The notes beneath the pieces were generated by a model that was not told the origin of the DNA, searched no databases, and saw only the letters and a list, made by a program, of their open reading frames with translations. From assembly GCF_040183065.1 (NCBI RefSeq), contig NC_091132.1, positions 162,152,602 to 162,216,601 on the forward strand: 64,000 nucleotides of DNA. Reading direction: 5' to 3'. This document shows positions 1 to 64,000 of the stretch, piece by piece. A program made the translations under genes and the position numbers. Source of the DNA: Periplaneta americana (lineage: Eukaryota > Arthropoda > Insecta > Blattodea > Blattidae). The stretch's first letter is position 1. The number at the start of each line of letters is the position of its first letter.

Positions 1-154
1 GAAGAAAAATCCTTTAGTGGGACAGTAATGCACATTTTTATGTTTCTGAGGAATTGTTGCATGATTAACATGCAGTTTCTTAATTAATAGCCCAACAGAA
101 AAAAAAACTCATAATACTGTCAAGGAAGTAAAGTTATGAGCAGAAAAAAAAAAT

Positions 155-660
155 GTGAAAATTATGTTTAGTGATGCTGCGGAAGAAGTATTCAAAATTC
201 CGTTGTCTGATAACACTGTTCGTCGTAAAATAAAAGAAATGTCTCATCACATTGAAATTAATGTGAACAGTAAATTAGTGGGGATATTGTGTTTGCTCTG
301 CAGTTGGATGAAAACCATGACACAAATAGTAAATGCCAATTAATTAGGTTTATAGGATGAAATGTAATTCAGATATTACTGAGGAGTTTTTGTTTTGCCA
401 AGAACTCAAAACCAATACAGTTGACCTGTCAACCACATATAAAGGAACTTTGTGCAACCCACATTAATTTAAATAATTCGGTTAAAGAAAATGATATTAA
501 AAATCTTTTTTCCGACATCCAGCATAGATAGGTTGGGATTTTTGACGCATACTGTTGTGTTTTCGCAATGCTACTCAAATTGCTGCTTGTTTTCTGGAAC
601 TTTCTATTGCGTGTTAATATCGACCTATTTAGAACATTGGATGACCGACACTAAATAGAA
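155..660 (+). pseudogene. hAT transposase fragment (broken)
   Basis: The first frame reads KIPLSDNTVRRKIKEMSHHI, a segment typical of insect hAT transposases of the ZBED5/EPM2AIP1-like group. After a small frameshift near 280 the next frame reads FALQLDE, the conserved region with an acidic active-site residue. Downstream sequence to about 660 stays recognisable only in pieces with stops. It cannot encode an active protein. Confidence 0.7.
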
Positions 661-741
661 GTTGATATTGGTGCTTTTTTTCTGACACAATGCGCTGGAA
701 CGGCGTTCCGGATCTTTTTGCTGCATTTTTCATAATGGAAC

Positions 742-2085
742 CACAATCTACTATATACAGTCGCGAAGCTTGAGGTGTTTTTTTTTTTTTTTTTTGCAAA
801 TCTCGTGATAAAGCGCTCCAAGCGGTTAGCAACTAGAAACAATAGACTGTCCATGGTCGACTTTGGACTGTGTCGTATTTCTATCGAGTGCTAGCTCGTT
901 GCGTATTTCACATTGATGCTTGTGAAATGTTCGTTATTGGTTGTAATGAAAATCTTAATGGCTAAAATATAAAAATTGGAATAATAATATGGGACAAGAA
1001 GGAGACGTTTGTAGTGATATAAATTGTAGCAACAGTAAGAGAAAGAGACCAGAGTTATCCTTTTTCCGATATCCGAAAGATTCAGAAAGGTTCCTGGGTT
1101 TCCACAAGAATGCTGTGCAGAAACAAAACTGTTAATTTGAAGTTCTTTGTGACTGTTAGAATACATTATATCCTTAAATTTCACAATGAAATGTTTCAGT
1201 CTAACCGAAAGGACATTAGATACCGGTTAAAGTTCTGTCACTTAGGCTGCTAAATTTCCAGAGAAATAAAGGTTAGGTCTACTTTTTTTTTTCAGAGGAT
1301 ATATTTTTAATTGTAGCTATTAATTTTGTTATTATTTTTATGTGTTATTTTACTAAAGACGTAGAAAAATTAAGTTTGATTTAATGAAATTTATTGATCA
1401 CGTTTTATTTTCAATTCTGGTGGGATTATTATTGCTTAGGCCTACTTTTTTCTTCAAAGGATATGTTTTTAATTATAGCTGTTAATTTTGTTGTTATTTT
1501 TATTTGTTGCTTTACTAGAGACGTAGAAAAAGTCTGTTACAATAAAATTTATTGATCACGTTTTATTTCCAATTCTGGTGTGATTATTATTGCTTAACCT
1601 CATCCCACTTTGTTAACTACGTAAGCCTACACTACAAGTACCGGTACACGTAAGTTACTCCATTAATACATATTTCCATTATTATTGTTGTAAAGAGAAA
1701 TGCAAATTAATATTTATTGGTTTCATAGTTAATTATCGCTATAATCTTGAATGAGTGAAGCTATTATAGTGAATTTCAGTTCGTTTTGCACAAACAAAAA
1801 GTATATTAGCTTATTTCTTGCAGGTATCTTCGAGTTTATGATGGAATTTAATATACTTCATTAAAATAATACATTAACTTTATGCATTTAAAATTTCAAT
1901 AATGGAAGGTAGGTGTTAATTTTTCCAAAAGAACACGACAACGAAAGTGTAACATATTTTGTCGGCTGCTAGGAGAGAGAGATCTGCGATGATGAGGCGA
2001 TAGTAGCGATCCTAGTGGTGGGCAACTACCCATGTTTGCATTTTTACTACATATTGAGCTTCGCGACTGTATATAGTAGACTGTG
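742..2085 (+). mobile_element. long copy of the 7-bp-TSD element (P-superfamily candidate)
   Basis: Both termini carry the inverted repeat CACARTCTACTATATACAGTC, and the flanks are a perfect 7-base duplication ATGGAAC (735-741 and 2086-2092). It sits inside the hAT remnant: sequence on either side is continuous in the related hAT copy near 19330-19510. Its outer ~110 bases on each side match the 176-183 bp MITEs at 21082, 23790, 25744 and 59848; the middle (about 857-1983) is unique and holds a THAP-like reading frame. It is most simply the less-deleted relative of those MITEs. Confidence 0.65.
989..1245 (+). pseudogene. THAP-like zinc-finger fragment in a DNA transposon
   Basis: From an ATG at 989 the frame reads MGQEGDVCSDINCSNSK, then an RPELSFFRYPKDSERF-type stretch. 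This spacing (Cys pair, basic residues, aromatic-aromatic-x-[YF]P) is that of the N-terminal half of a THAP domain. It stops near 1133. A shifted frame around 1173-1240 reads KFHNEMF then NRKDIRYRLK, resembling the second half (His, MF, basic tail). THAP domains are the DNA-binding module of P-element transposases. The match is partial and by eye. Confidence 0.45.
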
Positions 2086-2385
2086 ATGGAACCTTGTGTG
2101 CATAATTATGTCTTTAATATTATTTCTCTTTGAATTCCGCTTAGAGTTTGAAAGTATTAGTTGGACGAAAGTAAGGTTAAAAACGACATAGTTTTCGTGC
2201 TGTGAACAGAGTTCATCTCTCCCATCGCTATAAAATATTGTACACACAGTTCTATTAACCTTTTCCCTAGAATTAAAGCACTGGTTGTTATTATATTATT
2301 AATAACAAAGACAAAATATGTGTGTCGCGATATCGTGGGCGTCCAGTAAAGTGTGTCGTCAGTCAAACAAGACTGGGAATCACTG

Positions 2386-2720
2386 CCTGAAGTATTACAA
2401 ATAGCTGAATTCAGTTATAATTTGCAGTTCATGCCTTTGTGTGTAGCAGAGAAAATCTGCGTGTTTAAATTAAAAATTACTAATGGCTCTTCTGTCATAA
2501 CACACATTTAACAGAAAATTTCCGTAATCTATTTCATTTCACATGTTTTGGTTATGTGTACTTTATGTAAGAACCTGCCTACAAAAACACACACAAACAC
2601 AGACACACATATGTCAAGGAAGTGTAAACATAGTACACAGTTAATTCTTAATAAAAAACTATATAAATTTTCCCTTGTACCTCACATTGTACAGTTGATT
2701 GTTTCTATTTCGATTACACC
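2386..2720. other. 5' flank of zinc-finger gene 1
   Basis: No coding sequence seen. About 2386-2720 aligns with 49716-49950 upstream of gene 3 (shared CA-rich stretch, shared AGGAAGTGTAAACATAG-type block). It probably contains the real upstream region or a non-coding first exon, but I cannot place a promoter or transcription start. Confidence 0.5.
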
Positions 2721-3415
2721 AGCGAATAGAGATTATAAAGAATGGACACTCCGCGTCGGTACCTTTGATGTAGACGGACTGATTTCAATACCTTCAAGCC
2801 AGCTAAAGCGTGAGATTCTGCTTTCTCCCTAGAGTTGGCGCTGACATCACACCAGCTAGCAGTCGACACAGCGGAAATACAACACATATAATTAATACAT
2901 CTAGGTACATTATGTACTCAAATAAAATAAATTGGATCCATAAAATAATAAATCCTTTATTTACTTTATAATGGGAGTTGAGACGTTGACCCCAACAACA
3001 ATTAAAATATGTAATGATTTCATAGCACTGAAAAAAAAAAAAAAAAAAAAACTCTTACGAGAAGTAAAACAATATACCTATATTATATTATATACAAATA
3101 TTAAACGAATTCGATACTTAATTTTATAATGTATTATATCTGAAATATAAAATATGATTATTACAACTAGTTTGTCACTGAGAAATAAGGAAAAGCTGTT
3201 AACTTGAATTTATTTGAAGCAAAGCGTTACTGGATTATGCAATAAAGTAGGCGATGTTTGGATCCTGTGTCTCAATTCTCTTCTCAATGATTATCTTAGC
3301 GTATGCTCGATTACATTACCTCTAGCGCTTGAAAGTGGAACTAACCGCTGGCGCACAGAGAAACAAAACACAGGAAAATTCGCCCAGTGTCCATTCTTTA
3401 TAATCTCTATTCGCT
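2721..3415. mobile_element. Mutator-like MITE with 30-bp TIRs and 9-bp TSD
   Basis: The ends form a perfect 30-base inverted repeat (inward: AGCGAATAGAGATTATAAAG and ten more bases) flanked by the 9-base duplication GATTACACC at 2712-2720 and 3416-3424. Genes 2 and 3 lack the insertion at the corresponding place just upstream of their first coding exon. The interior has no convincing frame, so it is non-autonomous. A 9-base TSD suits Mutator-like elements; the superfamily is inferred from that alone. It lies 15 bases from the exon acceptor at 3430. Confidence 0.85.
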
Positions 3416-3430
3416 GATTACACCTTTCAG

Positions 3431-3534
3431 TTGCGATGGATGTGATCAAGACGGAACCCACAGTCGACCCGTTGGCTATACAGACAAATGACAACACAGA
3501 TGTGGAACAGGAAAAGAAGAAGCCTGTATCACAG
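3431..3534 (+). CDS. zinc-finger gene 1, first coding exon
   Basis: Encodes the N terminus of a C2H2 protein. The exon opens after a CAG acceptor (3428-3430), has five untranslated bases, and starts at the ATG at 3436; the same acceptor-TTGCG-ATG layout is kept in genes 2 and 3, so a non-coding exon lies upstream. Its 33 codons read MDVIKTEPTVDPLAIQ and on to PVSQ, ending at a GTAAAG donor in phase 0. The IKTEP motif is a SUMO-consensus (psi-K-x-E) followed by Pro, as in synergy-control motifs of zinc-finger repressors. The next exon is 3.4 kb away across a Penelope-like insertion. Function beyond nuclear regulation is unknown. Confidence 0.8.
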
Positions 3535-3623
3535 GTAAAGTGAAAATCATTGCTATATCATGTATGCGACGCAAGAGTATTCTCGCGTCATATGACGGAA
3601 GTATTCCCAAATAATATTCATCT

Positions 3624-4979
3624 CGGAATATGTATGGTAAGGCTTTCCTGTGTTAATTTCAGCGTACCTCGTTTACATGTTTCGACCTATTTATGGGTCA
3701 TCTTCAGAACTGATCGTTGTTGGTCTTGGCGTCACTTGTTCTGTTTCCTGTGAGGGTGTGTTCCTGTGTTATAGTGTAGAGTTAAAGAGTGTGTGCGTTT
3801 TGAAGTTGAGTTGCGTGTTGAGAATTTCGTTGGGGTGTGTTTTTGTGTGTCTGTATATTTCATATTGTTCTAGTGTGTTTAGTTTCTGGCTTTTTGGTTG
3901 GATGTGTAGTATTTCCATGTCTGTGTTGATGTCTCTGTGGGTGTGGTTAGCATTTGTGATGTGTTCTGCATATGTGGAGGTGTTTTGTAATTTTGTTATG
4001 GTTGTGATGTGTTCTTTGTAACGTGTTTTAATGATCTGCCTGTCTGTTCTATGTAGAAGTTGTTGCAGCTGTTACATTTGAGTTTGTATACGCATGCGTG
4101 GTTGTATTTGTTTGTTTGTGTTGTTTGTGTGTGTTGCATTCCGAACAATGGTACACAGACTACTCAACATACCAATGAACCAACAAGATTAAATTAAGAG
4201 CTAAACACAATCAAATATATAGCACAAGAAAACGGATACAACCCTAACATAATAGACAACATAATACGTAAGATAAAACATGATCACAAAAAACATAAGA
4301 ATACAACACAAACACAAGAACACAAAAAATACATCACACTAACATACGAAAACAAAAAAACACACAAAATTGCAACCTCATTCATGAAATTAAATTACAA
4401 CATCGCATACAGAACAAATAACACTCTACAAAAACATCTCAACACACAAACAAACAAATACAACCACACAGGTGTATACGAACTCAAATGTAACACCTGC
4501 AACAACTTGTACATAGGACAAACAGACAAATCATTTCAAACACGTTACAAAGGACACATCACAGCCGTAACAAAATTACAAAACACCTCCACATATGTAG
4601 GACACATCACAAATGCTAACCACACCCACAGAGACATCAACACAGACATGGAAATACTACACATCCAACCAAAAAGCCAGAAACTAAACACACTAGAACA
4701 ATATGAAATATACAGACACACAAAAACACACCCCAACGAAATTCTCAACACGCAACTCAACTTCAAAACGCACACACTCTTTGACTCTACACTATAACAC
4801 AGGAACACACCCTCACAGGAAACAGAACAAGTGACGCCAAGACCAACAACGATCAGTTCTGAAGATGACCCATAAATAGGTCGAAACATGTAAACAAGGT
4901 ACGATGAAATTTAACATAGGAAAGTCTTACCGTACATATTCCGAAGTGATGCATTGTTAAAAGTTGTGTAATCAAGATG
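3624..4979 (+). mobile_element. Penelope-like element arranged as an inverted dimer
   Basis: The right arm (about 4440-4979) encodes the GIY-YIG end of a Penelope-like element and its 3' region on the + strand. The left arm (about 3624-4136) is a near-complete reverse complement of the same region. The unit between is single-copy. The whole block is flanked by AATATTCATCT at 3613-3623 and 4980-4990, a plausible 11-base target duplication, so it appears to have inserted as one unit. Each arm carries a CTGAAGA-stem-GAAAC motif (3679-3707 reversed; 4859-4887). Confidence 0.75.
4141..4797 (+). pseudogene. Penelope-like GIY-YIG endonuclease fragment
   Basis: From about 4384 the open frame runs to the stop at 4797 and contains CNTCNNLYIGQTDKSFQTRY, the GIY-YIG signature with the preceding Cys pair found in Penelope-like elements. 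Upstream, 4146-4400 preserves in pieces the segment that follows the RT in these elements (MVHRLLNIPM). The reverse transcriptase itself is missing, so this is a 5'-truncated, inactive copy. Confidence 0.8.
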
Positions 4980-5659
4980 AATATTCATCTGACCAAAGAA
5001 AGTAAAGCATGGTGTTTTTCGTCTTATTTGCCATCATATCCAATGTTATTGATATATTTTGCTTTTCTGACACTTTACTTGTACCTTCCAAAATTGTTTT
5101 TATGCCAGAGCAATGGAGTATGAGAGACTAAGATGGAGAACGTTGTGCGTGGGTAAAAGAACACTCTTTGTACTCTATCCCTTTTCCAGAATCATAAAAA
5201 TTTAAGCAAATATATACATATATATATATAGGCTATTTTTAAGTACTTTTGTTCTTCATGGCTACACATAACTATATACCGATAGCTTCGAACCGATTGA
5301 GATGTGCAGAAGCTGGTATCCGTTGCAAACTGTTCTCATAATAGTGGGTCATCCAATTATATTCTGACCAGAACTTCGACTGGTATTGCGCCAGCCAATA
5401 ACCTTTTCCTTCCCACTGGCCACGCAATACATGACTCCGTGTTTCAGCAGTTACTTGTCATGCTAGAGTGACTGCCAAATAAATTCCAATGCATTTTGTA
5501 AGTTATGTACTCACCCATGTGACGCAAGGAGATGCTGGAACTGCCTGCCTTCATTTTTCATACATTATGGCACCTGCTTAGGAGGTTTCTTAGTGGAATT
5601 TTCTAGGCATGCAATGTCATCAAAAGTTTCTTCTCTATCTCGTAGATTTCGCTTCTTAA

Positions 5660-5866
5660 CCCAGATAAGACTGACGTCCTATATATAGGACACCGGACGT
5701 TTCACACAAATATGTTAATAACAATGACTATGACAGACTAAATATAAGAAAAAAAAATTGGAGGCAATTTATAACACATAAGGATTATGGTATCATGATT
5801 GCCGACTATGAAAATCTTACACAGCAATGTTAAAAAAATAAAACGTTCCGTCCTATCTTATCTGGG
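5660..5866. mobile_element. piggyBac-type MITE
   Basis: A 207-base element between two TTAA sites (5656-5659 and 5867-5870). Inward both ends read CCCAGATAAGA, the TTAA plus CCC organisation of piggyBac-superfamily ends. There is no coding capacity. Bases 4991-5655 before it hold nothing I can name. Confidence 0.8.
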
Positions 5867-6184
5867 TTAAATTGAACACTTTCCGTATCCCTAAATTTAT
5901 TTATTAATTAATTAATCGTATCACAACTTGAAACTCGATCACCAGGGACATTTTCGTGACATAATATCCTGACGACATGAGAGATTTTGTGCTGATATAC
6001 CAATATAAACACCCGATGTACAGTAAAATATTTAGGCCTATTATTTGGTATTTGTTCCTAATTTCAAAGGCATGTTGGTTCCAATAAGTATCCCTACGGC
6101 ATATCCAGTGAGGGCAGTAATCGAAGAATCGACATAATTGCATTTAAACCTCCCTCTCTTGAAGGTTACATCATAGACCCTACT

Positions 6185-6457
6185 GTGAGATTCGAATCGC
6201 ACGAAGACCAGCCAGAAGAAGTACACGAGGAAAAAAGGAATATATATGAACCTTCCATGAGTTTTTATAAGGACAAATACCATCTGGAATCCATCGTCAT
6301 TATGGGACTAATGATAGGAGCCCGTGGGACCATACCCCTGTTCCTAGTCGACTTCTGCAAATCTTTCGGCCTGCATAAAAATATTTTAAGAGATCTAACA
6401 ATTGCAGCAGTCAAAGGCGCAATAGATGTTTTCAGGCATCATACATATGGACCATGA
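6185..6457 (+). pseudogene. retroelement C-terminal fragment (probable LINE)
   Basis: A 90-codon open frame with YHLESIVIMGLMIGARGTIP, then FCKSFGLHK and a run ending at RHHTYGP. This pattern (GARG, then FCKxFGL) resembles the domain after the polymerase of some insect non-LTR retrotransposons. Nothing upstream completes it, and no paralogous unit has it at this position. The ATG is probably not a true start. The LINE assignment is recognition only. Confidence 0.4.
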
Positions 6458-6906
6458 CTAATTCGCATCTCCTTGACGTTACTTCGTTTAATATCATGTG
6501 TTTCAATATAATTAAAATTGTTATTTTTCACTCTAACAACAATGTATCACTAAGCCTCAAGGCATTTACTCTATTGTATCATGGTACTCTTTGTCGATGG
6601 CAACCTGTAGTGGTTACAGGAAGAAATTAAAATAATAATACAATTTAAAAATATATGGGTCAAAGTTACTTAGCAAGACAATCATTCACGTCATAAAATT
6701 ATGACACATGGCCAATTATTAGTCATTTCCTTTGTGCGTTAAGGTTTGAGTTCTATTCTGCTAGAAATTTTCATCTCTAATTTGTCGCCTAAGTTGAGGG
6801 AGTAAGCCAATGACTGCCATGCAGAATCAAGTTAATAGCTATTACACATAACGTGCACTTTAATATAGCTAAACAAATGTATTCACTATGTGTTTATGTT
6901 CTGTAG

Positions 6907-7047
6907 GAAGGATATTTATCGCATCTGGAAGTGAGTGACATGAAGACAGAATGCGCGGACCTCAATTATGATATAAAAACAGAGATAGAATTTGAAGACA
7001 CCACTACAGTGACTATTAGCTTTCCTATGGTGAAATCGGAAGTTGAT
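6907..7047 (+). CDS. zinc-finger gene 1, second coding exon
   Basis: Forty-seven codons between a TAG acceptor (6904-6906) and a GTAAGT donor, phase 0 on both sides. It is an acidic linker, EGYLSHLEVSDMKTECADLN through FPMVKSEVD, with three psi-K-x-E motifs (MKTE, IKTE, VKSE). Genes 2 and 3 have exons of exactly the same length at 36451 and 51655 with only substitutions, so selection has kept the frame. The motifs suggest sumoylation-dependent repression, which is inference. Upstream, 6458-6906 holds only intron. Confidence 0.8.
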
Positions 7048-7487
7048 GTAAGTATTCACTCTAAGTGTACATATATGCTAGCACTGCATTTTACATATGT
7101 TAGAACAGTTATGAGTAATATTGTCGAATAGTGTCAATTTTTTTCAAATTAATTTTAAAATAACTGTGTAAAAATAAGTTATTATTAATTGAAAACTGTG
7201 TGGTACGGGTGTGACCAAATTAGGACACATACATACGCGTGCATACATCTTTCCACAAACAAAAAAAAATTGTGAATCAGCTGATGGTTCGTGAACAATT
7301 TGTGTAATACAGTATGTTGAATATTTTAATTCATTATACTTGAGAAAAGTTCCAAAAAGTTACTGAATTTAAATACTTATGAAGTATAGTTGATGAACCA
7401 GGCTTATTTGGGACACAAATTGAACATAGACTCGTTTTGGCAAATAAGTGTTACTACTCCCTTCATAAATTCCTTAGTTCCAAACTA

Positions 7488-8791
7488 CGAGGGGGATCCA
7501 GGAAATAACGACCGCTTTGTTGTAATAATTAAAAAAATATGTATTTGTTTGAAAAAACAAAGTCTGTTACATAACTGAAGCTTCCTTTACTTCTCTACAT
7601 AATCACCACCTACATTTAAACATTTGTCGTATCTGTTCACTAGCTTTAGAATTCCCGTGTTATACTCCTCTGCCGCCAGTTCATTAAGCCAGGTGTTCAC
7701 TGTCTTCTTCAACTCTTCATCACTTCCAAAACGCGTACCACCCAGAAAGTCTTTCAGCTTAGTGAAAAGGTGAAAATCGCTAGGAGCAAGGTCTGGACAA
7801 TAGGGCGGATGATCAAAGATTTCCCAACCGAATTGATCCAGCAATTCTCGAGTTGAAGCAGCAGTGTGCGGGCGGGCGTTGTCGTGAAGAAGCACAACTC
7901 CTCGCCTCTTGTTTTGGATGGCTTGCCGTAGTTTTCGTAAAGTCTCACAATAACGATTTGCATTGATCGTAGTGCCTTTTGGCGTGAAATCCAGCAAAAG
8001 AACACCTTTGCGATCCCAAAAGACAGTAGCCATGACTTTTTGTGTTGAGAGAGTCTGTTTGAATTTTCTCGGTTTCTTGGGTGATGAGGGATGATGCCAC
8101 TGACGTGATTGGCGCTTGGTCTCTGGGGTGTTGTGAGACACCCAGGTCTCATCACCAGTCACAATTTGATATGTGTGTGATATCGCATCAAGAATGTCAA
8201 TGCTGAGGCCATTCTCTGAATTTTTGTGTTGGTCACTCAGTTGCCGTGGAACCCATCATGCACAGATTTTGTGGTAGCCAAGATGTTGCGACACAATTTC
8301 ACCAAGCAAAGAACGAGAAATGTCAGGAAATGCAATATGCAATTCGTCGAGTGATGTGCGCCTGTCTTGCAAGATTCTGTTGTTCACTTTAGTCTTCAGG
8401 TCTTCTGTGATGAGTGATGGGCGTCCGGGTCGAGTTTCATCGTGGACATTTGTTCGCCCATTGTTGAACATTTCGCACCATTTTCTCACATTTCTTTCAT
8501 TCATTACAGTATCACCATACACTTCTTTCAATTGCCGGTAAATTTCTGCAGGTTTCAAATGTCCGGCATTCAAAAATCGAATCACACTCCTCACCTCACA
8601 GTCGGCGGGATTATCAATCACGTCGTTCATTTTGAAGTAACACAAAATGCACAATGGCGACTTGTTGCAACCAGTACTCACAGCATTATAAGAACACATG
8701 TTAAGGAAGCCAGTTGACCTTCAAACAAGGAAGGGGAGTCAGCTGCGCGGCGGGTATGCGCGAACGGTCGTTATTTCCTGGATCCCCCTCG
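7488..8791 (-). mobile_element. full-length mariner transposon
   Basis: A 1304-base element between duplicated TA dinucleotides (7486-7487 and 8792-8793). Its inverted repeats begin CGAGGGGGATCCAGGAAATA at both ends. It is inserted in the LINE above, so it is the younger of the two. It holds one transposase frame on the minus strand. Confidence 0.95.
7587..8630 (-). pseudogene. mariner transposase, one nonsense codon
   Basis: Starts at the ATG at 8628-8630 (MNDVIDNPADCEVRSVI) and is collinear with a mariner transposase for 347 codons, the usual length. There is an N-terminal helix-turn-helix region with an RPGRPS linker, then the catalytic residues in TGDETW, LHDNARPH and PDLAPSD; the last two are 34 residues apart (D,D34D). 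The only defect seen is a TGA at 8256-8258, in a position that is normally Arg (KICA-stop-WVPRQL), consistent with a CGA to TGA transition. Everything else is open, which suggests recent arrival. Confidence 0.92.
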
Positions 8792-9266
8792 TACTTTCTA
8801 GATTATCAAAATTAAGATGCTATAAAACTATAAGCCTACCAACTCTCCTCTATTGCTGTGAAACTTGGATATTAAAAAAAATCCATTTTTACTTTTGAGA
8901 ACAAAATCTTGAGGAAGATTTTTGGTCCCATTCAAGAGAGAATTTTGAACAACAGGGAACTAAGCGATATTTATAAAGATCCAGACATAATTGCCTTAAT
9001 ACTACGTTGGCTTGGACAGATTCTACAGCGTGATGAAGTCTCTCTTCTACGAAAAGCTTTCGACTATTCTCCAAGATGTAAGAGACCTCTTGGTAGACCT
9101 CGTCTCCGTTGACAGGACCAAGTATATGAAAATCTTTCTACAGGGGAGAACGACAAGAAGATGCAGAGAACAGAGACGAATGGCGATATATCGTGAATGA
9201 GGCTAAAAACCTCTTATGATTTGAAATACCCTAAATTGGTTGATTGATTCATTGATTGATACTTGA

Positions 9267-9834
9267 AAATATTAAACAAAAGTGTTCAAAATCATAACAT
9301 AACTTCCACTGTCATGGGTCACTTATGTGACAATGTAATGTCACGGGTGTGACGAGTATGTACCTATTGAAATAAATAGTGGAAGAATGTTGGAAAAGCA
9401 ATTAAAATACAGGAGAATCCTTTTTGACTGGCACCTAAACGACAAGGCAAGTTCTGGATACGTGAGTTTGCTGGATGATTGATTAGGCCTATAACCCTCG
9501 TACATAGAAAAAACAAATCGTATTTCATTATAGCAAATATTGAAACTGCAGCCATATGAAGCTTATTTCTCTATCACTTGCTCACAACTGAATAAACATA
9601 AAAAAAACTGTGGATTTTCCTTATTAAAGCACATCACACAACAATATGATACACTAAACCGTTGGTTCGAATATTCACTGAAAATGAAAGTTCGTGCCAA
9701 CTTCTAATGTGGCAACACTGACGGCCCGAACACAACTAACTAAACATAAAAACTGTGTGGATTTACTTTATTACAACACATTACCCAACACACATAATAC
9801 ACAATTTTATCCATTTTGAATCTTGCGTACACTA
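9267..9834. repeat. intron sequence with a ~150-base repeated motif
   Basis: No gene seen. 9585-9740 contains a unit (AAACTGTGGATTTTCC, then AAAGCACATCACAC, then GGCAACACTGACGGCCC) that recurs partly at 9741-9830, again at 11330-11475 on the far side of the Penelope-like insertion, and in part at 37620-37690 in gene 2. It probably marks an older repeat into which the next element inserted. Confidence 0.5.
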
Positions 9835-11325
9835 CTTTCAACACTTGAATATATGTAATTGATTAATTAGCGGACTTACTCGTGTTATTTATGTAAGTTT
9901 GTGCGGCTTACAGCTGTTTCGGTGCTTCATCACACCATCCTCAGAGCCTACTAGATCTCGGCGTTATCTCGAAATTCTCTGCCTGTTATGTGGGTGCGTT
10001 TGATTGTTGAAAGGTGTTGAAAAGTGGAGGCAAATAGTGTGTGTGTACTGAAATTGATCTGTGTGTTGAGAATTTGATCGGGGTGTGTTTTAGTGTGTTT
10101 GTATATTTCGTATTGTTCTAGTGTGTTGAGTTTTTGGTTCTTGGGTTGTATGTGTAGGATTTCCATGTCCGCATTTATGTTATTGGATGTATGGCTGGCA
10201 TTGGTTATGTGATCGGCGTAAGTAGATGTATTGTGTCCTCTGGTTATTGCTTTAATATGTTCTTTGTAGCGTGTTTGGAATGATCTGCCTGTCTGTCCTA
10301 TGTAGAACTTGTTCAACTATTACATGTGAGTATGTATACACCTGTGTGGTCGTATTTATTTGTTTGTGTTTTTTGTGTGTAGAGATGTCTTTGTAGTGTG
10401 TTTTCTCTTCTGTATGCTATGTTGTATTTCTGCTTTCTGAATGAAGATGCGATCTTATGTGTGCTTTTGTTTTCATATGTTAGTTTGATGTATTTCTTGT
10501 GTTGTTGTGTTTGTGTTGTGTTTTGCATGTTTTTTGATTTTGTTAAGTTTTTGTTTTGTCTTTCTTATGATGTTGTCTATTATGTTTGGATTGTAACCGT
10601 TTTCTTGTGCTATGTATTTGATTGTGTTCACTTCTTCATTGTAATGTTGTTGGTTCATGGGTATGTTGAGTAATCTGTGTACCATTGTCCTGAATGCAGC
10701 ATGTTTGTGTTGTATGGGGTAGTTAGATGTGTTGTGTATGTGTGGTGGTGGTTGGTTTTATGTATGTTTTGAAAGTGTGTTTGTTGTCAATTTTTGTTAT
10801 GGTGATGTCTAGGAAATTTATGGAGTTATTGTTTTCAAGTTCTAATGTGTATTGAAGTTTTGGGTGTAATTTGTTTATGTATTGGTGTAGTTTGTGTATT
10901 TGTCTTTTGTTTCCTTTGCATAGTATGAGTATGTCGTCTACGTATCTGTGCCAGTATATTATGTTGTCTACATATTGTTGTGTTCATTGTTGAGTATATG
11001 TTTGTTCTATGTTGTGTAAAAATATCTCTGCTACTATGCTAGATATGGGTGATCCCATTGGCAATCCTTCTGTTTGGGTGTAGTATTTGTTGTTGTGTGT
11101 GAAATAGTTTTGCTTTGTTATGATGGCTGTGATTTGGATGATTTCTTGGATGTGTTCTTGTGGTGTGTTGTTGTCTATGAGCATTTGTTTTGGTATCTGG
11201 AATGTGTCTTGTATTGGTATTTTAGTGTATAAGTTAGTGATATCGAAAGATGCTAGTGTTGCACTGTGTGGTATGTGTTGTTGTTTTGTTTTGTTGACTA
11301 GGTCTATAGACTTTTCTAATGTTGC
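9835..11325 (-). mobile_element. Penelope-like element, 5'-truncated, minus strand
   Basis: Read on the minus strand it has the reverse transcriptase core: SFDITNLYTKIP (motif A), TEGLPMGSPISSIVAEIFL (motif B) near 11040-11100, and RYVDDILIL (motif C, codons at about 10930-10944). The connecting region follows (MVHRLLNIPM), then GIY-YIG with FYIGQTGRSFQTRY (9951-10316). One in-frame TGA lies between motifs B and C, with others downstream. The 5' end stops within the RT. The 3' region has CTGAGGA-stem-GAAAC at 9916-9944 (reversed). Exact ends are not resolved. Confidence 0.85.
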
Positions 11326-11329
11326 AACA

Positions 11330-13036
11330 CTAAATAAACATAAAAACTTCGTGAATTTTCTTTGTTAAAACACATCACAGAGTACAAATAATACAACAAT
11401 TTTAGGTTCCAATATTCACTGAAAATTAAAGTCCGTGCGAACTTTCTAATGTGGCAAAACTGACGGCCCACACTGTGGCAATTTGGCAGATTTAAACTTT
11501 TTTTCTTTTTTGCCCCGCCAAAAGTGCCGTTGTTTTGCTATCGGTTGTTATATGTGTCCTTGTTACGAGGCATTTTGCTGTATATGTTAGGAGTAAAAAA
11601 AAAATCAAGTCTTACGCAGTTTGTGTTCACTTATTGAAAAACCACAGCTTGCTAACACAAGGAAAGTAATAGCTAGCTTGAAATTTCTTTGATAAATGAA
11701 AATAATAAGGATAAAAAATACTGATGTCGGAACTAAAATCAAAGAAATATATTTGGATATTCTGAATATGATGAATCTCGCTATTTCAAGTCGCAATAAA
11801 GTGAAATCTTTTTCGTATTTCATGTTGTATGTATGGTACATAGATTCTCTCTAAATGACTCCAACCATTCTGAATAACCAATAAATAATTATTATATTAT
11901 GTTTATGTGGCCAACATTGATGTAAGTATATTCAGAAATATCTTGGTTATTACCAATTGAAATTTCCTGTCTTACCTTCAACACAATAAATGTCATTTCC
12001 TAACATAAAACTAAATAATTGAAAGAAAGATATTGATTTCACCTGATCTGAACAATTACTTGATTTTGTCACAAAACTGGTAAAAAATACGGTTTCCTTT
12101 CATTTGAATTTCACGAGGATCCAAAATTTTAATAAAATTGTTATGTGTATTAACAAATAGTGCCATCTTCCATCGTTCGATAAAGTTTATTGTCTTTTCA
12201 TTAGATGATGCTTTCTGATCATGCCACACACTACATGTAAATAAGGTTACCTGTTTATGTCTTCAATGAGCTGCCTGAATTTCATCTTTCGTTATTAGGG
12301 AAAAGTTCTTCGCAAAATCAACCTGCATAACGACCTCATTTTCTTTAACCTTCTTTTCTCAGGAATGAAAATATTCATATTGTTTCTTCTTTATCCAACG
12401 TATCTTTTAAATGCTGATAACAGTGACAACTGATTCTCTGGTTCTTCGACAATTTGAGGGAAATTTTTGTCCCTCCACTATCTCCACTCCATTGCCTCCG
12501 TGGCAAGATTTCATCTTGATTGACATCAGTTAACAAATGCTACAGGTCTTGTATAAACAGACCGAATTTTCCATTCATGCATTTGTCGTTACTGTATGCT
12601 GTATGGTCCATATTCCGGATCTTTTTATAACCTCCTGGATTTACAGTTATAATATCAGCATTTATAGTATTTACTAGATTTTTTTCTGCCGTATCTTTTT
12701 ATCTGCCATGGATTCAGTATCTTCAAATATCTTACAATTCTTCACAAAGACGAAAAAATTCCAGGTTCCATGCTTCAATCTATTTCAAGTTAAGAATCTT
12801 TTCAAGCAGCTGGATCGATCTGTGTTACTTATTATGTTATAGTAAAATTGAATAAGTGCAATTTGCATGTTTGGAAGCAAAGCCTTTATTTTACACTTCT
12901 TATGTGAAAAGAACAAGCAATTTGTGTCTACGTATTTTTGTGGACCTGTACAGATCTCATGCACAAATTTGCAAGTTTGAAAATTTGGTTCAAATAATTA
13001 TCTAAATTTCTCGTCATTATTTACTTACTTTTCCAG
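11330..13036. other. intron 3 of gene 1
   Basis: 11330-11475 is the repeat unit noted at 9585. A 78-codon frame on the minus strand (11605-11841) has hydrophobic stretches but no recognisable family and no paralogue support. 12400-13036 aligns with 37850-38040 plus 38780-39166 of gene 2. No gene seen. Confidence 0.5.
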
Positions 13037-13119
13037 GAAGATTTGTTCGATGTTGACAGAGTTCAGCAAGAACTCAAAGCTGAAATCTCTTCAAAGGAGG
13101 ATGAAGTGTTCCCTGAGAG
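13037..13119 (+). CDS. zinc-finger gene 1, third coding exon
   Basis: Eighty-three bases between a CAG acceptor and a GTGAGT donor: 27 codons, then two bases that complete an Arg codon with the first base of the finger exon (phase 2). It reads EDLFDVDRVQQELKAEISSK and ends EDEVFPE-R. Genes 2 and 3 have the same length and splice phase at 39167 and 52176. In genes 2 and 3 LKAE is HKAE, so that psi-K-x-E motif is specific to gene 1. It is an acidic spacer before the finger domain. Confidence 0.8.
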
Positions 13120-13213
13120 GTGAGTGAATTGTGCTGGTTATGCTTCTTTCAGTCTTTGACAACTTCATTTAATGAAGTCTGACATAAATTTTATAAGGCT
13201 TAAATTAATAATA

Positions 13214-14181
13214 CAGTAAAACCTCCATAAGACACGCCCGCTTATTTCGCTATCCCGTGTAATACGCTTTTTTGTCCGGTCCCTGCACATTTCATATTTA
13301 ACGCCTTTATAAAATACCCCGTTTGTTGCGCTCAAGTCCTGCATAATACGCTGTTTTTGTGGAATATTTTTTATGTAATTTTCAGCAATGTACTGTAACA
13401 GCAATGAAACATCTTGGTCACTGAACTCACAGGTGCCATTAACCTGAAAAGTTTTGGTATTCGACCCTTTACCTGCACATTTAAACCTTCAAACTTCTTG
13501 TTACGCTCTCTTATTCGACTCTTTACCTGCGTGCTTAAAGCCTACACACAGTTACAATACCTCACCCTCTTGCTAACCATCTCTCTCAAACAGCATTCCT
13601 CACTCGGCCGTAATAAAATTCTGGAAATTTCTGATGGGCAGTTTGTTGTCCTTTAGTGTATTGAAGTGTCTGGGAATGTGATTACAATGAGTGTTAAACG
13701 AAAAGCGCTTTCTCTGTCGGAAAAATTGGAAATCTTACGAAAGTACGATGAGAACAGTACTCTTCCTCAGAAACAACTCTCTGATTCATTAGGAATCCCA
13801 TCATCGATATTAAGAATGGTAATAAAAAATCGCGACTCTATCACTACAGTTACGACGTTGTCGGGAGGATATAACCGCAGGAAACTGAAGTGTGGTAAAT
13901 GTGAGGACTTGGAGAACACGCACACGGCAAACAACTATAAATTACTTTTTTTCCGAAAGAATTAAGTACAATATATATCGTAAATGTCTTTGACGTACAG
14001 TACAGTAATTACATAATGGAGTAATACTATATTACCTTTCATTAATCATGTATTTCAATAAAGAAAAATGCTAATAGATACTGTATATAAGTCATAATTA
14101 TTATACCCGCCAATACTCCGTCCCGGTTAATACTTGGTTTACACCCGGTCCCTTGAACAGCATCTTATCGGGGTTGTACTG
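13214..14181 (+). mobile_element. pogo/Tigger-type element with truncated transposase
   Basis: 968 bases between TA duplications (13212-13213 and 14182-14183). The ends are CAGTAAAACCTCCATAAGAC and, inward from the right, CAGTACAACCCCGATAAGAT. Gene 2's intron at 39345-39365 is an uninterrupted empty site (AATACTATATCAGCTGCC). Only the transposase N terminus remains, so it is non-autonomous. Confidence 0.88.
13687..13965 (+). pseudogene. pogo-type transposase N-terminal helix-turn-helix fragment
   Basis: From the ATG at 13687 it reads MSVKRKALSLSEKLEILRKY, then LPQKQLSDSLGIPSSILR and KNRDSI. That is the CENP-B/pogo N-terminal DNA-binding domain. The frame ends 93 codons in, with no second DNA-binding domain and no DDE catalytic core. 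The remaining domain could still bind the element's ends; no expression evidence is visible. Confidence 0.8.
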
Positions 14182-14893
14182 TATCTGCTGCCTTATTATT
14201 CTGCTGTCCTGTGGGAACCATGATTTCTCAACGTGTAGGATCATATGGCATTACTTTGATTGGTAACATTTCTACTGCAGCTGCAATCCCTATGAGTCGA
14301 GCTAGTTGACTATTTTTTGTTCTGTGCAATTCGAGTGCGTAAAAGTTCCGACGACTTTTTATTCACCTGGTACATATATTTTTACAACCATTGCTTGGTT
14401 GCATCTGTTCATCTCCCCCTTCGTACTTCGCTGCAGTGTAGCATTGTGTCCGCTTCAGGTTATCATATTATGAATGCAAGCATCTTCATCTTAAATAGCT
14501 ATTTGTTATTGATATTGTTCCATGATCTTTGAAGCATATCCTTGGATGTGCTGTGGAAGTAAATGCTTCTACTCCATACCTATTAATTAATATATCTAGG
14601 TAGTGAAGATGGCGTTTAACACGGCACACCATTTAGACAAAATCTTCGTGCAACTTAATTGAACATGGGTTTTCAATTCGATTTTTTTAGTATTCTCACC
14701 AGATTGCATGCATACACGCATTGAAAATTGAACAGTATAGGTATGGATTTAATCTAGCGTAATGTAGGCGACTGTATATGGAATGCCTGCAGTTCACTCA
14801 TGATGAGTACATTTCCATTTATAAAGCCAGAGATGTAGGAAATACATAACAGATTCAAATTCTTTTCCACATTGGAGAGAAATGAAACCTAAA

Positions 14894-14894
<1 letters not shown>

Positions 14895-14939
<45 letters not shown>

Positions 14940-14946
14940 GTTATTA
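14895..14946. repeat. (TTA)n microsatellite
   Basis: About 17 trinucleotide units with one TTG. The paralogous intron of gene 3 has the same array at 60543-60594. Confidence 0.95.
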
Positions 14947-14954
14947 TAAATAAA

Positions 14955-15998
14955 ACAATAAGTTCTAGCTGTCTTTTATTTGCGGATGATCTCAAAATCT
15001 TTCGTAAAATTAATAGTTTGGCTGATTGTCAAATTCTACAAAATGACATTAATTCAATTTCGCGATGGTCTGTTGAAAGTGGAATGAAAATTAATCTATC
15101 CAAAACTTTTGTGATTTCCTTCTCACGGAAAACTACTTCCTTAAATTTTAACTATTCTCTTAGTAATGTCATAATTACTAAGAAAAATAGTATTAGAGAT
15201 CTTGGTGTCATACTTGATTCAAAATTATATTTCCATCATCATGTGCAATATATTTATACCATTCATTAAGAATGCTTGGTCTAATTAGATGTATAACTTA
15301 TTCTTTTTCTATTCCGATGTGTCTCTTAATTTTATACTATACAATGGTTAGATCCAAGCTTGAATATGCATCTGTTGTATGGAACTCCATTACTTCCACT
15401 GAGTTGGAGAGTAGTCAAAGAAAATTTATTTCCTTGTGTTCATATATATTTTTACCAAATTCCGATGACTATAAATGTGAGATTAACTGTAAATATTTTA
15501 ACTGCTGCAGTTTATTTGCCAGACGTCAAGATCTTGATTATTTATTTTTTTGTAAAGTCATTAAGGGTGATATTGATTGTGAATCCTTCATAAGCAATAT
15601 CAGTCTTCGTATTCCTGCTAAGGGTTTAAGATTTCATAACATTTTTATAATAGAAATTCAAAATCTCTCTCTCCGGTCTGCAGATGTATAAAATATGCTA
15701 ATTTGCATGGATTAAGCTTGGATCCATTTAATGTGTATTATACACCTTTTGAGTTTATCATGATATATCCTTACTTGTTATTTATTGTTAGATATTGCTA
15801 TTTATTTTGTTGCATTTGGTCAAAGATTATTGATGACTATTATATTGATTGTATTCCATCTCACTGCCATTTCTGTCATTCTCATCATCATTTCCTCTGT
15901 TTTGTTTTGTATCTTTTTTTAAACTGTAATTGGCCTTGTGCTGTTGTTGTGCACGTTAAAATGCTAAATAAATAATTAAATAAATAAATAAATAAATT
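14955..15998 (+). mobile_element. LINE 3' part with (AAAT)n tail
   Basis: A 5'-truncated non-LTR retrotransposon. The frame reads LLFADDLKIF (RT motif C) at about 14975, then NSISRWSVESGMKINLSKT, RDLGVILDSKL and MVRSKLEYASVVWNSIT. These motifs fit Jockey/CR1-group RT and its C-terminal region. A stop at 15267 separates two long open stretches (15018-15269 and 15272-15691). It ends in an AAATAAATAAAT tail at 15965-15998. Not functional. Confidence 0.75.
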
Positions 15999-16002
15999 AT
16001 AA

Positions 16003-16050
<48 letters not shown>
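16003..16050. repeat. (TTA)n microsatellite
   Basis: Uninterrupted ATT/TTA array between two LINE fragments. Confidence 0.95.
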
Positions 16051-16680
16051 GTGCTCCAGCTTGGTGGTTGGGTGAAGGGCTAACAACCCATCACCATAAA
16101 AAAACAACTTTTTACGAATCCCTACAATAAGGTTTTGAGATTTGGCACTTGGAACGTAACTAGTGGCATGTAGCACGTATGGGCAAATCCAGAAACGCAT
16201 ATAGAGTGTTAGCTGGGAGACCGGAGGGAAAAAGACCTTTGGGGAGGCCGAGACGTAGATTTTTATTTTTATTTTATTGGGTTATTTTACGACGCTGTAT
16301 CAACATCTAGGTTATTTAGCGTATGAATGAAATGAAGGTGATAATGCCGGTGAAATGAGTCCGGGGTCCAGCACCGAAAGTTACCCAGCATTTGCTCGTA
16401 TTAGGTTGAGGGAAAACCCCGGAAAAAACCTCAACCAGGTCACTTGCCCCGACAGGGATTCGAACCCGGGCCACCTGGTTTCGCGGCCAGACGCGCTGAC
16501 CGTTACTCCACAGGTGTGGACTCGAGACGTAGGTGGGAGGATAATATTAAAATGGAATTGAGGGAGGTGGGATATGATGATAGAGACTGGATTAATCTTG
16601 CACAGGATAGGGACGGATGGCGGGCTTATGTGAGGGCGGCAATGAACCTTCGGGTTCCTTAAAAGCCATTTGTAAGTAAG
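16051..16680 (+). mobile_element. internally deleted LINE, interrupted by a SINE
   Basis: 16051-16160 resembles the 5' coding start of a LINE, with a broken WHLERN/GTWNV-like endonuclease opening near 16140. It is joined directly near 16160 to the extreme C-terminal region (HVARMG, then GRPRR, DLREVGYDDRDWI-like, MNLRVP stop), and GTAAGTAAG follows. Everything between is missing. The SINE at 16259-16522 then inserted in the C-terminal part. Same family as 17780-19195, 44372-44708 and 62743-62833. Confidence 0.65.
16259..16522 (-). mobile_element. tRNA-headed SINE, minus strand
   Basis: Flanked by the 10-base duplication CGAGACGTAG (16249-16258, 16523-16532). Read on the minus strand it has a tRNA-like head with box B GGTTCGAATCC, a GGTTTTTTCCGGGGTTTTCC central motif, and an A-rich tail. 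Same family as 40530-40791. The 68-codon frame across it is not a gene. Confidence 0.88.
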
Positions 16681-16716
16681 TATTATTATTATTATTATTA
16701 TTACTATTACCATTAC

Positions 16717-16757
<41 letters not shown>

Positions 16758-16758
16758 G

Positions 16759-16801
<43 letters not shown>

Positions 16802-16813
16802 GTTATTATTCGA
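16680..16813. repeat. (TTA)n microsatellite, long and imperfect
   Basis: About 130 bases of ATT units with a few ACC/GCA interruptions. Long poly-Ile or poly-Asn frames through it are artefacts. Confidence 0.95.
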
Positions 16814-17647
16814 TGTTGCCATGTGGTTGTTTTGATACAAATGTAACTGTTAGTTCTGTGAAGAAATTTTACAATTCTAAATTTCAATTTCTTGGATCAA
16901 ATTTCTGCACATTTTGAGGACAAAAATAAAATTCTTGTTGTATTTTATTTACATAATACACTGTTCTCCTAAATAGAATGAGCATTTTCGGAATTAAATC
17001 AATGGCTTTCCCAAAAACATACTTTGAAATATTTCGTCTATTTGTAGTCTCCTAAGGAGGCAAAAACGAGCAAAATTGTGTTAAACTTTGTTTGAAATAT
17101 CTCAATAAGTCTAAATTAATGCCATTACTTATAGTTCAGCCTGTAAATATATACGTGTATATAATCAATTCCTCTTGTAAATACTAAACTATGAGCCGAT
17201 TTGGCCAGGCTTATTTAACTTTGTCACTTCAAGTCTTTCTAATCGACACTTAAACAGAAATTGAAATTCACCAACACAAATTGAGATTTAAGCTATCATT
17301 AAACTACATCTAAGTTAATTGGTCAATATTTGGTCATTTAAATAACTAATCCTGTATTAACGACAGGAATTTTCATCATTGTGATTAGAAAGATGGGCTT
17401 TATTTATTTGAAAACAAAGATTTCTGACGATGGCCGAGGATAATTTCCAAAGGAGAAGATTATTTTAATGCATTGTACGGAAAATATTTTCAAAGGCTGT
17501 TTAGTCTAAGCAACACATAAGCATTCTATATTTTGAATACTGCAGAACATGATTTAGAATTTATAACTGATAGTTAAGCACGGCACTTCATAATTTTATT
17601 TAAATTATACAATTATTGAAACTTAATCCATCTTTGGTTGTCTAAAA
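16814..17647. other. intron 4 of gene 1, shared with gene 3
   Basis: No gene seen. It aligns along its length with 60600-61560 in gene 3's intron; the truncated SINE at 60773 is absent here. Confidence 0.7.
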
Positions 17648-17724
17648 CAGTGGCTCCCAACTTTTTTGACTGACGACACACCCTACTGAATGTTCACTGT
17701 ATCGCAACACACTTATTTGTTTTT

Positions 17725-17730
17725 AATAAC

Positions 17731-17780
<50 letters not shown>
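17725..17780. repeat. (AAT)n microsatellite
   Basis: AAT array at the 5' edge of the nested LINE. A shorter one follows its 3' end at 19198-19238; this second array probably derives from the LINE tail. Confidence 0.9.
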
Positions 17781-17782
<2 letters not shown>

Positions 17783-19195
17783 GACAGGAAGCAAATCGTA
17801 CACTTAGGAATAAAAAGAGAGATTACTTGAAGGAAGAACTGAATGAGTTAGAAACAAATAGTAAAAATAAATACATTAGAGATTTATATAAGGGCATAAA
17901 GGAATTCAAGAATGGATATCAGGCGAAGATAAACATGATCAAGGATGAGAATTGTGACTTGCTTGCAGACTCTCATTCATTACTGAACAGATGGAAAATC
18001 CATTTTGGGCAACTTCTAAATATACATAGGCCAAATAGAAATGATCGGAACGAAATTGAAATAAAAACTGCTGAGCCATTTATACCCGAACCCACACCTT
18101 CTGAAGTCGAAATTGCGATAGAAAAATCTAAAAATTATGTCTCCAGCAGAATTAAAACAAGAGGGTGGAAGCGCATTATCTAACAAAATGTATAAGCTTG
18201 TACTTGCTATATGGGAAAAGGAAATTGTACCAGAGCAGTGGAAGGTGTCCATAATCGTACCTATCTTTAAGAAGGGGGACAAGACTAACTATAGTAACTT
18301 TCGAGGAATATCACTTTTGTTGACGTCATACAAAATTTTGTCCAATATTATTTTGAGAAGATATTTTGTATTCGACAGATATTGGAGAAAAAATTGGGAG
18401 TATAAGGATACAGTGCATCAGTTATTCATAAATCTCAAAAAAGGCATACGACTCGGTTAAGAGAAAAGTTTTATATGATATTGTTATTGAATTATTTTGT
18501 TATTCTCATGACGAGAATATTGTACGAAATGCAAATAAAAAAATTGGAAATTTATCCTTTGAAGAGGTGGAAAAATTCAAATACCTGGGAGCAACAGTAG
18601 CAAATATAATTGATACTCGGGAGCAAATTAAACACTGATTAATATGAGAAATGCCTGTTATTATTCGGTTGAGAAGCTTTTGTCATTCAGTCTGCTGTCA
18701 AAAAATCTGAAAGTTAAAATTTATAAAACAATTATATTACCGATTGTTCTGTATGGTTGTGAAACTTGGAATCTCACTTTGAGAGAGGAACATAGGTTGC
18801 GGATGTTTGAGAATAAGTTGCTTAGGGAAATATTTGGGCCTAAGAGGGTTGAAGTTACAGGAGAATTGAGAAAGTTATACAATACAGAACTCCACGCATA
18901 TTATTATTCACTTAACATAATTAGGAACATTAAATCCAGGCGTTTGAGATGGGCAGGGCATGTAGCACGTATGGGCGAATCCAGAAATGCATATAGAGTG
19001 TTAGTTGTGAGGCCGAAGCGAAAAAGACCTTTGCGGAGGCCGAGACGTAGATGGGAATATAATATTAAAATAGATTTGAGGGAGGTGAGATATATTGATA
19101 GATATTGGATTGATCTTGCTCAGGATAGGGACCTATGTCGGGCTTATATGCTGGTGGCAATGAATCTCCGGGTTCCTTAAATGCCAGTAAGTATG
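17780..19195 (+). mobile_element. RTE-like LINE, RT core deleted
   Basis: From 17827 it reads a pre-RT region, then WEKEIVPEQWKVSIIVPIFK and NFRGISLL (RT palm start) to about 18460. It jumps past the catalytic FADD motif to GNLSFEEVEKFKYLGATV near 18550. The C-terminal part is one frame, 18644-19180 (IVLYGCETWNL, RLRWAGHVARMGESRNAYRV, stop after MNLRVP). The internal deletion removes the polymerase active site. It lies inside the hAT, so it is younger. Confidence 0.8.
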
Positions 19196-19197
19196 TA

Positions 19198-19229
<32 letters not shown>

Positions 19230-19832
19230 TAATAACAGCCATTGCTTTTATTCTGGAGAAAAAAGATGGTGAAATACTATATAGAATATTTTGTAGCGAT
19301 CAGAGAGATGATTACTGTTCACTGCACTGGAATTTTGTTTTTTGAAACTCCTTTTCGTCCAACTAAGACTTTCAAAATCTAAGCGGAATTCAAAGAAAAA
19401 TTACATTAATAACATAGTTATTCACGCATATTTCGGTTTCAGGATGATAAATGCTAGAAAAAGGTGCCAGAAGGCCGTTCAAACGCGTTCCGCCAGAAGG
19501 AAAACGCTACTAATAACTTCTTTGTAATGTCAGACATCCAGTTTTGTAGATAGGTCGATGTTAACAAGTAGTCGAATATTACACAAAAAAAAGCAGCAAC
19601 TGGAACGGCATTTGTCATTAGAAAAATAATATAATTATGTGTCAAGAATCCCAAGCTACTTATACTGAATGTTCGATAAATGATTTTTAATATTTTTATT
19701 GAAAACTCACTAATTTAAATTAATGTGAAGTCTGCGCTTGGTGCATTGCATAGAGTTTTCCCTATATGTGGCTTTATGGTTGACAGAGCTACAAGTAAAT
19801 CATCCTCAAGGTACAACACTCTGTTCCTTTGT

Positions 19833-20161
19833 TTAGACTTCACTATTTTCGTGGTACAAAATGCTAATTAACACAATTATGACTTTCAAAACGGCAGTTA
19901 TAAATTTTTTTAAATTTATTCGGCACCATCGACTGATTTGACAAAACATGTCCTCATATAATACACTCGAGATTTTGTTTATATTCATCGCCACGCCATG
20001 TAAAACCAAATTGCAAATATTCATCAATATATTTACGAAACGTAGTTGTTTTTTGTGAACCCTGAAGGGAATTTTCGTTCACATTATTTGAATGAGCGCT
20101 ACTGTCATCTAACCCAGAACTTGATTGAGATTGTGTTTTTCGAAATAAAAATTGGTCCATG
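19833..20161 (-). pseudogene. hAT transposase N-terminal fragment
   Basis: Starts at an ATG at 20159-20161 (MDQFLFRKTQSQSSSG) and continues to RKYIDEYLQFGFTWRGDEYK. This matches the N terminus of hAT transposases whose next segment is a BED-type zinc finger, which is degraded here. The remainder appears in pieces down to about 19690. Not functional. Confidence 0.7.
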
Positions 20162-20603
20162 ATGAATTGTGAAAAAAGCACTTTTGATAAAATAATCCCA
20201 CTATGACCCGCTCACACGTATATACTGACACTGTTGAAAATATTCTTACGATTCTGATATCTGTTTATTACTAAGTGGGAAGAGTAAAGGAATTACTAAG
20301 CATTTTTGCACTGTTCACTTACATTGAATTATCGCCAGGCAGAAAAATTAAACTGAGCATTGTTGTAAGTGTTCAGTTTCATTGGTAAAATCTGTCTCAA
20401 AATAAAATGTACCATATCAAAGGTTTCCTTATAAATAAAAAAATGCGTTATGAAGAGACTTTCTGGATGGAATTAAATTTATTTTTCAATTTCAAAATTT
20501 CGCGATATACTTCATGGGGCTGCGCACCACACCGGTTGGGAACCCCTGGTCTAAAATACTGCAACTGTAGTAATATGAATAACATATTTATCATGAAGGC
20601 CTA

Positions 20604-21074
20604 CACTAAAAGCCAGGTTATGAACCGACTAAACAGGAAGTAGTTGGCAGGGAGAGAGGAAAGTGCGGATAACTTCTGCAGCGATGACACGTTGAGTGTG
20701 GGGTGTTAGAGGGGGGAAAGGAGTACGGAACTTTTCATTGGACCTCACATGCAAATGTCGTCTGCAAACGAAAATCTGGCAACGGAATCACGTAGACAGT
20801 GTAGCCAAACTTCCCAGCCCATTTGCAGTACCACGTGCATTACGAGTCGCATTTCGTACCAGCGTCATTAGCTCGTGCTTTCTTAAGAACAGTAATTTTA
20901 ATTACTAATATTGTTGATAGTGTTATCGAGAACTATATACAGTAATTATTTTAAAGATATCAGTGACAAATGCTGAATACGCTTTGAATCTCGCGCCACT
21001 CTGTGGTAACAGAGCTTATAAGGAAGCAACAGAACGTTGCTTCCGGTTTAGTTCATAACCAGGCTTTTAATATA
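20604..21074. mobile_element. unclassified TIR element
   Basis: Ends are inverted: left ACTAAAAGCCAGGTTATGAA, right (inward) ATTAAAAGCCTGGTTATGAA. It is absent from the matching place in gene 3 (near 61600). No coding capacity; the target duplication is too eroded to score because the next MITE inserted beside it. Confidence 0.6.
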
Positions 21075-21081
21075 GTTTTAC

Positions 21082-21264
21082 CACAGTCTAGTATATGCAG
21101 TCCCGAAGCTCAATACGTTGTAAATATGCAAACATTAGATAGTTGCTCACCACTAGGATCGCTAATATCGCCTCATTACAGGCAATGCAAAATAGAACCG
21201 TCACAGTCTATTGTTTCTAGCACCCTCAAATCTCAAGCTTCGTGACTGTATATAGTAGACTGTG
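21082..21264. mobile_element. 183-bp MITE of the 7-bp-TSD family
   Basis: Inverted termini CACAGTCTA...TAGACTGTG. Flanked by GTTTTAC and GTATTAC, the latter equal to the empty site in gene 3 (CTAGTATTACG near 61610). Same family as 742-2085. Confidence 0.85.
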
Positions 21265-21525
21265 GTATTACGTTTGAAGGCGTTGGAATAGCGCAAATCG
21301 ATCAAGTATTCCAATTTTGCTTGTTGCATGATATTTCATTCCTTCTATTTTGATATTATTCCGATTTTGCCTTAAATATTGCTGAAGACTTTGGAATGAG
21401 GTTTTCTTGCATTGCAATACCCTTGTACTTATTTCTAACCTTTCTTCTTTTCTTGTGAAGTGCACCCATCCGTGTTTTTCTTTTCGATTATTTTATTATG
21501 TTTTGAGGTTAGCTCTGTTCATGAC

Positions 21526-21527
<2 letters not shown>

Positions 21528-21576
<49 letters not shown>
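21528..21576. repeat. (TA)n microsatellite
   Basis: About 24 TA units. Confidence 0.95.
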
Positions 21577-21578
<2 letters not shown>

Positions 21579-21608
21579 TCACTGCTTTCAATAACAGGGC
21601 GCATGGCC

Positions 21609-22340
21609 TTCGGAATTATGATATTGCTATAATTCCGAAGGCCATGATGACTTAATTGAGAATTGAATTAATTACTAATCACAAAAACTTAGGAATAAAC
21701 CACAAACACAAGACCACAAAAAATACACCACACTAACATACGAAAACAAAAACACAACATTGGAGGCTCATTCCAGAAATTAAAGTACAACATCGCATAC
21801 AGATCAAATAACACTACATAAACATCTCAACACACAAACAAACAAATACAACTACACAGGCTTACACAAACGCAAATGTAACACCTGCAACAACTTGTAC
21901 ATAGGACAGACAGGCTGATAATTTCAAACACGTTACAAGGAACACATCACAGCCATAACAAAACTGCAAAACACTTCCACATATGCAGAACACATCCCAA
22001 ATGCTAACCACACACACAGAGACATAATCACAGACATGGAAATTCTACCATTTCAACCAAATGCCAGAAACTAAACACAATAGAAGAAAATTCAAATATA
22101 CAGACAAACAAAAACACAGCCAAATGAAATTATCAACACACAACTCAATTTCAGAACACACACTCTTTGACTCTACATTACATTATACAAACACACCCTC
22201 ACAGAAAACAATCACCAAAGGCGCCAAGTCCAGCAGGAAACAGTTCTGAAGATGGGCAATAACAGGTTGAAACTAGTTTACCAGGTACTGTAATATTTAA
22301 CACGCAAAATATAGGATAATACAAATTTCGGAGTGATACT
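21609..22340 (+). mobile_element. Penelope-like element remnant with 5' hairpin
   Basis: A 45-base hairpin (21610-21653, arms CATGGCCTTCGGAATTAT) precedes a GIY-YIG fragment broken by stops (CNTCNNLYIGQTG near 21880). It ends with CTGAAGA-stem-GAAAC at 22246-22273. The same element, with the hairpin, is at the paralogous place in gene 3 (61921-62640); gene 2 keeps the 3' part (40449). The insertion therefore predates the gene duplications. Confidence 0.75.
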
Positions 22341-22490
22341 GTGTTAAAAGGTGTATAATTAATTTTATTTAAAATGTGTATTAGTTTGGGGAAATGCAAA
22401 CAAATGAAACACCATTTAATATCTGTATTTAAGTTAAATTACAAATAGTTAATTTTGGATTAGTATCATTTTGGTAAAAAAGGCTCTAAT

Positions 22491-23511
22491 TCCCAGTTTC
22501 TGAAAAGACAGTTACCTGTACATACAGAGTTATGTATGATTTAACGTGCTTAATTGTTTAAAATGAAACAACAGTTATTGTCATCTTTACAGTTATCTGT
22601 GCTTCAACTGGTAACTGTGCTTCGGCGTGTAGTTACCTGGCTGTTAGTACTGATTCGAACAAATATCGACATGCGACGTTACTGCATTATTGTTTTGTAA
22701 ACTATAATAACCGATATTAAATAATATAGATCACAATAAATTGTTTTATTATATTATCTGTATAGTTTTTAAAATTTGGCGTTGTATTTACTTAACTTAA
22801 GGTTAATGTCTTACTTTCTATGACATATTAGGATAATAATGTGTGTTTGTAAACACAATTTCGAACATCCCAAGTTAAATTTTCGTCATCAACTAAAGAT
22901 TCTATGTCGTCAGTCGAGAAGTATTTTATTCTTGGATGTTCTACCAATGCCAATCGTGTTTCGGACTCTGAAAAGTCGATTAGAATTCATCCAAGCATTC
23001 ATATGGACGAATGTAAAATATTTTGACATGTTTATCAGAATGGCTGCCATAGCCACAAAGCTGAAAATAGTTGCAGTTTGGAAGCAGAAGTTACATCTAG
23101 CCCTCTTTTCAATAGTATTATTTACATCGAACATCACGCCAAATACCAACAATTATTGCTTTTTTAATCATATTATGATTGAGATGGAAGTGTACAAGTA
23201 CACTATCGTTTATCACATGGTTCTTTGTTTAAAAAGCCTTGCACCTACTTGTACAGAGCTCACTGTGTACCTATCAGCCATATTAATGGTGAAAACTTCT
23301 GCAAACAAATTTAATTATAAATAACTAAAAAAATCACAAAGAAATACTAGTGGACAAGTCTATGGACGACAACAGATATTGAACTTTAAGTTACCTTTAC
23401 TGTTAGTTACAAGCACTGATAAAACTAAATTCTACTTTCCGGAAACTCATGAAAGTTATCACTGCAGTTAAATTTATAAGACCAGTTAAGTAATTGAGAG
23501 TTAACTGAGGT
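22491..23511. mobile_element. unclassified ~1 kb insertion with CCCAGT ends
   Basis: Genes 2 and 3 are contiguous here (GGCTCTAAATATTAC at 41281; GGTCTAAATGTTACT at 62882) while gene 1 has an extra ~1 kb. Its ends read CCCAGTTTCTG and, inward from the right, CCCAGTGTCTG. A 161-codon frame (22839-23324, +) and an antisense 80-codon frame lie inside; neither resembles a transposase I know. Confidence 0.55.
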
Positions 23512-23789
23512 GTACCAGACACTGGGCGTATTACAAATAAAGTAAGTTAAAATATGCGCCAATGGAAAAAAGTCCTCAAAAGTATAATAAAAGAAAAAAT
23601 TTTACTATTATTATAATGATTTTTATTAATTTGCAGGATCCCTTTATAGCCAACAGAGCCAAGTTCCGGCATTTTCTAAATAATATTTCCTTTATGAAAC
23701 TTATGCAGGTGTTTCCATTTTGTGCCACTATCTCCAAATAACATGCCGTAGTTACGAATTGTTTTGAGCTGCTTTTTTCAAGATAATAC

Positions 23790-23972
23790 CACAGTCTACT
23801 TTATACAGTTGCAACGCTCAATACGTAGTAAGTATTCAAACATTAGATAGTTGCTCACCACTAGGATCGCTAATATCGCCTCATTACAGGCCATGCAAAA
23901 TAATACCGTCACAGTTTATTGTTTCTAGTACCCTCAAAACTCAAGCTTCGTGACTGTATATAGTAGAATGTC
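23790..23972. mobile_element. 183-bp MITE of the 7-bp-TSD family
   Basis: Aligned over its full length with 21082-21264. The right terminus is mutated (GAATGT), and the flanking heptamers ATAATAC / ATTGTAC match at five of seven positions, so this copy is older. It lies 84 bases upstream of the finger exon. Confidence 0.75.
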
Positions 23973-24055
23973 ATTGTACTACATTATGCTTAATATAGTC
24001 GAACTCCACTGCATTGATTATTGTGCACTCTAATTTATTTCTCTTTTCATATCAG

Positions 24056-25267
<1,212 letters not shown>

Positions 25268-25280
<13 letters not shown>

Positions 25281-25315
25281 TGTGTGTCGTAAGTTTTTTT
25301 TTTTTTTTTTTTTTT
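25268..25315. repeat. (GT)n plus T-tract grown from a finger codon run
   Basis: A GATGTGTGT stretch, which elsewhere encodes D-V-C of a finger, is expanded into (GT)9-10, followed by a 23-base T tract. Confidence 0.85.
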
Positions 25316-25743
25316 GCTACCGGGTCATTTAAATAAAGATGGATAAGTAAGGAAATACAGATGCGATGTGTGTAGAGACTGTATATACAGACGATACACA
25401 ATATAATACGACTATTCCGAAATCTACATAACACTAAACTTCCCCACACAGTCGAAAGAATTTTTAAAACATATCTGTGGAATATGTGTTACGTTTAGGG
25501 AGAAGCTAGAAAGCCATATTCTCTTACATACTATGGTACATTTACAGTGAGGATTTTTGTGTTGCGGCCACTTTGAATGCGTCTGCTTACTAGGGGTAAG
25601 CTCTATTCACCAGAGTATGAATGTCATCCTCTGCTCTGTTCAGTGCGCATTCCCAAGTCGTGTGAATGCCGATACTAGCATAAAATCAAGGTAAAGTCTG
25701 AAGCGGTGGAATTCAGATGTTGAATTGTGCAGAAGAGTTTTAT

Positions 25744-25926
25744 CACAGTCTACTGTATATAGTCTTGAAGCTTGAGTTTTGAGGGTGCTAGACACAATAG
25801 ACTGTGACCGTACTATTTTGCATTGCTTGTAATGAGGCGATATTAGCTATCCTAGTGGTGAGCAACTGTCTGATGTTTGCATATTTACTACGTACTGAGC
25901 TTCGCGACTGTATATTCTAGACTGTT
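25744..25926. mobile_element. 183-bp MITE of the 7-bp-TSD family
   Basis: Perfect 7-base duplication GTTTTAT (25737-25743, 25927-25933). Gene 2's 3' flank has the empty site (GAGTTTTATTTTATG near 43150). Inserted in the opposite orientation to 21082. Confidence 0.88.
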
Positions 25927-25944
25927 GTTTTATTTTATGTTAAT

Positions 25945-27045
25945 AGTGCACCGCACTCGGCCTCTCTCTCTTTTTATCTAATCGTCTAAACTTGTTAGTT
26001 GGAAAACAAGACAAATAATAAAATAACCCTGCCATGAATCGTTATGATCAGGATGGTAATCTGCGCGTCGAGGTAGTCAAGTGATAACACACACTCACTA
26101 TATATAACACAACTATTTATTAGAACAAGCAAATAAATTCGTAGCACAGAACATATCTTGTGAACAATGTAGCGTAGACCAAATCCCGCTAATTACATAG
26201 GTAGTTGCTTCCCCACGCTGGCATCCATCTTGTCAAACAACCTTGACATAACCATCACTCAGCACACACATAGCCGTTACATACAGATTGGTCACCCCTC
26301 AAACGTCACACAACAACGGGTGCCTTCGTCGTGGATTCCAAACCTTTTAAATTCGTTCTACTGCAATAATTAGATTAAACATACACCAAAACCAACTCAC
26401 TGAACTGATAGTATGTAGAGGTAGACTTTTAATTATATCACAGCTAGAAAAACGATCCACCAAAAATACAAAAACCGACCAGTATTTCACCAGAGTTGAC
26501 TGAGCGCAAATCAGTCAGGAAAATGATAGCAACTCAAACTAATAAGTACAGCCCAAAACTCCCCGCTAGATTCCACCCGAATACCTTCTGCAATTCTCTG
26601 GTAGACTTATCGAACCCGGCCTACGTAGGAGCTTGTACCCTGTCAAGCGTCCGACCTCCGTGAGCCCCCCCACTGGACTGACGCTACAATCGAGATGAAA
26701 CTCGCTTCACAGACCAAATATAAATCACGCCATCGTCTTGACCAATCAGCAAGCTATTATAAAATAATCATCGCTCCCCAGATCAAAAAATGACTGGCCC
26801 CTCGGACTGAACTCATCATAGGTTATAGGAACAGAAACAGAGCAAAAAAAAAGGGAAGTTGAGAGGAAAGCCATCTACGAGAAGTAAGAAGAACCAGATC
26901 AGAAAGAAAAAACTACGAGCCATCTATGAAAAGTTAGAATAATTAAAACTAACGGAGAAAAATATGAAGATAGAAATATCTAAAAGAAATAGAAAGGAAA
27001 AGAAAGATGTGCCGAAATATAAACGGCACAATAGCATCCCAAAAA
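25945..27045. mobile_element. unclassified insertion in gene 1's 3' flank
   Basis: Absent from gene 2, where 43155-43205 is continuous. Bases 25945-26790 are less AT-rich than their surroundings, with no reading frame, and could be an LTR or a retroelement leader; 26820-27045 is purine-rich and runs into (AAT)n. I could not find matching ends. Confidence 0.35.
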
Positions 27046-27047
27046 TT

Positions 27048-27048
<1 letters not shown>

Positions 27049-27104
<56 letters not shown>
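27049..27104. repeat. (AAT)n microsatellite
   Basis: About 18 units. A second imperfect array lies at 27231-27290. Confidence 0.95.
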
Positions 27105-27106
<2 letters not shown>

Positions 27107-27258
27107 TAATGCGGTACTGTGCCAACATTGTAGTACTATATTCTGTAAACATTCAAAGTTGCAATTTAAACATGTACATTTACTCGAATATGAAATAGAT
27201 AATATCTTATCATGATATTTTCAACCACGTAATAATAATAATAATGATAATGATAATA

Positions 27259-27289
<31 letters not shown>

Positions 27290-27569
27290 TTTGAAGGATT
27301 TAGCAAAAGGTTTGTATTCCTTAGACCTTACATTTACTAAGCTACATATTTATAAAGATTGGGACATACCATTCTTTATGGATTTATCATAAGTTTTTGA
27401 TTATAGTTCATACTTTTGCTAGACCACAAACTACATATTTTGATGTTCGGGTACACCATTGCTATGTAACCAATTATGATAAAAGGTACAAATGGACGAA
27501 TAAAATTAAGTACTGATACAATCTAATCAGATTCGAGGAACACAAAATTTGGTGTAGGTTCCCCAGGGC

Positions 27570-28170
27570 TCCATTTTGGAACCTCTCTTGTTTATGAAAT
27601 AAAAGTAAATGTAAATAAGACGGAATACATGACTGCAAATAATGACGGAATCGAAGTTGGAGGGCATAATGCAAAGCTAAGTAAGTTGAAAGTTTAAAAT
27701 ATTTGGGTGCAGTATTGCAACAAGATAGATAATCACAATTAGAAGTAGACGTGCGGAAATATCAAAGAAAGTGAGCTTTTGGGATGTTAAAATCTTTACT
27801 CTGGAGCAACAACATATTGACCAAAAGGAACATAATTATTTATAAAGATATATTGATTGCTGTAGAGAGCAGAGACTAGGGCAATAAGTAGGGACAAGAA
27901 GGAAAATTAAGAGCCTCTGAAATGGTCTTTAGAGAAGAGGAACTAGAAAATTGCAAGACGGAAAAGATTATATATATGATACAAAGGGAAAGAATTAATG
28001 TAGAAAAAAGATGTATTACTGGTAGAAGTTACAAATGAAAAAAGGGATGGAAGCTGGAAGAATACCAAAAAATTAATATGATGATTGGAACTTGAAGGAA
28101 TCATAGGAAAGGAAGATCAACTGAAAAACAAATGGAAGGAGTTTGACGGTGTAGAGACTGAAAAGATTAG
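27570..28170 (+). mobile_element. decayed LINE fragment
   Basis: Broken frames read NVNKTEYMTANNDGIEVGG, FKYLGAVLQQD, then MLKSLLWSNN and a C-terminal KRCITGR region with many stops. These are post-catalytic RT motifs of a LINE. Part of it (KTEYM region) is also at 43645-43700 in gene 2's flank, so it is shared. Confidence 0.6.
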
Positions 28171-29271
28171 AGGATGAATATAAGTTGGATAGGAAACAGT
28201 TGCGACAAAAGAATTAAATTTTCCATCTTTTTTCTTATGGCTGACAAGTTTGTTTGCTTGAGGAAAACAGCATTGTATAAAATCCTAATAAATAGTAATG
28301 TATTAATTTTATAGTATAATAATATGTGTTGACTTGATCTATATTGGTGTACAGCAGCCATGGACATAGGTAAATATAGAGGGCGAATGAAAATCTCCTA
28401 CTCTCCTCACGAGCCGTGGTGTGTCTTAGTGAGACGCTCTCATGGATTTGATCTTGCAGTGGTATAATATATTAACAGAGAAGCTGTGTACAAAGGAGCG
28501 TGAATATTAGAAAAACATAAGGAAGAATGTGCTATCTCATATGAAATGTATAGTTTGCATCTAATGCAGGATTGAAATTTTATTTTTCTTCGAATTCAAT
28601 ATTAAAATCTTTTACCAATCCATATAGACCACTTTGCTTTCCTGCAGTCATCTGAAGTATAATATAATCCCGCAATCAATAATTGAATCAGGTATAAGTA
28701 TAACGTAACACAGGAAAGATGGAATGCCTGAGAAATAAGTCTATAAAATATAACATCACTTTCAAGACCAACAATTCTGCATGAATTCTGCAGTGCCTTT
28801 GTGCGTTATACGCTTTTATGTTTTGTAATTGTTTTTACATTACACACAATGCATTTTATCATCTTTGAATATCATGAAATGAGCATTTTCTCATTCCTTT
28901 CGAAACATTGAAGCCTTCTTTTACGACAAACGTCCACTTCGAACTTCGAACCCGTGCAGTCCTAGATTAGACCACTGATTATTGCAGGTGATGATCAGCG
29001 TACACCAAGAAGTGGGCCCTAAGTGCCACGAATGTCCTTGGCTGATGTATATCAATCTACTATCATCATCACTACCATCACTTCCACTACTACTACTAAG
29101 TGGTCTGCGGAAATAAAATACCTTTTTTACTCCTCATGGCACAGATATTCTTTTAAAAAAATTAAGTCATTATATGGAACAAAAATATTCTAAGAACGCC
29201 AGAGGAACGGCACTACATTACAAACTACTAGGAAGGGGGCATTTAGGAAGACCGTATTCCAGATTGAAAAA
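28171..29271. other. intergenic, nothing identified
   Basis: No gene or bounded element seen. The last ~70 bases align with 44010-44091. Confidence 0.5.
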
Positions 29272-30107
29272 TAGTGAAACCCCAGGAATACACGCACGTT
29301 TGTTACGCTATCCCGCATTATAAGAACTTTTCATCCGATCCCTTGATATCCCTCTATAAAATCATCCAACAACCATCACTCAATATGCACTTCATTCCCT
29401 TCAATACATTCTTTCATCTGTTGAAAATTCTAAAATATCGTTCTGTAAAGGACACTGATAAAATTTTCTTGGACTTCTACATTTATAACTAGCGCTCGCA
29501 TGATCAAGAGTTTGTAAGAGACTTTATTTGGTAAATACAATAGAATGGAATGCGACCTTTGAGTACCTGGAAGAATACTGTTTTCAGAGCCTGTGCTTCT
29601 TGCTGCCTGTTTTAATTCACATTGTCAGTGATGACTAGACCAAGTGGAAATGGAAGCGATAGACAATACAAATCCTTCTCACAACGAAAGCCCTTGCCGC
29701 AGTGTCTGTGATTCGTAGATTCATTAATGTTGTAGCAGTCAAATTATTGATGTCACTTCCGATTTAAATCGTGTGGAAAATGCAGTTTATTCACAGTACT
29801 GGATTATGTGCAAGACAGAAAACAATTTTTGAATTTTGAAATAAAGGGACACTTTAATTGATAAGACAGTGTATTTGTTCTGACATTTTCTGAAAGGAAA
29901 GAAAATAAAATAACCTTTTATCCTGCGTAAAAATTACATGATTTGATCCTTAAATTTCATCAACAAATGTTTATGCTCATTCGTAATGTACCATTGTGTT
30001 AAAATTTAAAAAATCCAAAAATGATCCACTCTTGCTAAGATGCTGTGCCGTATAATACGTTATTTTTATGCGATGCCTTGAAGAGCATCTTACAGAGGTT
30101 TCACTGT
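29272..30107. mobile_element. pogo/Tigger-type MITE, unit A copy
   Basis: The left end reads GTGAAACCCCAGGAATACAC (two terminal bases lost). The right end, inward, is CAGTGAAACCTCTGTAAGATG, followed by TA. Internal blocks align with 44092-45596 in unit B, so the insertion is older than the duplication. Related to, but distinct from, the pogo element at 13214. No transposase. Confidence 0.65.
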
Positions 30108-30534
30108 ATTTCTGTAGTCACGGAATGGGCAAATTACGTCACCCGAAACTGCAAAAGGGAACAGCAGTCAACCTTTTTACAGAAGAACTACAATTTATTA
30201 CTGTAATATTATGACTTTAATTGCATTTGACGATATTCATTGATAGGCTATTCCATGAGACATAATTTGCTTTACCAGTACTGCTAGAACATTTAACAAG
30301 GCAAGTTTAATTGGACACTTTCAAAAATCAACTCTGGAGGAAGTGAATTGACATAATTCAAAGATTTTGCAATCCAATATACACAGTGACTCATTTAAAA
30401 TTTTCACCGTAAATATTTCTGAAATAAAAGTGATATTGATGTGCTGTTTTCACAGAATTGAAGTCTAAGTCAGGGCTCATAATTGTACTCCATACATAGA
30501 TTTTAATAATTTATAGGATGTATTTTTTTTTAGA

Positions 30535-31010
30535 AAGTTTCATTTCTTTCATTTGGAACAATAGCTATCGACATGAACAAAATAATACCAATGCATCGAC
30601 CAGGTAGGTGTTGACATAGGTGCATGCGGATCTTCGTATGACAATATAGAGGGGCTCCATATTGTTGTAAAATGAACCTCTGCTCCTCGTCTGTGATTTG
30701 TGGCAGTAGCTGAAATGAGGTCGATGGTCTGGACTGGCCGTGCAGACAGCAAATTCTATACTTGGTCATCCCGTTCACCCAATGTCACAGTGTGCAATTT
30801 CTTTTTATGGGGTTTCGTCAAGGACATTGTTTACTTACCTCCACTTCCAGTGATATTCGCCAAATTGAGAAGGCACATTAACATAGCAATCAGGAACATC
30901 ACACAAGACATGTTTGAGAGAGTTTAGCAAAAAATGGAATCACCACCTGAACATCTGGCGTATAATTACTGGGTCTCAAATCGAGTGCATGTAAGGTTAG
31001 TATGAAACTT
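30535..31010. pseudogene. Tc1/mariner-like transposase relic with internal inversion
   Basis: 30700-31010 on + reads SRSPNVTVCNFFLWGFVKD and KLRRHINIAIRN, the C-terminal catalytic end of a Tc1/mariner-family transposase. 30550-30715 reads on the minus strand PQITDEEQRFILQQYGAPLY then LPGRCIG, the segment that should precede it on the same strand. The two are therefore head-to-head. The same arrangement is at 46045-46505. Confidence 0.65.
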
Positions 31011-31526
31011 TTACCTTCCCTGTGTGGTAAGATCATGTATTTATATTCAATATTGGTGAAAATATAGCCTTCTGAAATCGTCCAGAAATTTGTAAACATG
31101 GTGTATAATCCTACTTCTGCAAAGAATTTTAAATGTTTCCCGTTGCAATGAAGATAAAATTTCTGGTAGGATTACATACAATCAAATAAAAAATTAGGAA
31201 TTACTCAATTCTGGTAGTATGGGTAACTGAAACGGATGTTGCAAAAATCCTGCAGCAAGTGTATATTGTCTACCTGGTCTGTGCCAATTATGAGCTCTAT
31301 TAACAATTCTTCACAGTTTATTGCGGTTCGTTAAACTATATTAAATTTCTTCACCCTTGATTTCGTTCAAAACTGTACGCACAACACTGTCTGGTTACCT
31401 TCATGCAAACGTGCCTTAGTCTCCTTGCATACATCATTAAATTTTGTTGGTATAATGACAATAGGCTACTTGGGATACAAATATCTATGTAATGATTGAT
31501 CTTTTTGAGACAACCTTTTGAGTCAT

Positions 31527-31732
31527 AGGTTATGATTGAAAGGGACTGTCTATGCTTATCTATTAATATTGTATTGATATATTACAATTTATTGATCATG
31601 AATGTTTTCGGCACATATATATGCCATCTTCAGATGTTAAAAGATACAAGATAACGATCATGATCAATAAATTGTAATATATCAATACAATATTAATAGA
31701 TAAGCATAGACGTTCCCATTCAATCATAACCT
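31527..31732. repeat. 206-bp palindrome with Penelope-like core
   Basis: Two ~75-base arms (left starts AGGTTATGATTGAAAGGG) are near-perfect reverse complements around a ~55-base loop. On the minus strand the loop has CTGAAGA-TGGCA...TGCC-GAAAAC (31604-31633), the motif found at the 3' end of the Penelope-like copies in this window. Unit B lacks it at the corresponding place (about 47075-47110). Confidence 0.85.
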
Positions 31733-32029
31733 ATTGTACTTTGCTTATCGGTTAAAACTTCAACAAAATGAAATTACTTTTTAGTCATGTTCCACTGCTT
31801 ATCTGACTCTGTTAAGGGTCAACATTCAACTAATAGGTACTGTTAAAAATTAAAAATATTGTTGAGGAATTACAATTCACAGCTGGTGTTGAATTTTTGT
31901 TGTTAGTATTTTAGAAGTGCACTGTAAATTTTTCTTTTGAATACTTTTGTATTAGAAATCGCTTTATTATATTTGCACCTTCTTGCTATGTACTTGCTAT
32001 TATAACCCCATTTCTTGATAGGTCATTTG

Positions 32030-33120
32030 TATTGTATTGTATTGTATTGTATTTATTAACATTCCATAGTATTCATACATGCTTACAGCTAGAATATGGA
32101 ACAAGTCAAAAGACTTAATACTATTATAAAATCTTAATTTATAGTCACAGTCTAGATGAAATATATATAGACGAGATTTACAATATAGTCTACTAGTACA
32201 ACACAAAGTTTTAGTGTCAATTTCATGTAGTGTTATTGAATGTCATGAATTCACCTACAGAATAGATGGCGTGAGAAATTAGGTACTTCTTTAATTTGGC
32301 CCTAAATAATTTGATGTTTTGAGTTTCATTTTTTATATCGATAGGGAGCCTATTAAAAATTTTTACTGCCATATAACGCACTCCTTTTGATAGCACGATA
32401 GACTTGCTGATGGAGTGTGAAAGTCATTTTTTGACGCGTATTTATGCTATGAACTGTTGAATTAGTTACAAAGTTTTCACGATTACATACAAGGAAGATT
32501 ATTAATGACAAGATATACTGACAAGCCATGGGCATTATTTGTAGTTTTTTTAGAATAGCCCTACACGATTCCCTAGATTTGGCACCTACTATTATTCTAA
32601 TTACTCTTTTTTGTAATTATTACTATCTGTGGAATTTTCCCAGAATATTATTCCAAAACTCATTACCGAGTGGAAGTATGCAAAGTATATTGTTTTTAAA
32701 GTATTGATATTTACTATCTTTTGCATAGATCTAATAGGAAAAGAAGCTGAATTTAGTTTGGGGGTAATTTCTTTAATATGATTTTCCAATTTAACACATT
32801 ATCGATTTTTAAGTCAAGAAATTTGGTTGTTGTTGTTTCTAATAGGGATCTGTTATTAATTATTGCGCTAGAAATTTGCGACGTTGAATTTGGACAGGAT
32901 TTAAATTGAATTATGTTAGTTTTGTTACAATTTAATACTAATTTATTGATTGAGAACCAGTCACATATTTTTAAGAGAATTTTCTCTGTTGAAGATTGGA
33001 ATGTGTTGGAGTTATTGGCTGTAATCACTATACTTGTGTCATCTGCAAATAATTTGGGATGACCTACATCTTTTATTAGGGGGGCAAGATCATTTATAAA
33101 CACTAGAAAAAGTAGGGGAC
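32030..33120 (-). mobile_element. 5'-truncated LINE with (ATACA)n tail
   Basis: On the minus strand it begins inside the RT: MFINDLAPLIKDVGHPKLFADDTSIV, with catalytic FADD at about 33045. It continues through ICDWFSINKLVLNCNKT and SVMSFGIIFWENSTDSN to a (TACAATACAAT)-type 3' tail at 32030-32052. Several frameshifts are present. Jockey/CR1-group by motif order. Unit B lacks it (about 47280). Confidence 0.8.
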
Positions 33121-33159
33121 CGGATTGCTAACAAAGTTCGTATGTAACATACTGTAAGT

Positions 33160-33480
33160 TACTCCTCGCGGTTCTTTATTTGGATCATTTTGGTTTGGAC
33201 ATTTTAGAATGGAAATGTTACGTTTTTTAATTTCATGCTTCGGAATTTATTTTTCAGTTCGGACTTTTTTTCGTTTGGACATGTTTTTACTGGTCATTTT
33301 ACATTTTTGAAATTTTTGCTTTGGACAAATTTGTGTTGGATATTCTTGTGTTTAGACATTTTTGATTTGGACATTTTAAGTGGATATTTTTGGTTGGGAC
33401 ATATTTGTATTGGACATTTTTGCGTCTAGACATTTGACATTTTGAACATTTTTCCTTTCGACATTTTCATTTGGACATTC
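33160..33480. repeat. degenerate TTTGGACATTTT tandem repeat, A/B junction
   Basis: Roughly fifteen degenerate copies of TTTGGACATTTT-like units, 12-24 bases apart. A shorter version stands at 47340-47513 at the end of unit B. The sequence just after it (GTGGCTC...CCACTATCCGTGGTCACGG) also follows the unit B copy, after the hAT insertion. Confidence 0.7.
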
Positions 33481-34724
33481 TGATTGTGGCTCATTTGCAA
33501 CGCCACTATCCGTGGTCACGGGTCACTTGATCATACTGGAATTGAAATTTTGTCTCTTGCATTTTCAATTGGGGATTCGTTTTAATAATTTTTCAAGGTA
33601 AGGGTCTACATCCGTCAATAGTGCCAGTTGTTATTCGCGGTGTATTTATTACTTGAGTGTGACTTTATATTTCCTTTTCGATTTTAAGGATCCTCCGTAA
33701 GCCTGTTTTGCCGTGCAATGCCGCTAGTATGTATATTGATATACACTTAGTTATGATTACCAAACATGGATGATTGATTTCGCATCCATGGAAAGTGGAT
33801 AATTATATAGAAGGGGAAGTGCAAATTCTAGAGACACGTTTTCATTTTGATTCCTACTATCTGTGTGGTAAGTGAAAGAAATTGAACCTACGGTTTCCTA
33901 TTTATTATTTGCCTTTTCACGATGACCATGTATAAAAGCATTCATATTTCAGTCAAATTTTGTCTGCAAGCTCGCCACAGGTGAAATAGAATAATGGGTT
34001 GAATGTTGCATATTGGGACACTTTTAGTGTAGCTAGAAATAGAGTAAATGGGAAACGAACGTTGAGGTAGTTAAGATGGTTTCGGAAGTGAAAATGGTTT
34101 TATTTTGTGAAGGATATCTTGCGGGGATTGATTTCAAATGTTAAGGATTTTATAGGGAAATATTTCAAGAAAAGAAAATTGTTCGCAAATGCAAATTACG
34201 TGTGAAATGAAGGTGTGTGGTAATGAAAGTGCAGACGTTGTTTCTAGTGAAGAAATGGAACGTAGGGACATTAAACAGACGATACGATGTAATGTGAAAA
34301 GCACGAATCTTGTATTAATTCAATAACCACTGGAATGTAGTGAAGCACAACAAATAATAATGAAATAGAACGTTTGTAACATTGTTTCAACATCAGTCAT
34401 TAGTTACAGTAGTCACCCAGCAATGACAACTTCACGTAACAAAAATCACCAGGTTTAGAAATTCTGCAGAGATTTATATATACAAGGCATAACAAAAACT
34501 GAAACTAATCTGTCATACATACAAAGCATAACAAAAGCCTAAACTAGGCCAACCGAATCTGGCACAGATTCTTATATATACGACAAAGTGTGAGTGTACA
34601 CTAGCGTAAAACATTGTAATGGCACCATAGGTATGTTGGCTAATTCATAATAAGAAGCTACTAAATTTTCGCTCGGAGCCCACATTCTCCAGTTGATTAT
34701 GACTATTTTCATTACTTGTTTCAG
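33481..34724. other. 5' flank of zinc-finger gene 2
   Basis: No gene seen. The first ~100 bases align with 49384-49480 and the last ~90 with 49880-49962 upstream of gene 3; the middle is unique. The hAT remnant seen upstream of genes 1 and 3 is not recognisable here. Confidence 0.5.
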
Positions 34725-34825
34725 TTGCGATGAATGTGATCAAGATGGAACCCAAAGTCGACCCCCTGGCTCTACAGACGAATGATAACACAGATGTGGA
34801 ACAGGAAGGGAAGAAAGTATCAGAG
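34725..34825 (+). CDS. zinc-finger gene 2, first coding exon
   Basis: Same layout as in gene 1: CAG acceptor, TTGCG, then ATG at 34730. Its 32 codons read MNVIKMEPKVDPLALQTNDN and end KKVSE, phase 0, at a GTAACG donor. Differences from gene 1 include Asp2 to Asn and Thr6 to Met, which keeps the psi-K-x-E (IKME). The exon feeds either the decaying exon at 35577 or, more likely, directly 36451. Confidence 0.8.
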
Positions 34826-34884
34826 GTAACGTGAAGGTCATTTCTACTTCATATAATTATGCGAGGTAGGGATATAATAAGTTT

Positions 34885-35470
34885 TTTAATCAGGAAGAGC
34901 TAAGGCCAGTTGGCCTTCTCTTCCACCTGGCCAGATTCTAATTCTGACTGGATAGAATAGGCTTACCGTAGTGATTACATTAATATGTAGGTCATAAAAC
35001 AACATGAAAGTGAATAATGGAAGGAAAAGTAAATAATGAAAGTTAGATAAGTAATGTTCATGAGACAATATTAAACGTTGATAAAAATAGTAAATAGTAA
35101 TAATCTTAGTAATAATAGGAATACTAATGAGATAATTTCAATTTTTATCCGGTAGTAACCATTAAACATTGAGAAACTTGAAACAACTATTATTCTTAAC
35201 GAGAATTGTTTGAAAAATATTTCCTAGTCTATTTTTAAATTAGTTTGATGTCTGACAGTCCCTGACATTACTCGGTAGGGAATTCCAAAGTCGAGAAACA
35301 GCCATAGTGAAAGAAGATGAGTATGAGGATGTTCGGTGGGAGGGAATGCATACTATTGATGCGTGTTGTGATCGTGTATCTAGATTATGGTGGGTGGATA
35401 AATTCTGAAAACGAGACATGAGATAGAGAGGAGTGGAGAAATGCAATATATGAAAGAGGAGGGAAAGTCA
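34885..35470 (-). mobile_element. old LINE C-terminal fragment, shared with gene 3
   Basis: The minus-strand frame at 35240-35446 reads RFQNLSTHHNLDTRSQHAS then SSSFTMAVSRLWNSLPSNVR, the C-terminal end of Jockey/CR1-type LINE proteins. The 3' untranslated part runs to about 34885. The same fragment lies at 50110-50700 in gene 3's intron, so it was present before B and C separated. Confidence 0.65.
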
Positions 35471-35576
35471 GTGGATTTTCCTACGATCTTCTAGAAGGAA
35501 ACAGAACATTAATTGTTGTGTATTATGCTACAAGTAGGGGTGAAACACTGGTTTATGTTGGCAGTTGGTTATCCAG

Positions 35577-35701
35577 GAACTGAATTGGTTCAATCTCCCC
35601 TCGACTGAGATAAGCAACGACTACAGCTGTGCTGTCTCAGAGATGAGACTTGAAGAAATCCCAGTTACAATTAATTTTCCCGGGTGTAATGTGACCATCA
35701 C
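35577..35701 (+). pseudogene. decaying optional exon of gene 2
   Basis: After a CAG acceptor (35574-35576) it reads ELNWFNLPSTEISNDYSC, then SEMRLEEIPVTINFPG. It is homologous to 50796-50906 of gene 3 and, more distantly, to the 141-base exon. Small indels near the end put it out of frame relative to gene 3: the exon to the GTAAGC donor is 125 bases (phase 2) while the next exon needs phase 0, so inclusion would break the protein. It is probably skipped. Confidence 0.65.
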
Positions 35702-36450
35702 GTAAGCGTAACACACGGGGTGTCGTAGCTCTTCTCCTTCCCCTTGGTTTTAACTTGTATTGTGTTCGTCACAAACTCCGTCTTCATATAGGTAACCACA
35801 GTATTGTTTGAATTATGACAGAGTTGCTATCTTTTTCAGTGTGCTATTAATAAGATTGATCATTTCTTTGTATCATTCTTTATAAAACATCTCCTCATCG
35901 AGTTCCGTTTCCCACATCTTTCAGCCTTCCTTTCTTGAAGTTCGTTTGGAATTATTTTTTGTACGTGATATGTTCATTACAACAATATTCTTCTATTTGC
36001 ACTTTGCTTACAGAATCTTTACCAGTTAAATCAGGTGGCATAGCTGCTATTTTTTCTGACTTCTAGAGTTATTTATGAATTTGAAACTTTAGTTGACTCC
36101 GTATACTCATAATTTATATCAGCGTATGTAGGTGAGCAATAAAATGTCATGTTCGAAAATACATTTGCCCACATGGTGTGCAATATATTCTGCTTCTTTT
36201 ACATTTATTACACATTTTACATATACAGTACTATAATATGTAAATTATTTCCAGAGTAATACATGGCCTATTATTAGTCATTTCCTTTGTGCCTTAATGT
36301 CTGCGTTCTATTCTGCCATAATTTTCTTCTCTAATTTGACACCTAAGTTGAGGGTATTTGCCATGCAGAATCAGACTGATAGCTATTACACATAAAGTGA
36401 ACTTTAATATAGCTAAATAAATGTATTCACGATGTGTTTATGTTCTGTAG
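35702..36450. other. intron of gene 2
   Basis: No gene or bounded element seen; aligns along its length with 50907-51654 of gene 3. Confidence 0.6.
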
Positions 36451-36591
36451 GAACGAAATTTATCGCATCTGGAAGTGTCTGACATGAAGACAGAATGCGG
36501 AGACCACAATTATGATATAAAAACAGAGATAAAAGTTGAAGACACCACTCCAGTGACTATTAGCTCTCCTATGATGAAATCGGAAGTTGAT
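36451..36591 (+). CDS. zinc-finger gene 2, second coding exon
   Basis: Forty-seven codons between TAG and GTAAGT, phase 0: ERNLSHLEVSDMKTECGDHN to MMKSEVD. It has four psi-K-x-E motifs (MKTE, IKTE, IKVE, MKSE). Length and phase are identical to those of genes 1 and 3. The preceding intron is 1.6 kb if the decaying exon is skipped. Role as in gene 1: an acidic, possibly sumoylated linker ahead of the fingers. Confidence 0.8.
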
Positions 36592-36914
36592 GTAAGTGAT
36601 TCACTATCAATATACATATATACCTGCACTGCATTTTGCATGTATCAGAAGCATTAATATTCTCGAATAGTGTGAATTTTTTTTCTCTTTTTTTGAGGAT
36701 GACATTGTCTCGTGTGACATGTTCAGATTCAAATAATTGTAAAATATATCAGATTCAATATTCGTGTTTCAAATTATACCTCTTTAATTAATGTAATTGA
36801 TTCTGTTATGGTATCTCCAAATTATTTTTGAAATAACTGTATAAAAATAAGTTATTATTAACTGATAACTGTTGGTAAGGTTGTGACCAAATTCGGACAT
36901 ATACACACCTACAG

Positions 36915-37174
36915 CCACCGGCGTGGCTCAGTCGGTTAAGGCGCTTGCCTGCCGGTCTGAAGTTGCGCTCGGGCGCGGGTTCGATCCCCGCTTGGGCTGA
37001 TTACCTGGTTGGGTTTTTTCCGAGGTTTTCCCCAACCGTAAGGTGAATGCCAGGTAATTTATGGCGAATCCTCGGCCTCATCTCGCCAAATACCATCTCG
37101 CTATCACCAATCTCATCGACGCTAAATAACCTCGTAGTTGATACAGCGTCGTTAAATAACCAACTAAAATAAAA
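36915..37174 (+). mobile_element. tRNA-headed SINE (subfamily 2)
   Basis: Perfect 13-base duplication ATACACACCTACA (36901-36913 and 37175-37187). The head has box A-like GGCTCAGTCGGTTAAGG and box B GGTTCGATCC. Then come the GGTTTTTTCCGAGGTTTTCC body and a tail ending AAAATAAAAA. The head differs from 16259/40530 but the body and tail are shared. Confidence 0.92.
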
Positions 37175-37187
37175 ATACACACCTACA

Positions 37188-38042
37188 TACGTCTTTCCAG
37201 GAAGAAAACTGTGTATCAACTGACTGTGCGGGAAAAATTTTTGTACTACAGTATGTGAAATTTTATAATTCATTATACTTGAAAATATTAAGCAAAAGGG
37301 TTCCTATTTTTTTAAAATTATAACATAATTTCCACTGTAATGGGTCACTTGTATATGACATTGTAATGTCACGGGTGTGACGGGTATGTACCTATTGAAA
37401 TAATAGTTGGGAGCATGCCTGCAAAAGCAATTGAAATACTGTAGAATCCTTCTTAACTGGCACCAAAGGGATCAGGTTAGTTTCAGGTACGGGATTTTGT
37501 TGGATAATTGTATAGATATCCGTATATACAAAAAAAAGTTCGTATTTCATGGTACCAAATACTGAAACTGTAACCATGTGAAGTTTTTTCGCTATCACTT
37601 GCTGACAATTGAAGGAAGATAAAAACTGTGGATTTTCCTTATGAAAGCACATCACACAACACAAATAATACACTAATACTTGGTTCGTATATTGCCCTAG
37701 CAATATCTATTGCAATTCTCTTTATTATACTCATATATAATTCAAATTTCCGAATTATACAATTCTACCCTATCAATCATATTATATTCTGATTAATAAC
37801 AAATATTGTGCTGATAATAGCGAAAACTCATTCTCAGGATCTCTCACAGCTAGAGGGAAATTTTTGTCCCTCCACTGTCATCAATTTATTGCTTCCATGG
37901 CAAGATTTCATCGTGATTAGCATCATTTAACAAATGCGACAGGTCTTGTTTCAGAAGACTACATTTTTCATTCTTGCTTTTGGGTGTACTGCATGCTGTG
38001 TGTTCCAAATTACGGATCATTTTTTATTATTTCCAGGACTTA
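37188..38042. other. intron 3 of gene 2
   Basis: Aligns in pieces with 7260-7340, 9267-9680 and 12400-12645 of gene 1. No gene seen; frames here are not conserved between the paralogues. Confidence 0.5.
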
Positions 38043-38775
38043 TGGCCAATTTGTCCATGTAATGTTTAATTTTGCTTAACGAATGTTAAATTAACAGTCT
38101 TTTTATTTTTAACGCTTTGTAAATATATGTTCCATTTGTTCAACATAATTTTGTTTAAGATAACCAACACTTAACCATAACTTAACCATAACGTCTGTTA
38201 GCACTCTTTTAGCTACTCAACAGCAGTTGTTAATGATTCTACACATGTAACACAATTTTTGATTGGCTAAAATTAATCTTTAAATTCTATATTATAGAGG
38301 GAGTCATGAAACTTGCATAAAATGACAACCTTTTTATAGTAGGCCACGGTCCATAAACAAAGAGTTGACAAATTAAAGTTGTAGGTGACGTGCTGAATAA
38401 TAATTACAAAGTAAGGTTATATTTCCTCATTGCTAATATGGATACGAAATACGAAAGAAATAACAGTCATGTATTTAAACAGTCCAAAGTATTTTTTAAA
38501 TGTTATATTACCAGTCATATGCTAAACTTTACCTACAGAGAGACACAAATTATTAATTTCGCAACTTCTGTTCGAACAGCTATGGAGACATCGGCCATAT
38601 TTAACTAACTGTTAATCGAGTTAACTGCCCGAAAAACTACATTTAAAATTAACAAACCGTTAATAATCTGTTAAACCAAACTGGTGTTGATAAAACATAC
38701 AATTTTATTAATTAACAAATTGTTTAGAGTTTAACAGTCGTTAAATTTTCTAACAATACTTGGAAAAACCGGCCA
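38043..38775. mobile_element. Harbinger-type MITE
   Basis: 733 bases flanked by TTA (38040-38042, 38776-38778). Ends are TGGCCAATTTGTCC and, inward from the right, TGGCCGGTTTTTCC. Gene 1 has the single TTA empty site (GGATTTACAGTTATAA near 12645). The 3-base TTA duplication with GGCC-type ends fits PIF/Harbinger. An internal 72-codon frame is not recognisable as transposase. Confidence 0.8.
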
Positions 38776-39166
38776 TTAGAGTTATAAAAATCAGCATTTA
38801 TACTGTTTACTAGACTTTTACTTGCCGTATGTTTTTAATTTGACATCGAATCGGTATCTTCAAATATTGTGCAAATTTTCACAAAAACAACAAATTGCAG
38901 CTTTCATACTTCAATCCATTTCAAGTTATGAATCTTCTCAAACAGCTGGAACAGTATGTGTTACTTATTGTGTTGTAGTTAAATTGAATAAGTGCAATTT
39001 GCATGTTTGGAAGCAAAACCTTTATTTTCTGCTTCTCTTCTGAAAAGAACGAGCGAAATTGTGTTTACATAATTTTGAGGACCTGTATAGATCTAATGCA
39101 CATATATGGAAGGTTGAAAATTTATTCCAAAAAATCGTCCCTTAAATTTCTTACTCACTTTTCCAG

Positions 39167-39249
39167 GAAGCTTTGTTGGATGTGGACAGAGTTCAGCAGG
39201 AACACAAGGCTGAAATATCTTCAGAGGAGGATAAAATGTTCCCTGAGAG
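39167..39249 (+). CDS. zinc-finger gene 2, third coding exon
   Basis: Eighty-three bases, CAG acceptor and GTGAGT donor, phase 0 in and phase 2 out: EALLDVDRVQQEHKAEISSE to DKMFPE-R. The split Arg codon is completed by the G at 41640. Conserved in length with genes 1 and 3. Confidence 0.8.
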
Positions 39250-39452
39250 GTGAGTGTACTGTGCAGGTTATGCTTCTTACAGTCTTTCACAGCTTCATCT
39301 AATGACGAAGGAGATATAAATTTTACATTACTTATATTAATACTATATCAGCTGCCTTATTATTCTGCTGTCCTTTGGGAACCATGATTTCCCAAAGTGT
39401 AGGATCATATGGCATTACTTTTGATTGGTAACATTTTACTGTGGCCGCAATT

Positions 39453-39703
39453 GAGGGGCGTTTTCACAAAACTCGTTATCTACAAATCTTGTTTTTTTCA
39501 AGACAACTCTTTTCTAAAATATACAACTGTAGATACCTAGTTTTGAAAACTCTCTTTTATTTCAAGATCAATTTACAGATATATTTACCAACTTTAGCTT
39601 AATTCTGATAGCACCATTGGATTCTCCTGACCCAATAACATAAGAATACGCTAAAACCTCAAACTCGAAAAAAATATAGATGAGTTTCGTGAAAAAGCCC
39701 CTC
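39453..39703. mobile_element. 251-bp MITE, 4-bp TSD
   Basis: Inverted ends GAGGGGCGTTTTCACAAAAC and GAGGGGCTTTTTCACGAAAC. Flanks AATT (39449-39452, 39704-39707). Gene 1 has no insertion at the matching point (near 14285). Superfamily not assigned. Confidence 0.75.
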
Positions 39704-39947
39704 AATTGCTACGTATCGCGCTAGTAGATTGCTTTTTGTGCTTTGCAACTCGAGTGCGTAAAAGTTCCGACAAGTTTTTATGGACCTGGTACATATATTT
39801 TTACTTATATTTGGCTACATTTGTTCATCTCCCTGTTCATACTTTGCTGCATTTTAACGTTGTGTCTTTATCAGATTATCATATCATAAATGCAAGCATC
39901 TTCATCTTCAATAGCTATTTGTTATTGATACTGTTCTATGACCGGGC

Positions 39948-40190
39948 GGCCGGGTAGCTCAGTTGGTAGAGCAGCTGGCTACGGACTGGAAGGTCCGGGG
40001 TTCGATCCCAGGTGGTGACAGGATTTTTTCTCGTTGCCAAACTTTCAGAACGGCCCCAAGGTTCACTCAGCCTTCTATAAAAGGGTAAAAGGCGGTCAGA
40101 GCGTGGTGCCGACCACACCACCTCATTCTAGTGCCGAGGTGATGGAAAGCATGGGGCTCTACCTCCATGCCCCCCAAGTGCCTTCATGGC
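39948..40190 (+). mobile_element. tRNA-headed SINE (different family)
   Basis: The head GGGTAGCTCAGTTGGTAGAG with box B GGGTTCGATCCC is strongly tRNA-like. The unrelated body follows with ATAAAAGGGTAAAAGGCGGT and a CTCTACCTCCATGCCCCCC stretch. It replaces a short segment that is intact in genes 1 (14527) and 3 (52757). It is not a tRNA gene: the 3' acceptor arm is missing. Exact ends uncertain. Confidence 0.7.
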
Positions 40191-40448
40191 AAGCATAACC
40201 TTGGATGAGCTGTGGAGGAAAATGCTTCTACTCCATACGTATTAATTAATATATCTAGGTAGTAAACATGACGTTCAACATGGCACATCATTTCCTCAAA
40301 ATCTGCGTGCATCTTAATTGAACGTTCGTTTTCTATTTGATTCTTACAGTATTCTCACCAGATTGCACGCATGGAGAATTGAACACTGTAGATATAACTT
40401 TAATCTAGCATAATGTGGGCAACTGCGTATGGAATGCATGCAGTTCAC

Positions 40449-41150
40449 CTAAACGTTACAAAGAACACATCACAGCCATAACAAAACTACAAAATCACTT
40501 CCACATATCCCGAACACATCACAAATGCTGTCCACGCCTGTGGAGTAACGATCAGCGCGTCTGGCCGCGAAACCAGGTGGCCCGGGTTCGATTCCCGGTC
40601 GGGGCAAGTTACCTGGTTGAGGTTTTTTCCGGGGTTTTCCCTCAACCCAAAATGAGCAAATGCTGGGTAACTTTCGGTGCTGGATCTCGGACTCATTACA
40701 CTGGCATAATCACATTGATTTCATTCAGACGCTAAATAACCTAAGATGTTGATACAGCGTCAAAAATAACCCAATAAAATAAAAAAAATATCAAATGCTA
40801 ACCATAGTACAGAGACATAAACGCAAACATGTAAATTCTACATATTCAACCAAAAAGGCAGAAACAAACACAATAGAACAATACGAAATATATAGACACA
40901 CAAAAACACCTCCAAATCAACTTCTCCACACAGATCTCAATTTCAGAACACACTCTCGACTCCACATTACACTAAACGAACACACACTCAGAGGGAACAA
41001 ACAGAAGGTGCCAAGACCAGCACCAACCAGTTCTGAAGATGACGAGTACCAGGGTGAAACTAGTTAACCTGATACTGTAATATTTAACACGCGAAAGATA
41101 TATAATACATATTCCGAAGTGATACAGTGTTAAAAGTTGCGTAATCAAGA
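40449..41150 (+). mobile_element. Penelope-like element 3' remnant with SINE
   Basis: GIY-YIG-region remnant (RYKEHITAITKLQN reads, broken) continuing to a 3' region with CTGAAGA-stem-GAAAC at 41033-41060. It is the gene 2 counterpart of 21609-22340 and 61921-62640. Relative to gene 1, a deletion joins position ~14797 directly to the middle of the element, which explains why gene 2's intron is short. Confidence 0.75.
40530..40791 (+). mobile_element. tRNA-headed SINE (subfamily 1)
   Basis: Inserted in the Penelope-like remnant with the duplication CAAATGCT (40522-40529, 40792-40799). Box B GGGTTCGATTCC, GGTTTTTTCCGGGGTTTTCC body, AAAATAAAAA tail. Same family as 16259-16522. Confidence 0.9.
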
Positions 41151-41639
41151 TGTATAATTGATTTTTTTTTAAATGTGTATTAGTTTGGGGAAAACCAAAC
41201 AAATGAAACACTATTTAACTTCCGTGTTTAAATTAAATTGCAATTTGTTAATTGTGTATTAGTACAATATAGGAAAAAAAGGCTCTAAATATTACAAATA
41301 AAGTAAGTCAAAATATGCGACAATTGAAAAAAAATCCCCAAGACTATTGTAGAAGAAAAAAAAAGTATTATTTCCTAGATTTCTATAAATTTGGATGGAT
41401 CCCTTTATAGACAACAGAGCCACTTTCCGGAGATTTGTTGAAAAATATTCGTTTATAAATTTTTCCAAGTGTTTTCATAATATGCCACTAGCTCCTGCCA
41501 ACATTCCGTAGTTATGAATAATTGTTTAGAGGTCCTTTTTTTCAAGATGATACGAAACTGTACTACATTATGCTTAAAATACTTTGACTTGACTGCATTG
41601 AATATTGTGGACTCTAATATATTTCCATTTTTATAGCAG

Positions 41640-42768
41640 GATTGTGAATAATTCTGAGAAGCGTGTGTCAGAAGACTGCACCAGCGTTGATCGTGAAGAA
41701 GATCAATTGACACAGTGTGGCAGCCACAATGGTGACAGTTCAAATATTAGCTGCATAAACCATAGTCCTATCAAATGTAATTTATGCAACGAGGTTTTTG
41801 TAACACATCAATCACTGATAGTTCATTTTGATATACATACAGACAAAAAGTCTTTCCAATATAATGGCTGTGGGAAGTATATTTTTGAAACAAGTGATGT
41901 AAGGAAGAGTGCAATCCTGCACACAGGCGAGAAAGCATATTATTGCAATGTTTGTGGGAAGATATTTAGAAAATCTTGGGATTTCAAGATTCATACACGT
42001 TTGCATACAGGGGAGAGACCATTCAAATGCGAGACGTGTGGAAAGTGTTTCCTATTATTGGGAGATTTAAAAAGACACGTACGAATACACGGAGGCGAAA
42101 AGCCTTTCAGATGCGAAGTATGTGAGAAGTGTTTCACGGAGAAGGGAAATTTGAAGAAACATGCACGGACACACACAGGCGATAGGCCATGCAAATGCGA
42201 TGTATGCGGAAAGTGTTTCAAAGATAAGCAAGTTCTAAAGAAACATGGACGCATGCATACAAGGGAAAGGCCATTCTTATGCGAGGTGTGTGGAAATACT
42301 TTTCCTAACTCTTCAGTGTTTAATAAACATTTACGCACACACACCGGAGACAGTCGAGTCAAATGCGATGTGTGCGGAATGTTTTTCGTAGCACTGGGGG
42401 ATTTAAAGAGACATTCACGCATACACACCGGCGAAAGGCCATTCAAATGCGAGGTGTGTGGCAAGAGTTTTGTGGATAAGCCACATTTAAACATCCATGC
42501 TCGCATTCATACGGGCGAAAGGCCATTTAAGTGCGAAGTGTGTGGGAAGTGTTTTTCCGAAAAGATAGCTTTAACTAGGCACACTCACACACATACTGGC
42601 GAGAAACCATACAAATGCAAAGTGTGTTGGAAGGGTTTATCATGTTCCTCTCAATTGCGCATACATTCACGATTACACACGGGCGAAAGGCCATTCAAAT
42701 GCGATGTGTGTGGGGAATGTTTTGTGGGAAAGAAACTGTTAAGCAATCATGTACGGATGCACACATAG
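41640..42768 (+). CDS. zinc-finger gene 2, C2H2 finger exon (12 fingers, 11 intact)
   Basis: Opens after CAG (41637-41639). An acidic spacer (RIVNNSEKRVSED) is followed by twelve finger units. The first is intact (CNLC, HFDIH). The second has lost a Cys and a His (QYNGC, KSAILH). The next ten are intact, ending CDVCGECF...NHVRMHT and TAG at 42766-42768. Its finger helices are largely different from those of gene 1 (for example LLLGDLKRH, SEKIALTRH, SCSSQLRIH). It lacks gene 1's duplicated finger pair. Expected role: nuclear DNA-binding regulator with a diverged target. The stop replaces the Gly of a TGERP linker and finger sequence continues behind it. Confidence 0.9.
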
Positions 42769-42960
42769 GAGAGGCAATTCAATTGTGATGTTTGTGGAAA
42801 GTGTTTTTTTTTTTATCGGGACATTTAAAGAAACGAGCATACATTGGTTAAGCCATTCGGTTGTTATGTGTGTGAAGACTGTCTACACAGAGGAGAGACA
42901 ATCTAAATGCGACTATTCGGAAGTCTACAAAAGACTGAAACTTCCCTACACAGTTGAAAC
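42769..42960 (+). pseudogene. decayed finger after gene 2's stop codon
   Basis: In the same frame, directly after TAG, the sequence reads ERQFNCDVCGKCF, a finger start, then a T tract (12 T) and frame loss. A second trace (ERQSKCDYSEVYK) follows at about 42890. The array once continued by one or two fingers, as in gene 1. Confidence 0.8.
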
Positions 42961-43819
42961 AATTTTTTTAAATTTTATTTGTGGAATATGTTTCACTTTT
43001 AAGGGAAGCTAGAAAGCCATATTCACTTACACTTTATTGTACATTTACAGTGAGGATTTTTGCGTTGCGGCCGATACTTGCATAAAATCAAGGTATAATC
43101 TGAAGTGGTGTAATTCAGATGTTTAATTGTTTGCGCCTTTTTGTGCAGATGAGTTTTATTTTATGTTGACTGCATTCAAAAGTTCATAATAACAATAGTG
43201 CTGTACTGTGCCAACATTGCATTGCCATATTCTGCAAACTTACAAAGTTACTAATTTAAACATTTACATGTCGTATACAAAATACAGCATATAAAGATAA
43301 TACATTATCATTACAAAAATTTTAAACCACTCAATAATATAATAATAACGAAAAGTAACAAATTGTGTCTTGTGGGATTTATCACAACTTTTTATTGCAT
43401 AGCCTACACATTTATTAAGCTACATATTTATGATGACTGGGACATACCATTATTTATGAATTTACCAAAAGGTTTTGCTAGACCACAAACTACATATTTT
43501 GATGTCCGGGTACAAAACTTATATGTAACGAATAATTATAAATGGTATGATTGGACGAATTTTGAAATGGTGAATAAATTAAATATTGATATAATATAAT
43601 CAGATAAGTGGGAAATATAATTTGGTTTAGCTACCTCACTTTTTTATAAAATAAGAGTAAATCTAAATAAGAGAGCGTACATGACTGCAAATAATGGTGG
43701 AATCAAAACCACCACCTTCACTACTACTACTAAGTATTCTGCAGGAATGAAATATCTTTTTTACCACTCTCCTCATGAAATAGATAAATATTAAACAAAA
43801 TAAACAACCAAATTAAAAA

Positions 43820-43887
<68 letters not shown>

Positions 43888-44091
43888 TATAGTGTCTTCT
43901 CGTCCTAGGAATAAATTTTTATGCTTTTTAACTTAAAAATTAAATTCAACAAAAATAATAAGAAACAGTATATTCCAAACAAAATTATGTATTGAAAAGA
44001 AGCTGAAATATCCCAAGAACACCAGAGGAATGGCACTACATTATAAGCACAAGGAAAGAGGGCTTTAGGAAGACTATCCCAGATTGATCTA
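42961..44091. other. 3' flank of gene 2
   Basis: No gene seen. It aligns with gene 1's 3' flank (25440-25735, then 27107-27560). A (TA)n tract fills 43824-43882. A 78-codon frame (43363-43599) is partly matched by broken sequence at 27330-27510 in unit A and is not convincingly coding. Confidence 0.5.
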
Positions 44092-45596
44092 CAGTGAACC
44101 TCCAGTAGTACACGCCCGTTTTTTACGCCATTCCGCGTTATATGCTCTTTTCGTCCGATCCCTTGACATCCCTATATAAAATCATGCAAAATCCAACACT
44201 TAATATGCTCATCATCCCGTTTAATACACTCTTTCACCTGGTCAAAATTCTACAATATCGTTCTTTAAAGAATACTGAGAAATTTTTCTTGGACTTCTAC
44301 ATCTACTATTAGCATCCGATGATCAAAATTTTGCAAGAGTCTTAATTTGGTGACTAGTGTAGAATATAATGTAGAAAGTTACACAACACAGAACTGCACG
44401 CATTGTATTCTTCACCTAACATAATTAGGAACTTGAAATCCAGACGTTTGAGATGGGCAGGGCATGTAGCACGTATGGGCGAATCCAGAAATGCATATAG
44501 AGTGTTAGTTGGGAGACTGGAGGGAAAAAGACCTTTAGGGAGGCCGAGACGTAGATGGGTGGATAATATTCAAATGGATTTGAGGGAGGTGGGGTGTGAT
44601 GATAGAGACTGGATTAATCTTGCACAAGATAGGGACCGATGGCAGGTTTATGTGAGGGCGGCAATGAACCTTCGGGTTCCTTAAAAGCCATTTGTAAGTA
44701 AGTAAGTATAGAATGTAATGCCGCCCTTGAATATCTACAAGACTACTACTTTCAGGGCCTGTCCTTGCTTACTGTTTTAAAACATATTGTCAATGATGAC
44801 TAGATGACTTGGAATTGGAAGCGGTAGACAATCAAAATCCTTCTCGTGACAAAGCCCTTGCCCTCGCGTCTGTAATTCGTAGATTCATTAATGTTCGTAG
44901 TAGTCAAATTACTTCTGTCACTTCCGATTTAAATCGTGTGGAAAATGCATTTTAATCATAGTACTGCATTAAGTGCAAGACAGAAAACAATTTCTAAATA
45001 CAAGGAGACTTTAATTGATAAAACACTGTATTTGTTGTGCCATTTTCTGAAAGGACGGAAAATAAAATAACCTCTTATGTTGCGTAATAATTACTTTATT
45101 TGATTCTTAAATTTCTTATTGAGTTCAATTCATTTTCTAATTATCTGAAATTGGATCTTTTCCGAGTAATAATGGATAAAGTCTTAATTCCAAGCATTCG
45201 CCGGTAGATGACACCAATCACTCTTGGCTCAGATTATTTGTTCACGATTTTCTGAGCCATAGTGGATCATGTCACCAAAGCGTTGCGTCAACTAACATCA
45301 CAGTTGTTTATATTTTATAAATGTAGAATTTGAGATTGTAGCAATAAAATTATTGCTAGTGAAATTAGATAATCCGCTAGAGCAATTTAACTCTAAGTCC
45401 TATTATCTCAAATCTACATGTCATGGACTTGATCCACTTTAGCTCTGAACTCCTCAAATGTTTATTCTACTGTAATTCATACGTTTGTGTTAAAGTTTAG
45501 AAAATCCAAAAATGACCCACTCTTGCTAGTACGTGGTTCCGTTCAGTTCTCTATTTTATGCAGTCCCTTCAAGAGGGTCTTACAGAAGTTTCAATG
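44092..45596. mobile_element. pogo/Tigger-type MITE, unit B copy, with nested LINE
   Basis: Left end CAGTGAACCTCCAGTAGTAC; right end decayed (inward TGAAACTTCTGTAAG). Counterpart of 29272-30107. It contains a LINE 3' end (44372-44708) and an extra ~330 bases at about 45117-45446 that unit A lacks. Confidence 0.6.
44372..44708 (+). mobile_element. RTE-like LINE 3' end
   Basis: Flanked by TAGAATATAATG (44360-44371) and TAGAATGTAATG (44709-44720). The frame is intact to its stop: RLRWAGHVARMGESRNAYRV, GKRPLGRPRRRWVDN, MNLRVP stop, then a GTAAGTAAGTA tail. Unit A lacks it (near 29533). Recent insertion, heavily 5'-truncated. Confidence 0.9.
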
Positions 45597-46044
45597 CATT
45601 TCTGTAGACACAGAATGGGAAAGTCACGTCATCAAAACTACGAAAGGGAAGAAGAACAGAAGTTAACCTTCTTATAAAAGAACTAAAATTATTACTGTAT
45701 CATTATGAGTTTAGTTACATTTGACGATATTTATTGATGGGTTATTCCATGAGACATAATTAGCATTACAAGTACTGCTAGAATATTGAAAAATCCAAGT
45801 TTAATGTGGATACTATCAAAATTCAACTCTGGATGAAGTGAATTAACATAATGCAAAGATTTTGCAATCCAATATACACAGTGACGCATTTAAAATTTTC
45901 ACCCCAAATATTTCTGAAATGAAACGTGATATTGACATGCTTTTTTCACAGAATTCATGTCTAACTAAGAGCTCAGAATTATAGCCCCTACATAGATTTT
46001 AATAATTATTAGGATGTGTATTTTTTTAGAAAGCTACATTATTT

Positions 46045-46505
46045 TCGAATGGAACAGTAATTACTGACATGGACGAAATAATACCAAGCCATCGACCTGG
46101 GAGGAGTTATCGTAGGTACATTCGCATCTCCGTAGGCCGATATGAAGTGACTCCGTATTGTTAGAAAATGAACCCTTATTTCTCCTCATCCGTGAGTTAT
46201 GGCATTAGCCGAAATCAGATCGATGGAGTGGATTGGTTGTGCAACAAATGCAGACAGCATCAACTATATATGGCCACCCCGTTCACCGAATTTCACGGTG
46301 TGTAATTTTTTTCTGTGCGGTTTTTGTCAAGGATAATGTTTACATAACTATACTTCCAGCGATGTTGGCCGAATTGAGAAGGCACATTAACACAGCAGTC
46401 AGAAACAACACACAAGACATGCTAGAGTGGGTTTGGCAAAAAATGGAATCACCACCTGCAATCTGCCATATTATACATGGGTTTCAAATCGAGTGTATCT
46501 GAGGT
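46045..46505. pseudogene. Tc1/mariner-like transposase relic, unit B copy
   Basis: The + strand 46233-46502 reads FVKDNVYITILPAMLAELRR and MLEWVWQKME. The preceding segment (46080-46220) is inverted, exactly as in unit A (30535-31010). It is somewhat better preserved here. Confidence 0.65.
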
Positions 46506-47329
46506 TAGTATAGAACTTCAACTTTGTCCTTTGCAAATCGTGGTACGTATATATGTTCAATAATGTTAAAAATATGGCCTTTTGAAATGGTCAAGTAATT
46601 TTTAATCATTGTGTATAATTCTACTTCTACAAAGAAATTTCAATGTTTCTCGCTGCAGCAAAGATAGAAATTCTTGTAGGAATACACACATTCCAATAAA
46701 AAATTAGGAACTGCTTACTTCTGGTAGTATTGGTAACATATATGGATGTTGCAAAATGCTGCAGCAAGTGCACGTTAAGTTTACCTGGTCTGTGCCCTAT
46801 TGACTGTACACACTGCATGCTCTGAATGTTCATTTGAGTGCTCGTTAGCTTTCCTCATTGGCATCACAGTTTCGGTTCTAGCTGCATCTACAGGGTTTAG
46901 TATTCCTTTCATGCAAATGTACCATAGTTCCAGTATGTAGAGTAAAATACATATTGCATCAATTTTTATCAATTTTGCAGTGGGCATTGCATTCATTCCG
47001 TTGTATAATTCAGTAAATTTTGTTGTTACAATGATAATACGCAATATCTACGGTAATATTTTACCTTTTTGAGACAATTATTTGAGATATGTTTTACAGC
47101 TAACCTGACTCTGTTAGGAATCAAGAGTGAAGTAAAATAATGTTGAGGAATTACATTTCACAGCTGGTGTTCAATTTCTGTTATTAACATTTTAGAAGTA
47201 CATTTTAAATTTTCGTTTGAAACATTTTTGTATTCGAATGGTTTTGTCAATATTTTGTTACGTACTTGTTATTATAACCTCATTTCCTGGCTATTTAATT
47301 TCCATTGCTATGGCACTCGGTATGCAACA

Positions 47330-47513
47330 GGTTACTTCTCTCGTTTCTTCATTTGGACCATTTTGGTTTGGATATTTTGGAAGTTTACTCTTTGGAACTT
47401 TTTCAGTTTGGACATTCTTGTGTTTGAATACTTTAGCTTTGGTCGTCTTTGATTTAGACATACTTGTATTGGTCATTTCCTTGTTTAGACATTTCATATT
47501 TTGGACATGTTTC
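47330..47513. repeat. TTTGGACATTTT-type degenerate repeat, B/C junction
   Basis: Counterpart of 33160-33480 at the other unit boundary; resumes for a few bases at 49384 after the hAT insertion. Confidence 0.65.
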
Positions 47514-47583
47514 CAGTGGCGGCTCGTGGGTATTGAATTAAGGGGGGGCTGCATACAAAAATAAACCAAGCAACTTAGATACT

Positions 47584-48670
47584 TTATTTAAAGATTAGTT
47601 CCATGCGCCTTGTCTTGTAGTTTGCAAACTTTTGAATCATCATCTTATTAAAATTCGATATGTCGTTTAACATGATCTTTACAATGGAAAACATAGCTAA
47701 TGCGGTCAGTCTCTCTTCTCTCATCGTATTTCTAAGATAGGATTTTACTCTCTTCACACACGAAAAGCAACGTTCTGGTTGGGAAGTTGTCATTGGTATG
47801 GTGATAGCTATGTGTAGTAGTTTCACAACTTCTGAAAATGAGGCCTGCAAGTTCTCAGATAGAAGAAACTGCAAGAGCTTGACTGCATCACTGATATTTC
47901 TGAATTCTTGTTTCTGATACAACACAGTGAGTTCCGTTTTCGGTTTGTCTTTATCGAGCACTGGGAAAAGCTTCACACATACATTTAGGTCCTTTTCAGG
48001 AAATGAGCTTTTGTAGTATTCAATTTTTTTTTTTTTGACACAGAAGAGAAGATAATATCAGATGATCTACGAACTGGAATCGGGTGTTAGCTTGTGTGAT
48101 AATGAGGTCACACACTTCCTTGGCTGCCGCAACCCTTGTCTGAATCCCTTCGACCTTACGACGCTTTTTAGTGTTTTCATTTTCACAGATCTCGCTGCTC
48201 AACTGTGCCCTGTTCCGTATTGTCTGTATGGCATTAACAAAACTTGATATGCAGAGTCGGCCTCGGTAGCATAGTCGGTTGCGTGTTCGATCCCGGCCCA
48301 AGTCGATGGCATTTAAGTGTGTTTAAATGAGACAGGCTCATGTCAGTAGATATACTGGCATTTAAAAGAATCCTGCGGGACAAAATTCCGCCACACCGGC
48401 GACGCTGATATAACCTCTGCAGTTGCGAGTGTCTTAAAATAAACCATAATTTAATTTTTTTATAAGCAGATTTGAACCTTAGAAATATCTAACTGGCGAT
48501 GTTGTAGTTGGTTGTATAATATATCTACATGATACATTAATAAATGAAAAAAAAAAAAACAGCCAGAAATTGAATTCAGGATCTTCAAGAGCACGCACCT
48601 GGGCGCTTGCCTCATTTATTGTGATGTTAGATGTTTCAGATTCCATTATGGTTTGAAAACATTCTAGCAA
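47584..48670 (-). pseudogene. hAT transposase remnants
   Basis: Three minus-strand pieces in order. 48479-48670 reads LECFQTIMESETSNITINEA. 48020-48247 reads RNRAQLSSEICENEN and RVAAAKEVCDLIITQANTRF. 47584-47976 is the C-terminal dimerisation region with QPERCFSCVKRVKSYLRNTM and ERLTALAMFSI, close to the SERCFSALKRIKTYLR signature of ZMYM/TTF-type hAT proteins. The central catalytic part is largely missing, so this is a non-autonomous derivative. Confidence 0.8.
48255..48446 (+). mobile_element. tRNA-headed SINE (third type)
   Basis: CGGCCTCGGTAGCATAGTCGG then GTTCGATCCCGGCCC (box B), a GACAGGCTCATGTCAGTAGA body and an AAATAAACCATAA end. It splits the transposase sequence of the surrounding hAT. 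Ends approximate. Confidence 0.7.
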
Positions 48671-49492
48671 TGGCTCCTTCTTCTCATGAACAACATTTTA
48701 CTGTTTTTATTTAAAACTCCATCTTGTTGCCCCAGCTGATGGAATTATCTTTCGAACACATTAATTTAATATGGACTGTGTGGAGATCGAGAGAAGAAAG
48801 CAGGGATACTGGATACATTAGCAAAAAATATGCGAGCTTTGTAGGCTATTTTGTTTAGCGACTCTTTCCATTATGAGATTCAACTGATGGGCACTTAATT
48901 TCACATTTCCCCTGAATTGTTAAAGTACTGAACTGAATAGACTGCAAATATTGTACAGAATTAAACATTGTCGCACTTGTTATGCTAGCAACGTTAAAGA
49001 AAATGTATTTAAAGCTGCGCGCTACTGACAAACTGCTGCAAATTCTGCAGCGCCTGGAAAGTCTGGATTCTTGGCAAGGGGCTAGCAGGGGAAGGGGTAA
49101 AACTAACGCGCAAAGCTTCCGAGACGAGCCTGGCAGCTCCGGGGGAGGAAGTGGCTTCACCCTATAGTCCTTGTCTCTGGTTTCGCTCAGGCAGCACCAG
49201 GGGAGGAAGTGACTTCACTAACGATTGCGTGCATGTCAATGAGAGCGAAATAAAAAAAAAATCGAGCCGCTAAATAGAGACTGTATAATAAATATATTTC
49301 ACAACATAAAAGGAGACAAGAGCCACAAATGTCTGGGGTCCTCCAGCTCCGCAGCACCTTCGAAAGCCGCCCCTGCATGTTTCCTTCGGACATTACGATC
49401 GTGGCTCGGTCGCTGCGCCACCATCCAAGGTCACGGCTTATTTGATCATACAAGAATCTGATAATTCATTGAATTTTGTCTCAGGGGTATAT

Positions 49493-49715
49493 ACTGAAAC
49501 TGAACAATACTCGCATATTCTGACGATTCTAAACTCGGTTTATTACTAAGTTGGAAGAGTAAACAAATTACTAAGCTGACTTCCACTATCTTTTTCCCCA
49601 GAAGTAAAGCACTGGTTGTTGTTATATTATTAATAATAAAAACAAATAAGTGTGTCGCGATATCGTGGGCCTTCAGTGAAGTGTGTCGTCACTCAAAGAA
49701 GGTTGGGAACCACTG
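49493..49715. mobile_element. short hAT remnant upstream of gene 3
   Basis: The right end, GGTTGGGAACCACTG with CCTGAAG behind it, is at the same relative place as the hAT end at 2385 upstream of gene 1. The left ~100 bases match the subterminal region near 20220-20310. It is an internally deleted version of that insertion. Confidence 0.65.
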
Positions 49716-49962
49716 CCTGAAGTATTAAAAACAGCTTAATTCAGTTATAATTTCCAGTTAATGACTTTGTGTTTACGGTTTCATATTCAACTTTTCAGAT
49801 GTGTGTATATGTATGTAAGCACGTGCATACAAAAACACACACACCCCCCAGGAAATGTAAACATAGCACATAGCTAGTTAATTCATAATAAGAAGCTAAT
49901 CAATATTCTCTCGGTGCTCATATTCTGCAGTTGACTGCTATTATTTTGATTACTTCTTTCAG

Positions 49963-50054
49963 TTGCGATGGATGTGATTAAGACGGAACCCACAGTCGAC
50001 CCGTTGGCTATACAGACAAATGATAACACAGATGTGGAACAGGAAGAGAAGAAG
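49963..50054 (+). CDS. zinc-finger gene 3, first coding exon
   Basis: CAG acceptor, TTGCG, ATG at 49968. Twenty-nine codons: MDVIKTEPTVDPLAIQTNDN to EEKK, phase 0, GTAAAT donor. The first 26 codons encode the same peptide as gene 1; the four-codon tail (PVSQ or VSE in the others) is missing because the donor lies earlier. IKTEP is kept. Confidence 0.8.
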
Positions 50055-50109
50055 GTAAATTGAAAGTCATTGCTGTTTCATATATGCGACGTAGGAATAT
50101 AATAATAAC

Positions 50110-50700
50110 TTTTTTAATCAGGCAAAGCTAGGCTGGTTGGCCCTCTCTTCCACCATGCGAGACTCTAATAATTCTGACAATACAATAGGCTTACATTATT
50201 GATTACATTAATATCTAGATTGTAAAACAAGATGAAAGTGAATAACTGGGATATGTTTCTGAGGGAATAATAAACATTGGTAAGGAATAGGAACAGTAAT
50301 AATAATAATAATGGTGGTAATAATAGTAATAATAATGAGATAATTTAAATGTCTATACAGTAATAACCATTAAACATTGACAAACTTGAAACAACTATTA
50401 TTCTTAGCGAGAATTGTTTGAAAAATATTTCCTTAACCTACCGTATTCTTAAATTAGTGTGATGTCTGACAGTCCCTGACATTACTCGGTAGGGAATTCC
50501 AAAGTCGAGAACACCCATAGTGAATGTTCGGTGGGAGGAAATAGATACTATTTATCCGTGTTGTGGTCGTGTATCTAGATTATGGCGGATGGATAAATTT
50601 TGGAAACGGGACGCGAGATAGGAGTAGAGAAATGCAATATATGAAAGACGAAGAAAAGACAGTGGATTTTCCTACTATCTTCTAGAAGGAAACAGAACAT
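50110..50700 (-). mobile_element. old LINE fragment (gene 3 copy)
   Basis: Counterpart of 34885-35470; the coding signal is more decayed by several small deletions. Includes an (AAT)n-like patch at 50297-50335. Confidence 0.55.
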
Positions 50701-50795
50701 ATATCGTTGTATATTATGCTACAAGTAGGGGTGGAACACTACTATAAATTGTAAGTTTACATTGTCAGTTGGTTATTCAGGAAATTAATTTGTAG

Positions 50796-50906
50796 AATGT
50801 GCCCTCGACTGAGATAAGCAACGACTACAGCAGGGCTGCCTCAGAAATCAAATTTGAAGAAACCCCAGTTCCAATTAATTTTCCCGGTGTGAAGTGTGAA
50901 AATCAG
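50796..50906 (+). CDS. zinc-finger gene 3, optional exon
   Basis: Thirty-seven codons, phase 0 on both sides, if the acceptor is TTTGTAG at 50795: NVPSTEISNDYS, then SEIKFEETPVPINFPGVKCE and NQ, GTAAGT donor. It adds two more psi-K-x-E motifs (IKFE, VKCE). The acceptor that aligns with gene 2's (CAG at 50778-50780) would put an in-frame TAG at 50793-50795. So the exon is usable only from the inner site, which is itself created by that stop codon. Whether it is spliced in cannot be told from sequence. Confidence 0.5.
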
Positions 50907-51654
50907 GTAAGTGTAGCACATGGGGTGTCCAAGCTCTTCTTCCTCTGGGTTTCAACTTGTATTGTGTTCGTCACAGACTCGGTGTTCATATAGGTAACCA
51001 AAGTATTGTTTGAATCATGAGAGAGCTACCATCTTTTTCATTGTGCTATTAATAAGATTGTTCATTACTTTGTATCATTCATCATAAAACATCTGCTCTT
51101 AGAGCTCCTTTTGTCACATTTTTTAGCCTTCCTTCCTTGAAGTTCGTTTGGAATTATTTTTTGTCAGTGATATGTTCATTACAACAATATTTTTCTATTT
51201 GCACTTTGCCTACAGCATCTTTACCGGTTAAATCACCTGAAATAGCTGCTATTTTTCCGTCATTCTTGAGTTATGTATGAATTTGAAGCTTTAGTTCACT
51301 GCGTATAATCATAATTTATATCAGCACATGCAGATGAGCAATAAAATGTCATGTTGGAAAATACATTTGTCCACATGGTGTGCAATATAAATGTACTTCT
51401 TTTGCATTTATTACACATTTTACATATTCAGTATAAATTATTTCCAGAGTAATATATGGCCTATTATTAGTCATTTCCTTTGTGCCTTAATGTCTGCGTT
51501 CTATTCTGCCATAATTTTTTTCTCTAATTTGTCGCCTAAGTTGAGGTAGTTAGCGAGTGACTGCCATGCAGAATCAGATTGATAGCTATTGCGCATAAAG
51601 TGAACTTTAATATAGCTAAGTAAATGTATTCACGATGTGTTTTGTGTTCTGTAG
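50907..51654. other. intron of gene 3
   Basis: Aligned along its length with 35702-36450 of gene 2; no gene or inserted element seen. Confidence 0.6.
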
Positions 51655-51795
51655 GAAGGAAATTTATCGCATCTGGAAGTGACTGACATGAAGACAGAAT
51701 GCGGGGACGATAACTATGATATGATTTCAGAGATAAAAGTTGAAGACACCACTCCAGTGCCTATTAGCTTTCCTATAGTGAAATCGGAAGTCGAT
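51655..51795 (+). CDS. zinc-finger gene 3, second coding exon
   Basis: Forty-seven codons, TAG acceptor, GTAAGT donor, phase 0: EGNLSHLEVTDMKTECGDDN to FPIVKSEVD, with MKTE, IKVE and VKSE motifs. Closely similar to 6907-7047 and 36451-36591. A (TA)n tract starts 18 bases after the donor. Confidence 0.8.
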
Positions 51796-51812
51796 GTAAG
51801 TATTCACTATCC

Positions 51813-51813
<1 letters not shown>

Positions 51814-51863
<50 letters not shown>
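51814..51863. repeat. (TA)n microsatellite
   Basis: About 25 TA units just inside the intron. Genes 1 and 2 have only a short TATATA there. Confidence 0.95.
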
Positions 51864-51865
<2 letters not shown>

Positions 51866-52175
51866 AGCACTGCATTTTACATATATCAGAACCATTAATA
51901 TTCTCGAATAGTGTCAATTTTTTTTTGGAGGGATTCCATTGTCATGGTTGTGACATGCACAGTTTCAAAATATTGTAAAATATATCAGATTCAATATTCC
52001 TGTTTCAAATTATTCCTCTTTAATTAATGTAATTGATTCTGTTATGGTATCTCCGAATTAGTTTGGAAATAACTGTGTTAGAATAAGTTATTATTAACTG
52101 AAAACTGTGTTACCAGTGTGACGAAATTTACACACGTACAGACGAATTTCCCTTCATTATCTCTTACATTTCCAG

Positions 52176-52258
52176 GAATTTGTGTTCGATATGGACAGAG
52201 TTCAGCAGGAACACAAAGCTGAAATATCTTCACAGGAGGATGAAGTGTTCCCTGAGAG
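52176..52258 (+). CDS. zinc-finger gene 3, third coding exon
   Basis: Eighty-three bases with CAG acceptor and GTGAGT donor: EFVFDMDRVQQEHKAEISSQ to DEVFPE-R. Phase 2 out, completed by G at 63221. Only 380 bases from the previous exon, because the insertions seen in genes 1 and 2 are absent; the next exon is 11 kb away. Confidence 0.8.
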
Positions 52259-53243
52259 GTGAGTGTACTGAACTGGTTATGCTTCTTCCAGTCTTTCATA
52301 CATTCATTTGATGACGAAGGACATAAATTTTATAATGCATAAGTTAATACTATTTTGTATCTACTATATTTATGTGGTTATATATATTTAGTCCTGAATA
52401 TATTTTGATTCTTACATGGCATAAGATTCACTAAAGTTATCATTACCAAGACAATAACAAACTACAGATTCTACTTTATCCGCTGTCCTTTGGCAACCAT
52501 GATTTCATAAGCTCCAATGCCTATGTGTCGTGCTAGTTGACTGCATTTGTGCTGTTTAATTCGTGTGCAGTGAAAGTTGCGACAAGTTTTTTAGGGCGTG
52601 GCACATATATTTTTGCGCAAGCATTGGTTGGCTGCAACTCTTCATCTCCCTGTTCATACTTCGCTGCATTTTAGCATTGTGTCCCCTATCATATTACCAT
52701 GATATGAATGCAAACATCTTCGTCTTACATAACTATTTGTTATTGATACCGTTCCATGATCTTTGAAGCGTAAACTTGATGCGCTGTAGAGGAAAATGCG
52801 TCTACTCCATAAGATTTCCAGGTGCTGCTGCCCACATAACCTGTGCGAGAAGTCTAGGCTATGCTTTCAGCTTTGGTGGAATGGCTTCTAAAAATAGAAC
52901 CATGATTTTAACTATAAAGAAAACTAGGGGTCTGTCAAAAACTGAAGAAAACTCGAGAACAGTGCGAAATTCCTATCGCCTTGAGGATTATTATGGAGAT
53001 ACAAACAGATCTGTGTGAAGTGTTTCATTTTGTTAACAAGATGTATTCTTACAGCCCTTTATTCGATTGAATCGGAAGAGTATGAAATGCTTTTTATTTG
53101 TTATTATGTCATTCACCTTTACTTTGTCCACTTCAGAAGACCTCTTTTGGTTTAGGTAGGTTTATTAGTTATCTTTCTGTCCCTAGTATTAGTTCAAATT
53201 TACATTATCATTATAAGACCAAGTTTAATAATTACCAATAGCG

Positions 53244-53244
<1 letters not shown>
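52259..53244. other. intron 4 of gene 3, first part
   Basis: 52259-52800 aligns with 13120-13213 plus 14184-14575 of gene 1. From about 52810 gene 3 carries ~7.4 kb that gene 1 lacks (paralogy resumes near 60240). An 80-codon frame at 52776-53018 is not recognisable. (TA)n occupies 53245-53286. Confidence 0.55.
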
Positions 53245-53287
<43 letters not shown>

Positions 53288-53377
53288 CTAATTTGCATAT
53301 TTGTTTTTGAAACCTTGCTAGGGAAAGTCTAAAAGTTAATTTTGTCGACATCACACACAGATATATACATATACACA

Positions 53378-54060
53378 GGTTGTAACTTTAATAATGGCAA
53401 CTATTTATTCATTACGAATATACAAATGATACATCTGTGAAACTTTTACAGTCGTTTAATGTAGTAACGAGAATTGTCTACAACTCGTTGCCAACGATGT
53501 GGAAGTCGCAGTATCCCTGTAGCAGCTCCAGTTCTGTTGATGTTTCTGATGGAGTGCCCTACTACCTGCAGAATATCGGGAACAGTCCAGAATCGAACGT
53601 CACGAAGTGGTTCCTTCATCTATGGAATTTAAGTCATAATCACAGAGGCTTAAGTCAGGTGAATGTAGTGGATCAAAAAGCACTTCTCACTCCCAGCGAC
53701 GGTACAAATCAGCTGCAGAGCGTTCCATGTGCACCCTTGCGTTTTCCTGCAAAATGATAGGAGGATTCTGCAAAACATGTGGGCGCTTTCCTCGCAATGC
53801 TGGTCTCAGATTATGGTCCAGAAATGACGGAATTACTGTGCATTTACATTCTGTCTTTGAAGGAGATTCGTCCGAGCCATGTTTTCCACGCGGTGACGCC
53901 CCTCGTTGAAGGCTCGAACCCACCTCGCCAGAGTCCTGTATGGAAACGCCATCACTCCACATGCCTCAACAAGACCATCATGACATTGTCGTGCTGAATG
54001 ACCATGGGCAGATTGAATTTTCAGCCAAGATCGCTGTTCCTGCTTTCTGAACATGGCGAA
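53378..54060 (-). mobile_element. internally deleted mariner-like element
   Basis: On the minus strand, MFRKQEQRSWLKIQSAHGHS, CHDGLVEACG and YRTLARWVRAFNEG (N-terminal helix-turn-helix) at 53880-54054. This jumps to RGKRPHVLQNPPIILQENAR, DLYRRW and SPDLSLCDYDL (C-terminal catalytic end) at 53640-53810. The second catalytic Asp (HDNA in relatives) is Glu here (QENA). About half of the protein is missing. Confidence 0.7.
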
Positions 54061-54144
54061 ACAACCGCTTAGAGCTGCAACTAACAGGAAACTAAGTTAA
54101 ACTCTCCACAGCGCATGCTCTGTGAGTCGGACGGAAGACTCCGT

Positions 54145-55293
54145 TTAGGGGGGAGGACAGCAGATATAGACTAACATGTGGTAGAACTGACAACAATTAA
54201 CTCCGCCTCGTTTCGCTTTTACCGCAGTGTTACCCACGTATATACATGCTTCTAGACATGCATGCACTCGTCGAATCATGGACTGTCGCACCCTTTCAAA
54301 TACTCCGGGATGATGTCGAATGGTTTCGCAGGCTTCCATGACACGTCGATGAATAGTTTCTTGATCCGGGATGTCTGCTCCATAAACCAATTGTTTAAGG
54401 TGCCCCCAAAGATAAAAATTCAAAGGATTGAGGTCGGGAGAACGTGCTGGCCATTGAACTGGTCCTTCTCTGCCTATCCATCTGTCATGGTAGACACCAG
54501 TCAGTGTATCTCGAACAAGGCGACTAAAATGTGCTGGAGCCCCATCATGCATGAGCCACATGTTTTGTCTTATGTTCAGTAATTCTGGAAGAGTGTTTTG
54601 GATAAAGTCCCTGTAGATAGCACCTGTAAGACGTGCTGGTAGAACGTATGGACCTACCAGACAGACACCTACAATTCCAGCCCACACATTAATCCTAAAT
54701 TGTTGATGATGTCTAGCCTGAAGTACAGCACGAGGATTACGATCTGCCCATACGTGTTCATTGTGGAAATTGGTAATTCCATCTCTCCCAAACGTTGCCT
54801 CGTCTGTAAACAAAACTGATGAGACAAACAATGGATTGGCTATTTGTGCTAGAAACCATCGGCAAAAGTTCTCCCGTGGTGGACAATCTGCAGGCGAAAG
54901 GCCCTGCACACGTTGCATATGATACGGATACAAGAGCTGCTCGTGAAGTACCCTCCATGCTGTACTGTGTGATGTACCAGTTGCCACAGCCAATTGTCTT
55001 GTACTGATATCTGGATTGTCTTCGACACAGTGTAAAATGTCTTCTTCGAGGTTCGGCATACGCACAACTCTTGGTCTTCCTCGATCACCAGTCTGTGGTG
55101 CAACGGTTCCTGTCTCAGCAACGCGACGATACACAGCAACAAATGTTTGATGATTCGGTTGTCTTCGGTCTGGAAATGCCATCTGATACAGCCGTACAGC
55201 CTCGCGTCCATTACCATTCGCGCGACCATATATAAAAATGATGTCAGCCTGCCCACGAAATGAATATCGTCCTGCCATGGTTGAACGAAACAC
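54145..55293 (-). pseudogene. full-length DD41D-type transposase, catalytic D to N
   Basis: A 382-codon uninterrupted frame (MFRSTMAGRYSFRGQADIIF). The N terminus is the helix-turn-helix module common in insect IS630/Tc1/mariner-like proteins (FIYGRANGNGREAVRLYQ). Catalytic motifs are LFTDEATF, LMHDGAPAHFS and SPDLNPLNFYLWG. The second and third positions are 41 residues apart, as in the DD41D (VISITOR/rosa-type) group, but the third is Asn instead of Asp (codon at 54418-54420). It is therefore probably inactive despite being open. The true start is probably MAGRYSF. The right end may be near 55513 (inward CAGGGTATATCAAAAATACG); the left end is not found. Confidence 0.82.
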
Positions 55294-55609
55294 GTTAATT
55301 CACTCCACGTTCACAATTGCAACGTTGAAGACAGACTAATGACAAATGACACATGTAAACAAGTCTCCATGGCAACACTTCGCCATCTGCAGTCCATTTC
55401 TGATAAAACGAGTCACAGCCTTCTATGAATGAGTGCATAAAGAAATGAAGTTCTTTTGGTGTAAGGAACCCATGCCTGAAGTTTGTACACGTATTTTTGA
55501 TATACCCTGTATATATATACATACAATCAGCCCAGAGGACATCGACGGTTAGAGGCCCTTTGGAAGACTGGAGCTGAAGCAGGTCTACACTCGCCTAATT
55601 CGTGACGGT

Positions 55610-55610
<1 letters not shown>

Positions 55611-55649
<39 letters not shown>
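55611..55649. repeat. (GAT)n microsatellite
   Basis: Thirteen uninterrupted GAT units. Confidence 0.95.
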
Positions 55650-55650
<1 letters not shown>

Positions 55651-56269
55651 AAGACATATACATACACGTTCTTTGTTGTATATTTAGTAACTGACAATAA
55701 TTCATGACATCACACATTAAAATGTAAATGAACAATATCAGATATTGTTTTCATATTTATGTGTACCACATAAAAATATCAACCAGCAGGATTTTAGAAC
55801 AATATTTAAAAAATGCACTGTTGTCCACAAGTAGTTTGTTCCGAAACGTCGCAAAACTAACAACATGTGTTCGTACCTGTGGAATGCGAACTCCGTCTCG
55901 TATTTTGTTACATATCAGCCTCAGTTTCTCTGTCCTTTTTCGTTATGAAGAATGTTTTTGTTTTCTAACCATCTGACTTGACCTTTCCATTAGTTGCTTT
56001 CCAAATCACATGTCGCCCATCCCTAACACATTACTGGCCCTTCACAGTGGTCTCTCTTTTTGTTACAGTAACAGACGCTCTGTATAGCCTGTACAGTACA
56101 TCATTTGCTTTTTATTAATTCATTACTTTATTTTCATTAATATTTCGATTTACATTTATTTTAATTGTTTGAAATTTACCCCTTTGTTCATTCCTCACTT
56201 ATTTTTATAATTTTGTTATGCTTTCTATATACTTTATTTACACTTGCTTATCTAGAATGATAGATGTTT
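55650..56269. other. intronic, nothing identified
   Basis: AT-rich, short frames only; no recognisable element. Confidence 0.5.
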
Positions 56270-57415
56270 AATATTTTAGCCCTAACCCAGAATCCTCCAA
56301 TATATCTCACTCTAGAGGAGCAGGCACTAACACATCATGAAAAAATGCTACGGTTAACAACAACAATATGGGAAAATAGACTGTTACAACCAACCAAGTT
56401 GAAAACACAAACAAGTTTCCTGTCCAAAGTCACGGAAATAAAAACAGAATTGAATCTCCCTAAATCTAAAGAAAACATTTTAAGCAGAGAAAACCCTCTA
56501 ACCTTCGAACCAATTAACACTCAACTAGATTTAAAAGAACCAGTTACAAAATCTGAAACTTTCAAACCTGTACTAAAAGCGCTGGCATTAGAAGCTGTGA
56601 ACAATAGATACCCACCAGAAGAATGGTAACATATCTACACAGATTGGTCTACTATCGATAACAACTCAGGATCAGGAACTACGTGTGCGTTATTCTCATT
56701 TTATCAACCAGCAGGACATCATACAACAAATTTTGATGCGGAAATAATGGCTATTCATATCTCACTCCAACACCTACTATACAGAATAGATAAATTTCAA
56801 AATGCTGTCATTCTCTCTGATTCTAAAGCAGCATTATATGCAATAAATTCATATAAAATGATGTCAATCCAAATTAAAGAATGTCACAAAATGATCCAAC
56901 TTAAACTACAGAAAACAATTCAATTGCAATGGATACCTGCACATTGCGGAATTGCTGGAAATGAAACTGCTGACTTTCTTGCCAAAAAAGGATCCAATTT
57001 AATTCAGAATACAAATACAAGCCTACCTTTTACATCCATCAAAAGACTAATTAAAAATAAATATAAAATCAAGCAAAACCAAGCACTATGTACCAAAGCC
57101 AAAGATAAAAAATGGAGCATTTTAATAAAAAAAAAAAAACAGAAATTATTCCAGAAATCCCACGTAAATCTGCAGTAGCAAAATTCAGACTGCTTACAGA
57201 ACACGATTATTTGGCCAAACACTTGAATAAAATAGGAATTTACACAAATCCAAATTGCCCTCTATGCAACAAAGAAGAAGAAATGACTGAAGATCATCTC
57301 ATAACCTGTGAAGTTCTACCTGATGGATCCACCACAGAGAAATATTGGAGAGAAAGAATGCTAATGGCTTCGTTGCCAAAGCCCGGCATTAGATAACAAC
57401 AACAACAACAACATA
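56270..57415 (+). mobile_element. LINE 3' part with RNase H domain and (CAA)n tail
   Basis: 5'-truncated non-LTR retrotransposon. A linker (LTLEEQALTHHEKMLRLTTT) precedes an RNase H domain with its acidic residues: IYTDWS (56637), FDAEIMAI (56732), ILSDSKAAL (56810), WIPAHCGIAGNETADFLAKK (56930). The Gly of the usual TDGS is Trp. A zinc-knuckle-like CPLCNKEEEMTEDHLITC follows at about 57257. Stops or shifts at 56629 and 57178 break it. It ends at AACAACAACAACAAC. RNase H plus this tail suits the I/R1/Jockey side of LINEs. Confidence 0.8.
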
Positions 57416-57744
57416 TTTTAATCAAATACTGTAAGGATGCATTCGCTTGTATCCTCATTACATTAGTGACATGAATTTTATTATTTGAAGTCCTTTTTTT
57501 CTGCCCTCACTAACAGTCTTTGATAATTGTTTAACTCCTTTTGGCATTGGTGGGACCATCGCCACATATTTCACGAGTACAAATATTCCTCTTGGTGTAT
57601 AAACGTATTTCTTTTGGATTATTCACTTTACTTGTCATGATGTCCTAATATTCTTTAACATTATGCAGATTGTGTCACGTGAATGTTACAAAACTGTGAC
57701 GTGGATGTAGGGCACGTGCAGGAATTCATTCATAGTGCATTAGA

Positions 57745-59300
57745 TTTTTGCCCAAGGGAAGGTCTTTGAGTCTATATTAAGCAGTCCTTAATATTTACCT
57801 TTTTCTATCTTCCTCTTAGTTTCCGCATACAATTTATATCATGTTAATGTCGTCTATTATGTAATACCTTATTCTGCCCCAAACTTTTCTTCTGTTTACT
57901 AGAGTTGGGTCGATTCGTGAACGAATCGTTCATTCGAACGACTAATAATAAAGAATCGTAAGAATCGATTCGTTGTATCAACGAATCGTCGTTCAAAAGA
58001 ATCGTAACGAATCGTCGTTCAAACGAATCGTAACGAATCGTCATTCAAAAGAATATGAAGGAATCGGCATGGTATCGTAACCCACGATTCTATTCGTTGT
58101 TTGATGTAACCTGTCAACGGACATTTCCGAACCGTGTCGAATGCTCCCGAGCGAGAGTGAAATCAAAATATGTACTGCATTTGTTAAGTATGGAAAATAA
58201 TGAACACAAACCTGAAATTTGCATAGTTAAATAGAGATGTAGTGCAAAAAATGTACTTCATAATAAGGTTCAGTTGATAAATTATAATTTAGAAACATTA
58301 TCTTGGGTAATTTTGTAGACTAATGGAGTTCATACTGAATGGTTCCAGCCAATGAGAAAGAGACAATCCAATGTCTCGCCTCTTATGCCATCTATGAGAT
58401 AGATGTAGAACGTTTTTGTTCTACGCGTGATTTGCAAAGGAAAGTGTCTTGCGACGATTCAAAAGAATAGTTGGAATCGCAGACTGGGAAGAATCGTGAA
58501 CTCCTTGACGATTCAAAAGAATAGTTGGAATCGCAGACTGAGAAGAATCGTGAACGAATCGTTAGAATCGATTCGTAATGTGTGATTGAATCGTTGGAAT
58601 CGACTTCTGAAAAAGAATCGTGTTGCCCAACTCTGCTGTTTACCAGTGCTTCCTTCAGAAGTCAGTTTTTTCTCAAACTGTCACCCAACCAATTCCTTTC
58701 TCTCATACTGAGCAGTACCAGAATTATATTTTCTCCACCCTTACTTTTTAACACATCTTCATTTCTTATACTGTCTGTCAATTTTCCACGCTGCGTTCTT
58801 GTCTACATCCATATTTCAAATGCATATTGCCGTTTCTCTTCACGTCTACGTAATATCCATGCTCCGGCCCCATATAGTGACACACTCCACACACAGCACA
58901 CCACTAATCTCTTCCTTAGTCTTTTTTTTTTCCAGAGATCCGCAGAAGAAGCATTTTTTTCTCGGTTATATGCCTCCTTTGCCTTTTCTATACCCCTTCT
59001 TCGACTTCCATGGAGCTGGTCATGTTACTTCTTATAGTACGCCCCAAGTGTTTTAAGCTGTCCATTTGTTTTACTGCCTCATTTTGAATTAGCATGTTTA
59101 CCTTCATTATTTTTCTTGGACTAGTAGTTATTGTTCGTTTTGTTTGCGTTTATCTTCATCCTGTACTGTTCACAGTTGTCATTTAGCTTCACTAGTACTT
59201 CCCTTCGTTTCGTTTCCTCTTCTACTAACACCATATCATCAGAAAATCATTTGCACTTCATTCTTCTTCCTAAAGTGTACAAATTCTTTTTTTCAAATCT
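57745..59300 (-). mobile_element. LINE C-terminal part split by a hAT element
   Basis: On the minus strand from 59300: FSDDMVLVEEETKRREVLVK (RT motif C as FSDD), NDNCEQYRMKINANKT, MHGSRRRGIEKAKEAYNR-like, LRKRLVVCCVWSVSLYG, REEKRQYAFEIWM and RNWLGDSL. After the insertion at 57900-58635 it resumes at GRIRYYIIDDIN. Stops and shifts abound. RTE-like by motif pattern. Confidence 0.7.
57900..58635. mobile_element. hAT-type MITE dense in GAATCG motifs
   Basis: 736 bases flanked by a perfect 8-base duplication CTGTTTAC (57892-57899, 58636-58643). The ends are TAGAGTTGGG and, inward, CAGAGTTGGG. Subterminal zones (57910-58100 and 58450-58625) each contain about a dozen GAATCG/CGATTC hexamers. No transposase frame. 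Inserted into the LINE above. Confidence 0.88.
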
Positions 59301-59847
59301 TCGATGGACACCCTGAGAATATTTCAAATAGTTGAAGTTCTTTAGGCTGTTACTAAATTTTAAATTTATTGCTGTGTACGAAGTACGTAATAATATGGAA
59401 ATATTTCTTCTTTGAACTCTTATAATTGTTTTTGATATTGACACTCGTTCATTTCGACATCATTTGAGCAGTGCCATCGATTAACCTTCAGTCGTGATCA
59501 ACTGTACTTTTGAGAGATAAACTTTAATGTTTCATGTTATTGTGGGCAAATATCCATGAATAATACACCTTTGTGTTCCCAGGCAGCTGTGATAATATGC
59601 TCTGTGGTGCCGATAATCTCTGCTTTCTGTTCGATCTTTGATAAACTTGTCATGGAATTACTATAGGGACTTAAGTTGCATCTACATTGTTTCACCTTTC
59701 TTTCTAATTATGGTCACATTCAATAGTGAATGCCTTTTTCAACTAAAAGTGGGAGTGCATGTATCAATTGAAAGCTACACCTCAACAGTGAGTATGTTGT
59801 GCGTTATTTCGTTCAACAGTACCATGTTACAAGCTGTGATATATAAC

Positions 59848-60023
59848 GACAGTCTAGTATATGCAGTCACGAAGCTCGAGTTGTTGAGGGTACTAAGAAG
59901 AATTGACTATTTCGCTACATTTTCGCATTGTCTGTGACGAGGCAATAGTAACGATCCTAGTGGTTAGTAACTATCTATGGATGCATACGTATTGAGCTTC
60001 GTGACTGTGTATACTAGACTGTG
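59848..60023. mobile_element. 176-bp MITE of the 7-bp-TSD family
   Basis: Perfect 7-base duplication ATATAAC (59841-59847, 60024-60030). Ends GACAGTCTAG...TAGACTGTG. Aligns with 25744-25926. Confidence 0.87.
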
Positions 60024-60542
60024 ATATAACTATAACGTATTTGAGAGGAACTGATTGTTATAGGTTGCCATGAATAAACTTAAAATTGTTTTCTTTGGTG
60101 ATGATGGACTTTTTCTTCTGAAAATGTCGACAAGTACGATTAGTTTTATTGACAAATATCACAGATGTGAGCGCCTATGGAGATTTTAATCACAGTTTTT
60201 AGAATCAATCAGGCCTAAGTTTTGAAATTGATATTTAATATGTACTAATTAATATATCTACTTAGTGAAAATGGAGTTCATCACGGTACACAATGTAGAC
60301 ATAAAATCTGCGTGTATCTTAATTCAATGTGCGTTTTCAGTTCGATTCTTTCAATATCCTCGCCAGATTATATGCGTACTCACATGGAAAATGGAGTGTA
60401 GATATAGCATTAATCTAGCGTAATGTAACCGACTGTATATGAAATTCATGCAGTTCACTCATGATGAGTACCTTTCCATTTATTAAGCCAGAGATGTAGG
60501 AAATGCATAACAGATTCAAATTATTTTCCACATTGCAGAGAA

Positions 60543-60547
60543 TGTTG

Positions 60548-60593
<46 letters not shown>

Positions 60594-60594
60594 C
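60543..60594. repeat. (TTA)n microsatellite
   Basis: Paralogous to the array at 14895, but here followed directly by unique sequence: the LINEs at 14955-16680 of gene 1 are absent. Confidence 0.9.
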
Positions 60595-60772
60595 AGATGT
60601 TCCAACGTCGTTTTTTCGATACTAATGTAACTTTTTGTTCTGCAGAGGAACTTTACAATGCTAAATTTCTTGGATCAAATTTCTGCACATTTAACGGACA
60701 AAAATAAAATTCTTTCAATAATTTATTTTTTTAATACACTATTCTCCTAAACAGACTGATCATATTCTGAAT

Positions 60773-60878
60773 TGGTAATCTATGGCGAATTCTCAGCCTC
60801 ATCTCGCTATCACCAATCTCATCGACGCTAAATAACCTAGTAGATGATACAGTGTCGTTAAATTACCAACTCAAATAA
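60773..60878 (+). mobile_element. 5'-truncated SINE (subfamily 2)
   Basis: Contains only the 3' ~105 bases of the SINE at 36915 (TCTCATCGACGCTAAATAAC to AAATAAAAAT). Gene 1's intron (16985) is the empty site. Confidence 0.8.
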
Positions 60879-61920
60879 AAATATTAGGAATTAAATCAAT
60901 GGCTTTCCCAAAACGTGCTGTGAAATATTTCGTATAACATGTAATCTCCTAAAGAAGCAAGCACGAACAAAATTGTATTAAACTTTGTTTGAAATATCTC
61001 AATAAGTCTAAATTAATGCCATTACTTGTAGTTCAGCCTGTAAATAATATATACGTGTATATAATCAAATCTTTTAATATTAAACTAAGAGCCGATTTCA
61101 CGAGGCTTATGTAACTTTAATTGTCACTTAAAGTCTTTCTAATTGACACTTATACAGAAATTGAATTTCACCATCACAGTATTGGTTTTAATATCTCATT
61201 AAAGTACATCTAAGTTAATTGGTCAAAATTTGTTCATTTTAATAATTAATCCTACATTAACGACAGTAATTATCATCATGGTAATAAAAATGATAGGCTT
61301 GATTTATTTGAAAATGATGATTACTGAGGAAGATGGACAATGATAATTTCCGCAAGAGGAGATTACTTCAATGCAATGGAAGAAAAATATTTACAAATGC
61401 GGTATAGGCTAAGCAACACGTAAGCATTGTATATTCTGGATAGTACAGAACGTGATTTAGAATTTATAACTGATAAATCAGCACGGTACTTCATAATATT
61501 ATTTAAATGATACAGTTATTGAAGAAACGTTAATTCATCTTCGGTTGCCTGAAATACGGCAACCAAAGTAATATGAATAACATATTTATCATGTAGGCCT
61601 AGTATTACGTTTGATGGCTCAAATCGATCAAGTGTTTCAATTTTGCTTGTAGCAGGATATTTCATTGCATCTACTTTCATATTATTCCGATTTTGTCTTA
61701 AATATTACTGAAGACAATGGAATGTGGTTTTCTTGCATTTCTTTCTGTTTGTACTTATTTCCAACGTTTCTTCTTTTCTTCTAAAGTCTACCCATCCGTC
61801 CTTTTCTTTTCGATTATTTTATTATGTTTTGAGGTTAGCTCTGCATGTGACGTAATTTTTTTAACGTAATATAACAAATGAACTCAATATGTAAGTCTCT
61901 GCGTACATTAACAAGGTACA
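60879..61920. other. intron 4 of gene 3, shared with gene 1
   Basis: Aligns with 16990-17640, 20557-20600 and 21272-21590 of gene 1, bypassing the hAT and MITEs there. No gene seen. Confidence 0.7.
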
Positions 61921-62640
61921 TGGCCTTCGAAATTACGATTTTACTATAACTACGAAGGCCATGATAACGTAATTGAGAACTAAACTAATTACACATCACA
62001 AGAAACATAAGAATACAACAGAAACACAGGCACAAGAAATACATCACAATAACATACGAAATCAAAAACACACACAAGAATGCAACGTCATTCAAGATAT
62101 TAAATTACAACATACAGAACAAATAATGCTGTACAAAAACCTCTCAACACAAGCAAACAAATACAACTACACAGGCGTATACAAACTCAAATCTAACACC
62201 TGCCTCAACTTCTACATAGGACAGACAGGCAGATCATTTCAAACATGTTACAATTAACACATCACACCCATAACAAAAATACAAAACACTTCCACATTTG
62301 CAGAACACATCACAAATGCTAACCAAACCTACAGAGACATAGACACAGACATGGAAATCCTACATATTCAACCAACAGCCAGAAACTAAACACAGTAGAA
62401 AAATACGGAATATATAGAAACATAAAAACACGTCCAAATGAACTTATCAACACACAACTCAATTTCAAAACACACACACACCTTGACTCCACATTGCACT
62501 ACACAAACGCACTCTCAAAGGAAACACAAAATTAGGGCACCAAGACCAGCACCAATCACTTCTAAAGATAGCCAATAACTCGCTGTAATTAGGTAACCAG
62601 GCACTGTTATATTTAACACGGGAAATATATAATAATATAT
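61921..62640 (+). mobile_element. Penelope-like element remnant, gene 3 copy
   Basis: Hairpin CATGGCCTTCGAAATTAC... (61921-61965), then GIY-YIG-region sequence (CLNFYIGQTGRSFQTCYN at about 62197-62257). The CTGAAGA box has decayed (CTAAAGA near 62561). Counterpart of 21609-22340. Confidence 0.75.
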
Positions 62641-62742
62641 ATTCCGAAGTGATACAGTGTGAAAAGTTGTGTAATCAAGATGTATAATTGATTTTGTTTT
62701 AAATGCGTTTTAGTTTGGGGAAATGGAAGCGAAGCACAATTA

Positions 62743-62833
62743 CTTACTAATTCCTGGCTTTTAAGGACCCCGGAGGTTCATTGCCTCCCTCACATAAACC
62801 CGTCATTGGTCCCTATCCTGAGCAAGAATGCAA
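62743..62833 (-). mobile_element. RTE-like LINE 3' tip
   Basis: Only about 90 bases: the MNLRVP-stop region equivalent and tail, on the minus strand, flanked by CACAATTA (62735-62742, 62834-62841). Genes 1 and 2 lack it. Confidence 0.8.
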
Positions 62834-63220
62834 CACAATTAGTTAATTTTATTGTGGATTAGTTTCATGTTGGTAAAAAAGGGTCTAAATGTTACTAATA
62901 AAGTAAGTCAAATATGTGACAATTGAAAAAAGTCCTCGAAACTATAGTAAAAGAGAATAGTTTAAGTAATTTTACTTTGATTGTTATAAATTTGGAGGGA
63001 TCCCTTTATAGCCAACAGACCCAGTTTCTGGAGGTTTGTTGAAAAATGTTCGTTTATGAAACTTACCCAAGTGTTTCCATTTTGAGTCACTAGCGTAGTT
63101 ATGAATTGTTTTGAGGTGTTTTTTCAAGATATTACGGAATTGTATAACATTATGCTTAATATACTATGACTCTCCGCATTGAGTATCGTGGACTCTAATA
63201 AATATCTCTTTTCATGTCAG

Positions 63221-64000
63221 GATTGTGAATATTGTTGAGAAGAGTGTGCCAAAAGAAATTGCCGGTGTTGATCGTGAAGCAGACCAGTTAACACAGTGTG
63301 GCAGCCACAATTGTGACAATTCAAATATTAGCGACATAAACCATAGTTCTATCAAATGTAATTTATGCAACGTGGTTTTTGTAACTCCTCAATCAATGAA
63401 CGTACATTTTCATATACATAGAGTCAAAAAGTCATTCCAATGTCATGTCTGTGGAAAGTATTTTTTTAAATTAAGTGACGTGAAGAAGCATGTAATCCTG
63501 CACAGTGGCGGGAAGCCATATCATTGCAAAGTGTGTGGGAAGTCATTTAGAAAATCATGGAATTTCAAGATACATTCACGTATGCATACAGGGGAGAGAC
63601 CATTCAAATGCGAAGCGTGTGGAAAAGGTTTCTTACAATTAGGAGGTTTAAGAAAACATTTACGGATACACAGACGCGAAACGCCTTTCAAATGCGAAGT
63701 GTGCGGGAAGTGTTTCTGGGAGAAGGAATATTTGAAAAAACATGAACGGTTACATACAGGCGATAGTTTATTCAAATGCGATGTATGCGGGAAGTGTTTC
63801 TTAGAAAAGCGTGGTCTAATCGACCATGGTCGCATACATACAAGGGAAATGCCTTTCATATGCAATGTGTGTGGAATAAGTTTTTCAACCTTGGCAGTTT
63901 TAAAGAGACATGAACGCATACACACAGGAGACAGACCATTCAAATGTGAGGTGTGCGGAAAGTGTTTCTTAGAATTGGGCACTTTAAAGAAACATTCACG
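63221..64000 (+). CDS. zinc-finger gene 3, C2H2 finger exon (runs off the window)
   Basis: Opens after CAG (63218-63220) and stays open to the window end (260 codons seen). Spacer RIVNIVEKSVPKEIAGVDRE, then seven complete fingers and part of an eighth: CNLCNVVF, CHVCGKYF, CKVCGKSF, CEACGKGF, CEVCGKCF, CDVCGKCF, CNVCGISF, CEVCGKCF. Unlike in genes 1 and 2, the first two fingers keep all their ligands. Some linkers are unusual (HRRETPF, HTGDSLF, HTREMPF). Same expected role as its paralogues. The 153-codon antisense frame here is a by-product of the finger repeat. Confidence 0.88.

Follow-up and report, generated by a model that had tools for sequence, protein, structure and literature searches.

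A MITE-like transposon family with seven-base target duplications in the cockroach Periplaneta americana, a probable member of the P superfamily

The genome of Periplaneta americana carries a non-autonomous, MITE-like transposon family that very probably belongs to the P superfamily, with a target type like that of the fly elements 1360 and Galileo. The family came to light in a window of 64,000 nucleotides, the whole stretch of DNA that was analysed, where the initial annotation had named it a P-superfamily candidate; three features speak for that assignment: the length of the target site duplication (TSD), the target motif and a THAP half-domain.

Five copies in the window and their flanks

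The five family copies occupy positions 742-2085, 21082-21264, 23790-23972, 25744-25926 and 59848-60023, exactly where the initial annotation had placed them, and the common inverted termini it described are terminal inverted repeats (TIRs) of 29 nt in all five, of the type CACAGTCTA in long and short copies alike. The long non-autonomous copy (742-2085, plus strand, 1344 bp, locus L033) has a TIR of 29-36 nt, the 29-nt left repeat (742-770, plus strand) being 97% complementary to the right one (2057-2085, minus strand). It also holds a single inner copy of a TIR-like motif (826-850, plus strand), which may be a transposase-binding site, and an internal tandem duplication of ∼163 bp (1273-1596, plus strand) with units at 1273-1438 and 1436-1596 that are 86% alike. 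Three short copies measure 183 bp: one on the minus strand at 21082-21264, another on the minus strand at 23790-23972 with an altered end, and a third on the plus strand at 25744-25926. The fourth, at 59848-60023 on the plus strand, measures 176 bp and is more diverged than the 183-bp copies; an inner motif of 18 nt is common to these three and the long copy, and the 176-bp copy has no match to it.

When the two flanks of each copy are compared at different lengths k, 32 of 35 bases agree over the five copies at k=7, a value reached by none of 20,000 random placements, and agreement at k=5, 6, 8 and 9 is at background. The duplication length is therefore seven. Perfect duplications had been claimed for three copies, and they are found at 742 (ATGGAAC, at 735-741 on the left and 2086-2092 on the right), at 25744 (GTTTTAT) and at 59848 (ATATAAC). 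The flanks at 21082, GTTTTAC and GTATTAC, are identical at 6/7 bases. Seven-base duplications thus stand for four of the five copies but not for the one at 23790, where the heptamers agree at only 5/7 bases and a true target duplication is missing. Two empty paralogous sites (41290-41877 and 62892-63458, both plus strand) each contain both of its heptamers in similar form, spaced 3 bases apart, so they represent neighbouring original sequence. The insertion at 23790 is genuine, yet it either made no duplication or has since lost it, perhaps through a small deletion next to the altered end.

Empty paralogous sites had also been cited in favour of two of the duplications, and such sites with a single target are found for the copies at 742 and 25744. 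The empty site for the copy at 742 (19218-19727, minus strand) is 72% alike and has one copy of the target, with a 5-base difference beside it; that for the copy at 25744 (∼43070-43167, plus strand) likewise has one target copy, its right-hand likeness stopping ∼10 bases past the target. A single target in each paralogue supports a true duplication at both insertions. All seven distinct heptamers that flank the window copies fit the proposed preference for R-T-N-N-N-A-Y.

Copy number, subfamilies and targets across the genome

The assembly searched comprises 3.23 Gb in 91 contigs; the Periplaneta americana assembly PAMFEO1 is described as 3.23 Gb in 91 scaffolds, 17 of them chromosome-sized (PMC12774602). 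With up to 2 mismatches allowed, this genome contains 18,037 matches to the outer 33 bases of the left end, mostly left ends, and a reversed control pattern does not occur at all. A search of viral contigs for the exact TIR pattern gave no match, and two bacterial matches (L001, L002) are taken as chance. The THAP exon gave 5135 first-look candidates in the genome, the best 150 of which are 96-100% identical to the query. On contig C1, 12 of 16 THAP places (the range being that of the listed TIR places) are preceded by an exact left TIR at a distance of 235-239 bp, and the THAP fragment is thus a standard component of the long form.

For closer comparison, a genome sample of 60 loci was taken from two DNA searches; these are the best matches to the queries rather than a random draw. 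Both ends were found under the length rule at 51 loci, 25 short and 26 long. The TSD count leaves out seven loci at which the two ends were not found (L003, L013, L019, L034, L053, L055 and L057) and two whose pairing fell outside the length limits (L010 and L032). The excluded pairing at L010 (1536 bp) had a perfect heptamer, and that at L032 had none.

In this sample the 26 copies of the long form, ∼1.33 kb in length, average 1.5% divergence from their majority sequence and 2.8% pairwise, and the 25 short copies are more diverged, at 3.0% and 5.2%. The majority sequences of the two forms have their first 33 and last 95 bases in common, and the middle ∼25 bases of the short majority have no counterpart in the long one. 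The initial annotation had read the short copies as internal deletions of the long copy. This holds only approximately: the 183-bp window copies have ∼33 nt of the left end, the inner motif and 95 nt of the right end in common with the long copy, but also a core of ∼25 nt that is their own. By their sequence the short copies resemble a sister MITE subfamily that goes back to the same master element.

A perfect seven-base TSD bounds 37 of these 51 best-match loci (16/25 short, 21/26 long), and 46/51 have one with at most one mismatch. A perfect eight-base TSD occurs once in the 51, and perfect duplications of five, six or nine bases do not occur. No insertion is counted twice, because no pair among the 51 has both flanks in common. 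R-T-N-N-N-A-Y is found in 23 of the 37 perfect TSDs, against a background of 2.3%. The P-superfamily proposal had been made to depend on TSDs mostly of seven bases with a GT-NNN-AC-like consensus, and the genome sample agrees with it, the duplications being mostly of seven bases with RT...AY edges.

The motif was tested on the 36 perfect targets that lie elsewhere in the genome; the window's own copies in the sample (L017 and L033) are counted among the 51 and omitted from this test. Position 2 is T in 30 of these targets and position 6 is A in 35, with a purine at position 1 in 31 and a pyrimidine at position 7 in 33, which gives a palindromic consensus, R-T-A-N-T-A-Y. Agreement with GTNNNAC extends to 98/144 positions where 36.0 are expected, the maximum of 5000 draws being 54. 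The Galileo target GTANTAC agrees at 139/216 positions (59.5 expected) and the 1360 target GTTNAAC at 114/216 (59.6 expected). The family thus has TIRs bounded by a duplication of the seven- or eight-base class and a palindromic target with GT...AC edges, as elements of the P superfamily do, and, as in the Galileo/1360 type, a seven-base duplication with GT[A/T]N[A/T]AC.

The THAP half-domain and the transposases of the genome

A THAP-like frame had been noticed in the long copy. The frame is real, an open frame of 48 amino acids at 989-1135 on the plus strand, but it covers only positions 1-36 of the 87 in the Pfam THAP profile, the N-terminal half of the domain. The window frame scores 18.9 bits, below the cut-off of 23.9, with an E-value of 0.0026. 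Intact frames were drawn from 30 long loci, giving 26 that are 85-96% identical to the first and hence not 26 independent tests; 23/26 match PF05485 at E ≤0.001, the window frame being among the three that miss this threshold, and all 26 match at E up to 1, the best at 9.9e-6. Against the PDB, only weak THAP matches appear, the best with E-values of 0.31 and 0.37. The family therefore has the THAP-type N-terminal segment of the P superfamily, of which the window copy holds the half-domain only, and the complete THAP zinc finger of an autonomous P element is absent. Since the frame stops after 48 codons, these copies are not autonomous P elements; the missing finger says nothing about what a deleted derivative descends from.

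The ATG and the open THAP frame are kept in 26 of the 30 long loci. Two others (L044 and L055, both outside the 26 scanned frames) have lost the ATG and keep the frame, and in the remaining two (L054 and L061) an internal stop breaks it. No claim of selection is made from the intact half-frames, which need none at 1.5% divergence and in loci picked for likeness to this same stretch. Relatives of the THAP peptide were sought in viral and prokaryotic collections, and none was found. THAP frames of 96 amino acids at C11:169110663 and C6:150964016 were weighed as possible masters and rejected, since judged by frame length alone they are probable frameshifts.

P transposases are abundant in the same genome. 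The P-type RNase H domain (PF21787) has 2964 candidate places, the best 150 of which all lie above the cut-off. Some P transposases have long open frames, and those at L083 (662 aa) and L091 (739 aa) combine helix-turn-helix (HTH), RNase H and GTP-binding domains. The family TIRs were sought around 30 P-transposase loci, in flanks of ∼1.5 kb and at up to 9 mismatches, and 29 of the 30 had none. At L085 a long copy of the family adjoins a P transposase, interrupting sequence common to other loci of that transposase's lineage. Among these 30 of the 2964 candidate places, and within ∼1.5 kb, no element combines the family TIRs with a transposase gene.

In the long copy itself no catalytic domain was recognised, and no other convincing domain besides THAP, in the 10 frames scanned out of 34. 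Compared with the open frames of the 30 P-transposase loci, it gave no convincing catalytic remnant among the matches listed; a match at 0.002 to a poly-lysine stretch is taken as chance. Apart from the nested copy at L085, matches to the THAP region are weak, the best being an N-terminal frame at L084 with an E-value of 9e-5, obtained with many queries against a set of only three sequences. A THAP domain beside PF21787 or PF12017 was not noticed by eye among the best 150 of 5135 THAP, 2964 PF21787 and 1252 PF12017 candidates. The link between the family ends and a P transposase is indirect.

Proposed mechanism, rival explanations and known systems

We infer that the mover is a P transposase; what the inner motif does and how deletions shaped the family are inferred as well. 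Acting in trans, a P-type transposase would bind the ends, each consisting of the ∼29-nt TIR with the inner TIR-like motif, excise the element and insert it with a seven-base stagger at a palindromic R-T-A-N-T-A-Y site, which would leave the seven-base duplication. The 1.33-kb form would then be the remnant of a larger element that retains both termini and the beginning of the THAP domain, and the 176-183-bp forms a sister subfamily reduced further. An unlikely extension of this scheme is that a seven-base, Galileo-like P branch outside flies drove a P-type MITE burst that ranks among the largest seen so far, and that its thousands of copies with the THAP half-exon act back on the parent transposase, by titrated binding or through a truncated THAP peptide. 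The KP repressor is the model for such feedback on a parent transposase.

Mobilisation by another superfamily that bears THAP domains or duplicates seven bases, such as PHIS/ISL2EU, Kolobok or Dada, is very improbable. THAP domains do occur in transposon classes besides P elements, and Dada duplications are of 6-7 bases. PHIS and Kolobok, however, make duplications of 2-3 bases or of TTAA, whereas 37/51 loci of the cockroach family have a perfect duplication at seven; Dada elements, with their own Dada transposase, insert in particular multicopy RNA genes, whereas the cockroach insertions lie at palindromic RTANTAY sites. The chance that these are hAT-type MITEs is slimmer still. Tc1-mariner and hAT are listed as the main DNA elements of the P. 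americana assembly (PMC12774602), and the target of hobo, GTNCGNAC / NTNNNNAN, follows a similar style (PMC3276498). The hAT-type reading is already disfavoured by TSD length: hobo duplicates eight bases at 99.83% of sites (PMC3276498), against a single perfect eight-base duplication among the 51 cockroach loci, and the family carries a THAP half-domain besides. Least likely of all is a new superfamily that combines a THAP domain and P-like target choice with a different catalytic core. It would account for a long copy in which no catalytic domain is recognised, either in the 10 frames scanned or by comparison with the 30 P-transposase loci, but the target length and motif closely match those of 1360 and Galileo, and the genome is rich in P transposases.

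With membership of the P superfamily as the preferred reading, the seven-base RTANTAY behaviour of fly 1360 and Galileo is indicated in a cockroach too, and in a family that has left 18,037 recognisable ends. The genome therefore suits two questions: how a P-type transposase picks a seven- or an eight-base stagger, and which of the transposases moves which MITE. The mere presence of P elements in a cockroach is not new, since the superfamily is reported in all arthropods of one survey (PMC6327564). The family itself is undescribed in the literature found on cockroach P elements and P-type MITEs, in a search that lay outside subscription journals and repeat databases.

Both stagger lengths occur among the elements of Drosophila melanogaster, with duplications of seven bases made by 1360 and of eight by the P element (PMC3276498). 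Galileo has seven-base TSDs, rarely eight, and a palindromic GTANTAC target, GTATTAC in D. willistoni (PMC4168063), and the cockroach family is like it in both respects. It is also like Galileo in its THAP domain (PMC3688188), of which the cockroach family has half, and in that the short TIR segments of Galileo are reported to be far more amplified than its transposase segment (PMC10990002). Unlike Galileo, whose TIRs are described as long and internally repetitive (PMC3688188), the cockroach family has TIRs of 29-36 nt, and very long, internally repetitive TIRs are not found; the host is a cockroach, and no transposase was found in the family. The likeness to 1360, which has a modal TSD of seven bases and the palindromic target GTTNAAC (PMC3276498), is one of TSD length and target, and positions 3 and 5 of the cockroach targets are closer to Galileo.

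Outside these two, the zebrafish element Pdre2 is similar in that its TIR starts with 5'-CA and it has subterminal repeats (PMC10983969), and in that deleted derivatives exist (PMC7776569), but it differs in its eight-base TSD, its TIR of 13 bp and its known full-length transposase (PMC10983969, PMC7776569). The P-MITEs of Anopheles gambiae resemble the cockroach family as non-autonomous elements that have kept both ends around an unrelated core (PMC1562414). In the mosquito these have eight-base TSDs and 5-310 copies per family (PMC1562414), whereas the cockroach family has seven-base TSDs and thousands of ends.

P-type transposases and a possible deleted derivative

P-type transposases are numerous in the Periplaneta americana assembly, as seen in the best 150 of 2964 candidates for the P-type RNase H domain (PF21787) and the best 150 of 1252 for the P-type HTH domain (PF12017), examples being the loci L083 (662 aa) and L091 (739 aa). 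The matches listed comprise several lineages, with long open frames in some, and include several equal-scoring places on different chromosomes. In 16 of the best 150 PF12017 places, spread over several chromosomes (for example C12:170617481, C8:129783920 and C2:196889861), the open frame is exactly 155 aa long, and this set looks like another deleted P derivative in which the HTH region is kept. At a further P-transposase locus (L085:1-683), a long copy of the studied family seems to have inserted within a P-transposase element or closely adjoining one, because it breaks up sequence common to other loci of the same lineage.

A zinc-finger array beside the 23790 copy and two similar stretches

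Three stretches of the window are mutually similar in sequence (24018-25085, 41602-42768 and about 63139-64000). The first is a C2H2 zinc-finger array by Pfam, and its likeness to the other two suggests that they are such arrays as well. The short-copy insertion at 23790 adjoins the first and is absent next to the others.

Other mobile-element-like sequences in the window

Two adjoining minus-strand frames (7587-8720) carry the HTH_48 and Transposase_1 Pfam domains of a mariner-type transposase, and a 384-aa minus-strand frame (54145-55299), matching the DUF4817 helix-turn-helix and DDE_3, is a Tc1/mariner-like transposase. Pfam also identifies a hAT C-terminal dimerisation fragment (47584-48057, minus strand) and a plus-strand RNase H frame (56630-57178) that probably belongs to a retroelement. 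A 199-aa plus-strand frame (4198-4797), for which the Pfam search gave zero matches at 0.001, by eye resembles the GIY-YIG domain of Penelope-like elements.
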